NCBI RefSeq assembly: GCF_010730575.1
Contig: NZ_AP022614.1
Location: forward strand, 4,030,001 to 4,094,000
DNA: 64,000 bases
Reading direction: 5' to 3'
From: Mycobacterium parmense
GTDB lineage: Bacteria; Actinomycetota; Actinomycetes; Mycobacteriales; Mycobacteriaceae
Shown here: positions 1-64,000 of the stretch, piece after piece
How positions within the stretch are numbered: position 1 is the stretch's first letter
Layout: every line of letters starts with the position of its first letter
Translations under genes and position numbers: made by a program
Notes under the pieces: model-generated
Told to the model about the DNA's origin: nothing
Seen by the model: only the letters and a program-made list of their open reading frames with translations
Database searches by the model: none

Positions 1-1
1 G

Positions 2-340
2 GCGCTTTATCCGGTGTCGTGGGGAGTTCGGGATCCTCGGGCATATCGGCCGGGCGAGCGGGTCGTGTCCCCATGGACGGGTGCACACCTTCAACTCAGT
101 TCCTATCTGCAGGCATGCTTCGTCTGGTATGGACTGGTGCATTTCTGGGATCTCGCTCGTCAGGGCGAAACCTTCGGCGACGGCGATCGGGCGCGCTGCC
201 GGAGGGATCGGGCGCTCGGCGGGTTCGTAGGGCCGCCGTTGCTCGACCTACTCGGCAGTGACAATCGCGCGCTCATCAGAGCGGACGTGGTCGACGCCGT
301 CGAGTCGATCCAGGACCGGGTGTTGTCGCGCTTCGGGTGA
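2..340 (+). CDS. C-terminal fragment of a protein running in from the left edge, possibly an HExxH-type peptide beta-hydroxylase
   Basis: The frame is open from the window edge to a stop at 340, so only the last 112 residues or so are visible. A segment around residues 23-53 reads SPW, then about twenty residues later an aromatic/hydrophobic stretch ending in FWDLAR. This resembles the region after the zinc site in proteins named HExxH-motif peptide modification proteins (now aKG-HExxH-type peptide beta-hydroxylases), which often sit beside radical SAM RiPP maturases. The HExxH itself would lie left of the window, so the identification is an inference from a weak C-terminal resemblance plus context. 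The last 93 bases overlap the convergent radical SAM gene. The frame could alternatively be a chance opening in GC-rich DNA. Confidence 0.4.
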   Translation, partial: ALYPVSWGVRDPRAYRPGERVVSPWTGAHLQLSSYLQACFVWYGLVHFWDLARQGETFGDGDRARCRRDRALGGFVGPPLLDLLGSDNRALIRADVVDAVESIQDRVLSRFG

Positions 341-1525
341 CGGCCGCGGTATCACAGACGGCGCGGGGGCCCCGGTCGAATCGGAGCAGGGTACGTCGAG
401 ACCCATTCTGCGCTCGAGCCTCTCGATGACCACGTCGGCCACAGCCTGTATTTTGAACCGACACTTCATGGTCTGGGTCGCGACGAAGGTATCGTGCTCG
501 GCGAGCTTATTGCTCGGGCAACCACCCCCGCAGACAGCGAAGTACGGGCATTGCTGCCGGCAGAGCTCGACGCCGGCCTGGACGTCGGCGCGCGCTCGCC
601 GGAGCTGCGAATTCCCCGCGAAGTCAGACCACGAATCTTTGTGGACGTTGCCCCACGCGAAACGGCCGTACCTGGGGTGCACCTGACCGAGCAATTCCGG
701 CGAAAATGTTGTCAGGTCGCCATCAGAATTGATGTTGATGATGGCACCGGGTCTGTTGTCGGTTTTGGTGACGTCGGTGTCCGGCGACGCGCTGAGATGG
801 CGGCGCATGCCATCGAGCTCCCGGACCGAGATTGCGGGGTCCCTCTCTTGTAGATCCGCAATTCGGGACATGAAGTCGCGAAATGCCGACAGGTGCTCAC
901 TCGCCGTCAGTGACGACTCCTCGTGCACGCCTTTACCCTCGTCGACATTGAATGCGACGCGTCTGATGCCATTGGAGCGATAGAACTCCCACATATCGTC
1001 GGGCGCACCCAGAGACCGCTCTGTCAGGACCGAAATAACGCCGAAAGCAACATCATGTTGGCGAAGTTTCGCTATTCCGCGCATGACACGATCGAAGGTC
1101 CCCCGGCCGGCACGATCGATCCGCTGCGAGTCATGGAGTTCACGCGGACCGTCGACACTGACACCGAGATGCACTGACCAGCGCTTGAAGAAATCACACC
1201 AGTCGTCGGTGATCAGGGTGGCGTTCGTTTGGAACGAATGCCGCACCGCCGGGGCCCCCGGCATCTCGGCGAAGCACGTGAACGCACGTTCGTAGAACGC
1301 TATCGGAACGGCCAGGGGTTCTCCGGCATGCCAGCAAACGGTGAGCGGCGGCGATTTGACCGGCACGTCGCGCAGGAACTTCGCGATCGCCTCGACGGTA
1401 TCGAAAGAAATCCGCTTTGTTTGCGAGCGGGTGCTGAGGTAACAGTAGGTGCAATCGATATTGCAGAACGGCGAAGCCTGGAGAATCAGAAGGCGAACGG
1501 GGTCGAGGGCATCCCCGTTATCCAC
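248..1525 (-). CDS. Radical SAM/SPASM peptide maturase of the GrrM/OscB type
   Basis: A 425-residue radical SAM enzyme. The N-terminus reads LLILQASPFCNIDCTYCYL, with the [4Fe-4S] cysteines at 21, 25 and 28. WHAGEP (about 65-70) and SVDGP (about 123-127) follow, as expected for the family. The C-terminal SPASM cysteines are at about 322, 326, 332, 336 and 355 (motif CPYFAVCGGGC), which would bind auxiliary clusters. Members of this type form carbon-carbon cyclophane crosslinks between an aromatic ring and a nearby side chain of a ribosomal precursor. The GTG start at 1525 has GAGG about nine bases upstream. It lies 46 bp behind the small precursor-like gene on the same strand, consistent with one transcript. 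The last 55 residues lie beyond the conserved core and overlap a convergent reading frame. The maturase family is well supported; the product is unknown. Confidence 0.85.
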   Translation of the reverse strand: MDNGDALDPVRLLILQASPFCNIDCTYCYLSTRSQTKRISFDTVEAIAKFLRDVPVKSPPLTVCWHAGEPLAVPIAFYERAFTCFAEMPGAPAVRHSFQTNATLITDDWCDFFKRWSVHLGVSVDGPRELHDSQRIDRAGRGTFDRVMRGIAKLRQHDVAFGVISVLTERSLGAPDDMWEFYRSNGIRRVAFNVDEGKGVHEESSLTASEHLSAFRDFMSRIADLQERDPAISVRELDGMRRHLSASPDTDVTKTDNRPGAIININSDGDLTTFSPELLGQVHPRYGRFAWGNVHKDSWSDFAGNSQLRRARADVQAGVELCRQQCPYFAVCGGGCPSNKLAEHDTFVATQTMKCRFKIQAVADVVIERLERRMGLDVPCSDSTGAPAPSVIPRPSPEARQHPVLDRLDGVDHVRSDERAIVTAE

Positions 1526-1571
1526 CGGCGAAATCCTCGTTTCGCACCGGACACATGTCGACCGTCGAGGC

Positions 1572-1736
1572 TTAGTCTACTGACTCGTCGAACTCGACCT
1601 CGTCGAAGCCCGCGACGAGGTCCTGTGGGGCATCCTTGAGGTCGACCGCGCCGCGTGCGTCCGCGAATGCCGACCTGATTCGGCGAATACGGGTTGCCGT
1701 GGTTATGTCGACAGTGTCTTCCACATGAATGGTCAT
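1572..1736 (-). CDS. Candidate RiPP precursor peptide, 54 residues, duplicated FDE motif
   Basis: A small gene directly upstream of the maturase. I chose the ATG at 1736 because GGAGA lies five bases before it; an in-frame upstream start at 1787 has no comparable site. Residues 1-40 are polar and leader-like. The C-terminus carries two tandem units, GFDEVE and FDESVD, placing Phe-Asp-Glu at 44-46 and 49-51. Aromatic-X-X tripeptides are the usual substrates of cyclophane-forming radical SAM/SPASM enzymes, so these Phe residues are the predicted modification sites. The peptide lacks the glycine-rich repeats of classical GrrA precursors, so it may belong to a different precursor class. The role is inferred from position, ribosome site and motif. 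Confidence 0.65.
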   Translation of the reverse strand: MTIHVEDTVDITTATRIRRIRSAFADARGAVDLKDAPQDLVAGFDEVEFDESVD

Positions 1737-1800
1737 AGCGATCTCCGATCGAATTGGTCTGGGCGACAACGATGTCAGGGCAGGCACGTACGGCCGTAGA

Positions 1801-2037
1801 CTAAGGCCCGAAGGAAGCTATCCTCAGAACCTCCCACCACTGGAAGTTCAACCATCGAGCCAACAAACCCGACGGAAAGTAGCTGGGGTAATACTCGTAC
1901 CCGCCGGACGTGTTTGTCAATGGGTTATCTACGCGGTCAGCAAAGCGCCCGGCGGCAAGCCAAGGGACGCCGGCGATCCGCCCGCCCAGGGACGAGGCGC
2001 CTTCGAAGCGCGCCACGTGCAGCGACCCCGACGCCAT
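1801..2037 (-). pseudogene. Unrecognised 78-codon frame upstream of the RiPP precursor, possible gene remnant
   Basis: This sits in the 340-bp interval between the precursor and the sulfotransferase. The first ~35 codons have the GC-rich third positions of real mycobacterial genes. The second half is AT-richer and encodes an aromatic-rich end (GGYEYYPSYFPS, then a Trp-rich stretch). The frame extends a few codons upstream of the ATG at 2037 to an in-frame stop. The composition break suggests a decayed gene fused to non-coding sequence. A second aromatic-rich precursor peptide is possible but has no obvious ribosome site. The rest of the interval presumably holds the promoter of the RiPP operon; I see no clear -35/-10 boxes. 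Confidence 0.25.
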
Positions 2038-2076
2038 TGGCCCGCGGGCGCGCTCGAACCCCGCAGCGCGAATTCA

Positions 2077-3243
2077 TCATTGCGTCTTGACGCCGAACCG
2101 TTCGATGTAGAAGTCGTAGTCCCTGCGGATGTCTGCGGCTCTGAGGCCGAATTGTTCGGCGGTGTAGTCGTGCGGACCGTAGGCGCCGGGCCTGTTCCTT
2201 CGTTGCCAGGCCTCGACCGAACGCCGAACCTCTTGCGGCCACGGCATACCCAGGAAGTCGTAGACCCGCCGCAGAGTTCCGGCGGGGTCACGCACCAACT
2301 CGTGGTGATGCAGGTCGAGGAAGCGGTCCTCGCCGAGGCGCTCACGCGCGGCGATCGCATTTCGCACGCCGATCCGCAGGTGCTCGGACACCTCCCGACC
2401 CAACCGGTGCATGTGCTGCTCGCCGCCGCCCGCCCGGGAGGAACGCGCCAACAAGCTGGCATACGAAGGCACCACTTTCGCCGGATCCCGATGCGTCATG
2501 ACGAACTTCGCGTCGCGGTAGGCGTTGACGACCGCCTCCAAGTGGAAGAGGTGGTGCGGCGCTTTGAACAGCCACAGGTTGGGCGGTCGTCGCGACTGAA
2601 GCAGTACGACCACGCGACGGTGATAGTGGTAGGCCGCCGTCGGGTCGGCGCTGCGCCACCAGGCGTGGTAGCGGTGGACCGGCCAGCCGAAGCTCTGGTC
2701 GTGAAATGCCATCCTCAGCAGGTCGGCGTCCTCCCTGGTGGCGTCCAGCTCGTTGAGGTGCAAGGCCTTCTCCTCCGGGCTCATGCGATCGATGCGCCCA
2801 GCGAACTTCAGCCGTCGCGGATCCCGCGCCTCGCGGCCCAGGATCGGCGGCGGACACGGCTTGGCCTGCTCCCAACCGCGCAGGCAGCGAAACGCCGGGT
2901 CGAGCGACATCATGTTGGCCAACGCCGTCGTGCCGGTGCGCGGTAGTGCGACGATGTCGACGGGGCCGCGCACGGTGAGGGCCTCGAGCTCGGGATGGCT
3001 GCGGTACCACTGCTCGACCTCCAGCCGATTGACCAAACGCCGGAGCAGGATTCGGGCGACGCGCTCTGGGGCGGACGGCTCCAGATGTGCGTCGTGCTCG
3101 AGGCTGTCCAGCAGCACATCCAGCCCTTCGCGGAAGTCGCCGGGGCCGAAGTCGGACAGACCCGAGATGGCCATCGCCCCGGCCATCAGCGTCGCGCTGC
3201 TGGGGTAACGCCTTCCGGCGACATCGGGAGATGACAATGCCAT
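2077..3243 (-). CDS. Sulfotransferase family protein
   Basis: A cytosolic-type sulfotransferase of about 388 residues that would transfer sulfate from PAPS to a hydroxyl acceptor. The PAPS 5'-phosphosulfate loop is the segment ALPRTGTTAL near residue 95. A FKAPHHL segment and the 3'-phosphate motif (FVMTHRDPAKVVPSYASL) follow in the order expected for the Sulfotransfer_3 family common in mycobacteria. I prefer the ATG at 3243 because CGGAG lies about eight bases upstream; a GTG at 3261 is the alternative. It is on the same strand as the RiPP genes but 340 bp upstream of them, so a joint role is possible but unproven. The substrate (lipid, sterol, glycan or peptide) cannot be read from the sequence. 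Confidence 0.85.
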   Translation of the reverse strand: MALSSPDVAGRRYPSSATLMAGAMAISGLSDFGPGDFREGLDVLLDSLEHDAHLEPSAPERVARILLRRLVNRLEVEQWYRSHPELEALTVRGPVDIVALPRTGTTALANMMSLDPAFRCLRGWEQAKPCPPPILGREARDPRRLKFAGRIDRMSPEEKALHLNELDATREDADLLRMAFHDQSFGWPVHRYHAWWRSADPTAAYHYHRRVVVLLQSRRPPNLWLFKAPHHLFHLEAVVNAYRDAKFVMTHRDPAKVVPSYASLLARSSRAGGGEQHMHRLGREVSEHLRIGVRNAIAARERLGEDRFLDLHHHELVRDPAGTLRRVYDFLGMPWPQEVRRSVEAWQRRNRPGAYGPHDYTAEQFGLRAADIRRDYDFYIERFGVKTQ

Positions 3244-3729
3244 AGGTTGCTCCGAAGTCACCTTCTTGCGGCGCCGGGCCGGGGGATGCGGTCAAAGTAC
3301 ACCGACTCGTTCGGCGTGGTCGGCGAGCGCCCTCGGCGAGAGGGGCGAGGGCGTCGTTGCTCCGCATCCGCCGGGGTAGGGGCAGGGGCAGGGGCAACCA
3401 GGCGCCGACTAGCGCAATTGTTGAGTCTGCTGCCAGACTGTCGGCAGCCGAACCAGGATTTCCCGATGCGCTGCAGTCGGCTTGTCATCGTGGACGAAAA
3501 CCAAGCTGGGGGTTGCAATGGGCACTCCGACGCGGGCGGAGGCATCGGTCCGCGCACCCGGCTGTAGGCGGCAACGGCCAAGCGGTGCAATCGAATTCGT
3601 TGCGCTCGCCGTCATGCCGGCGGGTTGGCCGCCGATCCGGGCGGGGTGTGGATCCGTCGCGTTCGGCGTGGCGTCGACTGCGCGCGGAATCGCCGGTCAA
3701 CCCGTGCCCGACCAGCGCGAGCCGTCCAC
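3244..3729. other. Intergenic region between the sulfotransferase and the RCK-RyR gene
   Basis: About 486 bp of divergent intergenic DNA. Several short frames cross it, but none has a recognisable protein or ribosome site. A weak hairpin (arms CTGCC and GGCAG, 3430-3447) is the only structure I noticed. It should contain the promoters of the sulfotransferase and of the channel-like gene. Confidence 0.4.
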
Positions 3730-5640
3730 GTGAGCCTTCCGGCCCGGCTGCCGTCCCTACCCCGACCTGCCCGGGGGCTGGGAAGCGCGCTGCACGATCG
3801 TGACGGACTCGCCGACCGGCCATTGAGAAGCGCATGGCGACGGTTTGCGCTGGTGCTCTCCGACTACCGGTGGTACGTCCTCATCGCCGCCGGTCTGGCC
3901 GCCTTCGCGCTCGGCTGCATCGGCTGGTGGTCGGTGTTTCGTCAGCAGTTTCCGGCTGTGCGCCATCCCGTCAGCGACGTCATCTACTGGAGTCTGCAGA
4001 ATTTCGTCTTCAACGGCCCGACCTCGGCGGGGTTGCCGTGGCAGCTCGATGTCGCCCGATACCTGGCCCCGATCGTCGCGGGGTCGGCCACCCTCAGCGC
4101 GGTGAGTTCGCTGTTTCGTGATCGCGTCCAGCAGATGCGCATTCCGCTGATGCGCGACCACGTCGTGCTGTGCGGCCTCGGCAGCTATGTGGGCCTCGCG
4201 TTCCTGCGGCGCCTGCGACAGGATCAGATTCCGGTGGTGGCCATCGAAGTCGACGCCACCAATCCCCACATCGGTCTTTGCCGCAGCATGGGTGTACCGG
4301 TCATCATCGGCGACGCCCAGCGGCTGAAAACCTTGCAGGCGGCCCGGGCTCACCGCGCCACACGCGTGCTGGTGGTCTCCGCGGACGACGCGGTCAACAC
4401 CCAAATCGTCGCGACCTGGCGCGAACTGCCCGGCCGGCGCAGCCACCAACCGGGCTGCCTGGCTCGCATCAGCGACCCCGGGTACAGCGTGCTGCTGTGG
4501 ATTCAGGAACTCAAACGCGGCGATCCGCAACTGTCGGTCGATTACTTCAACATCGACGAAATCAGCGCGCGGCTGCTGTTGCGCGAACACCCCTTCGACA
4601 CCGGCCACGGCCAACCGCACATCCTCATAGCGCACCTGGATCCGCTCGGGGTCTGGTTGGTCTATCACGCGGCACGCGCCTGGCACGACGCGCGGGGCGA
4701 CAATCCGGACAAGCTGATCGTGACCGTGCTGGATCCTCACCCGCAAGAACGGATCGAGATGTTGCATGGTCAGCACTCGGCGCTGGAGAAGGTCTGCGAA
4801 TTCATCCCCTTCTCCACCACTACCCGCAACGTCGCCGATCTGACCGAGCACCACCGCCATCGCAACGTTCCCGCCCTCGGCTGGGCCTACGTGACTGCCT
4901 ACCAAGACAAAGACGCGTTCGAGGCGGCCCTGAAGCTGCGCCATGCGTTGCCTGCGGGCTGCCCCGTCGTCGTGGCGTTGTCCCGCCCGCACGGGGTGGC
5001 CGGGCTGCTGGGGGACGTGACCGAGGCCGAAGGGACCGGGCCGCTCGCCAACATCGAGGTGTTCCCGACGATGGAACGAACCTGCACCGTCGAACTCGTG
5101 CGCAGCGGCTCGTTCGAGTCGATGGCCCAAGCCATCCACGAAAGTTGGCGTCGAGAGCAATTGGCGGCGGGACGCCCGGCCCTCACGTGGGAAGAACTCG
5201 ACGAGCCGCGCCGAGAATCCAGCCGCGCCCAGGCGCGCGACCTCCCGGCCAAACTGCGCATGGTCAACTGTGCGATCACCCCCTTACGTAGTTGGGAGGC
5301 AACGGATTTCCAGTTCAGCGCCGAAGAGGTCGAGGATTTGGCGATCGAAGAGCATCAACGCTGGAACGACGAACGCATCGCCGCCGGCTGGACGCTGATC
5401 GACATGCCCGAGGTGAGCGACCCCCGGGAGCGGGAACGAATGGTAGAAGAAGCCAAGCGGCGCAAGCAGACTCCGTACCTGTTGTCGTGGGACAGACTGG
5501 TTTCCCTATACCCCCGGATCGCCGAAACCGACCGGATCTTCGCCCGTGCGATCCCGAGCATCCTCTGCCTGGCCGGGATGGAGGTCGTTCGCACCGACCG
5601 GCCGACGCCGACGAGCGCGAGGCGGGCCCCCCCGTCGTGA
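3730..5640 (+). CDS. RCK/TrkA-N channel-like membrane protein with C-terminal RyR domain
   Basis: From the likely GTG start at 3730 the protein is about 636 residues; a longer frame opens at 3625, but its extra residues look non-coding. A TM helix at about 49-68, a pore-loop-like segment (80-96) and a second helix (107-130) resemble a 2TM potassium-channel layout, though no TVGYG filter is visible. A TrkA-N Rossmann domain follows with the dinucleotide loop GLGSYVG at about 149-155, then a second Rossmann-like unit (about 297-375). Residues 463-620 form a RyR-type domain (AIHESW, a WEELDE segment, EEHQRW, AAGW and [10 protein letters not shown]). RyR and SLOG domains have been linked by comparative genomics to nucleotide-signal conflict systems. 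I infer a channel gated by a nucleotide ligand. The patatin and SLOG genes follow on the same strand. Confidence 0.8.
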
Positions 5641-5722
5641 GCCCGCGCACAACCGATCGCCGACGCCCCCGAAGCCCCGACGACCGCTTTGGCGCGGCAC
5701 CCGCGACACGATGGGAGGTCAC

Positions 5723-6847
5723 ATGCCCTACCGGGACAAGATGAACTCGCCGGGGCCGAAGAAACTGCTTGCCCTGGACGGCGGCGGCATCCGGGGGGTG
5801 ATCACCCTGGAGATACTGCAACGCCTGGAATCGGTGCTACGAGAACAGCTCGGCGCCGACGACGACTTCGTGCTGGGCGACTATTTCGACTACATCGGTG
5901 GGACCAGCACGGGCGCGGTGATCGCGGCGGGTCTGGCCAAGGGATTGCGCGTGACTCAGCTGCTGGATCTCTACACGACGCGCAGTGAAGAGATGTTCGA
6001 CCACGCCTCGCTGCGGCGCCGCTACTACTACCGGTACGGCAGCCGGCGGCTCAGAGGCGTACTGCAGAGCATCCTCGGCGAGGACACCACGCTGGGCAGC
6101 GCGGACCTCAAGACGCTGCTGCTCATCGTGGTGCGCAACGCCACCACGGATTCCCCTTGGCCGCTGAGCAACAACCCCCGCGCGGTGTTCAACGACCCCG
6201 GCCGACCCGACAACAACATGGCCATCCCGCTGTGGCAACTCGTGCGGGCCAGCACCGCGGCGCCGACCTACTTCCCACCCGAGATCGTCAGCGTCGGCGG
6301 GCGCGAGTTCGTCTTCGTCGACGGGGCGTTGACGATGTACAACAACCCCGCGTTCCAACTGTTCCTGATGGCGACGCTCGACAGTTACCGGCTGGCCTGG
6401 CCCGCAACGGAATCCGACCTCCTGCTGGTCTCGGTGGGCACCGGCACGTGCCCCAAGGCCGACGACCGCCTGCGACCGGGCGCGATGAATCTGCTGTTCA
6501 ACGCGAACTCCGTGCCGGCGGCGTTGATGCAGGCCGCGCTCACCGAGCAAGACCTGCTCTGTCGGGTGTTCGGCCGGTGCCGGCACGGCGCCCCGATCGA
6601 TTTGGAGATAGGTGACCTGATCGCCTCACCGGGTCTGTCGGACAGGCGACTGTTCAGCTACGTGCGCTATAACGCCGAACTGTCCCGAGCCGGACTGGAC
6701 GAATTCGGCCTGCACGACGTGATCCCCGAGCAGGTGCAACGACTGGACTCGGTGACCCACGTCGGCGATCTGCGCAGGGTGGGCCACGCGGCGGCCGGTC
6801 AGGTGGCCCTCGAGCACTTCGCCGGATTTCTCCAGGCACGCCGGTGA
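5723..6847 (+). CDS. Patatin-like phospholipase
   Basis: A 374-residue patatin-fold lipid acyl hydrolase. The oxyanion-hole motif is DGGGIRG at 19-25, the nucleophile elbow GTSTG at 60-64 (Ser62), and the dyad Asp is Asp200 in VDGAL, so the catalytic set looks intact. The ATG at 5723 is preferred because GGGAGG ends four bases upstream; the ATG at 5711 overlaps that site. Bacterial patatins of this size include effectors that degrade membrane phospholipids when switched on by a nucleotide signal. No signal peptide is visible, so it is probably cytosolic and acts on the inner leaflet. Its stop overlaps the start of the SLOG gene by four bases (GTGA), indicating translational coupling and probably a shared complex or signal. 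Confidence 0.88.
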
Positions 6848-7590
6848 CGACCCCCTTCGGTATCGAGCTCTCCGGCGCGGTGACGGCGCCCGCGGTGCGC
6901 GTCGGCACGGTGGGCGAGTTGACAGACGCGCTGGACGCGCTGGGACTGCGCCCGCCGCGGCCGACCCTGGTGGTCGCAGGAGGTGCGGCCGGGCTGGAAG
7001 ACGCCCGCACGGACGGCCTGCGCCCCGTGTTCGGCACCGGCATCGTCCCGGCGCTGCAGGAGTCCGGGGCGGTCGCGATCGACGGGGGCACCCGGGTCGG
7101 CGTGATGCGGCTGCTGGGGGAGGCGCGCGCGGAAAGCCGGGCGCAGTTTCCCCTCGTGGGGGTGCTGGCCGCCGGCCCGCTGGGACTGTCGACCGAAGAG
7201 GATCGCCCGGGCGTCCACCCGGAACTGGAGCCTCATCACACGCACTTCCTCATCGTGCCCGGCCAACAGTGGGGCGCGGAGGCGCCGTGGATCGCCCGGA
7301 CCGCGACCGCGCTCGCGGGCTCGGCGCGATCCCTGACGGTCTTGGTCAACGGTGGGCAGATCGCGTACAGCGACGTCGAGCACAGCGTCGGCGCCGGCCG
7401 CCCGGTGGTGGTGATCTCCGGTTCGGGGGGCACGGCCGAGGCGCTCGCCGCCGCGCTCGCCGGCGCATCAACGGATGACCGCACCTCGGCGCTGGTCGCG
7501 TCCGGGCTGGTCAGTTCGGTCGCTGTCGGCGAGCCCGCGGCCCTGGCTGAGCTGCTCGCCGCGACCTTCGCCGGGCCGGCGAACGCCTGA
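6844..7590 (+). CDS. SLOG-fold protein of the TRPM/LSDAT type
   Basis: A 248-residue Rossmann-like protein resembling the prokaryotic LSDAT family, the SLOG domain also found at the N-terminus of TRPM channels. Key features in order are VVAGGAAG (43-50), [10 protein letters not shown] (79-88), GVLAAG (106-111), [12 protein letters not shown] (129-140), [13 protein letters not shown] (166-178) and the phosphate-binding-like [12 protein letters not shown] (189-200). SLOG domains bind or process nucleotides and nucleotide sugars such as ADP-ribose derivatives. No membrane segment is present, unlike in TRPM. The GTG start overlaps the patatin stop. I infer that it senses or makes the ligand that controls the patatin, or the RyR channel upstream. 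The family call is strong; the ligand is unknown. Confidence 0.8.
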
Positions 7591-7661
7591 CGCGCCGAAG
7601 TGTTTGCCGCACAATGCTCGTGCGCATCGGGCTCCGCCCCGCGGGTGCGCCGGCGCTGGGC

Positions 7662-8147
7662 CTAGGGGAACGACTCGACATGGATCGGCGACAACCGCCC
7701 CGGCCGCCGGACGATCCGCAGGCCCGCGGAAGCCAGCAGTTGCGGGATCTCGCGGACCAGGATCCGGTCGTAGTCGGCGATGTCGGGCGGCAATTGGTCG
7801 AAGGGCACCAGATACGGGGTCGTCTTGCGGCCGGGGTCGTTGTCGCCGGCGGTCCAACCGTCCGCCAGGCGTTCTTGCATCCAGCGAACGTGCTCTGCGG
7901 CGGCGAGACTCTCGATTTCCCCTTCGGTGAAGGCGAAGTCGTGCGACCCGCCCTCACCCAGTGGCGCGATGTCGCACCCGATGGCGTGGAGCTTGGCGGG
8001 GATGTCCCGCGCATGGTTGCGGCTGGATTGTTTACGCGATTCGTCCAGCTCTTCCCACGTCGGCGCGGGCTGGCCCGCGCCTATCCGTTCGCTGCGCCAA
8101 CGCTGGTGAATGGCCTGCGCGATCGGTTCGACCGAGCCGCTCCACAT
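7662..8147 (-). CDS. Stand-alone RyR-domain protein
   Basis: A protein of about 161 residues made of little more than one RyR-type domain. It closely tracks the C-terminus of the RCK channel-like protein encoded at 3730-5640: AIHQRWRSERIGAGQPAPTW, an EELDESRKQSSRNHARDIPAKL segment, AEHVRWMQERLADGW and KTTPYLVPFDQL. I placed the start at the ATG at 8147 because homology begins there; the ribosome site is weak, and the frame extends upstream into the preceding gene. It is the last gene of a minus-strand set with the nucleotidase and kinase. As a soluble copy of the channel's presumed ligand-binding domain, it could buffer the signal or compete with the channel. Domain identity is well supported; function is inferred. 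Confidence 0.8.
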   Translation of the reverse strand: MWSGSVEPIAQAIHQRWRSERIGAGQPAPTWEELDESRKQSSRNHARDIPAKLHAIGCDIAPLGEGGSHDFAFTEGEIESLAAAEHVRWMQERLADGWTAGDNDPGRKTTPYLVPFDQLPPDIADYDRILVREIPQLLASAGLRIVRRPGRLSPIHVESFP

Positions 8148-8211
8148 CGGCTCAACGATACCGTCGTTGCCGCAGGTTGAGGCGAAGCCGGCGCAACGGC
8201 GGTCCGGTGCC

Positions 8212-8781
8212 TCAGCGCGCGGCTTCCAGAATCTCGACGAGATCGGGATCATCCCAACCCCGTAGCCGTAGGGTCGCGCTGGACTGCCGATTGTAGGGAC
8301 GGTCGAATACGACGTGACGCCACGTGGCCGCACCGCCGTTGGTGTCGACGTCCGGCCTGTCGTCGATCAGGGCGAGCGCGTCGTGCCGATATTTGGCCTT
8401 GTCGATGATCGCCTCCCGGACTACCTGTTCCCCGAACCGAGGCACGAAATGTGTTCGCAGCCAGGCGACTTTGCTCTGGGCCGACCGTTCGTTCCTGGAC
8501 AGCGGCGCCGAGCAGATCCGGGGCCGGTAGCCGGCGTCGAGCAGGCGCTGCCAACCCTGCAGCGCGTTGTCCACCAGCGGCAGCTCGAGGAAGAAACGTG
8601 GGTGGCTGGTGATCAGTTCGACGTGTGCGAGGTGTTCGGGGTAGTCCTCGGCGAGGTGGAAATGGGTTCGGGCCACACGGTCGATCTCCGGCGGAAGCCG
8701 GTCGAGGACCGCGGCGTCGAAGTCGGCCAGGACGCCGTCCATATCGACCAGGACGACGCTACCGCGGCCAGGCCTTGCCAT
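8212..8781 (-). CDS. 5'(3')-deoxyribonucleotidase (NT5C family, HAD superfamily)
   Basis: A 189-residue HAD phosphatase. Motif I is DMDGVLADFD at 13-22, with nucleophile Asp13 and general acid Asp15. A motif II-type segment follows (CSAPLSRNERS), then a Lys-containing segment (IDKAKYRHD) and acidic motif IV (LIDDRPDVD). This arrangement matches the NT5C family that dephosphorylates deoxynucleoside monophosphates. It lies 12 bp after the dNMP kinase-like gene on the same strand and 64 bp before the stand-alone RyR gene. A kinase and a nucleotidase with opposing actions next to RyR and SLOG genes suggest that a (deoxy)nucleotide level or derivative is being set or read. It appears complete. Confidence 0.85.
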   Translation of the reverse strand: MARPGRGSVVLVDMDGVLADFDAAVLDRLPPEIDRVARTHFHLAEDYPEHLAHVELITSHPRFFLELPLVDNALQGWQRLLDAGYRPRICSAPLSRNERSAQSKVAWLRTHFVPRFGEQVVREAIIDKAKYRHDALALIDDRPDVDTNGGAATWRHVVFDRPYNRQSSATLRLRGWDDPDLVEILEAAR

Positions 8782-8793
8782 TCGACGATTGTG

Positions 8794-9441
8794 TCATTGG
8801 GGGCGCCGGTGGTCCGACGGCGGCACGGCGCCGGCCAGGAATTCACGGGCCCGCTCGTAGGTTGCCGCGGTCGTCTTCGCCGTCGTGTCGATCAAGGTGG
8901 CGGGGATGCCCGCGAAGGGCGCCAGGATCGGCAGGCCCGCCTCGACGCAGTCGTAGAATCGCGCGGTTTGCCGGTGCTGCTCGGCGATGAATTCCGGCGT
9001 CTCGTACTTGTCGCCGTTCTCGTCCGCGGCGATCCGGCGGTAGGCGACGTCGGGGTCGGCGGTCAGGTAGATGATGGCCGAGGGGCGCTGGAGTTCCGCG
9101 GGCCGCAGCAGCGAGTCGGCTTGCTCGTAGCTGACGCCTTGCACCGCGCCGAAAATGAAGTTGTCCATCCAGCCTCGCTGGGACAGCACCAGCGGATACT
9201 GCCGACGCCACTGGCGGATCAGGGTGTCGGTCAATCGCGCGTCCGCGGCGAACAACAGACGATCCGTGTGGACATCGCCGAACGCCGACCCGTCGCCCGA
9301 CATGTCCAGGTACTGACGCACGAAGGAGTGGTAGGGCAACCGGAAACTGAATCCGCCCAGCGCCTCGGCCAGGGTCTGCAGCAGCGTCGTCTTGCCCGAG
9401 CCGTCCAGCCCGGTGATCGTGATCCACGGTGCCGTTGCCAC
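8794..9441 (-). CDS. dNMP/thymidylate-kinase-like P-loop kinase
   Basis: A 215-residue P-loop kinase starting at GTG 9441. Walker A is GLDGSGKT at 11-18. A basic/aromatic RGW segment (SQRGWMDNF) follows, then a conserved hydrophobic strand and a lid-like region (PDVAYRRIAADENGDKYE), consistent with the thymidylate/deoxynucleoside kinase family. It is too divergent to call the housekeeping Tmk. It would phosphorylate a nucleoside mono- or deoxynucleotide. It is the first gene of the minus-strand set that continues with the deoxynucleotidase and RyR protein, and it is transcribed away from the TIR-STAND gene across a 377-bp intergenic region. Confidence 0.75.
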   Translation of the reverse strand: MATAPWITITGLDGSGKTTLLQTLAEALGGFSFRLPYHSFVRQYLDMSGDGSAFGDVHTDRLLFAADARLTDTLIRQWRRQYPLVLSQRGWMDNFIFGAVQGVSYEQADSLLRPAELQRPSAIIYLTADPDVAYRRIAADENGDKYETPEFIAEQHRQTARFYDCVEAGLPILAPFAGIPATLIDTTAKTTAATYERAREFLAGAVPPSDHRRPQ

Positions 9442-9818
9442 CCGGTCAGCCTGCCGTAACCCGTTCTTGTCCAGGCGAACTCGCCGACCGACAACCGCAC
9501 CGCGCGACCCGCATAACCGACCTTTCTGCGCGCATGCACCGTATCGCGTCGCAGGGCCGGCAGCAAAGGGTCGGGCGCACCCCGCCGCCTCGTCGAGGAG
9601 GTTTGCTGGTTCACTTCCGCCGGCCCACGCAGGCCGTTATCGTTGGTCGTGGCTGACGAGGGCCGGCAGCCCGGGTGATCTGTGTGGCGTTGCTGTGAGT
9701 GAATCGATCGACGGGAAGTCGCCGATGTTCGGATCGAACGATGGCGGTCCGGGCTGCTAGCCCGGACTTCGGCGCCGCGGCCGCTTCCGCGTGCGGCGCG
9801 AACGCGGGCCGGTGAACG
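9442..9818. other. Divergent intergenic region between the kinase and TIR-STAND genes
   Basis: About 377 bp with no supportable gene. It should carry the promoters of the kinase operon (leftward) and of the TIR-STAND gene (rightward). A perfect 9-bp inverted repeat lies at 9747-9767 and is listed separately. Confidence 0.45.
9747..9767. promoter_or_regulatory. Perfect inverted repeat upstream of the TIR-STAND gene
   Basis: Arms GTCCGGGCT and AGCCCGGAC are separated by GCT. The repeat ends 51 bp before the TIR-STAND start codon. It could be an operator or a hairpin in the 5' leader. It has no T-tract, so a terminator is less likely. Confidence 0.45.
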
Positions 9819-12800
9819 ATGGCCCGCATCTTTCTGAGCCACTCCAGCGTCGACAACGCCCTCGCCGTCGGTCTGCGCGACTGGCTCAAGGATGAAGGCT
9901 GGGACGACGTATTCCTCGACCTCGACCCCGACCGGGGCATCACCGCGGGAGAGCGTTGGGAGCGCGCGCTCAACGACGCGGCAGCCCGTTGCGAAGCCGT
10001 GCTGTTCTTGGTGACCGGGGCGTGGCTGCGATCGCACTGGTGTCTCAAAGAACTTCAACTCGCCCGGAAGTTGGACAAGCGCCTGTTCGGCGTGCTGCTC
10101 GATACCTTCGAACCCGCCGACCTGCCTGCCGAGCTGAGCGACTCCTGGCAAGTCGTCGATCTGGCTTCGGGACGCGATCACCGCCAGTTCCGCGTCACGC
10201 TGCCGCGGACCCAGGAGGAATGCCACGTCACCTTCTCGCGCGAAGGCCTCAAGCGGCTGCGCCGCGGCCTGGTCAAGGCGGGCCTGGACCCGCGGTTTTT
10301 CGAGTGGCCGCCCCCCGGCGACGAGGACCGTGCGCCGTATCGGGGCCTGCGGGCGCTGGAGGCCGACGACGCCGGGATCTTCTTCGGCCGTGACGGCCCG
10401 ATCTTCGAAGCGCTCGACCTGCTGCGCGGAATGCGCGAGGAGTCGGCGCCGCGGCTCATGGTGCTCCTGGGGGCCTCCGGCGCAGGCAAATCGTCCTTTC
10501 TGCGCGCCGGTCTGTTCGCGCGAATAGCCCGCTACGACAGGGACTTTCTGCCCCTGCCGATCGTGCGGCCGCAGCGGGCGGCCATCACCGGCGAGACCGG
10601 CTTGCTGCGGGCGCTGGAGGTCGCGCGGCGATCCGCGCGGATCAGCCTGTCGCGCAACGAACTTCGAGCCGCGGTGAACGAGGGTGCTCTGTCGCTGCGG
10701 CCGGTCCTGCGAGACCTCGTCGTCGCGGCGACACCGGAGACGGGCGAGAGTGACGCCCCGACCAGGCCGCCCGCACTGGTCCTGTCGATCGACCAGGGCG
10801 AGGAGCTGTTCCGCGCCGAAGGCCATGCGGAGTCGGATCAACTCCTGGCCCTGCTCCAGGAGTTGCTCGGCGACACCACACTCGCGCTGATCGTGGTGAT
10901 CGCGATCAGATCCGACTCCTATTCCCAACTGCAGGAAGCCAAGGCCCTCGAGGATGTGCGCAAAGTCCCCTTCGATCTCGGGCCCATGCCGCGGGGCTCC
11001 TATGCCGAGGTGATCAAGGGCCCCGCGACCAGACTGGCGGAGACGACGCGGCCGTTGAGAATCGACGACCCGCTCGTCACGACACTTCTCGGCGACATCG
11101 AGGCCGGGGTCGCCAAGGACGCGCTGCCGCTGCTCAGCTTCACGCTGGAACGTCTGTACCTCGAGAACGAAGGGACCCGAAGCCTCACCGTCGCCGATTA
11201 CCGCAGCCTGGGTGGTATCCAGGGCTCGATCGAAGAAGCCGTCGAGCAGGCGCTCGCCGCCGAGACGTCCGCGCCCACCCCCGACGATCTGGCGGCCCGA
11301 CTGGCGCTGCTGCGCCGCGGGCTCATTCCGTGGCTTGCCGACATCGACCCCGACACCGGCGCGCCACGGCGTCGCGTAGCCCGGCTGTCGGAGATCCCGG
11401 CCGATTGCCGGCCGCTCCTGCAGAACCTCGTCGAACAGCGGCTGTTGACAATCGATCTGGCCCGCACCGGCGAAACGACCATCGAGCCGGCCCATGAGGC
11501 ACTGCTTCGGCAGTGGAGCCAGCTGGGAAGCTGGCTGACCGAGGATGCCGCATTGCTGGCCGTACTGGACGGCGTCAAATGTTCGGCGCGCGACTGGGTC
11601 AAGGCCGGCCGCAGCGCCGCATGGCTCGTGCACGCGGCGGACCGACTCGCGGCCGCCGAGCGGCTCAGTCAACGGCCGGATCTCGCAGCGAATCTCGACG
11701 GTTCCGACAGCGAGTATCTCTCCGCCTGCCGCACCGCCGAGAACGAACGGATCGACGCCGAGAGGCGAAAGCGTGAGGCCGAACTCGCGGCCACCAGAAC
11801 GCTCGCTGCCGCCGAGAAGGACGCCAAGGAAGCAGCCGAGGCCCGCGCCGCCGAAGCCCACGCCCACACCGTGGTTCTGCGCAGGCGTTCGCGCGTGTTG
11901 CGCGCCGTGCTGGCGGCGACGGTGCTGGTCGCGGTGGTGGCCGTGATCGCGTCGTTCCAGGAGGTCAAAGAGCAGCGTTTGGCGCACCGCAACGCCCAGG
12001 ACGCGGCGGTCCAGAAGCTGGTCTCCCAGGCCCGGGCGAGCCTGGGCACTGCGGGCAACGCCGTCACGGCGACCGCCGCCAACACCGGCGACGATGTGAA
12101 GGCGTTCCAGGAGCTGTTGGCGGCCAACGCTTTAGCCACACGCCCCGATGACGAACCCCTTCTCGACGCCCTCGTCAAACGATCCAGCACGGACCTCATC
12201 GTCAACGGTTCCACCCCGGTGGTCGGTGTCGCGGTCGCCGAAGCGGGCCACCGGCTGGCCGTGGCCGACCGGGACGGTCTGCGCATCTGGGACACCAGCG
12301 CCGCGCAGTGGCTGGAGAATCTGCGCAACGGCGCGTGCGCGACGACCCGTCTCGAACCGAACCGTGAGAGTTTCGGCTGCCGGTTCCTGCCCGCGGCGGC
12401 AGAGCACCTGACGACTGTCGCCGTCAGCGCCGACGGCCGCGTCGTGGCGGCCGGCACTGAGGAGGGGACCGTCCAGGTCTGGAACATCACCGACCCGCAG
12501 CCCATGCCGCGCTCGGACCCGCAGGCCCACCAGGGACGCGTTAGCGGCGTCGCGTTGAGCCGCGACGGCCGACTGCTCGCCTCTTCCGGTGTCGACGGAT
12601 TCGTCGACCTGTCGAACTCCGACGGCACCGGCGCGGTCCGGATGGGCTGGAAACCCGCCGGAGCGGTCTTCACGGTGGCCTTCGACCACGCCGCGGACAG
12701 ACTGGCCGCCGGCGGAGCCGACGGATCTCTGCGCATCTGGGACGTCGCCAAGGTGGCGCCCGGGGAAACCAACCCGCCCGTGGTCACACAACCGGACGCG

Positions 12801-14285
12801 CACCGCGACGGCGTCATGAGCGTGGCGTTCAGCCCGGATGACCACCTCGTCGCTTCCGGTGGCGCCGACAACACGGTCTCGTTGTGGGACAGCGAGCGAC
12901 TGGGCCGGCAGTGGCAGTCACCGACACACGGAGCCCAGGGGCACACGGCGGCGGTGACCAGCGTCGCCTTCAACGCGGAAGGCACCAAGCTGGTCTCGGG
13001 CAGCAACGACAAGACGGTCCAGCTGTGGGACGTCGCGCGGCGGCAACGCATCGGCGATCCCCTGATCGGACATCAGGGACTGGTCCTGAGCGTGGCAATG
13101 ACCGGTGACGAAATCATCAGCGGCGGAAACGAACACGCGCTGCGCTTCTGGAACGCCGTGATCGGTCAGCCACATCAGGAACCCCTGGTCGGGCATGCGG
13201 GTCCCGTGACAAGCGTGGCCATGGGTCCCGGTGGCAGCCGGATCGCGTCGGCGGGCGTGGACGGCGCGGTCGTCCTGTGGGACCCCTACACCGGAACACA
13301 GATCAAGAAAATGCCCGGATCTGCGGGTGTCATCACCCGCGTCGCCTTCGAGCACGCCGGCGACACGGTCGTCTCCGGCAGCGCCGACGGGAAGATCCGG
13401 CTGTGGAACACGACCAGCGACGCCGTCGGGATCCTCGATTCGCGACTGCCGATCACCGCCATCGCCGTGAGCCCCGACGATCATCTGCTGGCCTCCGCGG
13501 CGATCGACGGGCAGGTCACGCTCTGGGAGCTTCCGTCCGGGCGTCCCAGGCCGCTCGAAAATAAGGACCATGCAATCGTTTTCGATGTCGCATTCAGTCC
13601 GCGCGGCGACCGGTTGGCCTCCGGCGGCGTTACTGGGAGCGTGCGCCTCTGGGACCTGGACGGCCACGAGGTCTGGGAGAAGAACGCCGCGGCCGAGCTG
13701 CCGCAACCGTTCAGCAACGAACACCATCTGGCGGCGGGACGACCGGGCGAGGTACTGGGGGTCGCCTTCAGTCCCGACGGCCGACGGCTGGCGACCGGGA
13801 GCACCGACTGGGGCACAGCCAACCTCGCGGCGGCCGTCGGGGTGATCCAACGTTGGGATGCCGACACCGGCACGCCCCTGAGAGGTCCCGCGCAAATCGG
13901 CGACGCAGTGATGGGCCTCGCCTTCACCTCTCAATCAACCGACCCCTCCCAGGACCTCATCGTGGCCGGCAGCTTCGACCCTTACGACGTCCGGCTGTGG
14001 ACCGCTGACGGCGCAAGCCAGTACACGTTCACCGGGCACCAGGCGCAGGTGGTCAGCGTCGCGGTCAGCCCCGACACCGCTTTCATCGTCTCCGGCAGCG
14101 TCGACGGCACGGTGCGAATCTGGCCGAACCCGAATCCCCGCAGGGTATCTCCCGCAGAAGCGCTGTGCGCCAAGCTGGCCACGACGATGAGCGAAAAGAA
14201 CTGGCAGTCGTGGGTGTCGCCGCAGATTCCTTATCGTGGGTTGTGTCCCGGACTGCGGCCCACCCCAAAAGAAGTGCAGGATTAG
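9819..14285 (+). CDS. TIR - STAND NTPase - transmembrane - WD40 repeat protein
   Basis: A single 1488-residue protein. Residues 1-130 are a TIR domain (IFLSHSSVDN at 4-13; SHWCLKEL at 72-79, with Glu78 at the position used by NAD-cleaving TIRs). Residues about 170-620 are an nSTAND-type NTPase with the YRGL and FFGRDG entry, Walker A GASGAGKS at 218-225 and Walker B-like LSIDQGEEL. A charged, Ala/Glu-rich coiled region leads to one TM helix near 690. From about 795 to 1440 there are roughly a dozen WD40 repeats (VAFSPD, LASGG and VRLWD-type strands). STAND proteins oligomerise when their repeat sensor binds a target, which would activate the TIR. I infer a threat or stress sensor that cleaves NAD or makes a nucleotide signal. 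The gene stands alone on this strand, between the nucleotide-kinase operon and the cyclase operon. Confidence 0.88.
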   Translation: MARIFLSHSSVDNALAVGLRDWLKDEGWDDVFLDLDPDRGITAGERWERALNDAAARCEAVLFLVTGAWLRSHWCLKELQLARKLDKRLFGVLLDTFEPADLPAELSDSWQVVDLASGRDHRQFRVTLPRTQEECHVTFSREGLKRLRRGLVKAGLDPRFFEWPPPGDEDRAPYRGLRALEADDAGIFFGRDGPIFEALDLLRGMREESAPRLMVLLGASGAGKSSFLRAGLFARIARYDRDFLPLPIVRPQRAAITGETGLLRALEVARRSARISLSRNELRAAVNEGALSLRPVLRDLVVAATPETGESDAPTRPPALVLSIDQGEELFRAEGHAESDQLLALLQELLGDTTLALIVVIAIRSDSYSQLQEAKALEDVRKVPFDLGPMPRGSYAEVIKGPATRLAETTRPLRIDDPLVTTLLGDIEAGVAKDALPLLSFTLERLYLENEGTRSLTVADYRSLGGIQGSIEEAVEQALAAETSAPTPDDLAARLALLRRGLIPWLADIDPDTGAPRRRVARLSEIPADCRPLLQNLVEQRLLTIDLARTGETTIEPAHEALLRQWSQLGSWLTEDAALLAVLDGVKCSARDWVKAGRSAAWLVHAADRLAAAERLSQRPDLAANLDGSDSEYLSACRTAENERIDAERRKREAELAATRTLAAAEKDAKEAAEARAAEAHAHTVVLRRRSRVLRAVLAATVLVAVVAVIASFQEVKEQRLAHRNAQDAAVQKLVSQARASLGTAGNAVTATAANTGDDVKAFQELLAANALATRPDDEPLLDALVKRSSTDLIVNGSTPVVGVAVAEAGHRLAVADRDGLRIWDTSAAQWLENLRNGACATTRLEPNRESFGCRFLPAAAEHLTTVAVSADGRVVAAGTEEGTVQVWNITDPQPMPRSDPQAHQGRVSGVALSRDGRLLASSGVDGFVDLSNSDGTGAVRMGWKPAGAVFTVAFDHAADRLAAGGADGSLRIWDVAKVAPGETNPPVVTQPDAHRDGVMSVAFSPDDHLVASGGADNTVSLWDSERLGRQWQSPTHGAQGHTAAVTSVAFNAEGTKLVSGSNDKTVQLWDVARRQRIGDPLIGHQGLVLSVAMTGDEIISGGNEHALRFWNAVIGQPHQEPLVGHAGPVTSVAMGPGGSRIASAGVDGAVVLWDPYTGTQIKKMPGSAGVITRVAFEHAGDTVVSGSADGKIRLWNTTSDAVGILDSRLPITAIAVSPDDHLLASAAIDGQVTLWELPSGRPRPLENKDHAIVFDVAFSPRGDRLASGGVTGSVRLWDLDGHEVWEKNAAAELPQPFSNEHHLAAGRPGEVLGVAFSPDGRRLATGSTDWGTANLAAAVGVIQRWDADTGTPLRGPAQIGDAVMGLAFTSQSTDPSQDLIVAGSFDPYDVRLWTADGASQYTFTGHQAQVVSVAVSPDTAFIVSGSVDGTVRIWPNPNPRRVSPAEALCAKLATTMSEKNWQSWVSPQIPYRGLCPGLRPTPKEVQD

Positions 14286-14295
14286 CCGATACCCG

Positions 14296-14781
14296 CTAAT
14301 TGGCCGGGCGGTTGTAGAGGTAGACGACAGCCGCGGCTCCGCCGGTGCACGTCGCAAAGGTGCCCGAGCTGAAGCAGGCGAGCTTGTACCACTTGAAGGT
14401 CGCCGGGCTCACGGTCTGCAGCTCCGCGGGGCCCGACGTCGGCGTGCTCTTCACCGAGTACTCCTTGCGCACCTGCTCCACGAATGCACACGAGGTCGTC
14501 GGGGTCCCACGCGCGCCCGCGTTGAACGGGACGCGAACGTCGGTCTGAATCCGCTTGCATCCCAACGCGCCCGGCGGCAGCAGGCCGGGGGGAACCGGCT
14601 CGTCGGCGCTCAGCGCGGACGGTGCCGTGGTAGGTGCGGACGGGTGCTGCGTCACGATCTGCCAGCGGAGGAAACCGCCGGCGCCGATCATCGCGAGGAG
14701 CACCGCGAGCAGCGCGGCTCGCGATGCGCTGCGCCGGCGCCGCGTCGGGCCGTCGGTCCCCACAGGCTCGAGATCAGCCAC
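14296..14781 (-). CDS. Membrane-anchored protein of unknown function
   Basis: A 161-residue protein starting at GTG 14781 with GGAGG four bases upstream. A basic N-terminus (RRRRSASR) is followed by one hydrophobic helix at about 22-40. A Pro/Thr-rich linker leads to a small extracellular domain with four cysteines (in GCKRI, TSCAF, LACFS and TCTGG), probably two disulfides. I do not recognise a named family; similar short anchored proteins with a CTGG..VVYLYN-type end occur in mycobacteria. It ends 10 bp from the convergent TIR-STAND gene. Confidence 0.7.
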   Translation of the reverse strand: MADLEPVGTDGPTRRRRSASRAALLAVLLAMIGAGGFLRWQIVTQHPSAPTTAPSALSADEPVPPGLLPPGALGCKRIQTDVRVPFNAGARGTPTTSCAFVEQVRKEYSVKSTPTSGPAELQTVSPATFKWYKLACFSSGTFATCTGGAAAVVYLYNRPAN

Positions 14782-14866
14782 CGCGCCTCCGGTTACATCG
14801 GGTTGGCGTCAAGTATCGCCGAGATCGCCGGCCTACGGAACACGTTTGGCCGCACGTCCCGCGTTC

Positions 14867-15691
14867 TCACCCGGGGCAATGCCCACGGGGCAGCATCACG
14901 AGGTGATCGCGCAGCCAGGCGGCGATCCGGTTGAGGGCGCTGATGCCGTCGACCGAAGCGCCCGAGTGAGGTTCGGCGGCCAGGGCCACCGCGCTCGAAC
15001 CTGCCGGGGTGGTGATCACACCCATCTGGCGCTGGAGGTATCTGTGCGCGGGGGACGGCCCCCACCCTCCCTTGAACGGTGTCCCGGCGATCGTGCCGAG
15101 ACCCCAGCGCTGGTCGGGTTCGATCCGGCCCATCAGCGCGAAAACCGCCGCGTCGCGGTGATCGCACGCCGCCGCCGCCAAGAACGTCGCCTGGTCGGGC
15201 AGCGACCAGTCTGTCTGTCCGAACGCGCTGTACTCCGGGCGCACTCTGCGGAATTGGACGCGGGTGGGATCGCCTGTTTCGGACAGGACGGCTTCCACCT
15301 TGCCGGCGGCGGTCGGCGGGTCCCCCAGGCCGGCCCAGATCGCTTCGGCCGCGGCGTTATCCGACTGCGTGATGGCTACGGTCATTTCGTCGGAGACGAC
15401 CGGCCTGTCCTCGTCGCGCAGCGCGGCGATCACCAACGGCACCTTCATCGTCGACCAGGCCGGGCCGCTGCGCCACTCCCCCAGTTCGAGCGCCGCGCCC
15501 CGCCCGCCGACGGGCGTCAGTGCGATGCCGATCGAGGCATCGACGCTGCTCTGCAATTCCGGAAAGTCACCGACGAGAGCCGCGAGACTGCCGGGCCTGA
15601 CACCGTTGTCGGCAACCAGCACGGCGGTGACGACGCCGATTCCGAGAAGCGCCGCGACCAACCGGACAGCGTGGCGACGCCCGCCGACCAC
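14867..15691 (-). CDS. Secreted or membrane-anchored serine hydrolase of the class A beta-lactamase fold
   Basis: A 274-residue protein with a GTG start and an N-terminal hydrophobic helix (about 9-27) that should export or anchor it. The active-site motif SxxK appears as STMKVPLVIAAL, followed about 30 residues later by the SDN-type motif QSDNAAAEAIW. This is the layout of beta-lactamase/D,D-peptidase-fold hydrolases. A KTG-like third motif is less clear (FKGGWG is a candidate), so true beta-lactamase activity is doubtful and a mycobacterial cell-wall serine hydrolase is more likely. It lies on the same strand as the BacA-like operon but is separated from it by 175 bp. Confidence 0.75.
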   Translation of the reverse strand: MVGGRRHAVRLVAALLGIGVVTAVLVADNGVRPGSLAALVGDFPELQSSVDASIGIALTPVGGRGAALELGEWRSGPAWSTMKVPLVIAALRDEDRPVVSDEMTVAITQSDNAAAEAIWAGLGDPPTAAGKVEAVLSETGDPTRVQFRRVRPEYSAFGQTDWSLPDQATFLAAAACDHRDAAVFALMGRIEPDQRWGLGTIAGTPFKGGWGPSPAHRYLQRQMGVITTPAGSSAVALAAEPHSGASVDGISALNRIAAWLRDHLVMLPRGHCPG

Positions 15692-15866
15692 GCAGGCCCC
15701 TGTAGGCGGATGGTCGGCGCGACGCCGGCGGGACGCGCCGGTCCGAGCCGCGACCTCCTGGCGATCACGGCCGGACCGGGTTCGACTTACTTGCTTTGAG
15801 CGCGCACCGACACGCTACCCGCCGGCGCGACTCGAGCCCGGCATTGCCGGTAGCTTGCAGAGTGCC

Positions 15867-17807
15867 TCAGTCGGCGGCGCCGGAGGCCGCGGGAGTCGCC
15901 TCGCGCCACTCGTCGATGTCCCCCAGCCGCCACGCACCCCCGCCCAGCAAGTGCAGGAATCGGTCGTGGCGCCGCACGACGTTTCGCCGGTGGGCCACGC
16001 TCACCACGATCAGGTCGGGCTCGTCGGCGCGCAGCATCTCGTAGAGGGCGTACTCCTGCCCCTCGTCGAGCGCGGAGGTGGACTCGTCCAGAAACACCGC
16101 CTTGGGCCGGAAGAGCGCGATTCGAGCGAAAGCGATCCGCTGCTGCTCGCCGGGCGAGAGCACCTTGGCCCAGTCCTCGACCTGGTCCAGGCAGTCGGTC
16201 AGATGCCCCAGCGCCACCTTCGTCAACGCGGCCCGCAGCGCGTCATCGGCGAAATCGCCGGCAGCGGCGGGATAGGACACCACTGCGCGCAGGGTGCCCA
16301 GCGGCACGTACGGCAGCTGGGATACGAACATCACGTCGGTGGCCTCTGCACCCGGGCGGCGCACCGTGCCCGATGCGAACGGCCACAGCTGCGCGAGGCT
16401 GCGCAGCAGCGTCGATTTCCCGCTCCCCGAGGGACCGACGACAGCCAACGACTCACCGGCCTGCAGCCTCAGCTCCACCGGATCGATCAGTTGGACACCC
16501 GCCGGCGTGCGGACCTCGACACCCGAAAGCTGCAGCGCGCCGTCGTCGCTGACACCCGAAGTGAGCTCTGGAAGATCACGGGCCTTCCTGTTGGCGTCGA
16601 TCAAGCCGTTGAGCCGGAGTATCGATGCGCGGTAGCTGGCGAACGAGTCATAGGAGTTGCGGAAGAACGACAACGAGTCCTGTACCGCGATGAACGCCCG
16701 CATCGACTGCGTGACATCCCCGAGCCTGATCGCCCCGGCGAACACCCGCGGCGCCTGCAGGACGAACGGCAGCGGGTTGATCGTCTGGGTAACCGCGGCG
16801 TTGAACGCCATGAACCCCACCGTCCGGCGCACGTAGCGGCGAAAGTTCTCGATGATCGCCGAGAACCGGTTCGCAAGATATGTCTTTTCGGCCGTCTCGC
16901 CGCCGTAGAGACCGATCGCCTCCGCGGAGTCACGCAACCGCACCAGCGCGAAACGGAAAGCGGCGTTGTACAACTCGTTGCGGAAGCTCAACCGAATCAA
17001 GGGATGCCCGATGAAGAACGAAACCACGGTGGCGCCGAGCACGTAAGCGATGACGATCCAGAACATCGCCCTGGGGATCGACACACCGAACAGCGCCAGC
17101 GGTCCCGACAATCGCCACAGGATCCCGCCGAACGCCGCCACCGTGAGCACGGCCTCCACCGAACCGAACGCCAAGGTGTTCACGGTGCGAAAGCCGGGGC
17201 GGTCGGGCCCCGGACCGACCCCCGCCGTGAAGATGTCGATGTCCTGTTGGATGCGCTGGTCGGGGTTGTCGATCGTGTGGTCGATGAAGCGGCCGCGGTA
17301 ATAGGCCCGTCCCGTGAGCCAGTCGCCGACCAGGCGATCGGTGAGCCAGACCCGCCAGCGAATGATGAACCGCTGCAACACGTATTGGTCAACCACCGCC
17401 CGGACGACGTGGACGGTCGCGATCACGCAGAACGTCGCTATGGCTACCCAGAAGCCGTGTATGCCGGCGTTGCGCGCCGCGGCGTTGCCGGCCGCGGCGC
17501 CCTGGAACGCGATCTGCAGCGACGAATACAAGTCGTTGTTGTAGTAGCTCAGGAGCACCTCGATGCGCACCGCGACCACCACAAGGGCCAACAACCCGAG
17601 TAGCGTCCCCCAGACCGGCAGGCTCCCGGCCCCCCGGAAGTAGTCGCCGGTGATCCGCCAGAACTGCGCGCCCCAAACGGTGTATCGGGCGATCAGCACC
17701 GCGACGAGGAGAAAACACAACGCGCTGATGGCCCACACGCTCGCGACCCAGACCAGCGAGCCGACGAGCTCATCCCCCCAGTTGATGGATGGCCGATATG
17801 TGTTCAA
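15867..17807 (-). CDS. BacA/Rv1819c-type ABC transporter (fused permease and ATPase)
   Basis: A 646-residue fusion of an SbmA/BacA-like membrane domain and an ABC ATPase. It strongly resembles mycobacterial Rv1819c, a cobalamin and hydrophilic-solute importer: RRYVRR and SLSFFRN are recognisable, as is a segment starting IDxTIDNPDQRIQQD. Walker A is VVGPSGSGKST near 455, the signature LSPGEQQRIAFAR near 548, and Walker B FLDESTSALDE. Several TM helices occupy the first 330 residues. The TTG start has a strong AAGGAG site. It is the third gene of the operon after the RyR channel-like and cyclase genes, 76 bp downstream of the latter. It may be a paralogue rather than the orthologue of Rv1819c, so I give no symbol. 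In this context it may move a small solute linked to the signalling genes. Confidence 0.85.
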   Translation of the reverse strand: MNTYRPSINWGDELVGSLVWVASVWAISALCFLLVAVLIARYTVWGAQFWRITGDYFRGAGSLPVWGTLLGLLALVVVAVRIEVLLSYYNNDLYSSLQIAFQGAAAGNAAARNAGIHGFWVAIATFCVIATVHVVRAVVDQYVLQRFIIRWRVWLTDRLVGDWLTGRAYYRGRFIDHTIDNPDQRIQQDIDIFTAGVGPGPDRPGFRTVNTLAFGSVEAVLTVAAFGGILWRLSGPLALFGVSIPRAMFWIVIAYVLGATVVSFFIGHPLIRLSFRNELYNAAFRFALVRLRDSAEAIGLYGGETAEKTYLANRFSAIIENFRRYVRRTVGFMAFNAAVTQTINPLPFVLQAPRVFAGAIRLGDVTQSMRAFIAVQDSLSFFRNSYDSFASYRASILRLNGLIDANRKARDLPELTSGVSDDGALQLSGVEVRTPAGVQLIDPVELRLQAGESLAVVGPSGSGKSTLLRSLAQLWPFASGTVRRPGAEATDVMFVSQLPYVPLGTLRAVVSYPAAAGDFADDALRAALTKVALGHLTDCLDQVEDWAKVLSPGEQQRIAFARIALFRPKAVFLDESTSALDEGQEYALYEMLRADEPDLIVVSVAHRRNVVRRHDRFLHLLGGGAWRLGDIDEWREATPAASGAAD

Positions 17808-17883
17808 CGGACAACTCTCCTTGCCGGATCACCTTGCGGCGCAGCTGTCGCCGATGCCGGGGCGGCGGGCGAAGCTTGCGGGA

Positions 17884-19743
17884 TCACTTGTCGACCGCGG
17901 CGATGTCCGCGACCCTCTCGATATTCCCCAGTACGGCTGGGCCTTTGCCGTCGGCGCGGCGGAGCAGGAACATCCGGAGCCGGCCGTAGTGCTTGGCCAT
18001 CTCCGTATTGCCGACGTAGTCGCACGAGAACTGACCGGCATTGTGCAGCGCCAGCACGGCTGCGAACGTCTCCGTGACATAGACACAGCCTTCCGGTGTG
18101 ATCGGCTCGATGCGGGCGGCGCGACTGACGTGGGCTCCATAACAACTGGGACGGTCGGTGATCGGATCGACCGACTCATAGACCGGCCCCAGGTGACCAC
18201 CGAGGCGCAACTTGAGGGTCTCGGGCAGTCCGGCCGCCCCGAAGTCGACCGCGCGCATCGCGTCCTGCATGTCAAGTGCGCAGGCGGCGGCGCGGTCGGC
18301 ATCGCGAAAGACCGCGTAAATGCCGTCGCCCCAGGTATTTATCAACGAAATGTGCCGCGTGTGGCGGCGCGTTACGACGCCCAGCGCGCCCATCACCTTC
18401 TCGGTGAATGCCGGAAGCTGAACGTCGGTCAGTTGGCTGAAGCCGTGAATGTCGCCGAACAGCATCGCTCGTGTGTCGCGGCGTCCCCGGGCAACCTTCG
18501 GACGGTGCGGCGGCGCAGGCTTTCCGGCGATGCCGCCCGGGCCGATCGACACGATTTTGACCGGGCTCGCGTCGTCGTCGACGGCGCCGTCCAGCCTCAG
18601 TTGCGTCAACGGGGCATTCAGATGGCGGGCGCAGAGGCAGGCCAGGCCCTCCGCCAGGCTGTTGCCGTAGGTGAAGAGCTGATCGTCGCCCAGATACGCG
18701 TCCTCCGTCGCAAAGCGCACCGTCTTGGCCGCGGCCAGACAGGCCTCGAAGCGCTTGACCCAGGACTCACCCGCCGGGCGCACCGAATGTGCGACGAAGT
18801 CGTCGATGGCGAAGGGCAGAACGACGTTGAGGGCCGCGCCGTGTTCGAGTAGCGCCTCGGCGAACAGTATGTCGGCGCCGGAGGCCAGCGAGCCATAGGC
18901 GGCGCCGACCCGCATCCCGTTGAGCAGAGCGGCAATCCGACCGGCGAGCGCTGCCGCGTGCACCGCCGAAAGCCCCCTGTTCTGACCGGGCGACAGCGCG
19001 GTTGTCGGGCCGAGGAAATGGACGATGGTGGCCGGCTCGAAAGCGCCGAGCACGCTGGAGTCGAGCTTCTTGATCCGGGCGATGCGCGCGAGTTGCCGGC
19101 CGGTGGTGGCGAAGGCGGCGTGATCGCGGCCGGCAGCTGCGACCACCCGGTCGACCAGCCCGCGCGCCGCGTCGAGGTCGCCCCTGACCAGATTGGCCTC
19201 GAGTGCCGTCGCCAGCACCCAATAGCGATCGGCGGCACCGGCCGCGGCCGGGTCGGCCATGCGCGGCGCGAGAAGTTCGAGCACCTCGCCGGCGAGCCGG
19301 CCGGCCGCGTCGGCGTCACCGGCGAACAGGGCCAGGGTGGCGGCATTGACGGCCGGGTAATAGGCCGCCGGGTCGTTTGCGGCGGCGGCCGTGCGGAAGG
19401 CGCTCTCATAGAGGGCGCGGCCCTCGCGAAACAGCGCCGAGCGGGCCTCGCCCGTCTCGGCGAAGGCCTGGTCTTTCTTCAGCCGGCCCAGCAGGCTTGC
19501 GACGTCGGTCTCCGGCCGGCCGTCGAGGCCGAGTTCGTGGAACTTGCCGAGCGCAAGTGCGGTCGCGCCCGCGTTGGCGAGGCTGAGTACCGCCCGATGG
19601 GCGAGACCGACATTGCCGGGAAACACTTGCAGCGCGTCGGTCGCCACGTCGTAGGCGCGGAAGAATTCGCCTTGGTTGAAGAAGGTGTCCACCTCGGCCA
19701 GCCGGGCATCGGCGGTCACGGGGGAGCTTTGCGTATCGGACAT
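17884..19743 (-). CDS. TRAFs-binding/TPR - SLOG-like - nucleotide cyclase protein
   Basis: A 619-residue soluble protein. The ATG at 19743 has GGAGG about seven bases upstream; the longer frame is rejected. Residues about 10-240 are Ala-rich helical repeats of the TRAFs-binding (MAP3K-type TPR) kind. Residues about 255-395 look like a SLOG-type Rossmann domain (GSLASGADILFAEAL at 284-298, VVLPF, GDDQLFTY). Residues 425-600 are a class III cyclase with metal Asp431 (FGDIHGF) and Asp473 (NTWGDG), and Arg541 (VSRAARIE) in the transition-state position. It probably makes cAMP or another cyclic nucleotide. It begins 17 bp after the RyR channel-like gene and precedes the BacA-like gene. TRAFs-binding, SLOG and cyclase modules occur together in predicted conflict-signalling proteins. 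Confidence 0.8.
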   Translation of the reverse strand: MSDTQSSPVTADARLAEVDTFFNQGEFFRAYDVATDALQVFPGNVGLAHRAVLSLANAGATALALGKFHELGLDGRPETDVASLLGRLKKDQAFAETGEARSALFREGRALYESAFRTAAAANDPAAYYPAVNAATLALFAGDADAAGRLAGEVLELLAPRMADPAAAGAADRYWVLATALEANLVRGDLDAARGLVDRVVAAAGRDHAAFATTGRQLARIARIKKLDSSVLGAFEPATIVHFLGPTTALSPGQNRGLSAVHAAALAGRIAALLNGMRVGAAYGSLASGADILFAEALLEHGAALNVVLPFAIDDFVAHSVRPAGESWVKRFEACLAAAKTVRFATEDAYLGDDQLFTYGNSLAEGLACLCARHLNAPLTQLRLDGAVDDDASPVKIVSIGPGGIAGKPAPPHRPKVARGRRDTRAMLFGDIHGFSQLTDVQLPAFTEKVMGALGVVTRRHTRHISLINTWGDGIYAVFRDADRAAACALDMQDAMRAVDFGAAGLPETLKLRLGGHLGPVYESVDPITDRPSCYGAHVSRAARIEPITPEGCVYVTETFAAVLALHNAGQFSCDYVGNTEMAKHYGRLRMFLLRRADGKGPAVLGNIERVADIAAVDK

Positions 19744-19760
19744 ACGCCCCTCCAATCGGA

Positions 19761-22514
19761 TCAACCGCCGGCCGGTGTGGCATCCGGGTTCGACGGCTGA
19801 TAATGGCGGGCGAACTCGTCGCCCGGAACCACCCATCGCTCGCCCTGGCAACCCTCGACGACCCAATCCGACGCGGTCGCGACGGACTGGCCTAGGACTG
19901 TGCCGACAATTTCGCCGTCACGCGCAGCGCGGGCGAACACGTCGGCCTTCGGCCGCCATCGGTTCTCTCCGAGATGTGCATAGGACGAGCGAAAGGCCTT
20001 GTTGCGCAACGGCCAGCTGCTGCCATCGCCGTCAGTGACCTCCCAATCCCCGGCGCGGGCCCGCATCGCTTCCCCCGACCGCGTGGTCCAAGTCCAACCC
20101 CTGATGTGCCGCTTCGCGGTCACGTCGCCGATCCGCCGGTAGCGTTGCCACAGGGGCCGGGACCGCAGGCCCAGTTCGCGCAGGGAATACAACGTGGTGG
20201 CCAGGAAATCCAGGGCACCGTCGACCTTCTCGGGACTCCTGCTGACCAGGGTCGCCCACGGGACCAGATCGGGGCGCCGCTTGCGGGTGTTGTCCCGGGT
20301 GGGTCCGTAGCGCCATCCGTATCTGCGCAGGTAACGGGCCCAGTCCTCGTGCTCGGCTTCGGCCATCGCCATGGCGGTGTCGCGGTCGAACCCGATGACG
20401 GCGAGCCGCTGCAGCGGTGCGGCTTGCGTCAGCTCCGCGGATACCGGCTCATCGGGCGCCGTACCGTATGCGTCCCAGGTGTGCCTGGCGATCTTTTCCA
20501 CCATCCACAGCGTGTTTCGCACGACGCGCCGATTCGACCCGCGGTAGAACTCGTCCAGTTCGGCCCACGGTTTGGTGACGTCGGAGTCGTGACCGGCCTG
20601 GGCCGCATAGCGCTCATGGATGAGCATCGCGGCCCGTTCCCAGGGGTCGTGGCCCCGGCCGTACGGCACGTTCATGGCCAGGCGGAATGTGTGCAACTGG
20701 CCCGCCAACGGAGCAATGGTGTCCTGACGCGGGTCGATCTTGGGGTCCTGCACGAAGATCGGCATCGTCGGGAACCGGGCGGCCAGGCGGGTGCCGAGCA
20801 TGGCGTCGATTTGAGCCTGGCCCGCCGGCAGCGCGAAAATCACAGCGGCCCCGTGATTTTCGGTGTCCGGGCCGGGTGGTGAGTGACTTTCGAGTGCGTC
20901 CTGGGCGCGATGCTCTGTTGGCGCGTGCCCCGGTTCGTCGGCGGCGCGGTGACCGTCGCCGTGAGCTGTCACCTCCCCCGTCGTGACGGCGGACACAGCC
21001 GGGCCGTTCTGATCGGCTGCGGCCGGGCGGCTCGGCGTCTGCCAACGCTGCGACGCCCTCAGGGCGATCAGTTTCCAGGCCTGCGTCAACGTGCGCGCCC
21101 GCCTGTGTAGCCCCTTCGAGCCGTTGGTATCCCCCTCGTCGGCGCCGGCTCGGGCACGGCCGGTCGCCGGTTCACCATCCGGCGGCTGGGTTTGCGCTTT
21201 GTCGCCGCGGCGCGCGCCGGCCTCGCCGTCCTTGGCCGGCCCGCCATCGTCTTCGGGTTTGATCACGCCGACCAACGATGCGAATGCGGGTAACTCGTTC
21301 ACCGCGGTCAGCCATTGGTCGGTGGCCGAGTAACCGAGCGCACGGTGATAGACGTCGATGTCTTTTCGATACTCGTCGGCGTTCTTCGCCACGATGGTCA
21401 GCGACGGCAGCTCAGGGGCGTTGGGTGCGGTGTAATAGCCGCGCTCGATCTGACGGCGCCTCAGATCAGCACACAACGCCAGCGTCAACCCCGAAGTGCC
21501 GCAAGTGATGACGCGGGTCGTCTGACCGGTGGCGATGATGCGGTCGAGAAGCCGCTCGGCGGTCACTTCATAGATGCCGAGCGCGCTCGCTCCCCACAGG
21601 GGGTCCGATCCCCCCAGCCGTTGAGCACGCCACGACTCGGCCTGCCAGGGATCGTCGATGCGCACGATCAGCGGCAGTCGCTGCTTGTTGGTCACTGCCC
21701 GCAATCGCGCTTCGATGGCCGCCAGACGGTGCAGATTCGTTGTGGGGCTTGCCGTGAGCAGATAGAGCTGACGAGTCTTCTTCCACAACGGCAGCAGCTC
21801 GAGGCTGCCGAGCTTGTCGAGATCTGTGACGATGACGCGGGCGCCTTCGGCGCGCAGGTCACGAACCGCGTTGAGCTGGCCCCGGGAAACGATCAGCGCC
21901 AGCTGGCTCTTGTCCTTCCTCACCGCGCGGGCGACCGCGGTGACCAGCGACCGCGAATCGTTGTCGAAGTCGACGACCGCGGTGACCGAGCGCGCAACCT
22001 GCACGCGCATCCGGTCGACTTCGGTGGAGAACACCGACACGAAAATCGCGATCAGTCCGACGTAGAGGACGAACGAGCCGGCGATCGCGGCGATGTCCAA
22101 CGCGACCGGCGTCACGCGGGGGCATCCGTTGGCCGCGGAGTACCCCTGCGAGCGGCCCCGAACGGTTCCCAGCGCCCAGACGATGGCGCTGACGAACGGC
22201 AGATTCTTCGGGTCGTGGCAGCGAGAGAACGAACTGAAGGCCAGCGCGGCACTGGAGGTGAGCAGGATCGCCATCACCCCCGCGGGCCGGGCGCCCGGCC
22301 GCTCGCGATCTTGTGTGCGGTAGCTCGACACGCACACCGCGGTCAGGCCCGCCCCGACCACTATCTCCGTGGCCACCGAGCCCGGACGGCCGAACCACCA
22401 GACCGGCGGAACCCACGAGAACGCCGCGACCAGACAGAGGTAGGCCACCGACGTCCACACCGCGGCGATCAGGGCGCGCCGCAACACCATGAAGGCCTTT
22501 TCTCGGCGCGTCAC
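19761..22514 (-). CDS. Channel-like membrane protein with Rossmann, RyR and two PGDYG-like domains
   Basis: A 917-residue protein from GTG 22514, which has GGGAGG five bases upstream. Hydrophobic helices lie at about 14-34, 47-63, 79-95 and 138-164. A divergent TrkA-N/Rossmann region spans about 180-420. A low-complexity, charged, Pro/Gly-rich linker (about 420-555) follows. Residues 626-785 form a RyR-type unit (LIHERY, a PWAELDEFYRGSNRR segment, EAEHEDWARYL, YGWRYGPTRD, PDLVPWATL). At the end, two copies of a PGDYG-like motif appear (AGDWEVTDGDGSSWPL at about 821 and ASDWVVEGCQGERWVVP at about 881). The same overall plan occurs in the 3730-5640 protein, so the two are probably parallel channels. 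It heads the operon with the cyclase, and a cyclic or ADP-ribose-type nucleotide is a plausible ligand. Confidence 0.78.
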   Translation of the reverse strand: MTRREKAFMVLRRALIAAVWTSVAYLCLVAAFSWVPPVWWFGRPGSVATEIVVGAGLTAVCVSSYRTQDRERPGARPAGVMAILLTSSAALAFSSFSRCHDPKNLPFVSAIVWALGTVRGRSQGYSAANGCPRVTPVALDIAAIAGSFVLYVGLIAIFVSVFSTEVDRMRVQVARSVTAVVDFDNDSRSLVTAVARAVRKDKSQLALIVSRGQLNAVRDLRAEGARVIVTDLDKLGSLELLPLWKKTRQLYLLTASPTTNLHRLAAIEARLRAVTNKQRLPLIVRIDDPWQAESWRAQRLGGSDPLWGASALGIYEVTAERLLDRIIATGQTTRVITCGTSGLTLALCADLRRRQIERGYYTAPNAPELPSLTIVAKNADEYRKDIDVYHRALGYSATDQWLTAVNELPAFASLVGVIKPEDDGGPAKDGEAGARRGDKAQTQPPDGEPATGRARAGADEGDTNGSKGLHRRARTLTQAWKLIALRASQRWQTPSRPAAADQNGPAVSAVTTGEVTAHGDGHRAADEPGHAPTEHRAQDALESHSPPGPDTENHGAAVIFALPAGQAQIDAMLGTRLAARFPTMPIFVQDPKIDPRQDTIAPLAGQLHTFRLAMNVPYGRGHDPWERAAMLIHERYAAQAGHDSDVTKPWAELDEFYRGSNRRVVRNTLWMVEKIARHTWDAYGTAPDEPVSAELTQAAPLQRLAVIGFDRDTAMAMAEAEHEDWARYLRRYGWRYGPTRDNTRKRRPDLVPWATLVSRSPEKVDGALDFLATTLYSLRELGLRSRPLWQRYRRIGDVTAKRHIRGWTWTTRSGEAMRARAGDWEVTDGDGSSWPLRNKAFRSSYAHLGENRWRPKADVFARAARDGEIVGTVLGQSVATASDWVVEGCQGERWVVPGDEFARHYQPSNPDATPAGG

Positions 22515-22730
22515 ACGACCTCCCGACGTCTGGGTTCGCCCGTCAGCAGCGGCAGCCGCAACACAGTGTGGCACGAACTTTCATGTGCATCGAATTAATC
22601 GTTCGCCCCGCCCGTGCACTATGCGCATCGTCGGGGTTGTCGATATGTGGATCGCAATCCGCCGCAAGCCGGCCGCTTTGTCCGAGGTCGAAATTGAAGC
22701 CGCTTGGTGCGGAGTGAAATCGAGGCGCGC
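22515..22730 (-). promoter_or_regulatory. Promoter-bearing spacer of the RyR channel / cyclase / BacA operon
   Basis: This 216-bp spacer separates the lipoprotein gene from the channel-cyclase-transporter operon, both reading left. It contains an AT-richer patch around 22575-22605 (CATCGAATTAATCG), unlike the coding DNA nearby. I could not pick unambiguous promoter boxes. Confidence 0.3.
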
Positions 22731-23837
22731 TCAATATCGGTAGACGAGGATTTTGTTCGCGTCATTACCCAGTCCGACAAACAATCGGCGCCCCGCGACG
22801 TCGAGCTCCAGATACTTGGAATCGGCGGGTTTCAGCGCGGCGATATTGGCCAGTGGAGCGAATGCGGTCATGGTGCTCGTTGCGCCGGCGAGCACATAGA
22901 GATCACTCGAGTTGTAGAACGCGGCGAACAGTCGCCCATCGCCGGGGGCCGCAAATCCGCTGCCCCATCCCGGGCCGCTGAGCGCACCCCTTTGCTTTCC
23001 GTTCTGACCGTCGAGCACCGAAATCCTGGTGGCCGAGATGACCGGGTAATCGCCCACGGAGAAGTACACGGTATTGGTCGTCGGTTCGAAACCCAGGTCA
23101 TTGATCTCGCCCGGACCGTTGACCGGCGTGCGCCATTCCTCCGTCAGCGTGTGGTCCGCGCGCCCGACACTGGATGGATTCGTATACAGGACGTCGCCGG
23201 TGCCGGGGTCCACCGCGATTCGTTGCACCAGCGGATTCTTGTCGTGGGCGTTCGGCGCCACGTCGTTGTCGGCGACGATGCGGCCGTCGGAGTCGAATTC
23301 GACGAGGCACTCGCCCTTGTCGGAGATTCCGCCGCCGTACACGATGCCGCTCGCCGGGTTGATCGCGAGCACTTGGGGATAGCAGGACGGCTTCTGGCTC
23401 GTGGACACCACGGTGTCCGAGTCGGTGCTGAACACCTTGAGCACTCCGGCGGCCAGGAGCGCATATCCCCTCCCGAGCCTGTCGTTGACCACGATGTGCT
23501 CGGGTTCGTCACCGATCAGCGTGTCGAACCGCTTGATGGGCCCCGGTGGGTCGGACAGCGAGACGGCGTAGGCCCGCAACACCGGCGGATCTCCTTCGAT
23601 GCCAATCGCATACAGCTTGTTGCCCGGCGCGCTGAAGGTCAGATGCGCCGGTTCGAACGGCAAAGTGATGGCGCTCACCAGCGGCGCCGGGCCGGCCGGG
23701 GAAACGGTCGCGGGCGCGAGTTCAGGAGCTCGTTGAGGCCGCGGCGAACTCGTCGAACTCGGCGGCGTCGACGAACATCCGACCAGGGTCGCGCTGAGCG
23801 ACAGTGCGACTCCCCAGCGCCACAGCCGGCTTCGCAT
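22731..23837 (-). CDS. Lipoprotein with beta-propeller-like repeats
   Basis: A 368-residue protein with a lipoprotein signal: a basic start (MRSRLWRW), a hydrophobic core and lipobox LVGC with the lipidated Cys at about 21. A Ser/Pro-rich linker follows, then repeated strand motifs (KLYAIGIEGDP, GIVYGGGI, RIAVDPGTGDVLY, RLFVGLG) typical of seven-bladed propellers of the YncE/surface-layer type. It would sit on the outer face of the cytoplasmic membrane. No enzyme motif is seen; ligand binding or scaffolding is likely. It lies upstream of the channel-cyclase operon on the same strand. Confidence 0.75.
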   Translation of the reverse strand: MRSRLWRWGVALSLSATLVGCSSTPPSSTSSPRPQRAPELAPATVSPAGPAPLVSAITLPFEPAHLTFSAPGNKLYAIGIEGDPPVLRAYAVSLSDPPGPIKRFDTLIGDEPEHIVVNDRLGRGYALLAAGVLKVFSTDSDTVVSTSQKPSCYPQVLAINPASGIVYGGGISDKGECLVEFDSDGRIVADNDVAPNAHDKNPLVQRIAVDPGTGDVLYTNPSSVGRADHTLTEEWRTPVNGPGEINDLGFEPTTNTVYFSVGDYPVISATRISVLDGQNGKQRGALSGPGWGSGFAAPGDGRLFAAFYNSSDLYVLAGATSTMTAFAPLANIAALKPADSKYLELDVAGRRLFVGLGNDANKILVYRY

Positions 23838-23920
23838 GGCCGCAATCGTCTCACGGGCAAACTCTTGCGGCTACCCTCGCGACCCGACTCGGCACGACGC
23901 AGAGCCGGTGTCGGCGGCCG

Positions 23921-24889
23921 CTACGCGGCCCGGTTGTGCAGCGTGCGCGGGTCCACGCCCGCACGCCGCCACGCCGTGGCGGCCCATGGCGTGTAGACCG
24001 CCCACAGTGGGAGCCGGTTGATGACGGGATTGAGCGCCCGCATGGTTGCGGCGAATCGCTGAAACCGCTTCTCCTTCTTCGGGTTCCACGGCAGCTGGCA
24101 CACTTCGCGCATCTGGGGCGGCATGGTGCCGACCAGCACCAGGCGGGTGTAGCCGTTGAGCGGGGCCGACAGCACCTTCCAGAGGGGCTTGGGGATCCAG
24201 CGCGGGCCGGGAATTCCCTTCCTGATGTATCCGGTCCCGTACAGCACGGTCTTGTGCGGAACGAACCGGCCGAGCATGTGCTCCCAGTAGGCGAGGAAAT
24301 CATCGTAGGTCTGGGGCTGGCCGCGCTCACTCACGCCATAGAGGCTGTACCAGATCTTGCCTTCGTTGAAGATCTGTTCCTTCTCCGCGTCGGAGAGCCG
24401 GCGGATGAACGTGTCGGCGGTGTAGATGACCTGGTCGACGAAAGTCGCGTGTGCCCAATAGAACAGCTCGGGGTTGAGGGCGTGATACCTCGAGCCGTCG
24501 CTGATCGTGCCCTTGATGGGCTTGTGGAAGTCGCGCACCTTGCGGCCCCACACGTGCGGCTCGTCGGAGTAGACGGTCTTCATCAGCGGCGGTCCCGTGC
24601 GCTTGGCCCGGCCCAGCGTGTCGCTGAACACCACTGAGTGATCGAGTACGCCCTGGCCGAGTTGCTCGATGCAGTTCTCGACCCCGGCGGTGCGCTGGAA
24701 TCCGAAGAACTGCGTGCGGTTGTCCCCGTAGAACTTCCAGATTAGCGAATCGGGCCCGAGTCGCGGCGCGCAGTCGGGGATCGCATCACCGGCCTCGTCG
24801 GTGGGCATCGGCAGCGCTTCGCGGACGCCGGCGTCGAACTGGGCACCGGCGTCCGGCGCGCGAGCGGTTCTGTCCGGCGTCGAGCTCAC
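23921..24889 (-). CDS. Oxygenase MpaB family protein (DUF2236)
   Basis: A 322-residue protein of the DUF2236/MpaB family, whose members (latex-clearing protein, MpaB) are haem-dependent oxygenases or related enzymes. Characteristic segments are GPDSLIWKFYGDNR, the ELFYWAHATFVDQVIYTAD helix and YDDFLAYWEHML. The histidines in WAHATF and nearby are candidate haem ligands. I chose GTG 24889 because GGGAGG precedes it by about six bases; the longer frame to 24946 lacks support. It is divergent from a TetR gene, with a palindrome between them that probably controls both. Confidence 0.85.
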   Translation of the reverse strand: MSSTPDRTARAPDAGAQFDAGVREALPMPTDEAGDAIPDCAPRLGPDSLIWKFYGDNRTQFFGFQRTAGVENCIEQLGQGVLDHSVVFSDTLGRAKRTGPPLMKTVYSDEPHVWGRKVRDFHKPIKGTISDGSRYHALNPELFYWAHATFVDQVIYTADTFIRRLSDAEKEQIFNEGKIWYSLYGVSERGQPQTYDDFLAYWEHMLGRFVPHKTVLYGTGYIRKGIPGPRWIPKPLWKVLSAPLNGYTRLVLVGTMPPQMREVCQLPWNPKKEKRFQRFAATMRALNPVINRLPLWAVYTPWAATAWRRAGVDPRTLHNRAA

Positions 24890-24913
24890 AAGAGCCTCCC
24901 GAGAATCATTGAC

Positions 24914-24931
24914 ACAAAGGCGTATCTTTGT
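24914..24931. promoter_or_regulatory. Palindromic operator between the DUF2236 and TetR genes
   Basis: Arms ACAAAG and CTTTGT are separated by GCGTAT, forming a perfect 6-6-6 inverted repeat in the 124-bp divergent spacer. A TTGACA box (24909-24914) overlaps its left edge. The likely ligand is the adjacent TetR protein. Confidence 0.5.
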
Positions 24932-25013
24932 TTCAAAGCGTAGCAATCGGGGGGCTCGGCCGCACCCTCACCCCCGTTTGCGGCGCCGGGTCAACAGCCG
25001 AGAGATTGATACG

Positions 25014-25619
25014 ATGCCGCGAATCATGCAGTCCGACGCGGGTTCAGCCGCTGCCGAATCGGTCACCGACCTGGAGTGCAGAATCCTGGACACTGCGCGG
25101 GCGGTCTTCGAGACCTACGGGGTGCGCCGCGCCAACATCGAGGACGTCGCCGTGCGCGCCGGCGTCAGCCGCAGCACCGTCTACCGGCGCTTCCCCACCA
25201 AGGACGTCCTCTTCGCACACGTGGTGCGACGGGAGGCGCAGCAATTCTTCACCACCCTTGACGAGGCCACGACGGGCCGCGACCCCGCGGACGCCGTGAT
25301 CGAGGCTTTCGCTCTGGGAGTGCGCCTGGTCGGCGACTCGGCCCTGTACTCGCGGATCGCCGAGAGCGAGCCCGAGCTGTTCGGCATGTTCTCCCGGTCG
25401 CACGCCTTCCCGATCCGCCAGTTCGCCGACGGGATCGCCCACACCCTGCGGCGCTGCGGCACCGACATCCCCGAAGCCGATTTGGAGAACATCGCCGACA
25501 TCCTGCTGCGGGTCGCCCTCGGAATCATCGTCTTCCCCACCGACCGGCTCGACACCTCGGACAACGCCGCCGTCCGCGAGTACGCCGCCCGCTATCTGGT
25601 GCCCATCATCCGCCGCTGA
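25014..25619 (+). CDS. TetR family regulator
   Basis: A 201-residue regulator with an N-terminal TetR helix-turn-helix at about 25-70 (FETYGVRRANIEDVAVRAGVSRSTVYRRFPTKDVLFAHV). The C-terminal ligand domain is variable. The ATG at 25014 is chosen because the TetR fold starts about 20 residues after it; the long upstream extension overlaps the divergent gene and looks non-coding. It probably represses the divergent DUF2236 gene and itself through the 24914-24931 palindrome. Confidence 0.85.
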   Translation: MPRIMQSDAGSAAAESVTDLECRILDTARAVFETYGVRRANIEDVAVRAGVSRSTVYRRFPTKDVLFAHVVRREAQQFFTTLDEATTGRDPADAVIEAFALGVRLVGDSALYSRIAESEPELFGMFSRSHAFPIRQFADGIAHTLRRCGTDIPEADLENIADILLRVALGIIVFPTDRLDTSDNAAVREYAARYLVPIIRR

Positions 25620-25708
25620 CGCCAGGGGCTTGGGCGCTGATGGACGGCCGTCGCATGCCTCGCTCCGAAGACGCGACGATGTCGGTGCGCTGAACTAGCC
25701 TGTATCGC

Positions 25709-27094
25709 GTGGCTCGCTCGGCGGGGGCTCCGCGAACCAGGTACGCCAGTTGCGGCGAGACCGACATCGCATATCAGGTCGTCGGCGACGGGCCGATGGA
25801 CTTGCTCGTGCTGCCCGGGCCGTCGATCCCGATCGATACCGTGGATGCCGAACCCTCGATGTACCGGTTCCACCGCCGGCTGGCGTCATTCGCCCGGGTG
25901 ATCCGTCTCGACCAGCGCGGCATCGGCCTCTCGTCGCGGGTTCCCTCGCTGGACGTGATGGGCCCGAAGTTCTGGGCCGCCGATGCCATCGGCGTGATGG
26001 ATGCCGTCGGCTGCGAGCGGGCCACCGTCGTGGCGCCGAGCTTCAGCGCCATGACCGGTCTGGTCATGGCGGCCGACTACCCCGAGCGGGTGAGCGGCCT
26101 GATCACCATCAACGGCGCGGCCCGCACGCTGCGGGCTCCCGACTACCCGATGGGCTCCGAGGTCGCCGCGACCGACCCGTACTCGACCGTCGCGATCGAA
26201 CCGGACGCCGTCGACCAGGGTTTCGACATCCTCGCCATCATCGCCCCCAGCGTCGCGCACGACGACGCCTTCCGCGCGTGGTGGGACATGGCCGGCAACC
26301 GTGCCGCCTCGCCCAGCATGGCCCGCGCGATGATCGCGGTCATCCGGGAGGCCGATGTGCGCGACGCCCTGCCGCGCATCAGCGCGCCGACGCTGATCCT
26401 GCACCGTGACAACCCGCAATTCAGTCCCGTCGGGCACGCCCGCTACCTGGCCGACCACATCGCCGGGGCGCGCCTGGTCGAACTGCCGGGCAGCGACGTC
26501 CTGTACTGGGTCGGCGACACCGGGCCGATGCTCGACGAGATCGAGGAGTTCGTCACCGGCGTGCGCGGCGGCGCCGACACCGAACGGCTGCTCACCACCA
26601 TCGTGTTCACCGACATCGTCGGCTCCACCGAACGCGCCGCCGCAATCGGCGACGACCGGTGGCGCGACCTGCTGGACAACCACGACGCGATCGTGCGCCA
26701 CGAGCTCCGGCGCTTCTCCGGTCGCGAAGTCAACACGGCCGGAGACGGATTCGTCGCGACATTCAAGAGCCCGAGCGCCGCGCTCTCCTGCGCCGACGCG
26801 ATCGTCGACGCGGTCCGCGTCCTGGGCGTCGAAGTTCGGGTGGGCATTCACGCGGGCGAGGTCGAGGTGCGGGGCGCCTCCAAGACTGACGTCGCAGGCA
26901 TGGCCGTACACATCGGCGCGCGCGTGGCGGCGCTCGCCGGCCCGGGCGAGGTGCTGGTCTCCTCCACGGTGCGCGACATCGTCACCGGGTCGCGCCACAG
27001 GTTCAGCGACCGAGGCGAGACCGAGCTGAGGGGTGTGCCGGGCCAGTGGCAGTTGTGCGCCCTGGTCCGCGAGCACGCCACCGTCGCGCGGTAA
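25709..27094 (+). CDS. Alpha/beta hydrolase - nucleotide cyclase fusion
   Basis: A 461-residue fusion common in mycobacteria. Residues 1-285 are an alpha/beta-hydrolase domain. Its nucleophile elbow reads APSFSA, so the serine survives but both flanking glycines of GxSxG are replaced, suggesting weak or no hydrolase activity. Residues 290-450 are a class III cyclase with metal-binding aspartates in [12 protein letters not shown] and in NTAGDGF. The residue that is usually Lys before TxGDG is Asn (EVNTAGDG), so purine specificity may be altered. AVHIGARV carries the catalytic Arg. It presumably produces cAMP, perhaps controlled by a ligand in the hydrolase pocket. It starts at GTG 25709, 89 bp after the TetR gene. 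Confidence 0.85.
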
Positions 27095-27209
27095 GCAATC
27101 CCACACACCGGCCCTCGGCGGACCCTCGAACACCCGCACAGCGCGGCGTAGGCTGCGCTGTGAACCTCGATTTCGGCGTACAGCTTGATATTTGGACGAA
27201 GGAGTACGC

Positions 27210-27953
27210 ATGACCGACGTGCACGTCTCGTTGCCGCCCGCGCTGCAGCGAGCGCTTGATCTCCTCACCGACCCGCCAGCCGATCCCGACGTGAGCAGGG
27301 GTTACCTGGACCTGCTCGGCAGCCGACAAGAAGACGACGGCGTCTCGGTGAACACCGGCCCGATCCAGGCGGCGTGGGCGTCACCGATCGGTTCGATGCT
27401 CTACGACAACGCCCAGGCCCTCTCGCGCCGGCTGATCAGCGCGTGGCAGCTACCCCTGGAATGGCTGAACATCCCGCCGGGCGGCGTCGCGCTCGACGTC
27501 GGCTCGGGCCCCGGCAACGTCACCGCGTCGCTGGCCCGTGCCGCGGGCCCCGACGGGCTGGCCCTCGGTGTCGACATCTCCGAGCCCATGCTGCGGCGCG
27601 CCGTGCGCAACGAGGCCGGCCCGCAGGTCGGCTTCATCAAAGCCGACGCGCAGCGACTCCCCTTGCGGGACGGCACCGTCGACGCCGTCATCTCGACCGC
27701 CGTCCTGCAGCTCGTGCCGAACCCGATGGCCGCGCTTGCCGAGATGACGCGCGTGCTGCGCACCGGCGGGCGGCTGGCCGTCATGGTCCCGACCGCCGGC
27801 CGCGCAGCAAAGCTCTGGCGGATGCTGCCCAACGTCGGGGCGCACGCGTTCGACGAAGACGAGATCGGCGACTTCCTGGAAGACCACGGGTTGACCAGCG
27901 TGCGGGTCAGCAACTTCGGCCTCCTGCAGTGGGTGCGCGCCAGGTTGGGCTGA
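27210..27953 (+). CDS. Class I SAM-dependent methyltransferase
   Basis: A 247-residue methyltransferase with motif I ALDVGSGPGNVTASLA (about 93-108), an acidic residue after strand 2 (LGVDISEPML) and motif IV-like VDAVISTAVLQLVPNP. This is the Methyltransf_11 pattern. AAGGAG at 27199-27204 sets the ATG at 27210. The acceptor is unknown. The gene ends 8 bp before a convergent SRPBCC gene. Confidence 0.85.
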   Translation: MTDVHVSLPPALQRALDLLTDPPADPDVSRGYLDLLGSRQEDDGVSVNTGPIQAAWASPIGSMLYDNAQALSRRLISAWQLPLEWLNIPPGGVALDVGSGPGNVTASLARAAGPDGLALGVDISEPMLRRAVRNEAGPQVGFIKADAQRLPLRDGTVDAVISTAVLQLVPNPMAALAEMTRVLRTGGRLAVMVPTAGRAAKLWRMLPNVGAHAFDEDEIGDFLEDHGLTSVRVSNFGLLQWVRARLG

Positions 27954-27961
27954 CCGCCCCG

Positions 27962-28417
27962 CTAGCCGCCGCTTTGCGCGAGCAGGGCCAACCGGTCGAT
28001 CGATTCCCGCAACATCTCCGCCGTCGTCGCCCGCGCCCTGTCCAGCCGGGTCTCGTCGTTGAGCGCCGTCCAGTCATAGGTGTGGGTGACGCGGGTCAGG
28101 GTGTTGTTGATCTCGTTGAGCTCCCAACGCCACAGGTGCCCGGGGGGCTGCTTGCGCGGCTCCGCCGGGCACCACGCGATCTTGCTGGCTTCGATGAACT
28201 CGACGACGTGGTTCTCCCGGACCGCGCCGTTGGTCAGGACCGTCTTGAACACGTCGCCGACCCGGCGGACACGCTGCCCCGCGGCTGCCGAGGCGAGGTT
28301 GTTGTTGCCGTCCCAGCTCGGCTGGCGCGATGGATCGGCGATCAGCTCGAAGATCGTCTCGGCATTGGCGGAAATGACGCGGGTGGCGCTCACGACGCGG
28401 TCTTCGGAATCGGGCAT
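27962..28417 (-). CDS. SRPBCC family protein
   Basis: A 151-residue START/Bet v1-like protein with the typical opening VVSATRVISANAETIFELIADPSRQPSWDGN and later WRWELNEINNTLTRVTHTYDW. It folds as a helix-grip cavity that binds a hydrophobic small molecule such as a lipid or polyketide. I trimmed the frame to ATG 28417, where homology starts. A second SRPBCC gene with the same layout lies at 46274-46747. Confidence 0.8.
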   Translation of the reverse strand: MPDSEDRVVSATRVISANAETIFELIADPSRQPSWDGNNNLASAAAGQRVRRVGDVFKTVLTNGAVRENHVVEFIEASKIAWCPAEPRKQPPGHLWRWELNEINNTLTRVTHTYDWTALNDETRLDRARATTAEMLRESIDRLALLAQSGG

Positions 28418-28579
28418 AGCGCTATCCAAACATGCGGCGCCTCCACGGAGCACAAGTGACTTTGGGCTGCCGCGGTGAGGACCTTCGGCTGTGGTGTCGC
28501 GCCCCGACGGCATGCGACTCTGTCGGTGCCGGGTTCACCCGGTGGTCTGTCCGAAGTGCAGCGAGCCCATTTTTGGGCG

Positions 28580-28597
28580 AGGCCCGCCCCCGGGCCT
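28580..28597 (-). terminator. Possible terminator after the SDR gene
   Basis: A perfect stem with arms AGGCCCG and CGGGCCT around CCCC, followed on the minus strand by a second hairpin (arms GCCCA and TGGGC, 28565-28578). It lies in the 232-bp spacer downstream of the leftward SDR gene. There is no T-run, as is usual for mycobacterial terminators, so the assignment is tentative. Confidence 0.35.
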
Positions 28598-28649
28598 GTT
28601 TGACCCACCGTCACAAGACGGGGATCTGCCTTCGGACAGACCTTTTCGG

Positions 28650-29342
28650 TCAATCCGCCCGCAGCGCTTCCACCGGTCCGGACAGGGCCGCCTTGACGTA
28701 GCGGGTCTGGTCGTCGGCGAGCACCTCGGCGTCTGACCGCTCGATGCCGTCGGCGATCGCCCGGGCCACCTCACGCGGGTCGTTCTTGGGGACGTCGAAG
28801 CCGGACGTCATGTCGGTCTCCGTGTAGCTCAGGTGCACGCCGGTGACCTGGGTGCCCTGCTTCTCGAGCTCGATGCGCAGGGAGTTGGTCGCCGACCAGA
28901 GCGCCGCCTTGGAATCGCCATAGCCGCCGGAACCGGGCAGCCAGGACAGGATCGACAGGATGTCGACCAGGGCCCCGCCGCCGTTCTCGGCCAGGATGGG
29001 CGCGAACGCCTTCGCGACGCGAAGCGCGCCGAAGTAGTTGGTCTCGAAGACCGCGCGCACCTCCTCGATGTCGCTGCTCAACAACTTCGGCGCGGCGAGC
29101 ACACCGGCGTTGTTGACGACGATGGCGGCGTCGGTCGCCCTAAGCGCAAGCGCAGCAACCGAATCGGGCTTGGTCACGTCCAGCTCGACACTGACCACGC
29201 GCGGGTCGTCACTGGGCTTGGGCGCGCGCGCCGTCGCGTACACCTTCGCCGCGCCGCGCCGCAGCAGTTCGTCGACGATCGCCTTGCCGAGCCCGCGCTG
29301 CCCGCCGGTCACCACAACCGTCGACCCCTTGATGTTGACCAT
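28650..29342 (-). CDS. Short-chain dehydrogenase/reductase
   Basis: A 230-residue classical SDR. The cofactor loop TGGQRGLGKAI is near residues 12-22, NNAG near 80, and the catalytic set is Ser in DILSILSW with YGDSKAALW (Tyr-x-x-x-Lys). The N-terminus lacks a signal. ATG 29342 has AAGGAG eight bases upstream. Divergently oriented to a CGNR regulator, with TAGGTAAAG boxes at both ends of the shared promoter, so it is the likely target of that regulator. Confidence 0.88.
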   Translation of the reverse strand: MVNIKGSTVVVTGGQRGLGKAIVDELLRRGAAKVYATARAPKPSDDPRVVSVELDVTKPDSVAALALRATDAAIVVNNAGVLAAPKLLSSDIEEVRAVFETNYFGALRVAKAFAPILAENGGGALVDILSILSWLPGSGGYGDSKAALWSATNSLRIELEKQGTQVTGVHLSYTETDMTSGFDVPKNDPREVARAIADGIERSDAEVLADDQTRYVKAALSGPVEALRAD

Positions 29343-29360
29343 GATCCGCACTCCTTGACT

Positions 29361-29428
29361 TAGGTAAAGGCCGTTTGATTCTGTCAACATAATTGCGTCG
29401 CGCGACATAGTCAAGTACTCTTTACCTA
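29361..29428. promoter_or_regulatory. Divergent promoter with inverted TAGGTAAAG boxes
   Basis: TAGGTAAAG at 29361-29369 and its reverse complement CTTTACCTA at 29420-29428 flank the shared promoter; the second box touches the CGNR start codon. For the leftward SDR gene I see a -35 TTGACT (29414-29409), a 17-bp spacer and a -10 TATGTT (29391-29386), with one box just upstream and the other just downstream of the core promoter. This geometry suits repression of both genes by one protein. Confidence 0.6.
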
Positions 29429-30036
29429 TGTCTGAGCAATGGTCTGCGTCACAGCGTTACGGGCTCGCCTGCGCACCGGGTGGCCTGGGCCTGGTCCAGG
29501 ATTTCCTGAACACTGCGGGCATCGAGGGATACGGCCCGGACCTGCTGGCCGACACCGCCGTCGCCGCGCAATGGGTCGGCGGTGCTATCCGGACCTGGTC
29601 GGCGCTGCGCGGCGAGCAGGCGCGGCCACCCACGCTCACCGCCACGGATGTGACGAAGCTGCGCGGGTTGCGGGCCACTATCGCCGCGCTGGTGACCACG
29701 GGTGCGCCGCCCGGTCCGGTCGCCGGGCCAATCCAGGCGTCGTTCGCGGTGTCCGGCGCCGGGGAGGTGAGGTTGGAACCCTCAGGCACCGGCTGGCGCT
29801 GGTTGGCCTCCGCGCTTTGGGCCGAGATACTCCTTGCGCAACGTTCCGGAGTCTGGCGCCGGATCAAGCGATGCCACAACCACCGCTGCGGCTCGACGTT
29901 CTACGACCGCTCGAAGAACAACAGCGGCGTGTGGCACGACGTGAAGACGTGCGGCAACGCCGCGAACTTGCGTGCCTCCCGGGCCCGCAGACGCAACAGC
30001 GGCCAGGTGACCGGCTCACCGGTTGCGCCAACGTAG
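29428..30036 (+). CDS. CGNR zinc-finger (ABATE-type) transcriptional regulator
   Basis: A 202-residue protein with an N-terminal ligand-sensing ABATE-like domain (LACAPGGLGLVQDFLNTAG) and a C-terminal CGNR zinc finger (RCHNHRCGSTFYDRSKN, then KTCGNAANLRASR). The Cys/His set is complete and the CGN signature is present. These proteins act as DNA-binding regulators. It is divergent from an SDR gene and probably binds the TAGGTAAAG boxes. The ATG is at 29428, within the second box, which suggests tight autoregulation. Confidence 0.85.
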   Translation: MSEQWSASQRYGLACAPGGLGLVQDFLNTAGIEGYGPDLLADTAVAAQWVGGAIRTWSALRGEQARPPTLTATDVTKLRGLRATIAALVTTGAPPGPVAGPIQASFAVSGAGEVRLEPSGTGWRWLASALWAEILLAQRSGVWRRIKRCHNHRCGSTFYDRSKNNSGVWHDVKTCGNAANLRASRARRRNSGQVTGSPVAPT

Positions 30037-30350
30037 GCGACCTCAGCAGCGCTCCGCGCCGCGTGGCATCAGCCGCGCCTTCGCCGGCGCATCGATCGGT
30101 CTGCTCTTCAAGACGGCGTTCAGCGCGCTGCAGGCCCGCGCCTTGATCGGGGTGATCACGTCGAGGCTGGCGGGATTCCGGGGGATCCAGGACTGCAGTG
30201 TGAGCACAGTTCGGTCCTTCGTGTGTTCGGCCGGCGTGCCGGCTCATCGCATTGGACCGCAACCGCTTTACGGCCGCACCGCGCCGCGGTAAACGGGGTG
30301 AAAAGCCGCGCTGTGGCGTCGGGCACAGGGTCGCGCCACGCGACCGCCGG
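30037..30350. other. Convergent intergenic region, no supported gene
   Basis: About 314 bp between the CGNR gene and a convergent SDR gene. Frames crossing it have no recognisable product, and I saw no strong terminator hairpin. Confidence 0.4.
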
Positions 30351-31208
30351 TCACACCCGCCGAGCCGGCCAACTCTTGAACCGCCGCAGGTAGGCGGGCA
30401 AGCGCCGCGCCGGCAGAGCCGTCGGCCAGTCATCGGCGCGGAAGTACGCGTCGGTCCCGCCGTCGACGAAGATCGTGCTCCCGCAGAGAAAATCCGCGGC
30501 ATCCGAGAGCATGAAACACATCCAGTCGGCCATCCGCCCGGCATCGGCGAAGCCCCCGAGCGGAACGGGAAACGATCGGACCGCCTTGGCCTGCCGCGGG
30601 AAGGACAGCTGCTCCTGCAGCAAGGGCGTCATCGTTGCGCCGGGCGCGAGCGCATTGAGCCGCACACCCGCGCCCGCCCACTCCGGCAGCACCGCCTGCC
30701 GTCGCACCCAGCGAGTGACGGCGATCTTGGACGCCGCGTACATCATCGTCGGGGCGGCCGGGCCGAACAGTCGCACGGACCGCAAGGCCCTGTCAGGGTC
30801 GTTTGCGAGCAGCGCGCGCACGGTCCGCCCGGGCACCGCAGGCACCGTGGTCGATGAGTTGCTGGACACCACAACGACTTTCGGGTGATCTGTGGTCGCC
30901 AGCGCCGGGCGCCATGCCGTCAGCAGCTCGACGACGCCGAAGAAATTCACTTGAGCGATCTGACGCGGCCGGTCACGGCCGGGACTGGGACCCAGCCCGG
31001 CGGACAGCACGGCGCCCTCGAGTCTGCCGCCCGAGGCGGCGAGCACGCCGTCGGCGGCCTCGCGGCGCCCGCGCGGGGTGGACAGGTCGGCGCTGACGTC
31101 GGCATCCGCGAGGTCGACACCGATCACGGTGTGGCCGTCGTCTCGCAGTCGCCGCGCGGCCTCGCGGCCCATCCCGGAGGCCGATCCGGTGATCGCGTAG
31201 GTGCCCAT
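30351..31208 (-). CDS. Short-chain dehydrogenase/reductase
   Basis: A 285-residue SDR. The cofactor loop is TGSASGMGREAA (7-18), VDLADAD supplies the acidic residue after strand 2, and the catalytic Ser is in VVVSSNSS with YAASKIAVTRW as Tyr-x-x-x-Lys. NALAPGATMTPLL and VDGG (C-terminal) are present. The layout matches 3-alpha/NAD-type SDRs common in mycobacterial steroid or lipid metabolism, but the substrate cannot be set. A short zinc-ribbon gene ends 10 bp upstream on the same strand. Confidence 0.87.
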   Translation of the reverse strand: MGTYAITGSASGMGREAARRLRDDGHTVIGVDLADADVSADLSTPRGRREAADGVLAASGGRLEGAVLSAGLGPSPGRDRPRQIAQVNFFGVVELLTAWRPALATTDHPKVVVVSSNSSTTVPAVPGRTVRALLANDPDRALRSVRLFGPAAPTMMYAASKIAVTRWVRRQAVLPEWAGAGVRLNALAPGATMTPLLQEQLSFPRQAKAVRSFPVPLGGFADAGRMADWMCFMLSDAADFLCGSTIFVDGGTDAYFRADDWPTALPARRLPAYLRRFKSWPARRV

Positions 31209-31218
31209 GAGCCTGCGC

Positions 31219-31401
31219 TCAGGCCTTGACGCGCAGCGTCTGGTCGACCCACGCGCGAAGCGCGGTGATGGGCGCCGCGTCGACGATCACCGGGAGCCAA
31301 CGGTGGCACTGCGCGCAACGCGGCTTGCCAGGGCCCGCGGCACGGACACGGTTACGCCGCCCGCAGTGTGGGCAACCCTCGATCGCGGTGTTATCGCTCA
31401 T
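31219..31401 (-). CDS. Short zinc-ribbon protein resembling the N-terminus of a truncated thioredoxin
   Basis: A 60-residue protein from ATG 31401. CPHCGRRNRVRAAG and CAQCHRWLP form a four-cysteine zinc ribbon of the kind at the N-terminus of thioredoxin-2-type proteins, followed by the usual PVIVDA entry. It then stops after about 20 residues, without the thioredoxin fold or the WCGPC motif. It may be a genuine small zinc-ribbon protein or the remnant of a truncated thioredoxin gene. It sits 10 bp upstream of the SDR gene on the same strand. Confidence 0.55.
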   Translation of the reverse strand: MSDNTAIEGCPHCGRRNRVRAAGPGKPRCAQCHRWLPVIVDAAPITALRAWVDQTLRVKA

Positions 31402-31479
31402 GGCGACGATCCCACCACGAAGCGGGCCACGGGGTCGATGGTCATTGGTCACGAACCCCCGCGCGGGTGCGCCCGATGG

Positions 31480-32250
31480 TCAGCCGCCGGCGGCGCGCTC
31501 GACGTCGAGCAGTTGCTCGCCGCGCCGTTCCGCGTCGTAGGCCTTGCGGCCACCGCGAAGACCGAACAGTCTCTTCGAGATCAGCAGATAGACAACGGCG
31601 GCCACGTTGATGCCGAAGGTCACCACCCGCGTCATCGTGATGCCCTTGGCGAGATCGTGAATCTCCAGCGGCAGGAACACCGAAGTGGCCACCACCGCGA
31701 AGTACTCCCCCCAGCGTTTCAGCAACCAGAGCCCGACGCCCTCGATCACCTCCACCAGCGCGTAGGCGACCAGCGCGACGGTCAGCAGGGTGAGGGTCGA
31801 CGGCTTGGCGGCCAGCGCCTTCTCCAGCTCGTGCACCGCCGTCATCTGATCGACCTGAAAACCGCTGGCCCGCAACAGCGGGAGGTCCCGGTCGAGCGTG
31901 GCCTGGATGGATCCGCGGGCACCGCGGAACTTCCACACGGCGTAAGCCGCCAGCCCGATCAGCAGCGCCCGGACGAAACGCTCGATGCCGAGCGCACGAA
32001 CGATGATGGCTTGGCGCAATGCCTTGCCGCGCAATATCATCGGTGCATCCTCGGCGCGCCCGTGCCCGGCGGGTTCGCCGACGACGAACTCCCCGCACCG
32101 CAGGCAGCGCCACGCCTGGCCGAGCGCTGTGCTCGCGCTCAACCGATCGGCGAGCTCCCGGTCATCGGGACCATCGGGCCGGTACGTCACATGCCCCTGC
32201 AACCCGCAGGTGATCAGCTCCCACCGGTTGGCGCCGCCGTTTCTACACAT
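31480..32250 (-). CDS. DUF2127 membrane protein with N-terminal zinc-ribbon-like segment
   Basis: A protein of about 256 residues. The N-terminus has Cys pairs (ITCGLQGH, WRCLRCGEF) that could bind zinc. A membrane part with about four helices follows (FVRALLIGLAAYAVW; LTLLTVALVAYALVEVIEGVGLWLL; WGEYFAVVATSVFLPLEI; VVTFGINVAAVVYLLI). The VEVIEGVGLWL...WGEY pattern is typical of DUF2127. A GTG two codons upstream is an alternative start. Function unknown. Confidence 0.75.
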   Translation of the reverse strand: MCRNGGANRWELITCGLQGHVTYRPDGPDDRELADRLSASTALGQAWRCLRCGEFVVGEPAGHGRAEDAPMILRGKALRQAIIVRALGIERFVRALLIGLAAYAVWKFRGARGSIQATLDRDLPLLRASGFQVDQMTAVHELEKALAAKPSTLTLLTVALVAYALVEVIEGVGLWLLKRWGEYFAVVATSVFLPLEIHDLAKGITMTRVVTFGINVAAVVYLLISKRLFGLRGGRKAYDAERRGEQLLDVERAAGG

Positions 32251-32303
32251 GGCCACCGATCATTCAGTGCCGGCGACGACGCACGCAAGGAGGCGCGCGG
32301 CTT

Positions 32304-33710
32304 TCAAAAGCGCGGTGCGCTTCGCCGGCGCCGGGCGGTGGCGCTCACCGCGCCCAGCAGCCCGGCGAGTTCGGCGACCGGCACCTCGTCGAGGCGGTCG
32401 ACCGCGGTGACGATGTCCTCGCGCAGTGTCTGGTCGCAGAAGGGTTCGGCGAGCCAGTTGAACTTGTCCACCACGCGTTCCCAGGACATGGGCCGTGTCA
32501 ACGAACCTTCGTAATCGTCTTGCTCGCGGCGCAGGTGACGCCCGTCGTGGGTGGCGATGTGCACGCGGGCGGCCGTGCGCTGCGGGTAGTCGGCGGTTAG
32601 GTCCGCGGCGGGCTCGATTTCGACGCGGGTCAGCAGGTCCTGGACATCGGCGCGCAGAACCCGTTCGTTCTCAAGCTGTTCGGGGCCGACGCCGCCGTCC
32701 AGGAGCGCGACCGCGCTCAGGTATTTCAGGTTGTAGTCGGCCTGCTCCTTGGTGCGCGGCTGGTCCTTGTCCCCGTAGGCTCCCCCGCCGGCGAAGTCGT
32801 AAGCCCCCTGGAACACCTCGAGGGTCACCCGCGCGACGTCCGCCCCCCGCAAGTCGTTGTCGGCGCGCAGGGCCAGCACCGCGTCGATGACGACCTGCCC
32901 GTGGATCAGTGAGCAGTACTGCTTCAGGTAGGTCTGCTCGACACAGGACAGCGCCCGGTCGGCGGTGCGCATGTCGATCGGTCGGTCGAAAAGCTGCACG
33001 AGGCCGTGCGGGCCGTCGAACAGCGATCGGGGACCGGTGATCCCGCGGCCCGCCAGGATCGTCGCGTATACCGCGCGCATGCCGGTGATGGCCGGCGAAA
33101 TGCCCTTCCACTGCGACACCGGCTCGGCGTGCACCGTCGCCAGCGACACGTTGTCGGCCGTCGCGGCGGCGATCGCGTTCGCGGTCTGCCCGGCGTTCAG
33201 ATCGAGCAGCTTGGCGGCCCCCGCCGCCGCCGACATCGCCAGTTGCAGGGCGTGATTGAGACCCCGCGCCATGACGGGAACTGCTGCGCTGAAACGGCAT
33301 TGGATCTCGTAGGCGACCGCGAGGGCCAACAGGAAATCCCCGCCGCCGGCGCCGGTGTGCTCCGCGACGGCCAGGACCGCACCGAAATTGTCGGCGGGGT
33401 GGCACAACCCCCCGACCGTCAGGTAGGTGTCGAGCAGGTCGGGGTAGCGCACCAGCACCGCGTTGAAGAAGGCGGCCTGATCCACCGACGCCCGCCCACC
33501 GCCGACGAGTGTCGCCGTGGGCCGTGCGCTGAACTGTTCGGTGTGCTCGCGGATCGTCGCGATCAGCTCACCATCCAGTGAGCCGACGGCGCAGGCCACG
33601 CTGTCGAGCACGTTGCGCTTCATCAGTGCCCGCGACCTCTCGCTCAGGTCCCGGGGTTCGGCCGCCACGACGAACTCGGCCAAGTCATCCACTACATAGA
33701 TTCGCGCCAC
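32304..33710 (-). CDS. MmgE/PrpD family protein
   Basis: A 468-residue member of the family of 2-methylcitrate dehydratase PrpD, cis-aconitate decarboxylase and MmgE, which act on tricarboxylic or related acids. Recognisable segments are NVLDSVACAVGS, LDTYLTVGGLCHPADNF (with the conserved His), LALAVAYEIQCRF and PVSQWKGISPA. I prefer GTG 33710 because GGAGG lies six bases upstream; GTG 33737 is the alternative. It is followed upstream on the same strand by an IclR regulator (79 bp away), which may control it. It lacks partner prpC/prpB genes here, so a propionate role is unlikely to be complete. Confidence 0.85.
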   Translation of the reverse strand: MARIYVVDDLAEFVVAAEPRDLSERSRALMKRNVLDSVACAVGSLDGELIATIREHTEQFSARPTATLVGGGRASVDQAAFFNAVLVRYPDLLDTYLTVGGLCHPADNFGAVLAVAEHTGAGGGDFLLALAVAYEIQCRFSAAVPVMARGLNHALQLAMSAAAGAAKLLDLNAGQTANAIAAATADNVSLATVHAEPVSQWKGISPAITGMRAVYATILAGRGITGPRSLFDGPHGLVQLFDRPIDMRTADRALSCVEQTYLKQYCSLIHGQVVIDAVLALRADNDLRGADVARVTLEVFQGAYDFAGGGAYGDKDQPRTKEQADYNLKYLSAVALLDGGVGPEQLENERVLRADVQDLLTRVEIEPAADLTADYPQRTAARVHIATHDGRHLRREQDDYEGSLTRPMSWERVVDKFNWLAEPFCDQTLREDIVTAVDRLDEVPVAELAGLLGAVSATARRRRSAPRF

Positions 33711-33788
33711 TTCGCCCTCCGCCGTTCCCAGCGCCACTGAGAGAGCCTAGATGTACTCGGCCGAGCCCGCGGCCGGCGGCGCGGTTGC

Positions 33789-34652
33789 TCAGACCGCCGG
33801 CTCGATCTCGCCGGGTCGCGGTTGCGGGCTGACCGCCGTCGTCTCGTCGGTGAGTTTCTTACCGATCACCCGGATCTGGCGCGCGCTGAGCGGGCAGAGC
33901 GGATGCACGGCGAGCATCAGGGCGACTTGCCGGCGGGTGTCGAAAACCGGCGCGGCGATGGTCACCACGGGTTGTTTGCGGCGACCGGGGTTGTCGTCGG
34001 ACAGGAAGCCGATGGTGGTGAACTCCACCAGCAACTGGTCCATGATGTGGCGGACCGGGGTCGGCATCTCGTTGCTGTCGAGGGTGCCGACGACCTGCAC
34101 GGCCTGAGCGAGCGCCGGCGTCGTCCAGTCGACGTCGAAGCCGCGCTCACGCGTGTGCTCCAGCACCTGTTCGAGCCGCCGCGTGCGATCGGCGTTGGCG
34201 CCGACGCCGCGGCGGATCCATGCGCGCTGCTCCTCGGCGGTGTCCCAGGCGGCGAGCGCGACCCCGAACGGCGGGGCGTAGGGAATGCGATCGCCGGGGA
34301 TTCCCGACGGCTGGGTGGCGGGCTCACCTTCGAACGCGGTGACCACCAGGGATTCGCCGAACCGTTCCACGACGGAACAGGCGTAGCCGACCTCGCGCGA
34401 CAGTCGTAGCGCCGCGCCCCGCGCCGCGTGCGCGAGCGGCCGGGCGGTATCCGTCCGCGCGGCCACCACGGCGAGCGCGGGCCCCAGGGTGAAGGTCTTC
34501 ACGACGGGATCGCGGCTGGCCCATCCGCGGTCGCACAGCGTCTTGAGGATCGCGTGCGCCGTCGCCTGGGTGAGGTCGAGCTCGCGCACGACATCGGAGA
34601 ACCGCAGCGGCGCGTTCCCGGACCGGGCCAGCAGTTCGACGACGTCGAGCAC
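33789..34652 (-). CDS. IclR family transcriptional regulator
   Basis: A 287-residue IclR protein with an N-terminal winged helix (VLDVVELLARSG, SDVVRELDLTQATAHAILKTLCDRGW) and a C-terminal effector domain. The frame stays open upstream of GTG 34652 (QGSQAIRGSTSAPTAR) with no standard start codon nearby, so the true start may use a rare codon further out. Divergent from the SnoaL-like/SDR pair, with paired CGA[AC][CT]ATTCGAGA-type sites between them. Confidence 0.8.
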   Translation of the reverse strand: MLDVVELLARSGNAPLRFSDVVRELDLTQATAHAILKTLCDRGWASRDPVVKTFTLGPALAVVAARTDTARPLAHAARGAALRLSREVGYACSVVERFGESLVVTAFEGEPATQPSGIPGDRIPYAPPFGVALAAWDTAEEQRAWIRRGVGANADRTRRLEQVLEHTRERGFDVDWTTPALAQAVQVVGTLDSNEMPTPVRHIMDQLLVEFTTIGFLSDDNPGRRKQPVVTIAAPVFDTRRQVALMLAVHPLCPLSARQIRVIGKKLTDETTAVSPQPRPGEIEPAV

Positions 34653-34722
34653 TCGGGCCGTAGGCGCAGACGTCGATCCGCGAATGGCTTGACTCCCTTG
34701 CGGCGGAATTCCTACAGTTGAG

Positions 34723-34756
34723 CGAACATTCGAGAGCTTATATCGACTATTCGAGA
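34723..34756. promoter_or_regulatory. Twin operator-like sites between IclR and SnoaL-like genes
   Basis: CGAACATTCGAGA at 34723-34735 and CGACTATTCGAGA at 34744-34756 are spaced by exactly 21 bp, two helical turns. The first contains the perfect palindrome CGAA-CA-TTCG. The in-phase direct repeat suits an IclR dimer pair acting on both divergent genes. Confidence 0.5.
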
Positions 34757-34832
34757 AAGTAACGGATTGCGTGCTGTGGTCTTACCGGACGTCCGGCTGG
34801 CGCATCGTGGTCCACCCCAACGGAGACTTCCG

Positions 34833-35246
34833 ATGACCGAACGAGAAGACCGCCAGGACATCAGCGACCTTTTGACCCGCTACGCCACCGGCATCGACCG
34901 TCGCGACTGGCAGCTGTTTCGCACGGTCTTCACCGACGACTGCGAACTCGACTACGGCGAGATCGGCGCATGGCACGGCGTCGACACCGTCACCGACTTC
35001 ATGGAGCAGGTCCATGCCATGGCCGGACACACGCTGCACCGCCTGACCAACCAGGCCGTCACGGTCCGGGGCGACAAGGCCACTGCGCGCACCTACATCG
35101 ACGGGCTGATCATGGCCGCCGACAACGACGCCGGCGTCAACGCGATCGGCTTCTACGACGACGAGATCGTGCGAACCGGGGACGGATGGCGGATCGCCCG
35201 CCGGCGGTATACCCAGGTGCGCCTCACCCAGGTCGGCGGCGCGTAG
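34833..35246 (+). CDS. SnoaL-like / NTF2-fold protein
   Basis: A 137-residue protein of the NTF2-like cone-fold family with DLLTRYATGIDRRDW, LFRTVFTDDCELDYG and GHTLHRLTNQAVTVRGDKATARTYI-type segments (written here in parts). Such proteins include dehydratases, isomerases and lactone cyclases. Candidate catalytic residues are the Asp/Tyr and His in the cavity. ATG 34833 has GGAGA seven bases upstream. Its stop directly abuts the next SDR start (TAG then GTG), implying co-translation. Confidence 0.8.
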   Translation: MTEREDRQDISDLLTRYATGIDRRDWQLFRTVFTDDCELDYGEIGAWHGVDTVTDFMEQVHAMAGHTLHRLTNQAVTVRGDKATARTYIDGLIMAADNDAGVNAIGFYDDEIVRTGDGWRIARRRYTQVRLTQVGGA

Positions 35247-36065
35247 GTGGACTTCGCCGCCAAATACGGACCGTGGGCTCTGGTGGCCGGCGCCTCGGAC
35301 GGCGTGGGTGCCGCGTTCGCCGCCGAACTCGCCGCGCGCGGGCTCAACGTCGTGCTGGTGGCCCGCCGGAAGGCGGTGCTGGACCGGGTCGCCGCCGAGA
35401 TCGGGTCCCGCGCGTCCGTCCAGACCCGCACGCTGGCGGTCGATCTCGCAGAACCGGGCGCGGCATCCGCGATCGCCGCGGCCACCGGCGACCTGGAGAT
35501 CGGGTTCCTTGTGTACTGCGCGGGCGCCGATCCCGATTTCAAGCCCTTCCTGGCCAGCCCCCTGACAGCCGCCGAGGCGATGGTCCGGCGCAACTGCATG
35601 GCGCCGATGCAGTTGTGCCACCACCTCGCCCCGGCGATGGTGCAGCGCGGCCGCGGCGGCATCGTCATCCTCGGCTCCGGCGCCGGGCTGGCCGGCGGAC
35701 CCAACATGGTCGCCTACGGCGCCACCAAGGCCTTCGACATGGTCTTCGCCGAAGCGCTCTGGGCCGAGTTGCACGGGAAGGGCGTCGACGTCCTCGGGTT
35801 GATCCTGGGCAAGACCGACACACCGGCGCTGCGGCAACTCGAACACAGCCGCGGCCTAATCGGGTCGCCCGACGAGCCGCCGACGGACGCCGGCACCGTC
35901 GCGGACGTCATCGCCGAGGCGTTCGAGAACCTCACCAACGGACCCACCGTCATGGTCGGTGACACCATGCGCGCCGCCGCCCAGCTGCTGGCGTCGTTGA
36001 GCCGTAACCAGGCCGTCGAGCTCTTCACCGCCGCCGCCGCGGCGGCCATGGGCCCGGACGACTGA
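35247..36065 (+). CDS. Short-chain dehydrogenase/reductase
   Basis: A 272-residue SDR with the cofactor loop AGASDGVGAAFA at about 14-25, ARRK after strand 2, and a catalytic core of Ser in ILGSGAGLAGG with YGATKAFDM (Tyr-x-x-x-Lys). The overall form (VSRNQAVELF-like C-terminus) matches SDRs related to 17-beta-hydroxysteroid/3-ketoacyl reductases. It starts immediately after the SnoaL-like gene's stop, so the two likely act in sequence. Confidence 0.87.
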   Translation: MDFAAKYGPWALVAGASDGVGAAFAAELAARGLNVVLVARRKAVLDRVAAEIGSRASVQTRTLAVDLAEPGAASAIAAATGDLEIGFLVYCAGADPDFKPFLASPLTAAEAMVRRNCMAPMQLCHHLAPAMVQRGRGGIVILGSGAGLAGGPNMVAYGATKAFDMVFAEALWAELHGKGVDVLGLILGKTDTPALRQLEHSRGLIGSPDEPPTDAGTVADVIAEAFENLTNGPTVMVGDTMRAAAQLLASLSRNQAVELFTAAAAAAMGPDD

Positions 36066-36339
36066 CCGAGCGACAAAGCCCCCGGGAACCGTGGTGCGTC
36101 CCGCCGCGTCGTAGGAGAGAGTGGGCAAGGAAAAGTAATGACTCGCTGACGGTTTGCCAAACTTCTTAATCAGGGGCGCCTAACTTTTCCTTTGTGAGGT
36201 CCTGGCCAGCAAATACGCCACGGCGCGCCCAGGAACTTAGGCTAGGCTGCACGTTGCTGGGCGACCGTATAGCAGGTAGGTTGAACAGCAGTCTCGACGG
36301 CAAGCCAGCCGAAAACGATCGCGGATTACCAGCTGGGGG

Positions 36340-37641
36340 ATGACGATGCTGGACACCGAAAGGCCGCCCCTCGCCGTCCCCACCACTTCCCGCACGAGGC
36401 GGACCCTGGGCCGTTCGGCGCTGATCACCGCGGCGTTCATCGCACCGGCGCTCGTTTTGCAGATCGCCGGCCTGCACCCCGACCCGGTCGCCGCGCTGCT
36501 GATCTTCGGGGCAGCGGTGGTGGCGGCCAGCTTCCTGCTCGCGTGGGCCGCCGAGGCCGCGCAGATCGACGTCTCCGGCGGGCTGGCCATCGCGGTACTC
36601 GCCCTGATCGCGGTCCTGCCCGAGTACGCCGTCGACCTTTACTACGCGTTCGTGTCCGGCCACGACCCGGTTTACACCCAGTACGCCGCCGCCAACATGA
36701 CCGGCTCGAACCGGCTCCTGATGGGACTCGGCTGGCCCGTGGTCGTGCTGGTCAGCGTCCTGGTGGCGCGCAGGTCGGGCTCCGGCAAAGCCACCGGCCT
36801 GGCGCTGGGGCCGGCCAACCGCGTCGAGCTCGGCTTCCTGCTCATCGCCGGAGCGGCCGCATTCGTCGTGCCCGTCAGCGGCCAGATCCATTTCGCGACG
36901 GGGCTGGCCCTGCTGGCCTGGTTCGGGTTCTACCTGTACAAGATCAGCCAGGGCGACGTCGAGGAGCCCGACCTCATCGGTACGGCCGCCGCCATCGGGG
37001 CGTTGCCCGACCGCAGCCGGCGCGTCACCGTCGTGGGCCTGTTTCTCGTGTCGTGTGCGGTGATCGTGCTCTGCGCCAAGCCCTTCGCCGACAATCTGGT
37101 GGCCGCCGGCACCGAGCTGGGCGTCGACCGGTTCCTGCTCGTGCAGTGGCTTGCCCCGCTGGCATCGGAGGCGCCCGAGTTCATCGTCGCGACCATCTTC
37201 GCCGCCCGGGGCAAGGGCACCGCGGCAATCGCGACACTGATCTCCTCGAAGGTCAACCAGTGGACGCTGCTGATCGGGTCGCTGCCGGTGGCCCACCTGC
37301 TGGGCGGCGGCAGCTTCACGCTCGCCCTCGACCCGCGGCAGGTGGAGGAGGTACTGCTGACGGCCACCCAGACGCTGATGGGCGTGGCGTTGTTGCTGGG
37401 ACTGCGCTTCAGCAGGGGTGCGGCGTGGGCGCTGCTGGCCTTGTTCATCGTTCAGTTCCCGATCGCCACGACGCACGGGCGGCTCCTGCTCTGCGGAGCC
37501 TACGCGGCGGTGGCCGTCGTCGGGCTGGCCGTGCACCGCCACCACCTGATCGCGACCCTCAAGGCACCGTTCTTCGGGACGACCATCCGGCACAGCGGCC
37601 ACCCCCACCACGCGGAGGCGGATCAGGGCGTCGCTTCGTAG
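36340..37641 (+). CDS. Sodium/calcium exchanger family membrane protein
   Basis: A 433-residue CaCA-superfamily exchanger with about 11 TM helices. The alpha-1 repeat is LPEYAVDLYYAF with NMTGSNRLLMGLGW, and the alpha-2 repeat is SEAPEFIVATIFAARGKG with ISSKVNQWTLLIGSLPV. The conserved acidic residues (Glu in LPE and APE) and the Asn/Ser of the ion site are present. It would exchange Ca2+ or a related cation for Na+ or H+. The ATG at 36346, six bases after a GGGGG run, is an alternative start. A 274-bp spacer upstream carries no supported gene. Confidence 0.85.
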   Translation: MTMLDTERPPLAVPTTSRTRRTLGRSALITAAFIAPALVLQIAGLHPDPVAALLIFGAAVVAASFLLAWAAEAAQIDVSGGLAIAVLALIAVLPEYAVDLYYAFVSGHDPVYTQYAAANMTGSNRLLMGLGWPVVVLVSVLVARRSGSGKATGLALGPANRVELGFLLIAGAAAFVVPVSGQIHFATGLALLAWFGFYLYKISQGDVEEPDLIGTAAAIGALPDRSRRVTVVGLFLVSCAVIVLCAKPFADNLVAAGTELGVDRFLLVQWLAPLASEAPEFIVATIFAARGKGTAAIATLISSKVNQWTLLIGSLPVAHLLGGGSFTLALDPRQVEEVLLTATQTLMGVALLLGLRFSRGAAWALLALFIVQFPIATTHGRLLLCGAYAAVAVVGLAVHRHHLIATLKAPFFGTTIRHSGHPHHAEADQGVAS

Positions 37642-37695
37642 CGCACCGGCGACCCGCGACTTCACCGACGGTCACGCGGCGTATACCGTCCAGGT

Positions 37696-38535
37696 ATGAA
37701 TCGAGTCTCGGTCATCACCGGCGGCGCGGGCGGCATGGGGCTGGCCACGGCCAAAATCGTTGGGCGCGACCATGTCCTGGTCTTGTGCGACGTGAGGCAA
37801 GACCGGCTCGCCGCCGCCGCCGCGACCCTGGACAGCCTGGGAATCACGCCCACGGTCGTCTACTGCGACGTCACCGACCCGAGTGCGGTCGCCGGCCTGT
37901 TCGACACCGCCGCCGGGCTCGGAACGCTCGCCTCGGTCATCCACACCGCCGGGGTGAGCCCGAGCATGGGCCCGGCCGACTACGTGATGCGGACCAACGC
38001 CCTGGGCACCGTCAACGTCAACGAGGCGTTTTACGCGGTGGCCGGCGAGGGCGCCGCGATCGTCAACGTCGCATCGATGGCGGCACACGTACTGCCCGCC
38101 GAAATGATTCCCACGGAACAATTTCCGACGGCAATCACCGATGCCGACGCCTTCATCGACGCGATGCTGGCGGCCTGCGACATCGTCCCCGAGGAGGCGC
38201 GGTCCGGCATCGCCTACGCCCTGAGCAAGAGTTTCGTGCGCTGGTACAGCCAGTCTGCGGCCGAAAGGTTCAACGCACGCGGCACGCGTATCGTCTCGGT
38301 GTCTCCTGGGTCCGTCGACACCGAGATGGGCAGGCTCGAGGAGCAGGCCGGCGCCGGGGCGATGGTCGCCAACGCCGCGGTGCCGCGGTGGGGCACGCCG
38401 GAGGAGATGGCCGAGCTGCTCGCGTTCTGCGCCAGCGCCAAAGCGGGTTATCTCACCGGCACCGACATTCTCAACGACGGCGGCGTGATCGCCTCGATGA
38501 CGGAGCGGGCCAGGGTCGCCGCCGCCAGCACCTGA
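37696..38535 (+). CDS. Short-chain dehydrogenase/reductase
   Basis: A 279-residue SDR with TGGAGGMGLATA at 8-19, CDVRQDR after strand 2, HTAGVSPSMG, Ser in VNVASMAAH and a catalytic YALSKSFVRWYS (Tyr-x-x-x-Lys). An insertion of about 30 residues between the Ser and Tyr (AEMIPTEQFPTAITDADAF) marks this group. A partner zinc alcohol dehydrogenase begins 26 bp downstream on the same strand, so both probably oxidise the same or successive alcohols. Confidence 0.87.
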   Translation: MNRVSVITGGAGGMGLATAKIVGRDHVLVLCDVRQDRLAAAAATLDSLGITPTVVYCDVTDPSAVAGLFDTAAGLGTLASVIHTAGVSPSMGPADYVMRTNALGTVNVNEAFYAVAGEGAAIVNVASMAAHVLPAEMIPTEQFPTAITDADAFIDAMLAACDIVPEEARSGIAYALSKSFVRWYSQSAAERFNARGTRIVSVSPGSVDTEMGRLEEQAGAGAMVANAAVPRWGTPEEMAELLAFCASAKAGYLTGTDILNDGGVIASMTERARVAAAST

Positions 38536-38561
38536 CGGCCGGGAAGGGATCCACACCAGCG

Positions 38562-39719
38562 ATGCGAAGCCGAGCGGCCGTCCTCTACGACTACGGCCTG
38601 CCCTGGTCCGTCGAGGAGATCGACCTCGACCCGCCGCGGGCCGGTGAGGTCCTCGTGCGCCTGGCCGCCACCGGACTGTGCCACTCCGACGAACACATCC
38701 GCCAGGGGCGGCTGGCCCCGCCGCCGAAAACCGAGGGCCCCGGCGAAGCCACCGCGATGTCGCCGACCATCGGCGGGCACGAGGGATCCGGCGTCGTCGT
38801 CGAGGTGGGCCCCGGCGTGACGCGGTTCGCGCCGGGCGACCACGTGGTGACCTCGTTCGTCGCCGTCTGCGGACGATGCCGTTGGTGCGCTTCGGGAATG
38901 GAGTACCTGTGCGACGCCGGGTCGGGCACCTTGCTGCCCGGGATGCCGACCGACGGCACCTTCCGCCACCACACGGTCGAGGGGCTCGACCTCGGCCACG
39001 TGTCCAAGATCGGGGCGTTCGCCGAACACACTGTCGTGTCGGTGAATTCGCTCGTCAAGATCGACCCGGACATCCCGCTGCTGCCCGCCGCCCTGCTGGC
39101 GTGCGCGGTGCCCACGGGCTACGGGTCCGCCGCCCATCGCGCCCGCGTGTGCGGGGGTGATGCCGTGGTGGTCATCGGGGCGGGCGGGATAGGGACCGCC
39201 GCGATCCAGGGTGCGCGCATCAGCGGCGCGGCCCGCATCATCGCGGTCGACATCAACGACTTCAAGCGCGAATCGGCGCCGATCTTCGGCGCCACCCACA
39301 CCGCCGCGAGCGCCGCCGAAGCCCTCGAGCTGGTGCGTGAACTGACGCGCGGGGTGATGGCCGACGCGGTCGTCGTCGCCACCGCCATGATCGGCGAGGC
39401 CGACGTCGAGCCGGCCCTGGCGCTCACCCGCAAGGGCGGCACCTGCGTGCTGACCGGCCTGCCTGCGCCGGCGACACACTCGGTCACCGCCGCGCTGCAG
39501 AACTTCATCCTGATGAACAAGACGTTGTGCGGCACAGTTTTCGGCTCGTGCAACCCGAGGAGCGACATCCCACTGCTGGCCTGCATGTACCGGACCGGCC
39601 AGCTACTCCTCGACGAGATGATCACCAGGCGGTACCGGCTCGACGACATCAACGACGCGTACACCGACCTGACGGACGGCCGATTGATCCGCGGCGTCAT
39701 CGATTTCGGCCACGACTGA
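38562..39719 (+). CDS. Zinc-dependent alcohol dehydrogenase, possibly NDMA-dependent type
   Basis: A 385-residue MDR enzyme. Catalytic zinc ligands are in GLCHSDEH (Cys-His) and GHEGSG, and the structural zinc site is CGRCRWCASGMEYLC. The cofactor loop is VVIGAGGIGTAAIQ, followed by acidic VDINDFK, indicating NAD(H). The insertion and length resemble mycobacterial NDMA-dependent (nicotinoprotein) alcohol dehydrogenases. GGAAGGGA about 13 bases upstream sets ATG 38562. It follows an SDR gene. The 3' end overlaps the convergent monooxygenase gene by 117 bp. Confidence 0.87.
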   Translation: MRSRAAVLYDYGLPWSVEEIDLDPPRAGEVLVRLAATGLCHSDEHIRQGRLAPPPKTEGPGEATAMSPTIGGHEGSGVVVEVGPGVTRFAPGDHVVTSFVAVCGRCRWCASGMEYLCDAGSGTLLPGMPTDGTFRHHTVEGLDLGHVSKIGAFAEHTVVSVNSLVKIDPDIPLLPAALLACAVPTGYGSAAHRARVCGGDAVVVIGAGGIGTAAIQGARISGAARIIAVDINDFKRESAPIFGATHTAASAAEALELVRELTRGVMADAVVVATAMIGEADVEPALALTRKGGTCVLTGLPAPATHSVTAALQNFILMNKTLCGTVFGSCNPRSDIPLLACMYRTGQLLLDEMITRRYRLDDINDAYTDLTDGRLIRGVIDFGHD

Positions 39720-41237
39720 CCCGATGTCGCGGCGGTGCACCCAGTCCCGTGGCCGCAGCCGCCAGGTCCGGCGGGCATAGTCCAGCTCGGTGTAGGGCCA
39801 CTGCGTCACGATCCGGCCGCTCGGTGAGCGAAAGTAGCTTTGGCACTGCGTCCAGACGCTTCGTTCCAGATCGGCGCCCAGCTTCTCGTTGTAGCACCGC
39901 TCGACCTCGGGGCGCACTTCCAGGTACCCGCCCCGGCGCGCCACGCGGCTCACCGCGCTCGCCACGAACCGGGCACCCGCCTCGAGGATGTAGACGATCG
40001 AATTGCCCCCCTGGTTGGTGTTGGGTCCGTACAACATGAAGAAGTTCGGAAACCCATGGGTCGCCACACCCAGGTAGGCGCTGGGGTCGGCACCCCACCG
40101 CTCGTGCAGACTCTGGCCGCCCCGCCCGATGACGTCGAGACCCGCGAGGTAGCGGCTGGTCTGGAACCCGGTGGCGCACACGATCGCGTCGGCCTCCACC
40201 ACGCGGCCACCGGCGGTGGTGATCGACGTCCCGGTCACTCGCGCGATCGGATCGGTCACCAGATCGACGTGATCTTTCTGCAGCGCCCGGTAGTAGGCGT
40301 CGCCGAGCAGCACCCGCTTACAGCGGAAGGGGTAATCGGGGGTCAGAGCTTCGCGAAGCAGCTCATCGGCGACGGTGCGCTCGAGAAAGGAAACCGCGAC
40401 CCGCGAGCGAGCGACCGCCTGTGGGTCCTCGGCCGCGTTTCCGGTGAAGTCGTGAAACTGCTTCCAGATGCGCCATCGTTCCCTGCGGGCAGCCCAGGGA
40501 TGGCGGCGGAACCTCACCAGCTCCTCCGCACTGAACGGGCGGTCATCCTTTGGGACCATCCACGGGGGGGTCCGCTGAAAAACGCTGACACGCGAAGCGA
40601 TTCGAGCGAGCTCCGGCACCACCTGCACCGCGCTGGCGCCGGTGCCGATCACCGCGACCCTGCTGCCGGACAGGTCCAGGTCGGGCTCCCAGGCCGACGT
40701 GTGCATCAGGTGGCCACGGTAGCCGCTCAGGCCGTCGATGTCAGGCAGCTTGGGAGCGCCGAACAGCCCGACGGCGCTGACCACGACATCGGCGCGCATG
40801 CTCGCCGCGGTGACGCTGCCGTCGTGTCGCAGGTGCAATTCCCACTGCCGGCTGTCCTCGTGCCATCGCGCACCACACACCCGGGCTTGCAGGACCAAGT
40901 GGCGCCGCAGGTCGAAGTCGTCGACCACCGACTCCAGGTACGCGAGGATCTCGGGCTGGCGTGCGTAAGTCCGGCTCCAGTTCCGGTTCGGCGCAAAGGA
41001 GAACGAGTAGAGATGGCTCTGCACGTCGCACGCGGCACCCGGGTAGGTGTTGCGCCGCCAAGTGCCGCCCACACCGTCGGCGCCCTCGATGATCACCAGG
41101 TCGTCGATCCCCCTGCGGCGCAACGCGACCGCCGCGGCGATACCACCGAACCCCGCGCCGATGATCGCGACTTTCGGTGGGCGCCGCCGCCGCGTCGCCG
41201 CGCGGATCCGCCCCAGCGCGTAGTGCCGGTTCGTCAC
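39603..41237 (-). CDS. Flavin-containing monooxygenase (Baeyer-Villiger type)
   Basis: A 544-residue class B flavin monooxygenase. GAGFGGIAAAVALRRRG binds FAD, GGTWRRNTYPGAACDVQSH follows, the fingerprint appears as YRGHLMHTSAW, and GTGASAVQVVPELA binds NADPH. It probably inserts oxygen into a ketone. The GTG start at 41237 overlaps the stop of the preceding monooxygenase gene by four bases (GTGA), so the two are translationally coupled. The last ~40 residues run antisense to the alcohol dehydrogenase coding end and lack the composition of a normal C-terminus, suggesting the original stop was lost. Confidence 0.85.
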   Translation of the reverse strand: MTNRHYALGRIRAATRRRRPPKVAIIGAGFGGIAAAVALRRRGIDDLVIIEGADGVGGTWRRNTYPGAACDVQSHLYSFSFAPNRNWSRTYARQPEILAYLESVVDDFDLRRHLVLQARVCGARWHEDSRQWELHLRHDGSVTAASMRADVVVSAVGLFGAPKLPDIDGLSGYRGHLMHTSAWEPDLDLSGSRVAVIGTGASAVQVVPELARIASRVSVFQRTPPWMVPKDDRPFSAEELVRFRRHPWAARRERWRIWKQFHDFTGNAAEDPQAVARSRVAVSFLERTVADELLREALTPDYPFRCKRVLLGDAYYRALQKDHVDLVTDPIARVTGTSITTAGGRVVEADAIVCATGFQTSRYLAGLDVIGRGGQSLHERWGADPSAYLGVATHGFPNFFMLYGPNTNQGGNSIVYILEAGARFVASAVSRVARRGGYLEVRPEVERCYNEKLGADLERSVWTQCQSYFRSPSGRIVTQWPYTELDYARRTWRLRPRDWVHRRDIGSVVAEIDDAADQSAVRQVGVRVVDVVEPVPPGDHLVEE

Positions 41238-43033
41238 GGCCGGGCACCTCGCACGACCAGGCCTGCCATGTCCCCCGCGGCCCGCCATGCCTGAAGGATG
41301 TCGGCGTACTCGGTGGGCCCACCGAAGAAGAAGCTGCCCTGCCGGGTTTTGGCGTCCGCCTTGCCCTCCCGGTTGTAGTAGCCGGGCGTGCAGGTCCTGG
41401 CGCGGTCGGCGCTCGATGCCGAGCGGGCCACCACGGTGTCGACCCACGCGGCCTCGGCCTCTGGCGACGCCTCGACCTCTGTGATCCCCCGCTTCAGCGC
41501 CCACGCGATGATCCATGCCGCGTGACCGGCCTGGACGTCGAGCAGGTACGGGAAGTTGACGGTGAGCCCCGCCTGGGAGATGCTCTCGATGAAGCAGTTC
41601 GGAAAACCGTTGGTGCACAGGCCTTGAAAGGTCCGCACCCCCTCGCGCCAGCGCTCGGTCAACGTCACACCGTCGCGGCCGACCAGCTCGAACCCGGTGC
41701 GGCGGCAATAGTCCGTTCCCACCTCGAAACCGGTGGCGAAGATCAGGCAGTCGAGCTCGTAGGCGACGTCGTCGACGACCACCCCCGACTCCGTGATGCG
41801 CTGCACCCCACGGCCGCGCGTGTCGACGAGGGTGACGTTGGCCCGGTTGAAGGTCTGCAGATACTCGTCGTGGAAGCACGGCCGTTTGCAGAAGTAGCCG
41901 TACCAGGGCTTGAGCGCCTCGGCGGTGGCGGGGTCGCCGATGATCTCGTCGACACGCGCACGGATTTCCTCCATCTTGGCGAAGTCGGCGATCTCGATGT
42001 CGCGACCGCGCTGTTCGGGGTTCGTCGCGCCATCGAGGCCGCCGTCGTGGCGCATGACCGGCAGCTTTCGCGTGATGCTCGTCCAGGCGTCGGCCACCAG
42101 GTCTTGCTCGGCATGGCCGCCGCCGGTCAGGATCTGGAAGTTGCGGATGCGCTCCCGTTGCCAGCCGGGCTGTAATGCGTTGACCCACTGCGGATCCGTG
42201 GGCCGGTTGTCGCGCACATCGACCGACGACGGGGTGCGCTGGAAGACGTAGAGGTGGCGCGCGGCGGCCGCGAGGTGCGGGACGCACTGCACCGCCGTCG
42301 CGCCGGTGCCGATGATGCCGACGCGCTTGTCGGCCAGGTTCTCCAGATCGCGGCCGGTGTAACCGTAGTCCCACCTGCTGGTGTGAAACGTCGCCGCACC
42401 GAACGCACCGAGGCCCTCGATGCCGGGCAGCTTGGGCTTGGCCTGATACCCGTTGGCCATCGTCACGAACCTCGCTCGCATCTCGTCGCCGCGATCGGTG
42501 CGGATCACCCAGCGGGAAGTGTCTTGCTCCCAACGGATTCCGCGGACATCGGTCGACAGGCATGCGTCGCGGTAGAGGTTGTAGTGCCGGGCGATGCGCC
42601 GGCAGTGCGCGAAGATCTCGTGTCCCTTCGCGTATCGCTCGGTGGGGATGTAGCCGAGTTCCTCGAGCAGCGGCATGTAGACATAGGACTCGACGTCGCA
42701 GGCGATCCCCGGGTACCGGTTCCAATACCAGGTACCGCCCACGTCGGCGGCCCTGTCGATGAGCCGCAGGTTTTCCACACCGAGCTGGCGCAGCCGCACC
42801 CCCGTCAGCAGCCCGCCGAAGCCGGCCCCGACGATGGCGACGTCGATCTCGTCGGTGAGCGGCTCGCGGTCGACGCGGCCGTGCGCCCACGGGTCCTCGG
42901 CGAACCGTGCGAACGCGCCCGTCGTCTGCACATACTGCGAGATTCCGTCCGGCCGTAGTCGGCGCGCGCGCTCCTGCGCGTACTTCCGGCGCAGCGCATC
43001 GACGTCGAGCCCCGCGCCAACGGTTTCGGTCAA
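41234..43033 (-). CDS. Flavin-containing monooxygenase (Baeyer-Villiger type)
   Basis: A 599-residue class B monooxygenase with an N-terminal extension of about 60 residues. GAGFGGLLTGVRLRQLG binds FAD, then GGTWYWNRYPGIACDVESYVY, a fingerprint region FGAATFHTSRWDY (the usual Gly of FxGxxxH is Ala) and GTGATAVQCVPHLA for NADPH. Longer forms of this kind resemble cyclohexanone- or steroid-type Baeyer-Villiger enzymes. The TTG start at 43033 has an AGGGAG site. It is first in a two-gene operon behind the palindrome at 43066-43079 and next to two TetR genes. Confidence 0.87.
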   Translation of the reverse strand: MTETVGAGLDVDALRRKYAQERARRLRPDGISQYVQTTGAFARFAEDPWAHGRVDREPLTDEIDVAIVGAGFGGLLTGVRLRQLGVENLRLIDRAADVGGTWYWNRYPGIACDVESYVYMPLLEELGYIPTERYAKGHEIFAHCRRIARHYNLYRDACLSTDVRGIRWEQDTSRWVIRTDRGDEMRARFVTMANGYQAKPKLPGIEGLGAFGAATFHTSRWDYGYTGRDLENLADKRVGIIGTGATAVQCVPHLAAAARHLYVFQRTPSSVDVRDNRPTDPQWVNALQPGWQRERIRNFQILTGGGHAEQDLVADAWTSITRKLPVMRHDGGLDGATNPEQRGRDIEIADFAKMEEIRARVDEIIGDPATAEALKPWYGYFCKRPCFHDEYLQTFNRANVTLVDTRGRGVQRITESGVVVDDVAYELDCLIFATGFEVGTDYCRRTGFELVGRDGVTLTERWREGVRTFQGLCTNGFPNCFIESISQAGLTVNFPYLLDVQAGHAAWIIAWALKRGITEVEASPEAEAAWVDTVVARSASSADRARTCTPGYYNREGKADAKTRQGSFFFGGPTEYADILQAWRAAGDMAGLVVRGARP

Positions 43034-43065
43034 GGTCGACTCCCTCTCCGCGCCCCGACTATATA

Positions 43066-43079
43066 ATCAATCGTTTGAT
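43066..43079. promoter_or_regulatory. Palindromic operator upstream of the monooxygenase pair
   Basis: Arms ATCAA and TTGAT around TCGT, 33-46 bp upstream of the TTG start at 43033, in an AT-rich patch. The adjacent TetR gene at 43084-43713 reads the same direction and ends just before it, so it is the obvious candidate regulator. Confidence 0.5.
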
Positions 43080-43083
43080 CACA

Positions 43084-43713
43084 TCAAGGACTCTGGCCGA
43101 ACAGGGTGCCCCGGATGAGCTGCTTGGCCGATCCCAGCGCGGCGTGGTAACCCTCGGGCGGTAGGGCAGCCGCGAGCTCCGTCAAGCCGTAGACGAGCGC
43201 ATACACCACCTCGACCGCGCCGGGGTCCCCGGCGTCGCCGACGATGTCTTCGATGATCGCGCGGAACGCCTCAAACCCGTTGTCGCCCTTAGCCTGCGCG
43301 GTGACAGCGCCCTCGGCGCGGATCGCCCATTCGAAGGCGGCGAGATCGGGGTACTCGCGCATCAGCCGGCCCGATTCGTCGAGGACCGCTTCGATTCGGT
43401 CAACGGCGGTGCCGGGTCCGCAGGCCGCGCCGCGCAGCCGAGGCAGCGCGACCTCGGTCCTCGCCGAAATCGCGGCGTTCATCAGCGCGGACTTATTGGG
43501 GAAGTAGTTGTAGAGGCTCGCACTGGTCACGTCTGCAGCGCGGGCGATCTGGCGGATGGTCGCGCGGGCGTAACCGACCTCGGCCACGCAGCGCATCGTC
43601 GCCGCGACGATGCGGCGCCGCGTCTCCTCGCCACTGGCACCGATCGGGCGTCCCAGTCGCATCCGCCCGCTCGCGCGTCCGATGTCCGTCGAGCCACGGC
43701 CGCTGCCCGGCAT
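43084..43713 (-). CDS. TetR family regulator
   Basis: A 209-residue TetR protein with a helix-turn-helix (MRCVAEVGYARATIRQIARA, then ADVTSASLYNYFPNKSALM). It closely resembles the divergent TetR at 43802-44449, sharing TMRCVAE.GY.RATIR.IA and SLY.YF..KS.L, so the two are paralogues. Start at 43713; an internal ATG at 43662 is possible. It probably controls the monooxygenase operon downstream through 43066-43079 and the shared divergent promoter through 43722-43741. Confidence 0.83.
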   Translation of the reverse strand: MPGSGRGSTDIGRASGRMRLGRPIGASGEETRRRIVAATMRCVAEVGYARATIRQIARAADVTSASLYNYFPNKSALMNAAISARTEVALPRLRGAACGPGTAVDRIEAVLDESGRLMREYPDLAAFEWAIRAEGAVTAQAKGDNGFEAFRAIIEDIVGDAGDPGAVEVVYALVYGLTELAAALPPEGYHAALGSAKQLIRGTLFGQSP

Positions 43714-43721
43714 CGTCGAAT

Positions 43722-43741
43722 ATTATCGGATGATCGATTAT
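43722..43741. promoter_or_regulatory. Imperfect palindrome between the divergent TetR genes
   Basis: ATTATCG and CGATTAT flank GATGAT (one mismatch from a perfect palindrome). It begins nine bases upstream of the leftward TetR start, in an AT-rich patch, and shares AATC/GATT character with the 43066-43079 site. Candidate operator for one or both TetRs. Confidence 0.45.
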
Positions 43742-43801
43742 TTCCTCGGCGCGGAGGTGCGCTGTGCGTGTTCGACGGGCCGGCCGCGGGCAGTGCTCGC
43801 C

Positions 43802-44449
43802 ATGAGCGCCACGCCGCCTGCAGCGGGCCGGCCGGTGGGCGCCGACGGTGAACGGACGCGCTCGCGCATCCTCGCGGCAACCATGCGCTGCGTCGCCGAG
43901 GCGGGGTATTCGCGCGCGACCATCCGCGCGATCGCGAGCGCCGCGGACATGACGAGCGGCAGCCTCTACCACTATTTCTCGACCAAATCGGAGTTGCTCG
44001 AAGCGACCGTCCGGGAAATCGACGAGATCACACTCGCTCGTCTGCGCGGCGCGGCCGCGGAGGCCGACGACGCCGTCGCTCGCCTCGAGGCGGTGCTCGA
44101 CGAGACCGACCGGCTGACGCGCGAGTACCCCGAGCTGGCCGCTTTCGGCCGGGCGGTCCGTCAGCAGCCACACCACCCCGGCCTTAAAGCGTTGCGACAC
44201 ATCGTCAGTGAGATCGTCGAGGAAGCGCTGGAACAAGGAGCGCTGCCGCCGGGAACCGTCCCGGACGCGGCGGTCGACGCCATCGATGCGTTGACTCGTG
44301 GCCTGGCCGAGCGGGCGGCAAGCCTAACTCCGAGCGCCTACGCGGCCACCCTGCGCTCGGCCAAGGCCCTGATCAGGGGGACGCTGTTCGCGCGCTCAGC
44401 GAGTCGCCCAGCGTCCACACTGCGACGCCGATCAACACCAGGTCTTTGA
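43802..44449 (+). CDS. TetR family regulator, paralogue of its divergent neighbour
   Basis: A 215-residue TetR from ATG 43802, with the helix-turn-helix MRCVAEAGYSRATIRAIASA, ADMTSGSLYHYFSTKSELLEA. The ligand domain differs from the neighbour's beyond the first ~60 residues but keeps RLRGAA..., AVLDE, REYP.LAAF and SAK.LIRGTLF, confirming a shared origin. Its C-terminal ~25 residues overlap antisense the DUF417 gene (44373-44449). Confidence 0.83.
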   Translation: MSATPPAAGRPVGADGERTRSRILAATMRCVAEAGYSRATIRAIASAADMTSGSLYHYFSTKSELLEATVREIDEITLARLRGAAAEADDAVARLEAVLDETDRLTREYPELAAFGRAVRQQPHHPGLKALRHIVSEIVEEALEQGALPPGTVPDAAVDAIDALTRGLAERAASLTPSAYAATLRSAKALIRGTLFARSASRPASTLRRRSTPGL

Positions 44450-44864
44450 GTAGGAACTGGCCCGGCAGTGCCGTCAACACGGGCAGCCCCGCGGCCTGCG
44501 TACCGACCACGCCCGGGGTAGTGAACAGGAAACTCAACGTCCCCATGAAGAGGACCACCGCCAACGCGCTGCCGGCGGCCGACAGCCGTGGCCAGACCGG
44601 CCGCAGGGCGATGAGCAGCGCGGCGACGATCTCCATCGTGCCCAGCGCGCGTGCCACCGTGGTGACGCTGAAAACGTGATAGACCCAGCTCATCAGCGGG
44701 CTGTGGTCGATGAGCACGCGGGATTCCATCTTCACGTACTTACCGAACCCGATCCAGGCCAGGACGACCACCAGGCCGTACCGGCTGACCAACTGCCCCA
44801 CCTGGGTCAGGCCCTGCGCCAAGCGATTTGGGCTCTCCTCAAACGTCAATGAAGGTCGTTTCAC
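44373..44864 (-). CDS. DUF417/YkgB-family membrane protein
   Basis: A protein of about 163 residues with four predicted TM helices. GLVVVLAWIGFGKYVKMESRV and ID HSPLMSWVYHVFS (split here) are the DUF417 signature also seen in RclC/YkgB, which responds to reactive chlorine stress. The start is uncertain: GTG 44864 gives a compact protein, and a longer frame opens at GTG 44915. It sits between TetR genes and has no visible partner. Confidence 0.75.
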   Translation of the reverse strand: MKRPSLTFEESPNRLAQGLTQVGQLVSRYGLVVVLAWIGFGKYVKMESRVLIDHSPLMSWVYHVFSVTTVARALGTMEIVAALLIALRPVWPRLSAAGSALAVVLFMGTLSFLFTTPGVVGTQAAGLPVLTALPGQFLLKDLVLIGVAVWTLGDSLSARTASP

Positions 44865-44939
44865 GTACGGTGCACGGATCGCGGGCCCCACTGGTTCAGC
44901 CAACCGCCACCACACCCGTCTCGGTGTGCAGTGACGCGT

Positions 44940-45653
44940 TCAACCGCGCAACCGCTCGAGTCCCGCGACGATGAGCTGCAGCCCGTAAGCGAACTCCTCT
45001 TCCAGCGGCACGGGCAGGTCGTCGGCCACCGCGACCGTCGCCGGGAACCGGGAGCGATCGAGCGCATGGAATGCGGCCACCAACTCGGCATCCTGTTCGG
45101 CCGTGGGCGAGCCGGCGAGCTGGATCGCGAAGCCGAGCACGTAGCGGGCTAGCGTCGCGTAGGCGTGGGCGGCGACCACCGGCGGAAATCCGTTGTCCAG
45201 GAGGACCGATAGCATCCGCTCCCGGTGCGCCAGCGCATTGGGACCCATCGGCACGTGACCGATCAGTAGCGATGCGCCGCTTGCGTGGCGGGCCAGCGCA
45301 CCAAACATGTGCTGCGCGAACGATGTACAGGCTTGCTGCCAGGGCAGCCCGGCGAACGCGTCCACGTCGACGTCGACTTCACCAAGCATGCGGTCAACCA
45401 TCAAGGCCACCAGCTCCGATCTGTTGCCGAAGTGGCGGTAGAGCGTGGCGGTGCCCGACCCCAGCCGGTGCGCGAGCGAACGCATCGACAACGCGTCGGC
45501 TCCCTGCTCGTCGACGAGTTCGAGTGCTGCCGCAAGGATCCGGTCCAACGGCAGGGCAGGACGACCGCGCGAACGCACGGACGGTAGTTCCTGCGTCTGT
45601 CCGGCGACGGTCACATCGGCCAACGCTAGCGCCCTTGGTCTTGACAGCGGCAT
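44940..45653 (-). CDS. TetR family regulator
   Basis: A regulator of about 237 residues with a helix-turn-helix (LVDEQGADALSMRSLAHRLG, SGTATLYRHFGNRSELVALM) and a C-terminal domain of the TetR_C type (AYATLARYVLGFAIQLAGSP). The start could be ATG 45653 or GTG 45614. It is divergent from a PNPOx-fold gene, and the spacer carries a perfect palindrome, a typical autoregulated pair. Confidence 0.83.
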   Translation of the reverse strand: MPLSRPRALALADVTVAGQTQELPSVRSRGRPALPLDRILAAALELVDEQGADALSMRSLAHRLGSGTATLYRHFGNRSELVALMVDRMLGEVDVDVDAFAGLPWQQACTSFAQHMFGALARHASGASLLIGHVPMGPNALAHRERMLSVLLDNGFPPVVAAHAYATLARYVLGFAIQLAGSPTAEQDAELVAAFHALDRSRFPATVAVADDLPVPLEEEFAYGLQLIVAGLERLRG

Positions 45654-45671
45654 TATTATTGGAAACACTGT

Positions 45672-45686
45672 ATCCGTTATTCGGAT
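45672..45686. promoter_or_regulatory. Palindromic operator between TetR and the PNPOx-fold gene
   Basis: Arms ATCCG and CGGAT are separated by TTATT, in an AT-rich divergent spacer. It is the probable TetR site controlling both genes. Confidence 0.5.
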
Positions 45687-45724
45687 TCTCCGTCAACGTC
45701 TCCGACAGCAGGGATCCATCCGAC

Positions 45725-46279
45725 ATGCTCCTTCCCCTGGCACCCGAGCCCTACACGGCTCCGACCGACCGCGACATGCTCCCCTCCGAGCGCCGCGAAT
45801 TCGTTCGTACGCACCGCACCTGCGTGTTCGGCTACCGCCGCCGCAGCGACGGCCCGGCCATGTCGGTCGTCTACTACATCCCCACCGACACCGGCGAGTT
45901 ACTGGTGTCGACCATGGCCGGCCGCGGCAAGGCCCGCGTCGTCGAACGCGACGGCAAGGTCAGCCTGTGCGTCCTCGACGAGCGCTGGCCGTTCACCTAC
46001 CTCCAGGTCTACGCAGACGCGAGTCTCGACTCCGACCGTGAGCTGGCGGTGGACGTGATGATGGCGGTCGCCGGCCGGATGTCGGGTGAACCGCTGGGCG
46101 AGGAGGCACGTCCGCACATCAGGGAAATGTCGGAGCGAGAGGACCGCGTCGTCATCCGCTGCCGGCCCTACGCCAGCTATGCGACACCGCCGCGGCACCT
46201 GCACCGCAACGACCAGGTCGAACAGCTCAGCCATTGGGTGTCCGGCGTGGTCCCTTGGGACGCGGCCGATCCGTCATGA
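45725..46279 (+). CDS. Pyridoxamine 5'-phosphate oxidase-fold protein
   Basis: A 184-residue PNPOx-like flavin/F420-binding protein. The fold entry reads [21 protein letters not shown], then [45 protein letters not shown] 45725 is chosen because homology starts there; the long upstream frame overlaps the divergent TetR. Mycobacterial relatives bind F420 or FMN and reduce small molecules. The TetR next door probably represses it. Its stop overlaps the convergent SRPBCC gene by six bases. Confidence 0.8.
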
Positions 46280-46747
46280 TCCGGCGTAGCGATCACGCAG
46301 CTTGGCCAGCGTCGCCTCGATGCCGGCCGCGTTGGATTTGCGTGCGCCGATCAGCGTGTAATAGTTCAGCGCGTTCTTGATCGCCCCGGCATCGTGGTAG
46401 TCGAAGGTCTCCGTCACCCGCGTCAGGGCCGGTGAGAGCGCCTCGAATTCCCACCGCCAACGGTGACCCACGGGATGCCGCCACTCGACCAACTCGTTCG
46501 GTTTCAGGGCGGTCACCGTGCTGGTGATCCAATACGGCACGCCGTACATCTTCATCCTCGTCGAAAACTTCGATCCCACAGTCATTCTCGCGGGCACCTT
46601 CATGTTGTCCCGGACGGTCCCCGATCCGTCCAGCTCGTGATGGCGCCGGGGATTGGCCGCCAAGCCGTACAACTCGGCGGCCGGCGCGGCCACGTCCACC
46701 GATCGGCTCACCCGCCGCGGACCCGCATCGACAACGTTGACCGTCAT
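46274..46747 (-). CDS. SRPBCC family protein
   Basis: A 157-residue START/Bet v1-like protein: [38 protein letters not shown] and [21 protein letters not shown]. The same family as 27962-28417, with shared WRWE...LTRVT.T.DY, but not a recent duplicate. It would bind a hydrophobic ligand. It converges with the PNPOx-fold gene. Confidence 0.8.
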
Positions 46748-46771
46748 GGCGGCCTCTTCCCGGTCAGCCGG

Positions 46772-46894
46772 CTACGTGTGACGGTCGGGCGACCGCGACT
46801 CCCCCGACTCGTCGGCGTTGTCCGGCTCGTCGACAGACGCGGCCTGCGGCGGCTGCTGTGGGCCTTCCGGGGGTGGCTGCTCGGCGGTGGTCAT
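46772..46894 (-). CDS. Possible small acidic, proline-rich peptide gene
   Basis: A 40-codon frame from ATG 46894, in the 367-bp interval between the SRPBCC and copper genes. The product is Pro/Gln/Glu-rich ([15 protein letters not shown]...), with GGGA-type purines upstream. No family is recognised; it may be a chance frame. The rest of the interval (46895-47087) holds no supported gene. Confidence 0.3.
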
Positions 46895-47087
46895 CTGTTC
46901 CCGTCCCTGTCGTCGCGGTGTTTACCTCAGCTACCCGCTTCCGGTGCGCCGGAAACCGCAGCGGCCGAACGCCCCGCGCCGCCCAGCGACGAACCCGCGC
47001 CCCGGTCCCGCCCCACCGACCACGCACAATGTGAGGAGCTGCCCGCACGGGAATGGCGGCCAGGGGTGTACCCGTGGGCGTCGGTAT

Positions 47088-47104
47088 ATACCCCTCTAGG
47101 GTAT
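47088..47104 (+). promoter_or_regulatory. CsoR-type copper-responsive operator
   Basis: Perfect arms ATACCC and GGGTAT around CTCTA, the layout of CsoR-family copper operators. It ends about 14 bp before the likely start of the copper chaperone gene and overlaps an ATG (47103) that would otherwise be in frame, arguing against that start. No csoR gene is in this window, so the repressor must be elsewhere. Confidence 0.65.
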
Positions 47105-47117
47105 GATCAGGAGGATG

Positions 47118-47330
47118 ATGGTCACGGCCGAATATCGGGTGAGCGGCATGAGCTGCTCCCACTGCGAAGCCGCAGTCCACGGCGAGGTGACCAAGATCGA
47201 CGGTGTCGAGGACATCGACGTCAGCGCCGGCACCGGCCGGCTGGTCATCACCAGTTCGGCGCCCATCGACACCGAGGCGGTTCTCGGCGCGGTCGACGAG
47301 GCCGGCTACGAGGCGGTCCCGGTCGCATGA
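47118..47330 (+). CDS. Copper chaperone, heavy-metal-associated (HMA) domain protein
   Basis: A 70-residue single-HMA protein. The metal site is GMSCSHC at about 10-16. The beta-alpha-beta-beta-alpha-beta pattern is complete ([49 protein letters not shown]). AGGAGG at 47109-47114 and the operator position favour ATG 47118 (or 47115). It hands Cu(I) to the ATPase whose start codon overlaps its stop (ATGA), so the two are co-translated. Confidence 0.85.
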
Positions 47331-49579
47331 ACGCGCCGGCGACCAACGTCGAGCTCGACATCGCGGGGATGACCTGCGCCTCGTGCGCGGCCCGCATCGA
47401 GAAGAAGCTGAACAAGCTCGACGGCGTCGCCGCGACCGTGAATTACGCGACCGAGCGGGCCACCCTCACGGTCCCGCCCGGCTACGACCCCCGGGCGTTG
47501 ATCGCCGAGGTCGAGAATGCCGGCTATGCCGCGGCGCTGCCGCAACCCGCCGAGGAACCCGCCGCCCAGCGCGGCGGCACGCCGCCCGAGGACGCGGAGC
47601 TGACGTCGCTGCGCGGGCGCCTCATCGGCGCGGCCGTGCTGACCCTCCCGGTGATCGTCCTCGCGATGATCCCCGCTTGGGAATTCCGGTACTGGCAGTG
47701 GGTGTCGCTGGCACTGGCCACACCCGTCGTCGCCTGGGCAGGCCGGTCCTTCCACACCGCCGCGTGGGTGAACCTCAAACACGGCGCCGCCACGATGGAC
47801 ACGCTGGTCTCGGTGGGGACCCTGTCCGCCTACCTGTGGTCGCTGTACGCCATGTTCCTGGGAACCGCGGGCAGGCCCGGCATGCGCCACGGCTTCGAGC
47901 TGACCGCCGCACCCGGGGACGGGGCCGGCAACGTCTACTTCGAGGTGGCCGCGGGGGTCACTCTTTTCATCCTGGCGGGCAGGTATTTCGAGAAGCGCTC
48001 CCGGCGGCTCGCGGGCGCCGCGTTGCGCGCCCTGATGGAGCTCGGCGTCAAGGACGTCGCGGTGCTGCGCGACGGCGCCGAGACCCGCGTGGCCGTGGCC
48101 GCGCTGGCAGTCGGTGACGAGTTCGTAGTCCGGCCCGGCGAGAAGGTGGCCACCGACGGGGTGGTCGTGGCGGGATCCTCAGCCGTGGACGCGTCGATGC
48201 TCACCGGCGAGTCGGTTCCCGTCGAGGTCGCCGAGGGTGACACCGTCACCGGCGCCACCGTCATTGTGGGCGGTCGCCTGATCGTGCGTGCCACGCGGGT
48301 AGGCGACGACACCCAGCTGGCGCAGATCGCCCGGCTCGTCGAGGAGGCGCAATCGAAGAAGGCCGCGGTTGCGCGGCTCGCCGACCGGGTTTCCGGGCTG
48401 TTCGTCCCGATCGTCATCGTCGTCGCCGGCCTCACCCTGGTGGGCTGGCTCGCGGCGGGCGGTCCCGTTAGCGCGGCGCTGACGGCCGCCGCTGCGGTGC
48501 TGATCATCGCGTGCCCCTGCGCGCTCGGGCTGGCGACTCCGACCGCGCTGCTCGTCGGCACCGGGCGCGCCGCCCAACTCGGTGTGCTGATCAAGGGGCC
48601 CGAGGTGCTGGAATCCACCCGGGCCGTCGACACGATCGTCCTCGACAAGACCGGAACCGTGACCACGGGGGCAATGACCCTGGTCGACGTCATCACCGCG
48701 CACACGACCGACCGCCATACGCTGTTGCGCCACGCGGGAGCACTCGAAGAGGCGTCCGAACACCCCGTCGCCCGGGCGATCGCCAGGGCCGCCAGGGCAG
48801 AACTCGGTGCGCTGCCCGCGCCTCGGGACTTCACCAACGTCGAGGGCAGAGGGGTGCGCGGCCGGGTCGACGACCACGACGTCGTGGTCGGCCGCGAGAG
48901 CCTGCTGGCCGAACGCGGTGCAGGCCTCGACGCCACGCTGTCGGCGGCGAAGGCCCGCGCGGAACGTGCAGGCAAGACGGCGGTCGCGGTCGGCTGGGAC
49001 GGCCGGCCCCGCGGCGTCCTCGTGGTCGCCGACACCGTCAAACCCACCAGCGCCGAAGCCGTCCGGCAGTTCAAGGCGCTGGGCCTGACGCCCGTCCTGC
49101 TGACCGGTGACAACGCGACTGTGGCGCACCGCATCGCCACCGAGACCGGCATTGCGCAGGTCGTCGCCAACACCCTGCCCGCCGACAAGGTCGACGCCAT
49201 CAAGCTGCTGCAATCGGAGGGCAGAGTCGTCGCCATGGTCGGCGACGGCCTCAACGACGCCGCCGCGCTGGCCGCAGCCGACCTCGGGGTGGCCATGGGC
49301 ACGGGCACGGACGTCGCGATCGAGGCCGCTGACCTGACCATCGTGGGCGGCGACCTGCGCGCCGCGGTAGACGCGATCCGGCTCTCGCGCCGAACGCTGG
49401 CCACGATCAGGGCGAACCTTTTCTGGGCTTTCGGTTACAACGTTGCCGCGATCCCCCTGGCGGCGCTCGGGCTGCTCAACCCCATGCTGGCGGGCGCCGC
49501 GATGGCTTCCTCCAGCGCGTTCGTCGTCGCCAACAGCCTGCGGCTGCGCTCCTTCAGGGGGGCCATCGAGAACCCCTGA
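47327..49579 (+). CDS. Copper-translocating P1B-type ATPase
   Basis: A 750-residue CopA-type Cu(I) exporter. One N-terminal HMA domain with [15 protein letters not shown] at about 14-28. The CPx motif [14 protein letters not shown] marks the membrane metal site. The TGES actuator, DKTGTVTTG phosphorylation site, EASEHPVA (HP locus), LTGDN and [10 protein letters not shown] hinge are all intact. About eight TM helices. Mycobacterial P1B ATPases of this kind detoxify copper in the phagosome. It is co-translated with the chaperone and controlled by the CsoR-type operator. I give no Ctp number because several paralogues exist. Confidence 0.92.
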
Positions 49580-49765
49580 ACGGCCCGCTCGAACCGCCCG
49601 GGCCCGAGACGCCGGACGGCCACACGCGCGGTTGGCGAGCCGGTTCGGGGCGACGGTGTGGGATAGTTGGTTCCACGCACTGTGCCCGGACACGACAGGG
49701 TCACCACCCGGCGGACCTCGAGTCAGCCGCGCGAAGCGATCGGATTTAGCGAAGGCCACGAACCT

Positions 49766-51154
49766 TTGGACCACTTCTTCGGACAGCTGTCCTTGCTGCA
49801 CGGCTGGCTGCCGCCGACGGCGCAGGGTGTCACGCTGCTCCTGATCGTCGCGGCCATCCAGTGGCGCAAGCGGCGCTGGCTCAAGCGGGTGCTGCCGGCG
49901 GCGCTGGCCGCGGCCGTCGCGGTGACCGCCCTGGCTTACCGGTACATCGCGTCGCTCGGGGTGGCCGGGGACCCGGCGCCCACGTCGCTGTGGCTCTGGA
50001 TCGCGATGAGCGGGCTGGCCGTCGCCGTGCTCGTGCTGGGCTGGGTCGGAGTCCGGTGGTGGCGACGCGCGGTGGCGTTCGTCTCGATACCCCTCTGTGC
50101 GTTGTGCGCGGGCCTGGCACTCAACCAGTGGGTGGGCTACTTCCCCACGGCGCTCGCCGCCTGGAACCAGCTGACCTCGGTGCCGTTGCCCGACCAGATC
50201 GACCGGCTGCGGGTCACCGAGATGCAGGTAGCGGGGACCCGGCCCGCCAAGGGCGTGGTGGTGCCCGTGGACATCGACGACAGCGCGCCCTTTGCCTCCC
50301 ACTTCCGCCACCGGCAGGAACTGGTCTACCTGCCGCCCGCGTGGTTCAACAGCAATCCGCCGCCCCGGCTGCCCGCGGTCATGATGATCGGCTCGGCCTT
50401 CAACACCCCGGCCGACTGGCTGGGTCCGGGCGGCGCCTTCACCGCGATCGACAACTTCGCCGCCGCGCATCGCGGGTTCTCCCCGGTGCTGGTGTTCGTC
50501 GATCCCACGGGCGCGTTCGACAACGACACCGAGTGTGTCAACGGCAGCCGCGGCAACGCCGCCGATCACCTGACCAAGGACGTCAAACCGTTCCTGGTCT
50601 CGAACTTCGGGGTGAGCGCCGACCGCGCCAACTGGGGTGTCGCCGGATGGTCGATGGGCGGCACCTGCGCCGTCGACCTGAGCGTCATGCACCCGGACAT
50701 GTTCAGCGCGTTCGTCGACATCGCCGGCGACATCAGGCCCAACATCGGGGGTACCGAGCCGACGATCGCCCGATTGTTCGGCGGCAACCGCGCCGCCTGG
50801 GCCGACTACGACCCGGTCACCGTGATGAACCGGCACGGCCGCTACACCGGTTTGTCGGGCTGGTTCGACATTCCCGCGTCGGCCGGCCCGCGCAATGTCG
50901 CCCAGGAGGCAAGCCCCACCCTCACCGCCGCGACCACCGACCCCGCCGCCAACCCGGAGGGCCAGGACGCCGCCGCCAACTCCCTGTGCTCGGCCGCCAC
51001 CGCGCACGGGATCAGCTGTGCGGTGGTGTCGCAGCCGGGCAAGCACGACTGGCCGTTCGCCGCCCAGGCGTTCGAGGCGTCACTGCCCTGGCTGGCCTCG
51101 GCACTCGGGACGCCGGCGACCCAACCCGTGGCGCTGCCGCACGCGTCTCGTTGA
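49766..51154 (+). CDS. Membrane-anchored alpha/beta-hydrolase esterase
   Basis: A protein of about 462 residues from the TTG start at 49766, which has GAAGG nearby; the longer frame to 49667 looks non-coding. Four N-terminal TM helices (LHGWLPPTAQGVTLLLIVAAI; VLPAALAAAVAVTALAY; SLWLWIAMSGLAVAVLVLGW; VAFVSIPLCALCAGLAL) anchor an extracellular esterase of the Ag85/FbpC-like type. The nucleophile elbow is VAGWSMGGTCAVDL and a late GKHDWP carries the His. It may act on mycolates or other surface esters. Confidence 0.8.
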   Translation: MDHFFGQLSLLHGWLPPTAQGVTLLLIVAAIQWRKRRWLKRVLPAALAAAVAVTALAYRYIASLGVAGDPAPTSLWLWIAMSGLAVAVLVLGWVGVRWWRRAVAFVSIPLCALCAGLALNQWVGYFPTALAAWNQLTSVPLPDQIDRLRVTEMQVAGTRPAKGVVVPVDIDDSAPFASHFRHRQELVYLPPAWFNSNPPPRLPAVMMIGSAFNTPADWLGPGGAFTAIDNFAAAHRGFSPVLVFVDPTGAFDNDTECVNGSRGNAADHLTKDVKPFLVSNFGVSADRANWGVAGWSMGGTCAVDLSVMHPDMFSAFVDIAGDIRPNIGGTEPTIARLFGGNRAAWADYDPVTVMNRHGRYTGLSGWFDIPASAGPRNVAQEASPTLTAATTDPAANPEGQDAAANSLCSAATAHGISCAVVSQPGKHDWPFAAQAFEASLPWLASALGTPATQPVALPHASR

Positions 51155-51298
51155 TGCGGGCCCGTTACCCGATCGAGGCCAGACTCTCAGCCGACGGTCC
51201 CACTGCGCATCCGACGCGTCGCCGCAGGTAATGGTACGGTTCGCTGCTGTGGACGCGAAGTTCGGCGATGCTCTGGCCCGAGCCGAAGCGGGCCGGCG

Positions 51299-52108
51299 AT
51301 GAACCGACGCCGCTTCCTGGGGTCACTCGCCGCGTCGGTGGTCGCCGGCGTGGGCGCCGCACGCCTCGTGGTCGATCCGCCGCCGCGGACGTTCGCCCAG
51401 ACCTTCCCGACCGATCAGACGAACTCCGGTCCGACCGCGCCGGAGGCGTTGTTGCCGCCCCCGCCGCCGAGCTCACGCATCCCGCTGCCCGGCGGCGGCG
51501 CGCTGACGAAGATCCCCGGTGAGGGCGACCTGCTCGCGCTGACCGTGGACGACGGCGTCAACAGCGAAGTCGTACGGGCCTACACCCAATTCGCCAGGGA
51601 CACCGGCGTCCGGCTGACTTTCTTCGTCAACGGCGTCTATGACTCCTGGACCGAGAACCTCGACATGCTGCGCCCGTTGGTCGACTCCGGGCAGATCCAG
51701 CTCGGCAACCACACCTGGTCGCATCCGGACCTGACCACGCTCTCCAAAGAGCAGATCGCCCAACAGCTCACGCGCAACGACGACTTCCTCAAGAAGACCT
51801 ACAACGTGGGCGCCAAACCCTACTGGCGGCCGCCGTACGCCAAGCGCAACGCCGCCGTCGACGCGGTGGCCGCCGACCTGGGCTACACCGTTCCCACGCT
51901 ATGGTCGGGCTCGCTCTCGGATTCGACGCTGATCACCGAGGACTACATCGTGCAGATGGCCGACCAGTACTTCACGCCGCAGTCCATCGTCATCGGGCAC
52001 CTCAACCACCTACCCGTCACCCACGTCTACCCACAACTCGTCGACATCATCCGGTCGCGCAACCTTCGGACCGTGACGCTCAACGACGTGTTCCTGAAGA
52101 CCCCGTAG
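51299..52108 (+). CDS. Secreted polysaccharide deacetylase (NodB family) with Tat signal
   Basis: A 269-residue protein with a twin-arginine signal (NRRRFLGSLAASVVAG), a Pro-rich linker and a NodB domain. The catalytic/metal motifs are LTVDDG (Asp-Asp), NHTWSHPDL (His-x-x-x-His) and RPPYA. It would deacetylate peptidoglycan or another cell-surface sugar polymer. Length and motif order are normal. Stands alone between the esterase and a convergent MarR gene. Confidence 0.87.
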   Translation: MNRRRFLGSLAASVVAGVGAARLVVDPPPRTFAQTFPTDQTNSGPTAPEALLPPPPPSSRIPLPGGGALTKIPGEGDLLALTVDDGVNSEVVRAYTQFARDTGVRLTFFVNGVYDSWTENLDMLRPLVDSGQIQLGNHTWSHPDLTTLSKEQIAQQLTRNDDFLKKTYNVGAKPYWRPPYAKRNAAVDAVAADLGYTVPTLWSGSLSDSTLITEDYIVQMADQYFTPQSIVIGHLNHLPVTHVYPQLVDIIRSRNLRTVTLNDVFLKTP

Positions 52109-52146
52109 CCGCCCGATCAGGCTACGGCACAAGGCATTCAGTCGTC

Positions 52147-52611
52147 TCATTCGCCGGCCGCGTCGGTGCCGGTGCTGAGCAGAGTCCGCAACATCGCGCG
52201 CAGGTCGCCCAGCCTCTCCGCACCGAGCGCCCGTTCCCACCGCGCCTCCAGTTCCAGCGCGCTGGTATGCATCACACGCAGGGCGTGGCGCCCGCGTTGC
52301 GTCAACTCGACGATTCGCGCCCGGGCATCGACGGGGTCCGGGACCCGGGTCACGTAATCGCCGCGCTCCAGTGCCGCGATCGCCTGGGCCACCGCCTGCC
52401 GCGTGACCTTGAGGCGGTCCGCGATGTCCGATGCGTGCATCCCGCCATCCATCAGCGGTACCAGGGCGACCGCCTGTGCCGGACGGATCTCGTCGAGCCC
52501 CGCGGCGGCGAATGCCGCCCGCAGATGCGGCGCCCTCGATGCGGCCACCATGTTCACCAGAGTCGGCACGGTCGGCTCCCAGTCGACATTCCCGGCACGT
52601 CGCATGACCAT
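52147..52611 (-). CDS. MarR family regulator
   Basis: A 154-residue MarR protein with a winged helix (MHASDIADRLKVTRQAVAQAIAALERGDYVTRVPDPVDARARIVELT) recognisable in parts. Start at ATG 52611; ATG 52605 is close. It is divergent from the lipoprotein esterase gene, and a perfect palindrome of 9-bp arms sits between them, the expected MarR operator. Confidence 0.85.
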   Translation of the reverse strand: MVMRRAGNVDWEPTVPTLVNMVAASRAPHLRAAFAAAGLDEIRPAQAVALVPLMDGGMHASDIADRLKVTRQAVAQAIAALERGDYVTRVPDPVDARARIVELTQRGRHALRVMHTSALELEARWERALGAERLGDLRAMLRTLLSTGTDAAGE

Positions 52612-52632
52612 TAGTGTGCCATCCAAAATTTA

Positions 52633-52653
52633 TTTGACAAGTTTCTTGTCAAA
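52633..52653. promoter_or_regulatory. Perfect palindromic MarR operator
   Basis: Arms TTTGACAAG and CTTGTCAAA are separated by TTT. It lies between the MarR start and the lipoprotein esterase start, and TTGACA inside it could double as a -35 box, so MarR binding would block the promoter. Confidence 0.6.
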
Positions 52654-52680
52654 ATTGCCGGGCGCTGCCACGATGTGTCC

Positions 52681-53622
52681 ATGCGGTCTCGACGCGCTCG
52701 GATGCTCAGCGTCTGCCTTCTGCCGGTGCTGGTCGTCGTGCTCGGCGGCTGCCTGGGGGGCGGACACGCATTGGGAAACCCTGGCGCCGAAGAGATTCCG
52801 GTGGGGCAGTCCACCCAGGCCGTCGAATCGGGAGGTGTCAGCCGCACCTTCCACCTGTACCGGCCCCAAGGCCTGACCGACGCGATCCCGCTGGTGGTGA
52901 TGTTGCACGGCGGCTTCGGCACCGGCGCGCAGGCCGAGCGTTCCTATCATTGGGACGCCGAGGCCGACACCGGACACTTCCTGGTCGCCTACCCCGACGG
53001 CCTCAACCGGGCGTGGAATGCCGGAACCTGTTGCGGGCAACCGCAACGCGACAACGTCGACGACGTCGGTTTCATCACGACCATGGTGGGCGCCATCGAG
53101 CAGGAGATCCCGATCGATCGAGCGCGCGTCTACGTCACCGGGATGTCGAACGGGGCGATGATGGCGCTTCGGCTGGGCTGCCAGACCGACACCTTCGCCG
53201 CGATCGCGCCGGTCGCGGGCACTTTGCTGACGGACTGCTCACAGGCACATCCCGCCTCGGTGTTGCAGATCCACGGCACGGCCGACGATCGGGTGCCTTA
53301 TAACGGCGGTCCGGGTAAAGCGTTCGCATTCAACGGCAATCCGCGCGTCGACGGCCCTTCGGTCGAGTCGGTCAATGCCACGTGGCGCGCCATCGACGCC
53401 TGCGGGCCGCCCACCTCCGCCACCGCCGGGAGCGTGACCACCCTGACCGCGGGATGCGCGGGCGGGCGCACCGTGGAGCTGATCTCGGTGGCCGGCGCCG
53501 GGCATCAGTGGCCCGGTGGCGACCCCACTCCCCTCGCGGAGCTTGCGGGCGTCCCCGCACCGTCGACCGCGCTCGACGCCACCGACACCATCTGGCAATT
53601 CGTCAGCCAGAGCCACCGCTGA
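52681..53622 (+). CDS. LpqC/LpqP-type lipoprotein esterase (PHB depolymerase family)
   Basis: A 313-residue lipoprotein with lipobox LGGC (Cys at about 24) and an esterase domain: VVMLHGGFGTG (oxyanion region), the nucleophile elbow GMSNGAMMAL, and later His-containing HQWPGGDP. It resembles mycobacterial LpqC and related PHB-depolymerase-family lipoproteins. GTG 52675 is an alternative start. The divergent MarR probably controls it. Confidence 0.85.
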   Translation: MRSRRARMLSVCLLPVLVVVLGGCLGGGHALGNPGAEEIPVGQSTQAVESGGVSRTFHLYRPQGLTDAIPLVVMLHGGFGTGAQAERSYHWDAEADTGHFLVAYPDGLNRAWNAGTCCGQPQRDNVDDVGFITTMVGAIEQEIPIDRARVYVTGMSNGAMMALRLGCQTDTFAAIAPVAGTLLTDCSQAHPASVLQIHGTADDRVPYNGGPGKAFAFNGNPRVDGPSVESVNATWRAIDACGPPTSATAGSVTTLTAGCAGGRTVELISVAGAGHQWPGGDPTPLAELAGVPAPSTALDATDTIWQFVSQSHR

Positions 53623-53769
53623 GTGGTCCGGCAACCAAGGGCTTTCCGCGGCCGCGGTCGCCGGACGGAACGAATCTCCAAATTTAGATTGACCTCTCAC
53701 CGATCGTCGCCGGCGCCAAGCACCGTAGGCTGGTGGCACCCACGGCGGGGGCGGGTTCGAGGTGGCGAA

Positions 53770-54918
53770 GTGGCACGGTTGCCGATGTGTGCGCTATGGG
53801 CATGCGTGTCGCTCCTCGTCGCGATGTGCGGCGCATGCGCCGGGTCGCCACATCGGGGTCACGGCGCACAGCAGCCGGCCCCGGCGCAAACGCCCGGGCC
53901 CGGCGGTTGTGGGCCGCCCCTGACCTACCAGGTGTTCGAGCACGACGCCTTCGGGGCCGACTGGTCGAAGGCCAACGGCCTGATCGCGTTCAACGCGAAG
54001 GCAAATGACGGCCGGTTTCACATCTTCACGGCCCGGCCAGACGGCGCCGACCGGCGGCAGCTGGGGATCGGCTCCGCGAGCTTTCCGCAGCGGACCACCG
54101 GTTCGCCCGTGTGGAGCCCGTCCGGGCGATACGTCGCATTCGTCGCCGAAAAGGCCTCGCACCCAGGCAATTCGGTTGGGGCTACCCCCGGCTGGGGCAG
54201 CTACTCGGACCTGTGGGTTACCGCGGCCGACGGCTCGCGCGCGTGGCAACTGACCGACGTCCCGGCCGACAAAGACCACGGCACAATCATTCCCGAATTC
54301 TCGCCCGACGGCCGGCGACTGGAGTGGACCGAGCGGACCGCGGCCGGCAAGGTGCTGAACCCCGACCGCTTCGCCGGCTTCTGGGTGGTCAAGGTCGCCG
54401 ACTTCACCGTGGGACCGGACGGCACACCGTCGCTGTCTAATATTCGCACCGTGTCACCCGCCGGCGACGCGTTCAACGAGAGCGGCGGATTCTCCACGGA
54501 TTCGAAGTCGCTGGTGTTCACCAGCGACTTCGAAACCCACAACTTCTGGAAGAGCCAGATCTACCGGTTCGACTTCGGCTCCGCTGCGACCACCCGATTG
54601 ACCGGGGGCGACAGCTACAACGAGCACCCCCGGTATACCCCGGACGGTCACGTGTTGTGGATGACCAACGCCGACAACCCCTCTCGCGGGACAGACTGGT
54701 GGACGATGAATCCCGACGGCTCGAACCCCCAGCGCCTCAGCGATCTCAACGCCGACCCGGACACGAGGGGCTTCGGGGGTAAACAGGTTTGGGCGACCGT
54801 CGTGCAAACCGCCAACTGGAGCCCTGACAATCGCTTTTTCTACGGCGACGTGGAGACCAACCTGCTGAACTCCGACAGCGTAATCGTCCGCGCTTCGCTA
54901 ACCTGCAGCCCCCGGTGA
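53770..54918 (+). CDS. Secreted TolB-like beta-propeller protein
   Basis: A 382-residue protein from GTG 53770, with GAGG eight bases upstream. The N-terminus carries a hydrophobic signal (LWACVSLLVAMCGACAG) with a possible lipobox. Propeller blades follow: SPVWSPSGRYVAFVAEK, PEFSPDGRRLEWTE, ESGGFSTDSKSLVFTSDF, PRYTPDGHVLWMT and ANWSPDNRFFYG, all WD/PD40-type repeats. Probably a periplasmic or surface binding protein. No enzymatic motif is seen. Confidence 0.8.
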   Translation: MARLPMCALWACVSLLVAMCGACAGSPHRGHGAQQPAPAQTPGPGGCGPPLTYQVFEHDAFGADWSKANGLIAFNAKANDGRFHIFTARPDGADRRQLGIGSASFPQRTTGSPVWSPSGRYVAFVAEKASHPGNSVGATPGWGSYSDLWVTAADGSRAWQLTDVPADKDHGTIIPEFSPDGRRLEWTERTAAGKVLNPDRFAGFWVVKVADFTVGPDGTPSLSNIRTVSPAGDAFNESGGFSTDSKSLVFTSDFETHNFWKSQIYRFDFGSAATTRLTGGDSYNEHPRYTPDGHVLWMTNADNPSRGTDWWTMNPDGSNPQRLSDLNADPDTRGFGGKQVWATVVQTANWSPDNRFFYGDVETNLLNSDSVIVRASLTCSPR

Positions 54919-54922
54919 ACGC

Positions 54923-55531
54923 TCACCCTTCGTCCAGCATCCCGTCGATGAGCCGGTGCAGCACCTGCCGGGTCTCGCGGCGCAACCGCTCGGGCTCGTC
55001 GGACGTCGCCACCAGCATGGCCGCCTCGTCGAGCGCGCCGATCAGCACGTGAGCCAGCGGTCGCACCGGCTGACGCGCCAGCTGGCCGGCGCGGATCGCT
55101 TCTGCGAGTAGCTGTTCGGTCATTCCCAGGCTGTACCGCTGGGCGAGGTCCCGGAAGTCCGCCCAGCCGAGCACGCTGGGTGCGTCCAACAGCATCAGCT
55201 GGCGCACCTGCGGATCGCCGGCGACTTCGAGCCAGGCGTCCACGGCGGCACGGATCGCGTCCGCCGGGGTGCTGGCCCCCGACTCGGCCACCAGGGTGCC
55301 CATCCGGGCCATCACGTCGCGCTCCACGGCCTCCACGACCTCGCGGAACAGCGCTGCCTTGTCGGCGAATTGGTGATACATCGCCCCGCGGGTGACCCCC
55401 GCGGCAGTGGCGATCTCCGGCGTCCCGACTTCCGCGTAGCCCCGCAGCCCCCACAACGTGCGGGCAGCCGCGATCAGCGCGTCGCGGGTCGCCGCGGAGC
55501 GCTGTTCCTGAGTCCGTCTCTTGCTTTCCAT
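54923..55531 (-). CDS. TetR family regulator
   Basis: A 202-residue TetR with a helix-turn-helix (AARTLWGLRGYAEVGTPEIA, TAAGVTRGAMYHQFADKAALF). ATG 55531 is chosen because homology starts there and a palindrome sits just upstream. Divergent from an alpha/beta-hydrolase gene, which it probably represses together with itself. Confidence 0.85.
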   Translation of the reverse strand: MESKRRTQEQRSAATRDALIAAARTLWGLRGYAEVGTPEIATAAGVTRGAMYHQFADKAALFREVVEAVERDVMARMGTLVAESGASTPADAIRAAVDAWLEVAGDPQVRQLMLLDAPSVLGWADFRDLAQRYSLGMTEQLLAEAIRAGQLARQPVRPLAHVLIGALDEAAMLVATSDEPERLRRETRQVLHRLIDGMLDEG

Positions 55532-55547
55532 GCATCCTGCCGGTAAC

Positions 55548-55572
55548 TTACGGACAGACAGTCTGTTTGTAA
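55548..55572. promoter_or_regulatory. Palindromic TetR operator
   Basis: Core arms ACAGAC and GTCTGT around one A, extended by outer TTAC and GTAA arms with two-base gaps, a near-perfect 25-bp dyad. It begins 17 bp upstream of the TetR start and precedes the hydrolase start by 24 bp, so it covers both promoters. Confidence 0.6.
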
Positions 55573-55595
55573 GTATGGTAGAGGTAGGAGTTGTT

Positions 55596-56435
55596 ATGTC
55601 GACGATCGACATTAGTGCCGGCACCATCCATTACGAAGCGACCGGACCGCAAAACGGCAGGCCGGTGGTCTTCGTGCACGGGTACATGATGGGTGGCGAA
55701 CTCTGGCGCCAGGTGAGCAACCGACTGGCGGAGGTCGGCCTGCGGTGCATCGCCCCGACCTGGCCGCTCGGGGCGCATCCCGAGCCGCTGCGGCCCGGTG
55801 CCGACCGCACCATCACCGGCGTCGCCGACATGGTCGCGGAGGTCCTCGCCGCACTCGACCTCGAGGACGTGGTGCTGGTCGGCAACGACACCGGCGGCGT
55901 GCTCGCCCAACTCGTCGCGGTGCACCATCCAGGGCGCCTGGGCGCCCTGGTTCTCACCAGTTGCGATGCGTTCGAACACTTTCCGCCGCCAATCCTCAAA
56001 CCGGTGATCCTTGCGGCGAAGTCCAAGCGGGTGTTCCGGACGGCGATGCGGGCTCTGCGGGCGCCGGCCGCGCGCAAGCGCGCTTACGACGGACTCGCCC
56101 ACAGCGACATCGACGGACTCACTCAAACCTGGGTACGGCCGGCGCTGTCCGATCCGGCGGTCGCCGAGGATCTGCGCCAATTCTCACTGTCGCTCCGCAC
56201 CGAGGTGACGACGAGCGTGGCGGCCCGGTTGCCCGAGTTCGACAAGCCGACGCTGATCGCCTGGTCGGCGGACGACGTCTTCTTCGAGCAGGAAGACGGC
56301 GCGCGGCTGGCCGCCACCATCCCCGGCGCCCGCCTCGAGACCATCGAAGGCGCTCGGACCTTTTCGATGGTGGACCGGCCGGACCGGCTCGCGGATTTGC
56401 TGTCGACGATCGCGGTGCGGGCGCAGCCGGCCTGA
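55596..56435 (+). CDS. Alpha/beta-hydrolase with Asp nucleophile position, possibly non-canonical
   Basis: A 279-residue alpha/beta hydrolase from ATG 55596 with GTAGGAG upstream. VVFVHGYMMGG supplies the oxyanion region. At the nucleophile elbow the motif is VGNDTGG, so Asp replaces Ser as in haloalkane dehalogenases and epoxide hydrolases. The usual catalytic His near the end appears as Thr (EGARTFSMVDRPDRLADLL), which would abolish normal catalysis. It may be a binding protein or use another residue. The TetR palindrome controls it. Confidence 0.75.
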   Translation: MSTIDISAGTIHYEATGPQNGRPVVFVHGYMMGGELWRQVSNRLAEVGLRCIAPTWPLGAHPEPLRPGADRTITGVADMVAEVLAALDLEDVVLVGNDTGGVLAQLVAVHHPGRLGALVLTSCDAFEHFPPPILKPVILAAKSKRVFRTAMRALRAPAARKRAYDGLAHSDIDGLTQTWVRPALSDPAVAEDLRQFSLSLRTEVTTSVAARLPEFDKPTLIAWSADDVFFEQEDGARLAATIPGARLETIEGARTFSMVDRPDRLADLLSTIAVRAQPA

Positions 56436-56468
56436 GCTTTTCCGCGTCGCGGCGGTAGCGTCTTGGCC

Positions 56469-57239
56469 ATGTCAGAGTTGACGCCACCGTTGCAAGGGCG
56501 ACGGATCCTGGTCACCGGTGCAGCGACCGGCATCGGCGCGGCCGCCGTCGAGGTGCTCACCGCGGCCGGCGCCGAGGTCGCCGCCACCTATCACCAGACC
56601 GCGCCCCCGGACCACGTGGCGGCCACCTGGCTGCAGTGCGACGTGCGCGATGCCGACGCGGTCTCGACGATGATGCAGCAGGCCGCCGGACGCCTGGGCG
56701 GCCTCGACGTCCTGGTCAACGCCGCGGGCCTGTGGCAGCCGGGGATTCCCGGCTACGTCGGCGCCGACGAGATCTCGTTCCTGCTCGACACCAACGTCAA
56801 GGCGACGATCCTCACGAATCAGGCCGCCTACGCAGTGATGAAGGAGCAGAACCCCAAGGGGGGCAGGATCATCAACTTCGGCTCCTCCGAAGCCGCCATG
56901 GGCAGCCCGATCTCGGCGGTCTACGCCGCGACCAAAGGCGCCGTGCAGGCGTGGACACGCTCGGCCGCCAAGGCGTGGGCCGCCGAGAAGATCACGGTCA
57001 ACGCCCTGGCCCCGGCGGTACAGACGGCCGGCGCCGACCGGCTGCGGGAATTCCTCGGCCCGGAGGCCGGCGCCCTCATCGACGAGCAGATGAAGATGAT
57101 GATCCCTCTCGGCGGAACTCTCGGTGACCCCGCGCGCGATCTCGGTCCCATGCTGGTCTTCCTGGCCGGTGAGGGTTCGGGCTTCATCACCGGCCAGCTG
57201 CTGGCGGTGGATGGCGGCCTGATGATGGTCGGGGGTTAG
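56469..57239 (+). CDS. Short-chain dehydrogenase/reductase
   Basis: A 256-residue SDR: LVTGAATGIGAAAVEVL (about 16-32), VNAAGLWQPG, a Ser in NFGSSEAAMG and YAATKGAVQAW (Tyr-x-x-x-Lys), then NALAPAVQTAG and VDGGLMMVGG. A typical NAD(P) ketoreductase. It is downstream of the hydrolase by 33 bp on the same strand, so it may share its TetR control. TTG 56463 is a possible start. Confidence 0.87.
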   Translation: MSELTPPLQGRRILVTGAATGIGAAAVEVLTAAGAEVAATYHQTAPPDHVAATWLQCDVRDADAVSTMMQQAAGRLGGLDVLVNAAGLWQPGIPGYVGADEISFLLDTNVKATILTNQAAYAVMKEQNPKGGRIINFGSSEAAMGSPISAVYAATKGAVQAWTRSAAKAWAAEKITVNALAPAVQTAGADRLREFLGPEAGALIDEQMKMMIPLGGTLGDPARDLGPMLVFLAGEGSGFITGQLLAVDGGLMMVGG

Positions 57240-57264
57240 GCGGAGCGAGCTGACGGCTAAGATA

Positions 57265-57277
57265 AGACGGACCGTCT
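57265..57277. promoter_or_regulatory. Palindromic operator upstream of the acyl-CoA ligase gene
   Basis: Arms AGACGG and CCGTCT around one A, 41 bp upstream of the ligase ATG. Not a KstR site (wrong motif); a TetR-family regulator is likely. It shares AGAC/GTCT with the site at 55548-55572, but with a different core. Confidence 0.45.
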
Positions 57278-57318
57278 CGTCTCGTACGTTCGACCGGGCA
57301 GAGTGAAGGTGGATCCCG

Positions 57319-58962
57319 ATGGCTGACAACACGCTGCAAGCGCTGCTGGGCAGCCGTCTGACCGACTCGACGATCGCCGTCAAATACGAAGAGCGGCAAT
57401 GGAGTTGGCGCGAGTATCTGGCTGACGCCAAGGCGCGCGCCGCGGCGTTCATCGCGGCCGCCGATCCGCAGCGCCCATTGCACGTCGGTGCCCTGCTGGG
57501 CAACACCCCGGAGATGCTCAACCAGATGGCGGCGGCGGGTCTCGGCGGCTACGTGCTGTGCGGCCTGAACACCACCCGCCGTGGAGAGGCTCTGGCCGCC
57601 GACGTCGCGCGCGCGCACTGCCAGTTCGTGGTGACCGACGCCGAGCACCGGCCACTGCTCGACGACCTGGACCTCGGCGCGACACAGATTCTCGATACCT
57701 CGAGCGCTCGGTGGGCCGAACTGATCGACGGGGCCGGTGAACTGGTCCCGCACCGCCAGGTCACAGCCATGGACGCCTTCATGATGATCTTCACGTCGGG
57801 AACGAGCGGCAATCCCAAGGCGGTGCAGGTGTCCCACATGATGGCGACGTTCGCGGGGATGAACCTGGTGCAGCGCTTCGGGCTCACCGGGGAGGACACG
57901 TGCTACGTGTCGATGCCGCTGTTCCACTCCAACGCCGTCGTCGCCGGGTGGGCCCCCGCGGTGGTCTCCGGCGCCGCCATGGTGCCGGCGAAGTTCTCCG
58001 CGAGCAGCTTCCTCGAGGACGTCCGCCGCTACGGCGCGACGTACATGAACTACGTCGGCAAGCCGCTCGCCTACATCCTGAGCACCCCCGAACGCGACGA
58101 CGACGCCGACAACCCGTTGCGGGTGGCCTTCGGGAACGAAGCCAACGACAAAGACATCGAAGAGTTTTCGCGCCGCTTCAACGTTCAGGTCGAGGACGGC
58201 TTCGGCTCGACCGAGAACGCCATCATCGTGGTCCGTGAGCCGGGCACGCCCAAGGGCTCGATCGGCAAGGGCTTCGAGGGGGTCGCGATCTACAACAGCG
58301 ACACGGTCACCGAGTGCGAGGTCGCGCGTTTCGACGCCTCCGGAGCGCTGGTCAACGCCGACGAAGCCGTGGGCGAACTGGTCAACACGATGGGGTCGGG
58401 CTTTTTCACCGGCTACTACAACGACCCCGACGCCAACGCCGAACGCATGCGGAACGGGATGTACTGGTCGGGAGACCTCGCCTACCGCGACGCGCAGGGC
58501 TGGATATACCTGGCAGGTCGCACCGCGGACTGGATGCGGGTGGACGGTGAGAATCTGGCGGCCGCTCCTATCGAGCGAATCCTGCTGCGGCACAAGGCGA
58601 TCAATCGAGTGGCGGTGTATGCCGTCCCGGACGGCCGGGTCGGTGACCAGGTGATGGCCGCCGTCGTGCTCAACGAGGGTCAGACCTTGGAGCCGGGCTC
58701 GTTCGAGAAGTTTCTGGACGCCCAACGCGACCTGTCACCCAAGGCGCGTCCGCGTTACGTGCGCATCGCCGCCGAGCTGCCCAGCACCGCCACCCACAAG
58801 GTCCTCAAACGCCAGCTGATCGCGGAGGGCACGGCGGTCGGTTCCGGGGAGACGCTGTGGGAGCGCGATGCGCGGGGCACGGCCTATCGTCCCGCCGCAC
58901 CGCCGGCTAGATCCGGGGTGCCCGCGGGCGAATCTGCCCCTTCGACCGGCGCACCCGTTTGA
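57319..58962 (+). CDS. Acyl-CoA ligase of the FadD1/FadD17 type
   Basis: A 547-residue AMP-forming ligase closely resembling mycobacterial FadD17. The phosphate loop is FTSGTSGNPKAVQVSH, then CYVSMPLFHSNAVV, NYVGKPLAYIL, DGFGSTENA, SGDLAYRD and the hinge/Lys region (DWMRVDGENLAAAPIER; THKVLKRQL with the catalytic Lys). It activates a fatty or sterol-derived acid to its CoA ester. A palindrome at 57265 probably regulates it. Its last 56 bases overlap the convergent PadR gene. The Pro/Ala tail of about 40 residues is longer than in FadD17. Confidence 0.85.
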   Translation: MADNTLQALLGSRLTDSTIAVKYEERQWSWREYLADAKARAAAFIAAADPQRPLHVGALLGNTPEMLNQMAAAGLGGYVLCGLNTTRRGEALAADVARAHCQFVVTDAEHRPLLDDLDLGATQILDTSSARWAELIDGAGELVPHRQVTAMDAFMMIFTSGTSGNPKAVQVSHMMATFAGMNLVQRFGLTGEDTCYVSMPLFHSNAVVAGWAPAVVSGAAMVPAKFSASSFLEDVRRYGATYMNYVGKPLAYILSTPERDDDADNPLRVAFGNEANDKDIEEFSRRFNVQVEDGFGSTENAIIVVREPGTPKGSIGKGFEGVAIYNSDTVTECEVARFDASGALVNADEAVGELVNTMGSGFFTGYYNDPDANAERMRNGMYWSGDLAYRDAQGWIYLAGRTADWMRVDGENLAAAPIERILLRHKAINRVAVYAVPDGRVGDQVMAAVVLNEGQTLEPGSFEKFLDAQRDLSPKARPRYVRIAAELPSTATHKVLKRQLIAEGTAVGSGETLWERDARGTAYRPAAPPARSGVPAGESAPSTGAPV

Positions 58963-59563
58963 CGGGATCTCTTGTTGTGCCGCCGGCGATTTCGTCGCGC
59001 AGCTGCGTGATGTTGGAGAGCTCGGCATACAGGCCGCGGATCGCGTAGTCGAGGACGGCGAAGGGGAATCGCTGTTCGGGGTCGTCGGTGATGCCGAGAT
59101 CGCGCGACCGCTGCCGCGACCACAGCGCTTCGTCGAGCCGCGCCCGCGTCGCCTCGAGGTGCCGGTCCAGCGTGTCCAGGACACGCTCCGCGTCCTCGCC
59201 GCGGGCGAGCCAGGTCTTGAGGATGACGGGGTGCTTGATCACGACCTGGTCGTGGCCCGGGAAGTGCTGCACCCAGCGGCGCAGGGCGGTCAGCCCGGCC
59301 TCGGTGGTCTCGTACAGGGTGATCGGGCGCCTTCCTGTTTGGGCCCCGATCTCGCCGACCATCCCCCGGGCCAGCAGACGGTTCAGTTCGCGGCGCACGT
59401 GGCTGACCGACGGCGACCAGTAGAAGTGGCCAACCGAAAGCTCGGCGCGCACTTTGATCTCCCCGGCGGTGAGCTGTTCGTCGTTGGCCGCCAGCACGCC
59501 GAGGACGAGGTAGGCGGTCACCGGGAGGCCGTCGAAGCCGCTGCTGGTGCGCGCGGGGCTCAC
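58907..59563 (-). CDS. PadR family regulator
   Basis: A 218-residue PadR protein. The N-terminal winged helix is GLPVTAYLVLGVLAANDEQ, FYWSPSVSHVRRELNRLLARGMVGE and GRRPITLYETTEAGLTALRRW; the C-terminal part is a Vir-type helical dimerisation domain. It probably controls the downstream CoA/thiolase operon or the ligase. Its 3' end overlaps the convergent ligase gene. Confidence 0.82.
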   Translation of the reverse strand: MSPARTSSGFDGLPVTAYLVLGVLAANDEQLTAGEIKVRAELSVGHFYWSPSVSHVRRELNRLLARGMVGEIGAQTGRRPITLYETTEAGLTALRRWVQHFPGHDQVVIKHPVILKTWLARGEDAERVLDTLDRHLEATRARLDEALWSRQRSRDLGITDDPEQRFPFAVLDYAIRGLYAELSNITQLRDEIAGGTTRDPVKRVRRSKGQIRPRAPRI

Positions 59564-59570
59564 GTGCTGC

Positions 59571-59993
59571 CTAGCTCTGGCCGGTGAAGTACGGCAGCGT
59601 GACGTCGGTTCCGACGGCGTGGAACTGCACCCGCACCCGCATGCCGATCCGGAGGTCCTCCGGCGCCACTCCGACGACGTTGGTCAGCATCTGGTAGCCC
59701 TCGTCCAAAGTGATGATGGCCGGCGCGTAGGGCGATTCGAACTCCGCGGTGACCGGCCGGTGAACCACCGTCCAGCTGTAGATCTCGCCGGCCCCGCCGC
59801 TGCGCTGCCAGCGCAGTTCGTCCGAGAGGCATTCTCGGCAATTCTCGGCGGGCGGGAAGTTTGCCAGCCCGCACGCCGCACACCGCTGATAGCGCAACTC
59901 TCCCGATCGGCACCCCTGCCAGAAGGGCATGCTGACCGGACCGACGGCGTGGGGCACCGAACCCGACTGGGGTTTGAGAAACTCGGAGGTCAT
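59571..59993 (-). CDS. Zinc-ribbon OB-fold protein (DUF35 type)
   Basis: A 140-residue protein with the rubredoxin-like zinc ribbon CAACGLANFPPAENCREC, followed by an OB-fold (EIYSWTVVHRPVTAEFESPYAPAIITLDEG). Such proteins form complexes with SCP2-type thiolases and bind acyl-CoA, channelling intermediates. ATG 59993 overlaps the thiolase stop by four bases, so the pair is co-translated and almost certainly forms one enzyme. Confidence 0.85.
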   Translation of the reverse strand: MTSEFLKPQSGSVPHAVGPVSMPFWQGCRSGELRYQRCAACGLANFPPAENCRECLSDELRWQRSGGAGEIYSWTVVHRPVTAEFESPYAPAIITLDEGYQMLTNVVGVAPEDLRIGMRVRVQFHAVGTDVTLPYFTGQS

Positions 59994-61150
59994 CGCGGCT
60001 CGTCTCCCAGGAGAAGCAGCGTGGTGAACAGCGCGCCCGCTCCGCCGTTGCTGCACAACGCGACATGCGCGTCGGGCACCTGCAGATCACCCGCCTGGCC
60101 CCGCAACTGCGCAACGGCCCGGATCGCGCGCTGCATCATCTGGGGATTTGATCCCGCGTGGCTGAACGACATGGTTCCCCCATCGGTGGTGATCGGGTGA
60201 CTGCCGTCGATGGCGATGTGGCCGTCGGCCACGAACGGGCCACCCTCGCCGTCCCCACAGAATCCGAAAGCCTCGAGCTGCCGGATGATTTCGAACGAGA
60301 ACGGGTCGTATAGTTCGAGCACGTCGACGTCGTCGGGCCGCAGTCCGGCGTGGCCGAAGGCGCGCTCGGCCGCGCGGCGGCCGACCACGCCATTGACGTA
60401 TCGGTGGTGCCGGTCGCGTCGCCCGGCGAGGTCCCACGCGGGCGGGTGCTGGTAGGAGGGTCCGTGGAAGTCCGCGCCGCTGCCCAGCACGTAGATCGGT
60501 CGGCTCGCGATGTCGACCTTGGCGACGTTCGCGACGACCAGCGCACATCCCCCTTCCGAGGTGGTGGCGCAGTCGAGGAGGTGAAACGGGTCGGCGATGG
60601 GACGTGACGCGGTGATGTCGTCGGGGGTGAAGGGGCCGCGACGGTAGTACACGGCCTCGGGGTTTCGGGATCCGTTGTTGCGGATGGTCGCCGCGACCAT
60701 GGAAAGCTGTTCGCGCGTCGTGCCGTAGACGTGCATGTGGCGCCGGGCGATGAGCGCGAACTCCGCGGCGGTGAACATGCCCCACGGGGCGACGAATTCG
60801 TTCTCCGGCCGAGTCCACGGGGCGGTGGCCTCGTGATCGCGATATTCACCGGCCTGCGCGGCGACCAGGACCACCACGTCCGCCATGCCGTGCTCGATGG
60901 CGGTGACTGCCTCGGTGATCATGCCGACCCCGAAACCCCATCCCTGCCAGGCCGGCCCGATCCGCAGGTCGTAGATCAGGGTGGTGGAAAGCGGTCCCGC
61001 GCTGATTCCGTCCACGTCGTCGAGGCCCAGGCCCGCGTCGGCCAGGGCGCCCCGGATAGCCTGCACCGCCAGCCCGCGCGAGGTCTCGCCGTCGAGGCGG
61101 CGTCCCTGCCGGGTGTTGTGCACTCCGACAATGGCTGCTCTAGTTTTCAT
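59990..61150 (-). CDS. Thiolase-like (SCP2/lipid-transfer) acyltransferase
   Basis: A 386-residue thiolase-fold protein: KTRAAIVGVHNTRQGRRL at the start, DADLGLDDVDGIS-type helix, DCATTSEGGCALVVAN, and NGGAGALFTT. Classical thiolase Cys motif CxxSG is not obvious, as in many SCP2-like members, which need the OB-fold partner. ATG 61150 overlaps the stop of the 109-residue protein by 11 bases. Works with the OB-fold protein, and probably with the CoA-transferase, in degrading a branched or cyclic acyl-CoA. Confidence 0.83.
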   Translation of the reverse strand: MKTRAAIVGVHNTRQGRRLDGETSRGLAVQAIRGALADAGLGLDDVDGISAGPLSTTLIYDLRIGPAWQGWGFGVGMITEAVTAIEHGMADVVVLVAAQAGEYRDHEATAPWTRPENEFVAPWGMFTAAEFALIARRHMHVYGTTREQLSMVAATIRNNGSRNPEAVYYRRGPFTPDDITASRPIADPFHLLDCATTSEGGCALVVANVAKVDIASRPIYVLGSGADFHGPSYQHPPAWDLAGRRDRHHRYVNGVVGRRAAERAFGHAGLRPDDVDVLELYDPFSFEIIRQLEAFGFCGDGEGGPFVADGHIAIDGSHPITTDGGTMSFSHAGSNPQMMQRAIRAVAQLRGQAGDLQVPDAHVALCSNGGAGALFTTLLLLGDEPR

Positions 61151-61469
61151 CGGCGACGACCCCGAGGTAGGTTCCGACAACGTTGTATCGGCGACCGTCG
61201 CGGGTGATCGAGCCGATAGTCACGGTGCGCGATTCCCCGGTTGCCCGGCCCCTTTCCAGGACGTCGATCCGCACGTCCACAGGTCGTGCCGTCTGCGGAT
61301 CGGTGATCTCGACCACCATCGCCACCGCGCGCTCCCCCTCGTCCCATTCGACACCGGTGATACGGTGCCGCGCAGTCAGTTCCATCACCACGGAGTCGTG
61401 ACGAACCAGGAATCGCACGGGCGCACACAGTTCGCCGGGACGTGGCGGCACACAGAGGGTGACCGCCAT
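61140..61469 (-). CDS. Conserved small protein of unknown function
   Basis: A 109-residue protein (TLCVPPRPGELCAPVRFLVRHD at the start, GVEWDEGERAVAMVVEITDPQTARPVDVRIDVL in the middle). Mostly beta strands, no known motif, no signal. It starts two bases after the CoA-transferase stop and overlaps the thiolase start, so it is translated in the same operon. Perhaps a MaoC-like or other acyl-CoA-binding partner; I cannot assign it. Confidence 0.65.
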   Translation of the reverse strand: MAVTLCVPPRPGELCAPVRFLVRHDSVVMELTARHRITGVEWDEGERAVAMVVEITDPQTARPVDVRIDVLERGRATGESRTVTIGSITRDGRRYNVVGTYLGVVADEN

Positions 61470-61470
61470 G

Positions 61471-63810
61471 TCACAGGCCCGCCGGCCGGGTGCTGATGGT
61501 CGCCGACTCCCGCAACTCGGCCAGGTCGGCCTCGCCCCGCCCCAGCACGCCCGTCAGCACCTCGTCGGTGTGCTGGCCGTACAGCGGCGGGATCCGGTGG
61601 ATCCAGCGTCTTGGCCTGCCGGCGAAGGCGAACGGCATTCCGGTACAGCGGAACGAGCCGGCAACCGGGTGATCGACGGTTTCCCAGAAGCCACGCGCGA
61701 GCAGGTGTGGGTCGTCGAGCAGCGCCGCGGCGGGCGTGACACGCGCCGCGGCCACTCCGGCGGCACGCAGCGTCTCGACCGCGTGGTCCACCGAATGCCT
61801 TGCGGCCCAATCGGAGATCAGCTTGTCGATCTCGTCGGCGCGGTCTTGCCAGTCCGGTCCGCGGAGCTCCGGCTGGCCGAGCATGCCGGCCAGCGATGCG
61901 CGGGCCCCCTCGTCCGTCGCAGCGAGGGCCACCCATTCGTCGTCACCCCGACAGGGGTAGACGCCCTGCGGGATGGCGCCGGGTCCCCGGTTTCCGCTGC
62001 GCCGCAGTTGGATTCCATTACGCGAGTGCTCCACGACCAGCTCGGCCGCTACGTTCAGCGCCGCCTCGACCATGGTGGACTCGACAAGCATTCCGGCTCC
62101 GCTGCGGTCACGGATCACCAGTGCCGCAACGGCGGCGAACGCGGCGTGCAGCCCGGCGATCGGATCGCACACACCGCGGGGAATAACCGGCGGCCCGTCG
62201 GCGTGCCCCGTCATCCATGCCATTCCGGTCGCCTGTTCCATCGTCTGCGCGAAGCCGACGCGGTCGCGCCACGGGCCGTCGAGGCCGAATGCGGGCATCC
62301 GAACCATGATCGCGCGGGGGTTCGCCTCGCTCACGGCGTCCCATTCCAGGCCGAAGTTCGCCATCACCCTCGGCGAGAAATTCTCGATGACGAGGTCGCC
62401 GGCGGCGACGAGCTCCAGCGCGATGGCGCGCCCGGCGTCGGTTGCCAGATCGACGCTGATGCCCCGCTTGTTGCTGTTGCTGCACAGGAAAACCGGCCCC
62501 CACTCCCACCATTGGTCCCAGGAGGGGGGCCGGCCGCCGGCGAACCGCAAGCCGTCGGGCCGGCGAACGCCCTCGACTTTGATCACGTCGGCACCGAGGG
62601 CGCCGAGGAGTTGAGTGGCGACCGGCCCGGCCCAGAAGGCGGTGAAGTCGGTGATCCGTATGTCGGACAGCGGCAACGCGCCGGGATCCGCGACGGGCCG
62701 CCGGCCGGGTCGCGGCGGCCAGTGCACGCGCCCGTTGTCGGCGCCGAGTTGCGGCGGCCGCCCGGGCGTCACGGTGGCGATCGCGTCGCTGCGGTACGGC
62801 ACCCGGGGCTGCAGCACCCCCGCCTGGGACTCGACGAACACGCCGCGCTCGACGAAGTGGTCCACCTTGGGCAGCATCTCCGGGGTCGCGATGGGAGCCA
62901 CCGGGATGCGGAAGGCCACCGCGATGTCGACGATCTCCTGCGTGGTGCGGGCTTGCGTCCACCGGGTCACCATCCCCAGGAACTCGTCGCGGCGCTGGGC
63001 CCGCCCGGCGAACGACGCCAGTTCGTCGTCGTCGACCAGATCCGCGCGGTCGATCATCACCAGGAAGTCCTGGAATTGTTGCGCGGTGATGGTGCAGAAA
63101 CCCACCATCCCGTCGGCCGTGGGCACGATCGACGGCAGCTCCAGGCTGCGTCCGTACAGCAGGGAATCCGGGCCCAGCACGCTGGCCGACATGGCGGACA
63201 GACCGCCCATGCCGATCGCCATCGCCTCGTAGGTCGAGACGTCGACGACCTCGCCCCGGCCGCTGCGCAGGGCGTGCCGCCCGGTGGCCGCTGCGACCGC
63301 GGCGGCAAACGAGCCGGCCAGCCACTCCCCCAGCCGGCCACCCGCCTGGACGGGTTCGTCGCCCGGCCAGCCGCGGCCGGCGATCGAGCCGCACAACGCC
63401 TGCAGGACGAACTCGTTGGCGGCGACCTGGTCGTCGACATAAGGTCCGGTCGTGCCGAACGGCGTCACGGCCACGACGACGGCAGACGATCCGGTGCGGG
63501 CGGTGATGTCGTCGAGCGTCCAGCCGTCGGTCAGGTCGGTGAGCACCAGGTCGGCGCCCGCGAGCAGCGCGCTGATCTCGCCGGGATCCACGTCGACCAC
63601 CGACCTCTTGCCCGCCGCCAGATAGCCGAACAGCGCGCCCGGGGGGCCGCCCGCGGACCACGTCCGCACCGAATCACCCTGCTCCGATTCCACTTTCACG
63701 ACGTCGGCGCCGGCGTCGGCGAACATCTTGGCACAGTAGGAAGCCGCGATCCCGTTGGACAACTCCAGCACACGCCAGCCCGCGAACGGTGCCTGACCAT
63801 TCACGGTCAA
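61471..63810 (-). CDS. Tandem-domain CaiB/BaiF-type CoA-transferase
   Basis: A 779-residue protein with two CaiB/BaiF (family III CoA-transferase) domains in a row. Domain 1 (about 1-370) opens GWRVLELSNGIAASYCAKMFADAGADVVKVE and keeps the catalytic-type Asp in EVVDVSTYEAMA. Domain 2 (about 385-760) repeats LSDIRITDFTAFWAGPVATQLLGALGADVIKVEG but has LVESTMVEAAL in the matching position, so its Asp is changed to Glu. This suggests one active and one partner domain. The TTG start at 63810 overlaps the upstream gene's stop (TTGA); GTG 63804 is the alternative. It transfers CoA between acids in the operon's pathway. Confidence 0.85.
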   Translation of the reverse strand: MTVNGQAPFAGWRVLELSNGIAASYCAKMFADAGADVVKVESEQGDSVRTWSAGGPPGALFGYLAAGKRSVVDVDPGEISALLAGADLVLTDLTDGWTLDDITARTGSSAVVVAVTPFGTTGPYVDDQVAANEFVLQALCGSIAGRGWPGDEPVQAGGRLGEWLAGSFAAAVAAATGRHALRSGRGEVVDVSTYEAMAIGMGGLSAMSASVLGPDSLLYGRSLELPSIVPTADGMVGFCTITAQQFQDFLVMIDRADLVDDDELASFAGRAQRRDEFLGMVTRWTQARTTQEIVDIAVAFRIPVAPIATPEMLPKVDHFVERGVFVESQAGVLQPRVPYRSDAIATVTPGRPPQLGADNGRVHWPPRPGRRPVADPGALPLSDIRITDFTAFWAGPVATQLLGALGADVIKVEGVRRPDGLRFAGGRPPSWDQWWEWGPVFLCSNSNKRGISVDLATDAGRAIALELVAAGDLVIENFSPRVMANFGLEWDAVSEANPRAIMVRMPAFGLDGPWRDRVGFAQTMEQATGMAWMTGHADGPPVIPRGVCDPIAGLHAAFAAVAALVIRDRSGAGMLVESTMVEAALNVAAELVVEHSRNGIQLRRSGNRGPGAIPQGVYPCRGDDEWVALAATDEGARASLAGMLGQPELRGPDWQDRADEIDKLISDWAARHSVDHAVETLRAAGVAAARVTPAAALLDDPHLLARGFWETVDHPVAGSFRCTGMPFAFAGRPRRWIHRIPPLYGQHTDEVLTGVLGRGEADLAELRESATISTRPAGL

Positions 63811-64000
63811 TTGCCCAGGGTGGTGGCGCGCCCGGCGATGCCGCCGGCCTCGGCGGTCACCGTCGCCGAACCCTGTGCCTGCAGGGCGAACTGCGTCATC
63901 CGTGTCCAGGCGTCGCGGTCACGCTGGCTGGCACGGTGGCCGACGTGGGTGACGACGTCGACGTCGGTGGCCTGGCGGCGCAGCTGCCCGGCCCGCGCCT
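63807..64000 (-). CDS. 3' end of an upstream operon gene, product not recognised
   Basis: The last ~63 residues of a gene running in from the right edge, ending ...QAQGSATVTAEAGGIAGRATTLGN. Its stop overlaps the CoA-transferase start, so it is the next gene upstream in the operon. Codon composition is normal, but the visible tail has no family signature. Confidence 0.55.
   Translation of the reverse strand, partial: ARAGQLRRQATDVDVVTHVGHRASQRDRDAWTRMTQFALQAQGSATVTAEAGGIAGRATTLGN

Follow-up and report, generated by a model that had tools for sequence, protein, structure and literature searches.

In the available part of a May 2026 preprint (PMC13232231), RyDEP, the gp78 protein of mycobacteriophage DyoEdafos, is described as a ryanodine receptor (RyR) domain protein that hydrolyses both 2'cADPR and 3'cADPR. 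Its ligand contacts are H75, W78, H100 and D117; H100 contacts phosphate, and a His and the Asp are the catalytic residues. The same part of the text reports binding of 2'/3'cADPR by six of eight further phage RyR proteins, cleavage by none of those tested, and nanomolar dissociation constants for two phage RyR proteins; a clade of bacterial and viral RyR sequences is also mentioned. The preprint, as far as it is available, treats phage RyR proteins and animal ryanodine receptors, and host pairs of a TIR protein and a RyR channel are absent from it.

Here a bacterial locus is analysed, in which RyR domains are found on one small standalone protein and on two predicted channels. The window, i.e. 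the whole stretch of 64,000 nucleotides that was analysed, corresponds to positions 4030001-4094000 of contig C1, in a single-contig genome of 5.95 Mb. The pair formed by a TIR protein and a RyR channel is the recurrent core of this locus, which the initial annotation had not singled out.

Gene content of the locus

The interval 3730-22514 of the window starts on the plus strand with a gene for a 2TM channel-like protein carrying a C-terminal RyR domain (3625..5640; TrkA_N E 1.4e-11); its true start is uncertain, TTG 3823 or GTG 3730 being likely. It is followed on the same strand by a patatin-like phospholipase resembling CBASS effectors (5711..6847; Pfam 7.8e-25) and by a LSDAT_prok protein, a SLOG of the TRPM type (6844..7590; Pfam 1.2e-59), whose gene has a 4-nt overlap with the patatin stop. 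The patatin matches the PADLOC Effector model at 9e-42 and NCBIfam CBASS_lipase at 4.1e-32, the latter below its cut-off. Three genes are then found on the minus strand: a standalone RyR domain protein (7662..8147; Pfam 1.2e-14), whose ORF extends from 8333 and whose start is likely at 8147 from the comparison of relatives; a NT5C-like deoxynucleotidase of the HAD type (8212..8781; Pfam 1.9e-14); and a dTMP-kinase/dNK-like nucleotide kinase (8794..9441; Pfam Thymidylate_kin 4.7e-10).

The candidate signal producer is encoded on the plus strand (9819..14285) and displays an N-terminal TIR_2 domain (5.5e-18), a nSTAND1 NTPase and WD40 repeats, the last two also recognised by Pfam; it gives a ThsB-like PADLOC match at 2.3e-7 and keeps the Glu of its SHWCLKE motif. 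Three genes follow (14296-17807), coding for a protein with no Pfam match, a beta-lactamase-like protein and a SbmA/BacA-like ABC transporter; the Pfam scan revealed no signalling family above its cut-off among them. The interval ends with two genes on the minus strand. The first one encodes a TPR-S region (1.3e-9), a middle domain and a class III nucleotide cyclase (4.2e-11) on a single protein (17884..19743), while the second produces a 4TM channel-like protein with four hydrophobic segments and a Pfam RyR match of 7e-9 (19761..22514; ORF 19761-22574). The likely ATG of the cyclase gene is located 17 nt past the stop of the 4TM channel gene, on the same strand. Just beyond the interval, the window contains an alpha/beta-hydrolase-class III cyclase fusion (25709-27094) and, at 36340-37641, a Na/Ca exchanger family protein.

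These matches agree with the patatin, the TIR-STAND-WD40 protein, the nucleotide kinase and the deoxynucleotidase of the initial annotation. Of the two SLOG-type domains that it had proposed, LSDAT stands, and the second one, in the cyclase protein, was not recovered: residues 270-440 match no Pfam SLOG family and, in a single-sequence HH comparison, none of four LSDAT sequences. The likeness of this middle domain to SLOG is one seen by eye. As for the cyclase, previously placed on a TRAFs-binding/SLOG scaffold, the catalytic domain is retained; TRAFs-binding falls below its cut-off, so that TPR-S is the better description.

RyR domains and channel architecture

The RyR family (PF02026, cut-off 27.4 bits) is recognised directly in the standalone protein (54.7 bits) and in the 4TM channel (36.3 bits). 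The 2TM channel of the window, taken alone, reaches 16.7 bits, below the Pfam cut-off; the third RyR protein of the initial annotation is nevertheless sustained by its family, since the relative at locus L048 scores 43.4 bits, a profile built from 11 members of the family retrieves RyR R12 sequences in the PDB (E 3.8e-23), and the RyR part of the channel is 54% identical to the standalone RyR of ORF 7662-8333.

Modelled with AF2 (pLDDT 82.9, pTM 0.73), the 2TM protein is predicted to comprise, in this order, TM1, pore helix, TM2, RCK1, RCK2 and RyR. Its fold matches are GsuK (E 1.3e-10), CASTOR/DMI1 and TrkA; one list of these matches covers mainly residues 8-468, not the RyR part, and contains no RyR chain. 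Hydropathy alone reveals only TM1 in the window copy, and two TMs in relatives, e.g. at L044. A TVGYG-type selectivity filter is absent from all the 23 2TM-channel sequences that span the pore, and the protein models as a RCK-type channel devoid of the K+ filter motif.

The 4TM channel is composed of an N-terminal TM hairpin, a TM-pore-TM unit assigned by analogy, a RCK-like region and the RyR domain, with a PGDYG-like C-terminus that remains below the family cut-off. Its AF2 model, built from only 3 sequences, has a pLDDT of 43.5 and was set aside.

Association of RyR and TIR genes in the genus

In a sample of 148 genomes of the genus, the window genome included, RyR was found in 60 genomes, at 69 sites grouped in 66 loci. 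A TIR_2 domain lies within 10 kb of at least 62 of the 66 loci, counting TIR among the matches listed, whereas about 0.5 would be expected by uniform placement; RyR loci are related to each other, and thus the 62 are not 62 independent events. For single RyR sites, a TIR is present within 2, 5 and 10 kb in at least 46, 56 and 64 of 69 cases, respectively, and misses may be overstated, TIR positions being those of the 150 matches listed. The loci that have no TIR among the matches listed are those of genomes G032, G041, G089, where the channel match contains an in-frame stop, and G121.

At the genome level, 59 genomes have both domains, one has RyR only (G089), 20 have TIR only and 68 have neither. 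The association gives a Fisher p of 7e-24, which ignores kinship and was obtained with the 77 listed TIR genomes (18 TIR only, 70 neither). A control set was provided by 81 RCK/TrkA_N hits devoid of RyR, hand-picked among the matches listed and deriving for 67 of them from RyR-bearing genomes: no TIR occurs within 10 kb of any of them (0/81), the closest distance being 17.2 kb among the matches listed.

Twenty loci were read in detail, 12 of them fetched for the 2TM channel or the small RyR protein and 8 for the 4TM channel, and at least 19 have a TIR within 10 kb among the matches listed. They fall into 12 flanking contexts, one context being defined by at least two flanking gene clusters in common, and their layouts are convergent, divergent or on the same strand. 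At one chromosomal site, a common TIR cluster has as its neighbour either a 2TM channel (L048, L050, L051) or a 4TM channel (L058); where tested (L048), this cluster is TIR-PknH_C. Other partners are TIR-nSTAND1-WD40, a TIR pair (L053) and TIR-RDD (L084). The Glu of the TIR motif is aligned in all the 52 TIR sequences compared, a set in which some hits are weak and their alignment uncertain, some contigs occur twice and a few RyR-less loci contribute TIRs; such a conserved residue fits NADase-type catalysis. The 4TM channel of the window lies 10.0 kb from the TIR gene, just beyond the limit, and adjoins the cyclase instead. The window genome has in total 11 TIR_2 matches, one of which is inside the window among the 9 matches listed.

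The initial annotation had also proposed that nucleotide-based conflict signalling occurs at this locus. ADP-ribose signalling gains indirect support from the genus-wide RyR-TIR link and from the phage RyR proteins that bind or cleave TIR products, as described in the available part of PMC13232231.

Distribution beyond the genus

Strong as it is in the genus, the TIR-RyR link weakens outside it. In named genomes, a pattern scan identified 24 loci, at least 7 of which also belong to the genus survey, so that the two counts overlap; a TIR was found in 21 of the 24, using a local profile from 19 neighbours. TIR-bearing loci include those of Nocardia vaccinii, of a Dehalococcoidia MAG and of a Nitriliruptorales MAG. 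The three misses are L075, where a 2TM and a 4TM channel are adjacent, L065, where they are about 4 kb apart, and L080, which is the G121 contig. Among 346 Actinomycetota genomes, RyR is present in 17, five of which are from the genus; at the sites outside the genus, a TIR lies in the fetched stretch at 5 of 14 (four stretches are shorter than 10 kb), and no TIR_2 match was found in 4 of the 12 non-genus RyR genomes.

Several loci show further combinations of the same modules. Patatin relatives occur beside TIR-STAND and a RyR channel at L055, L060 and L110, and another patatin is present at L053. At L100, one protein contains RelA_SpoT and RyR together with TPR-S (24.7 bits, cut-off 27.6) and LSDAT (22.9 bits, cut-off 25.4) matches, and may represent an alarmone-type synthetase feeding a RyR receptor; it is encoded on the plus strand (9514-12222), beside a RCK-RyR channel on the minus strand (7904-9625). 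At L090, TPR and a weakly matching LSDAT accompany RyR in one protein, and at L103 (478-5410) two TIR proteins, TIR-PASTA and TIR-PASTA-SBP_bac_3, are neighbours of a strong LSDAT-SLATT fusion. The two fusions and the L103 neighbours favour the idea, put forward in the initial annotation, of modules belonging to one signalling network.

Other arrangements were observed. At L088 (9826-12352), from a relative belonging to the same taxonomic order, the gene of a TIR protein that weakly matches PNP_UDP_1 overlaps a standalone RyR gene. On the Caballeronia plasmid pSBC2-4 (L113, 3794-6948), a TPR-S protein with a cyclase-like match is encoded downstream of a 463-aa protein that has no match in Pfam; the two genes share 4 nt, and their arrangement recalls that of Pycsar. 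In Arthrobacter phage Lewando (L115), gp74 (2992-3432) matches the small RyR protein and precedes by two genes a nicotinamide riboside transporter resembling PnuC; such an arrangement would suit RyR proteins that supply the recovery of NAD+.

Conservation of the individual genes

The genes of the interval differ widely in their distribution. Relatives of the 4TM channel were counted by hand in 52 of the 147 other genomes of the genus, i.e. the 60 matched genomes minus the window genome itself and seven with weak, partial or decayed matches (G028, G068, G075, G079, G089, G115, G121). In G075, G089 and G115, whose genomes are of 3.2-3.3 Mb, the 4TM RyR channel persists as decayed copies, in fragments interrupted by in-frame stops. 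Matches spanning the length of the 2TM channel, whole or split in two, exist in 11 of the 147 genomes; on plasmids, this channel gave no match at E 1e-10. The viral relatives of the small RyR protein amount to one locus over 58 residues, with 9 phage records, none of which covers 80% of the query.

The whole 3730-22514 interval was considered as one conserved island and rejected: LSDAT occurs in 1 and the kinase in 2 of the 147 other genomes, and, its generic cyclase domain aside, the TPR-S-cyclase protein in none. In the 251 Actinomycetota genomes, the window genome included, the latter has one weak 86-residue match among the 250 others, and 7 plasmid records were retrieved, none covering 80% of the query. 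The single modular system of 19 kb envisaged initially is thus not borne out, LSDAT, kinase and TPR-S-cyclase being rare in the genus; likewise, of the co-occurrence expected across mycobacterial genomes, that of the whole interval was not found, and what recurs is the TIR gene near the RyR channel. Only genome G058, among the fetched loci, has seven gene types together, namely a 4TM-type channel, the small RyR protein, NT5C, the kinase, the patatin, LSDAT and TIR-STAND-WD40, within 18 kb and in another order; NT5C and the kinase adjoin the small RyR gene there too. Conversely, the kinase of G060 is present without RyR or TIR matches, and for this reason NT5C and the kinase may be accessory.

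Proposed mechanism and alternative explanations

The pair of TIR protein and RyR channel is probably a two-part system similar to Thoeris, in which the TIR product would gate the channel, and patatin/LSDAT and the soluble RyR protein would be accessory; this is the interpretation that we favour, with appreciable room for doubt. From the gene content, the proximity of TIR and RyR, the predicted fold of the 2TM protein and its conserved residues, we infer the ligand, the gating, the ion and the role in defence. The TIR protein would detect an insult, probably a phage, by means of its STAND/WD40 portion or of another sensor part, leading to TIR assembly; the assembled TIR, whose relatives produce immune signals of the cyclic ADP-ribose type, would convert NAD+ to a signal derived from ADP-ribose, 2'cADPR or 3'cADPR being the probable forms. 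Bound at the C-terminal RyR domain, adjacent to the RCK ring of the channel, this signal would open a pore without a K+ filter motif, causing depolarisation and then growth arrest or death. The patatin could provide a second, parallel membrane-damaging arm, whose nucleotide sensor is likely LSDAT, while the soluble RyR protein, a paralogue of the ligand domain of the channel, may act as a buffer or as a hydrolase ending the signal. The 4TM channel and the cyclase are perhaps a separate second unit, where the cyclase replaces the TIR neighbour; this last point is a guess.

The nature of the ligand is suggested by the comparison with RyDEP, in which equivalent residues were assigned by motif and spacing and not by an alignment with RyDEP. 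On this basis, three of the four RyDEP ligand residues appear to be kept in the 2TM channels: H504 and W507, in an EHxxW motif, are found in 24/24 sequences and D563 in 23/24, and the site equivalent to H100, preceding a conserved Pro, is occupied by T, D or S in 23/24. His, Trp and Asp are kept in all four standalone RyR proteins compared, with a His-to-Asp spacing of 41 in the window protein vs 42 in RyDEP. The 4TM proteins keep His in 4/5, Trp in 5/5 and Asp in 0/5.

Retention of the catalytic His and Asp of RyDEP in the 2TM channels and in the soluble RyR protein, as judged by motif and spacing, could also point to a clearing or safety module: the RyR domain of the channel would sequester or hydrolyse the TIR signal, as RyDEP does, and gating would depend on NAD(H), ADP or Ca2+ at the RCK ring. 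Such gating is that of GsuK, which the 2TM fold resembles and which is present in the PDB with NAD and with ADP bound. This explanation is unlikely, however, since the 4TM type has no Asp and yet is near TIR too; moreover, in the available part of PMC13232231, six of the eight other phage RyRs bound the ligands and none of those tested cleaved them, and therefore kept residues do not imply catalysis.

We also regard as improbable a NAD/ADP-ribose homeostasis or osmotic-stress circuit, which would couple ion flux to the state of NAD and be unrelated to phage defence. The GsuK structures with NAD and ADP would suit it, as would the TIR-PknH_C proteins, which combine a TM segment with an extracellular domain of the PknH type; but the distribution is patchy, the contexts are many, the TIR-STAND-WD40, patatin and LSDAT-SLATT neighbours are of the conflict type, and phages carry RyR counter-proteins, according to the available part of PMC13232231. 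Finally, it is very unlikely that the whole 3730-22514 interval forms one network, with TIR and cyclase feeding one set of RyR/SLOG receptors: the seven gene types of G058, and the L100 protein beside its RCK-RyR channel, with TPR-S and LSDAT below cut-offs, suggest that such modules are wired together elsewhere, but the cyclase protein, generic cyclase domain apart, has no match in the 147 other genus genomes and a weak 86-residue one in the 250 other Actinomycetota genomes, three genes without such domains part the two halves, and the G060 kinase stands apart from RyR and TIR.

Comparison with known systems

The proposed two-part system resembles Thoeris, in which the TIR protein ThsB is combined with a nucleotide-gated effector, in having a TIR, with the catalytic Glu kept, near an effector of a domain family reported to bind cADPR isomers. 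The effector is different: here it is a RyR-RCK channel, whereas the ThsA proteins of Thoeris are reported to be SIR2-SLOG or macro domain proteins; no SIR2 or macro-domain match was found among the scanned island proteins. With RyDEP and the phage RyR sponges, the window proteins share the PF02026 domain and the His, Trp and Asp positions, again by motif and spacing; differently from RyDEP, they are host-encoded and channel-fused, and the H100 site is non-His in 23/24 channels. Indeed, RyDEP degrades or sequesters the signal, while the RyR domain of the channel is read here as receiving it.

As for the channel itself, GsuK and MthK, which are RCK-gated 2TM channels, have the same TM1-pore helix-TM2 arrangement and RCK domains; the window family differs in the absence of a TVGYG-type filter (23 sequences) and in the extra RyR domain. 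The plant nuclear channels CASTOR/DMI1 have 13% identity to the 2TM channel and, to our knowledge, no RyR domain.

The island also shares single parts with TRPM2-type LSDAT sensors, with the CapV patatin of CBASS and with the class III cyclases of Pycsar. No CD-NTase, the CBASS enzyme, was found among the scanned island proteins, which give patatin effector matches only. In Pycsar the PycC cyclase is paired with an effector. The cyclase gene of the window lies next to that of the 4TM RyR channel, in the same orientation, but its product matches no PADLOC model at E 0.01. No title or abstract opening among the papers listed concerns a host RyR channel paired with TIR, and an earlier description is possible in the Yirmiya 2025 preprint on TIR systems or in Burroughs 2015 NAR.

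If the Thoeris-like interpretation is true, TIR immunity would gain an ion-channel effector and a function would be assigned to two gene types that co-occur in 59 of the 148 sampled mycobacterium-type genomes; furthermore, cADPR-type gating of a channel via RyR domains would become testable in a small purified system. The RyR domain is homologous at the sequence level to the R12 repeat of animal ryanodine receptors, whose channel architecture is otherwise unrelated. Tentatively, and with doubt prevailing, TIR-RyR pairs may then confer immunity through ion channels gated by cyclic ADP-ribose. They would in that case add a new class of effectors to TIR signalling and correspond, in prokaryotes, to the control that cADPR is said, amid long dispute, to exert on ryanodine receptors via the R12 domain.
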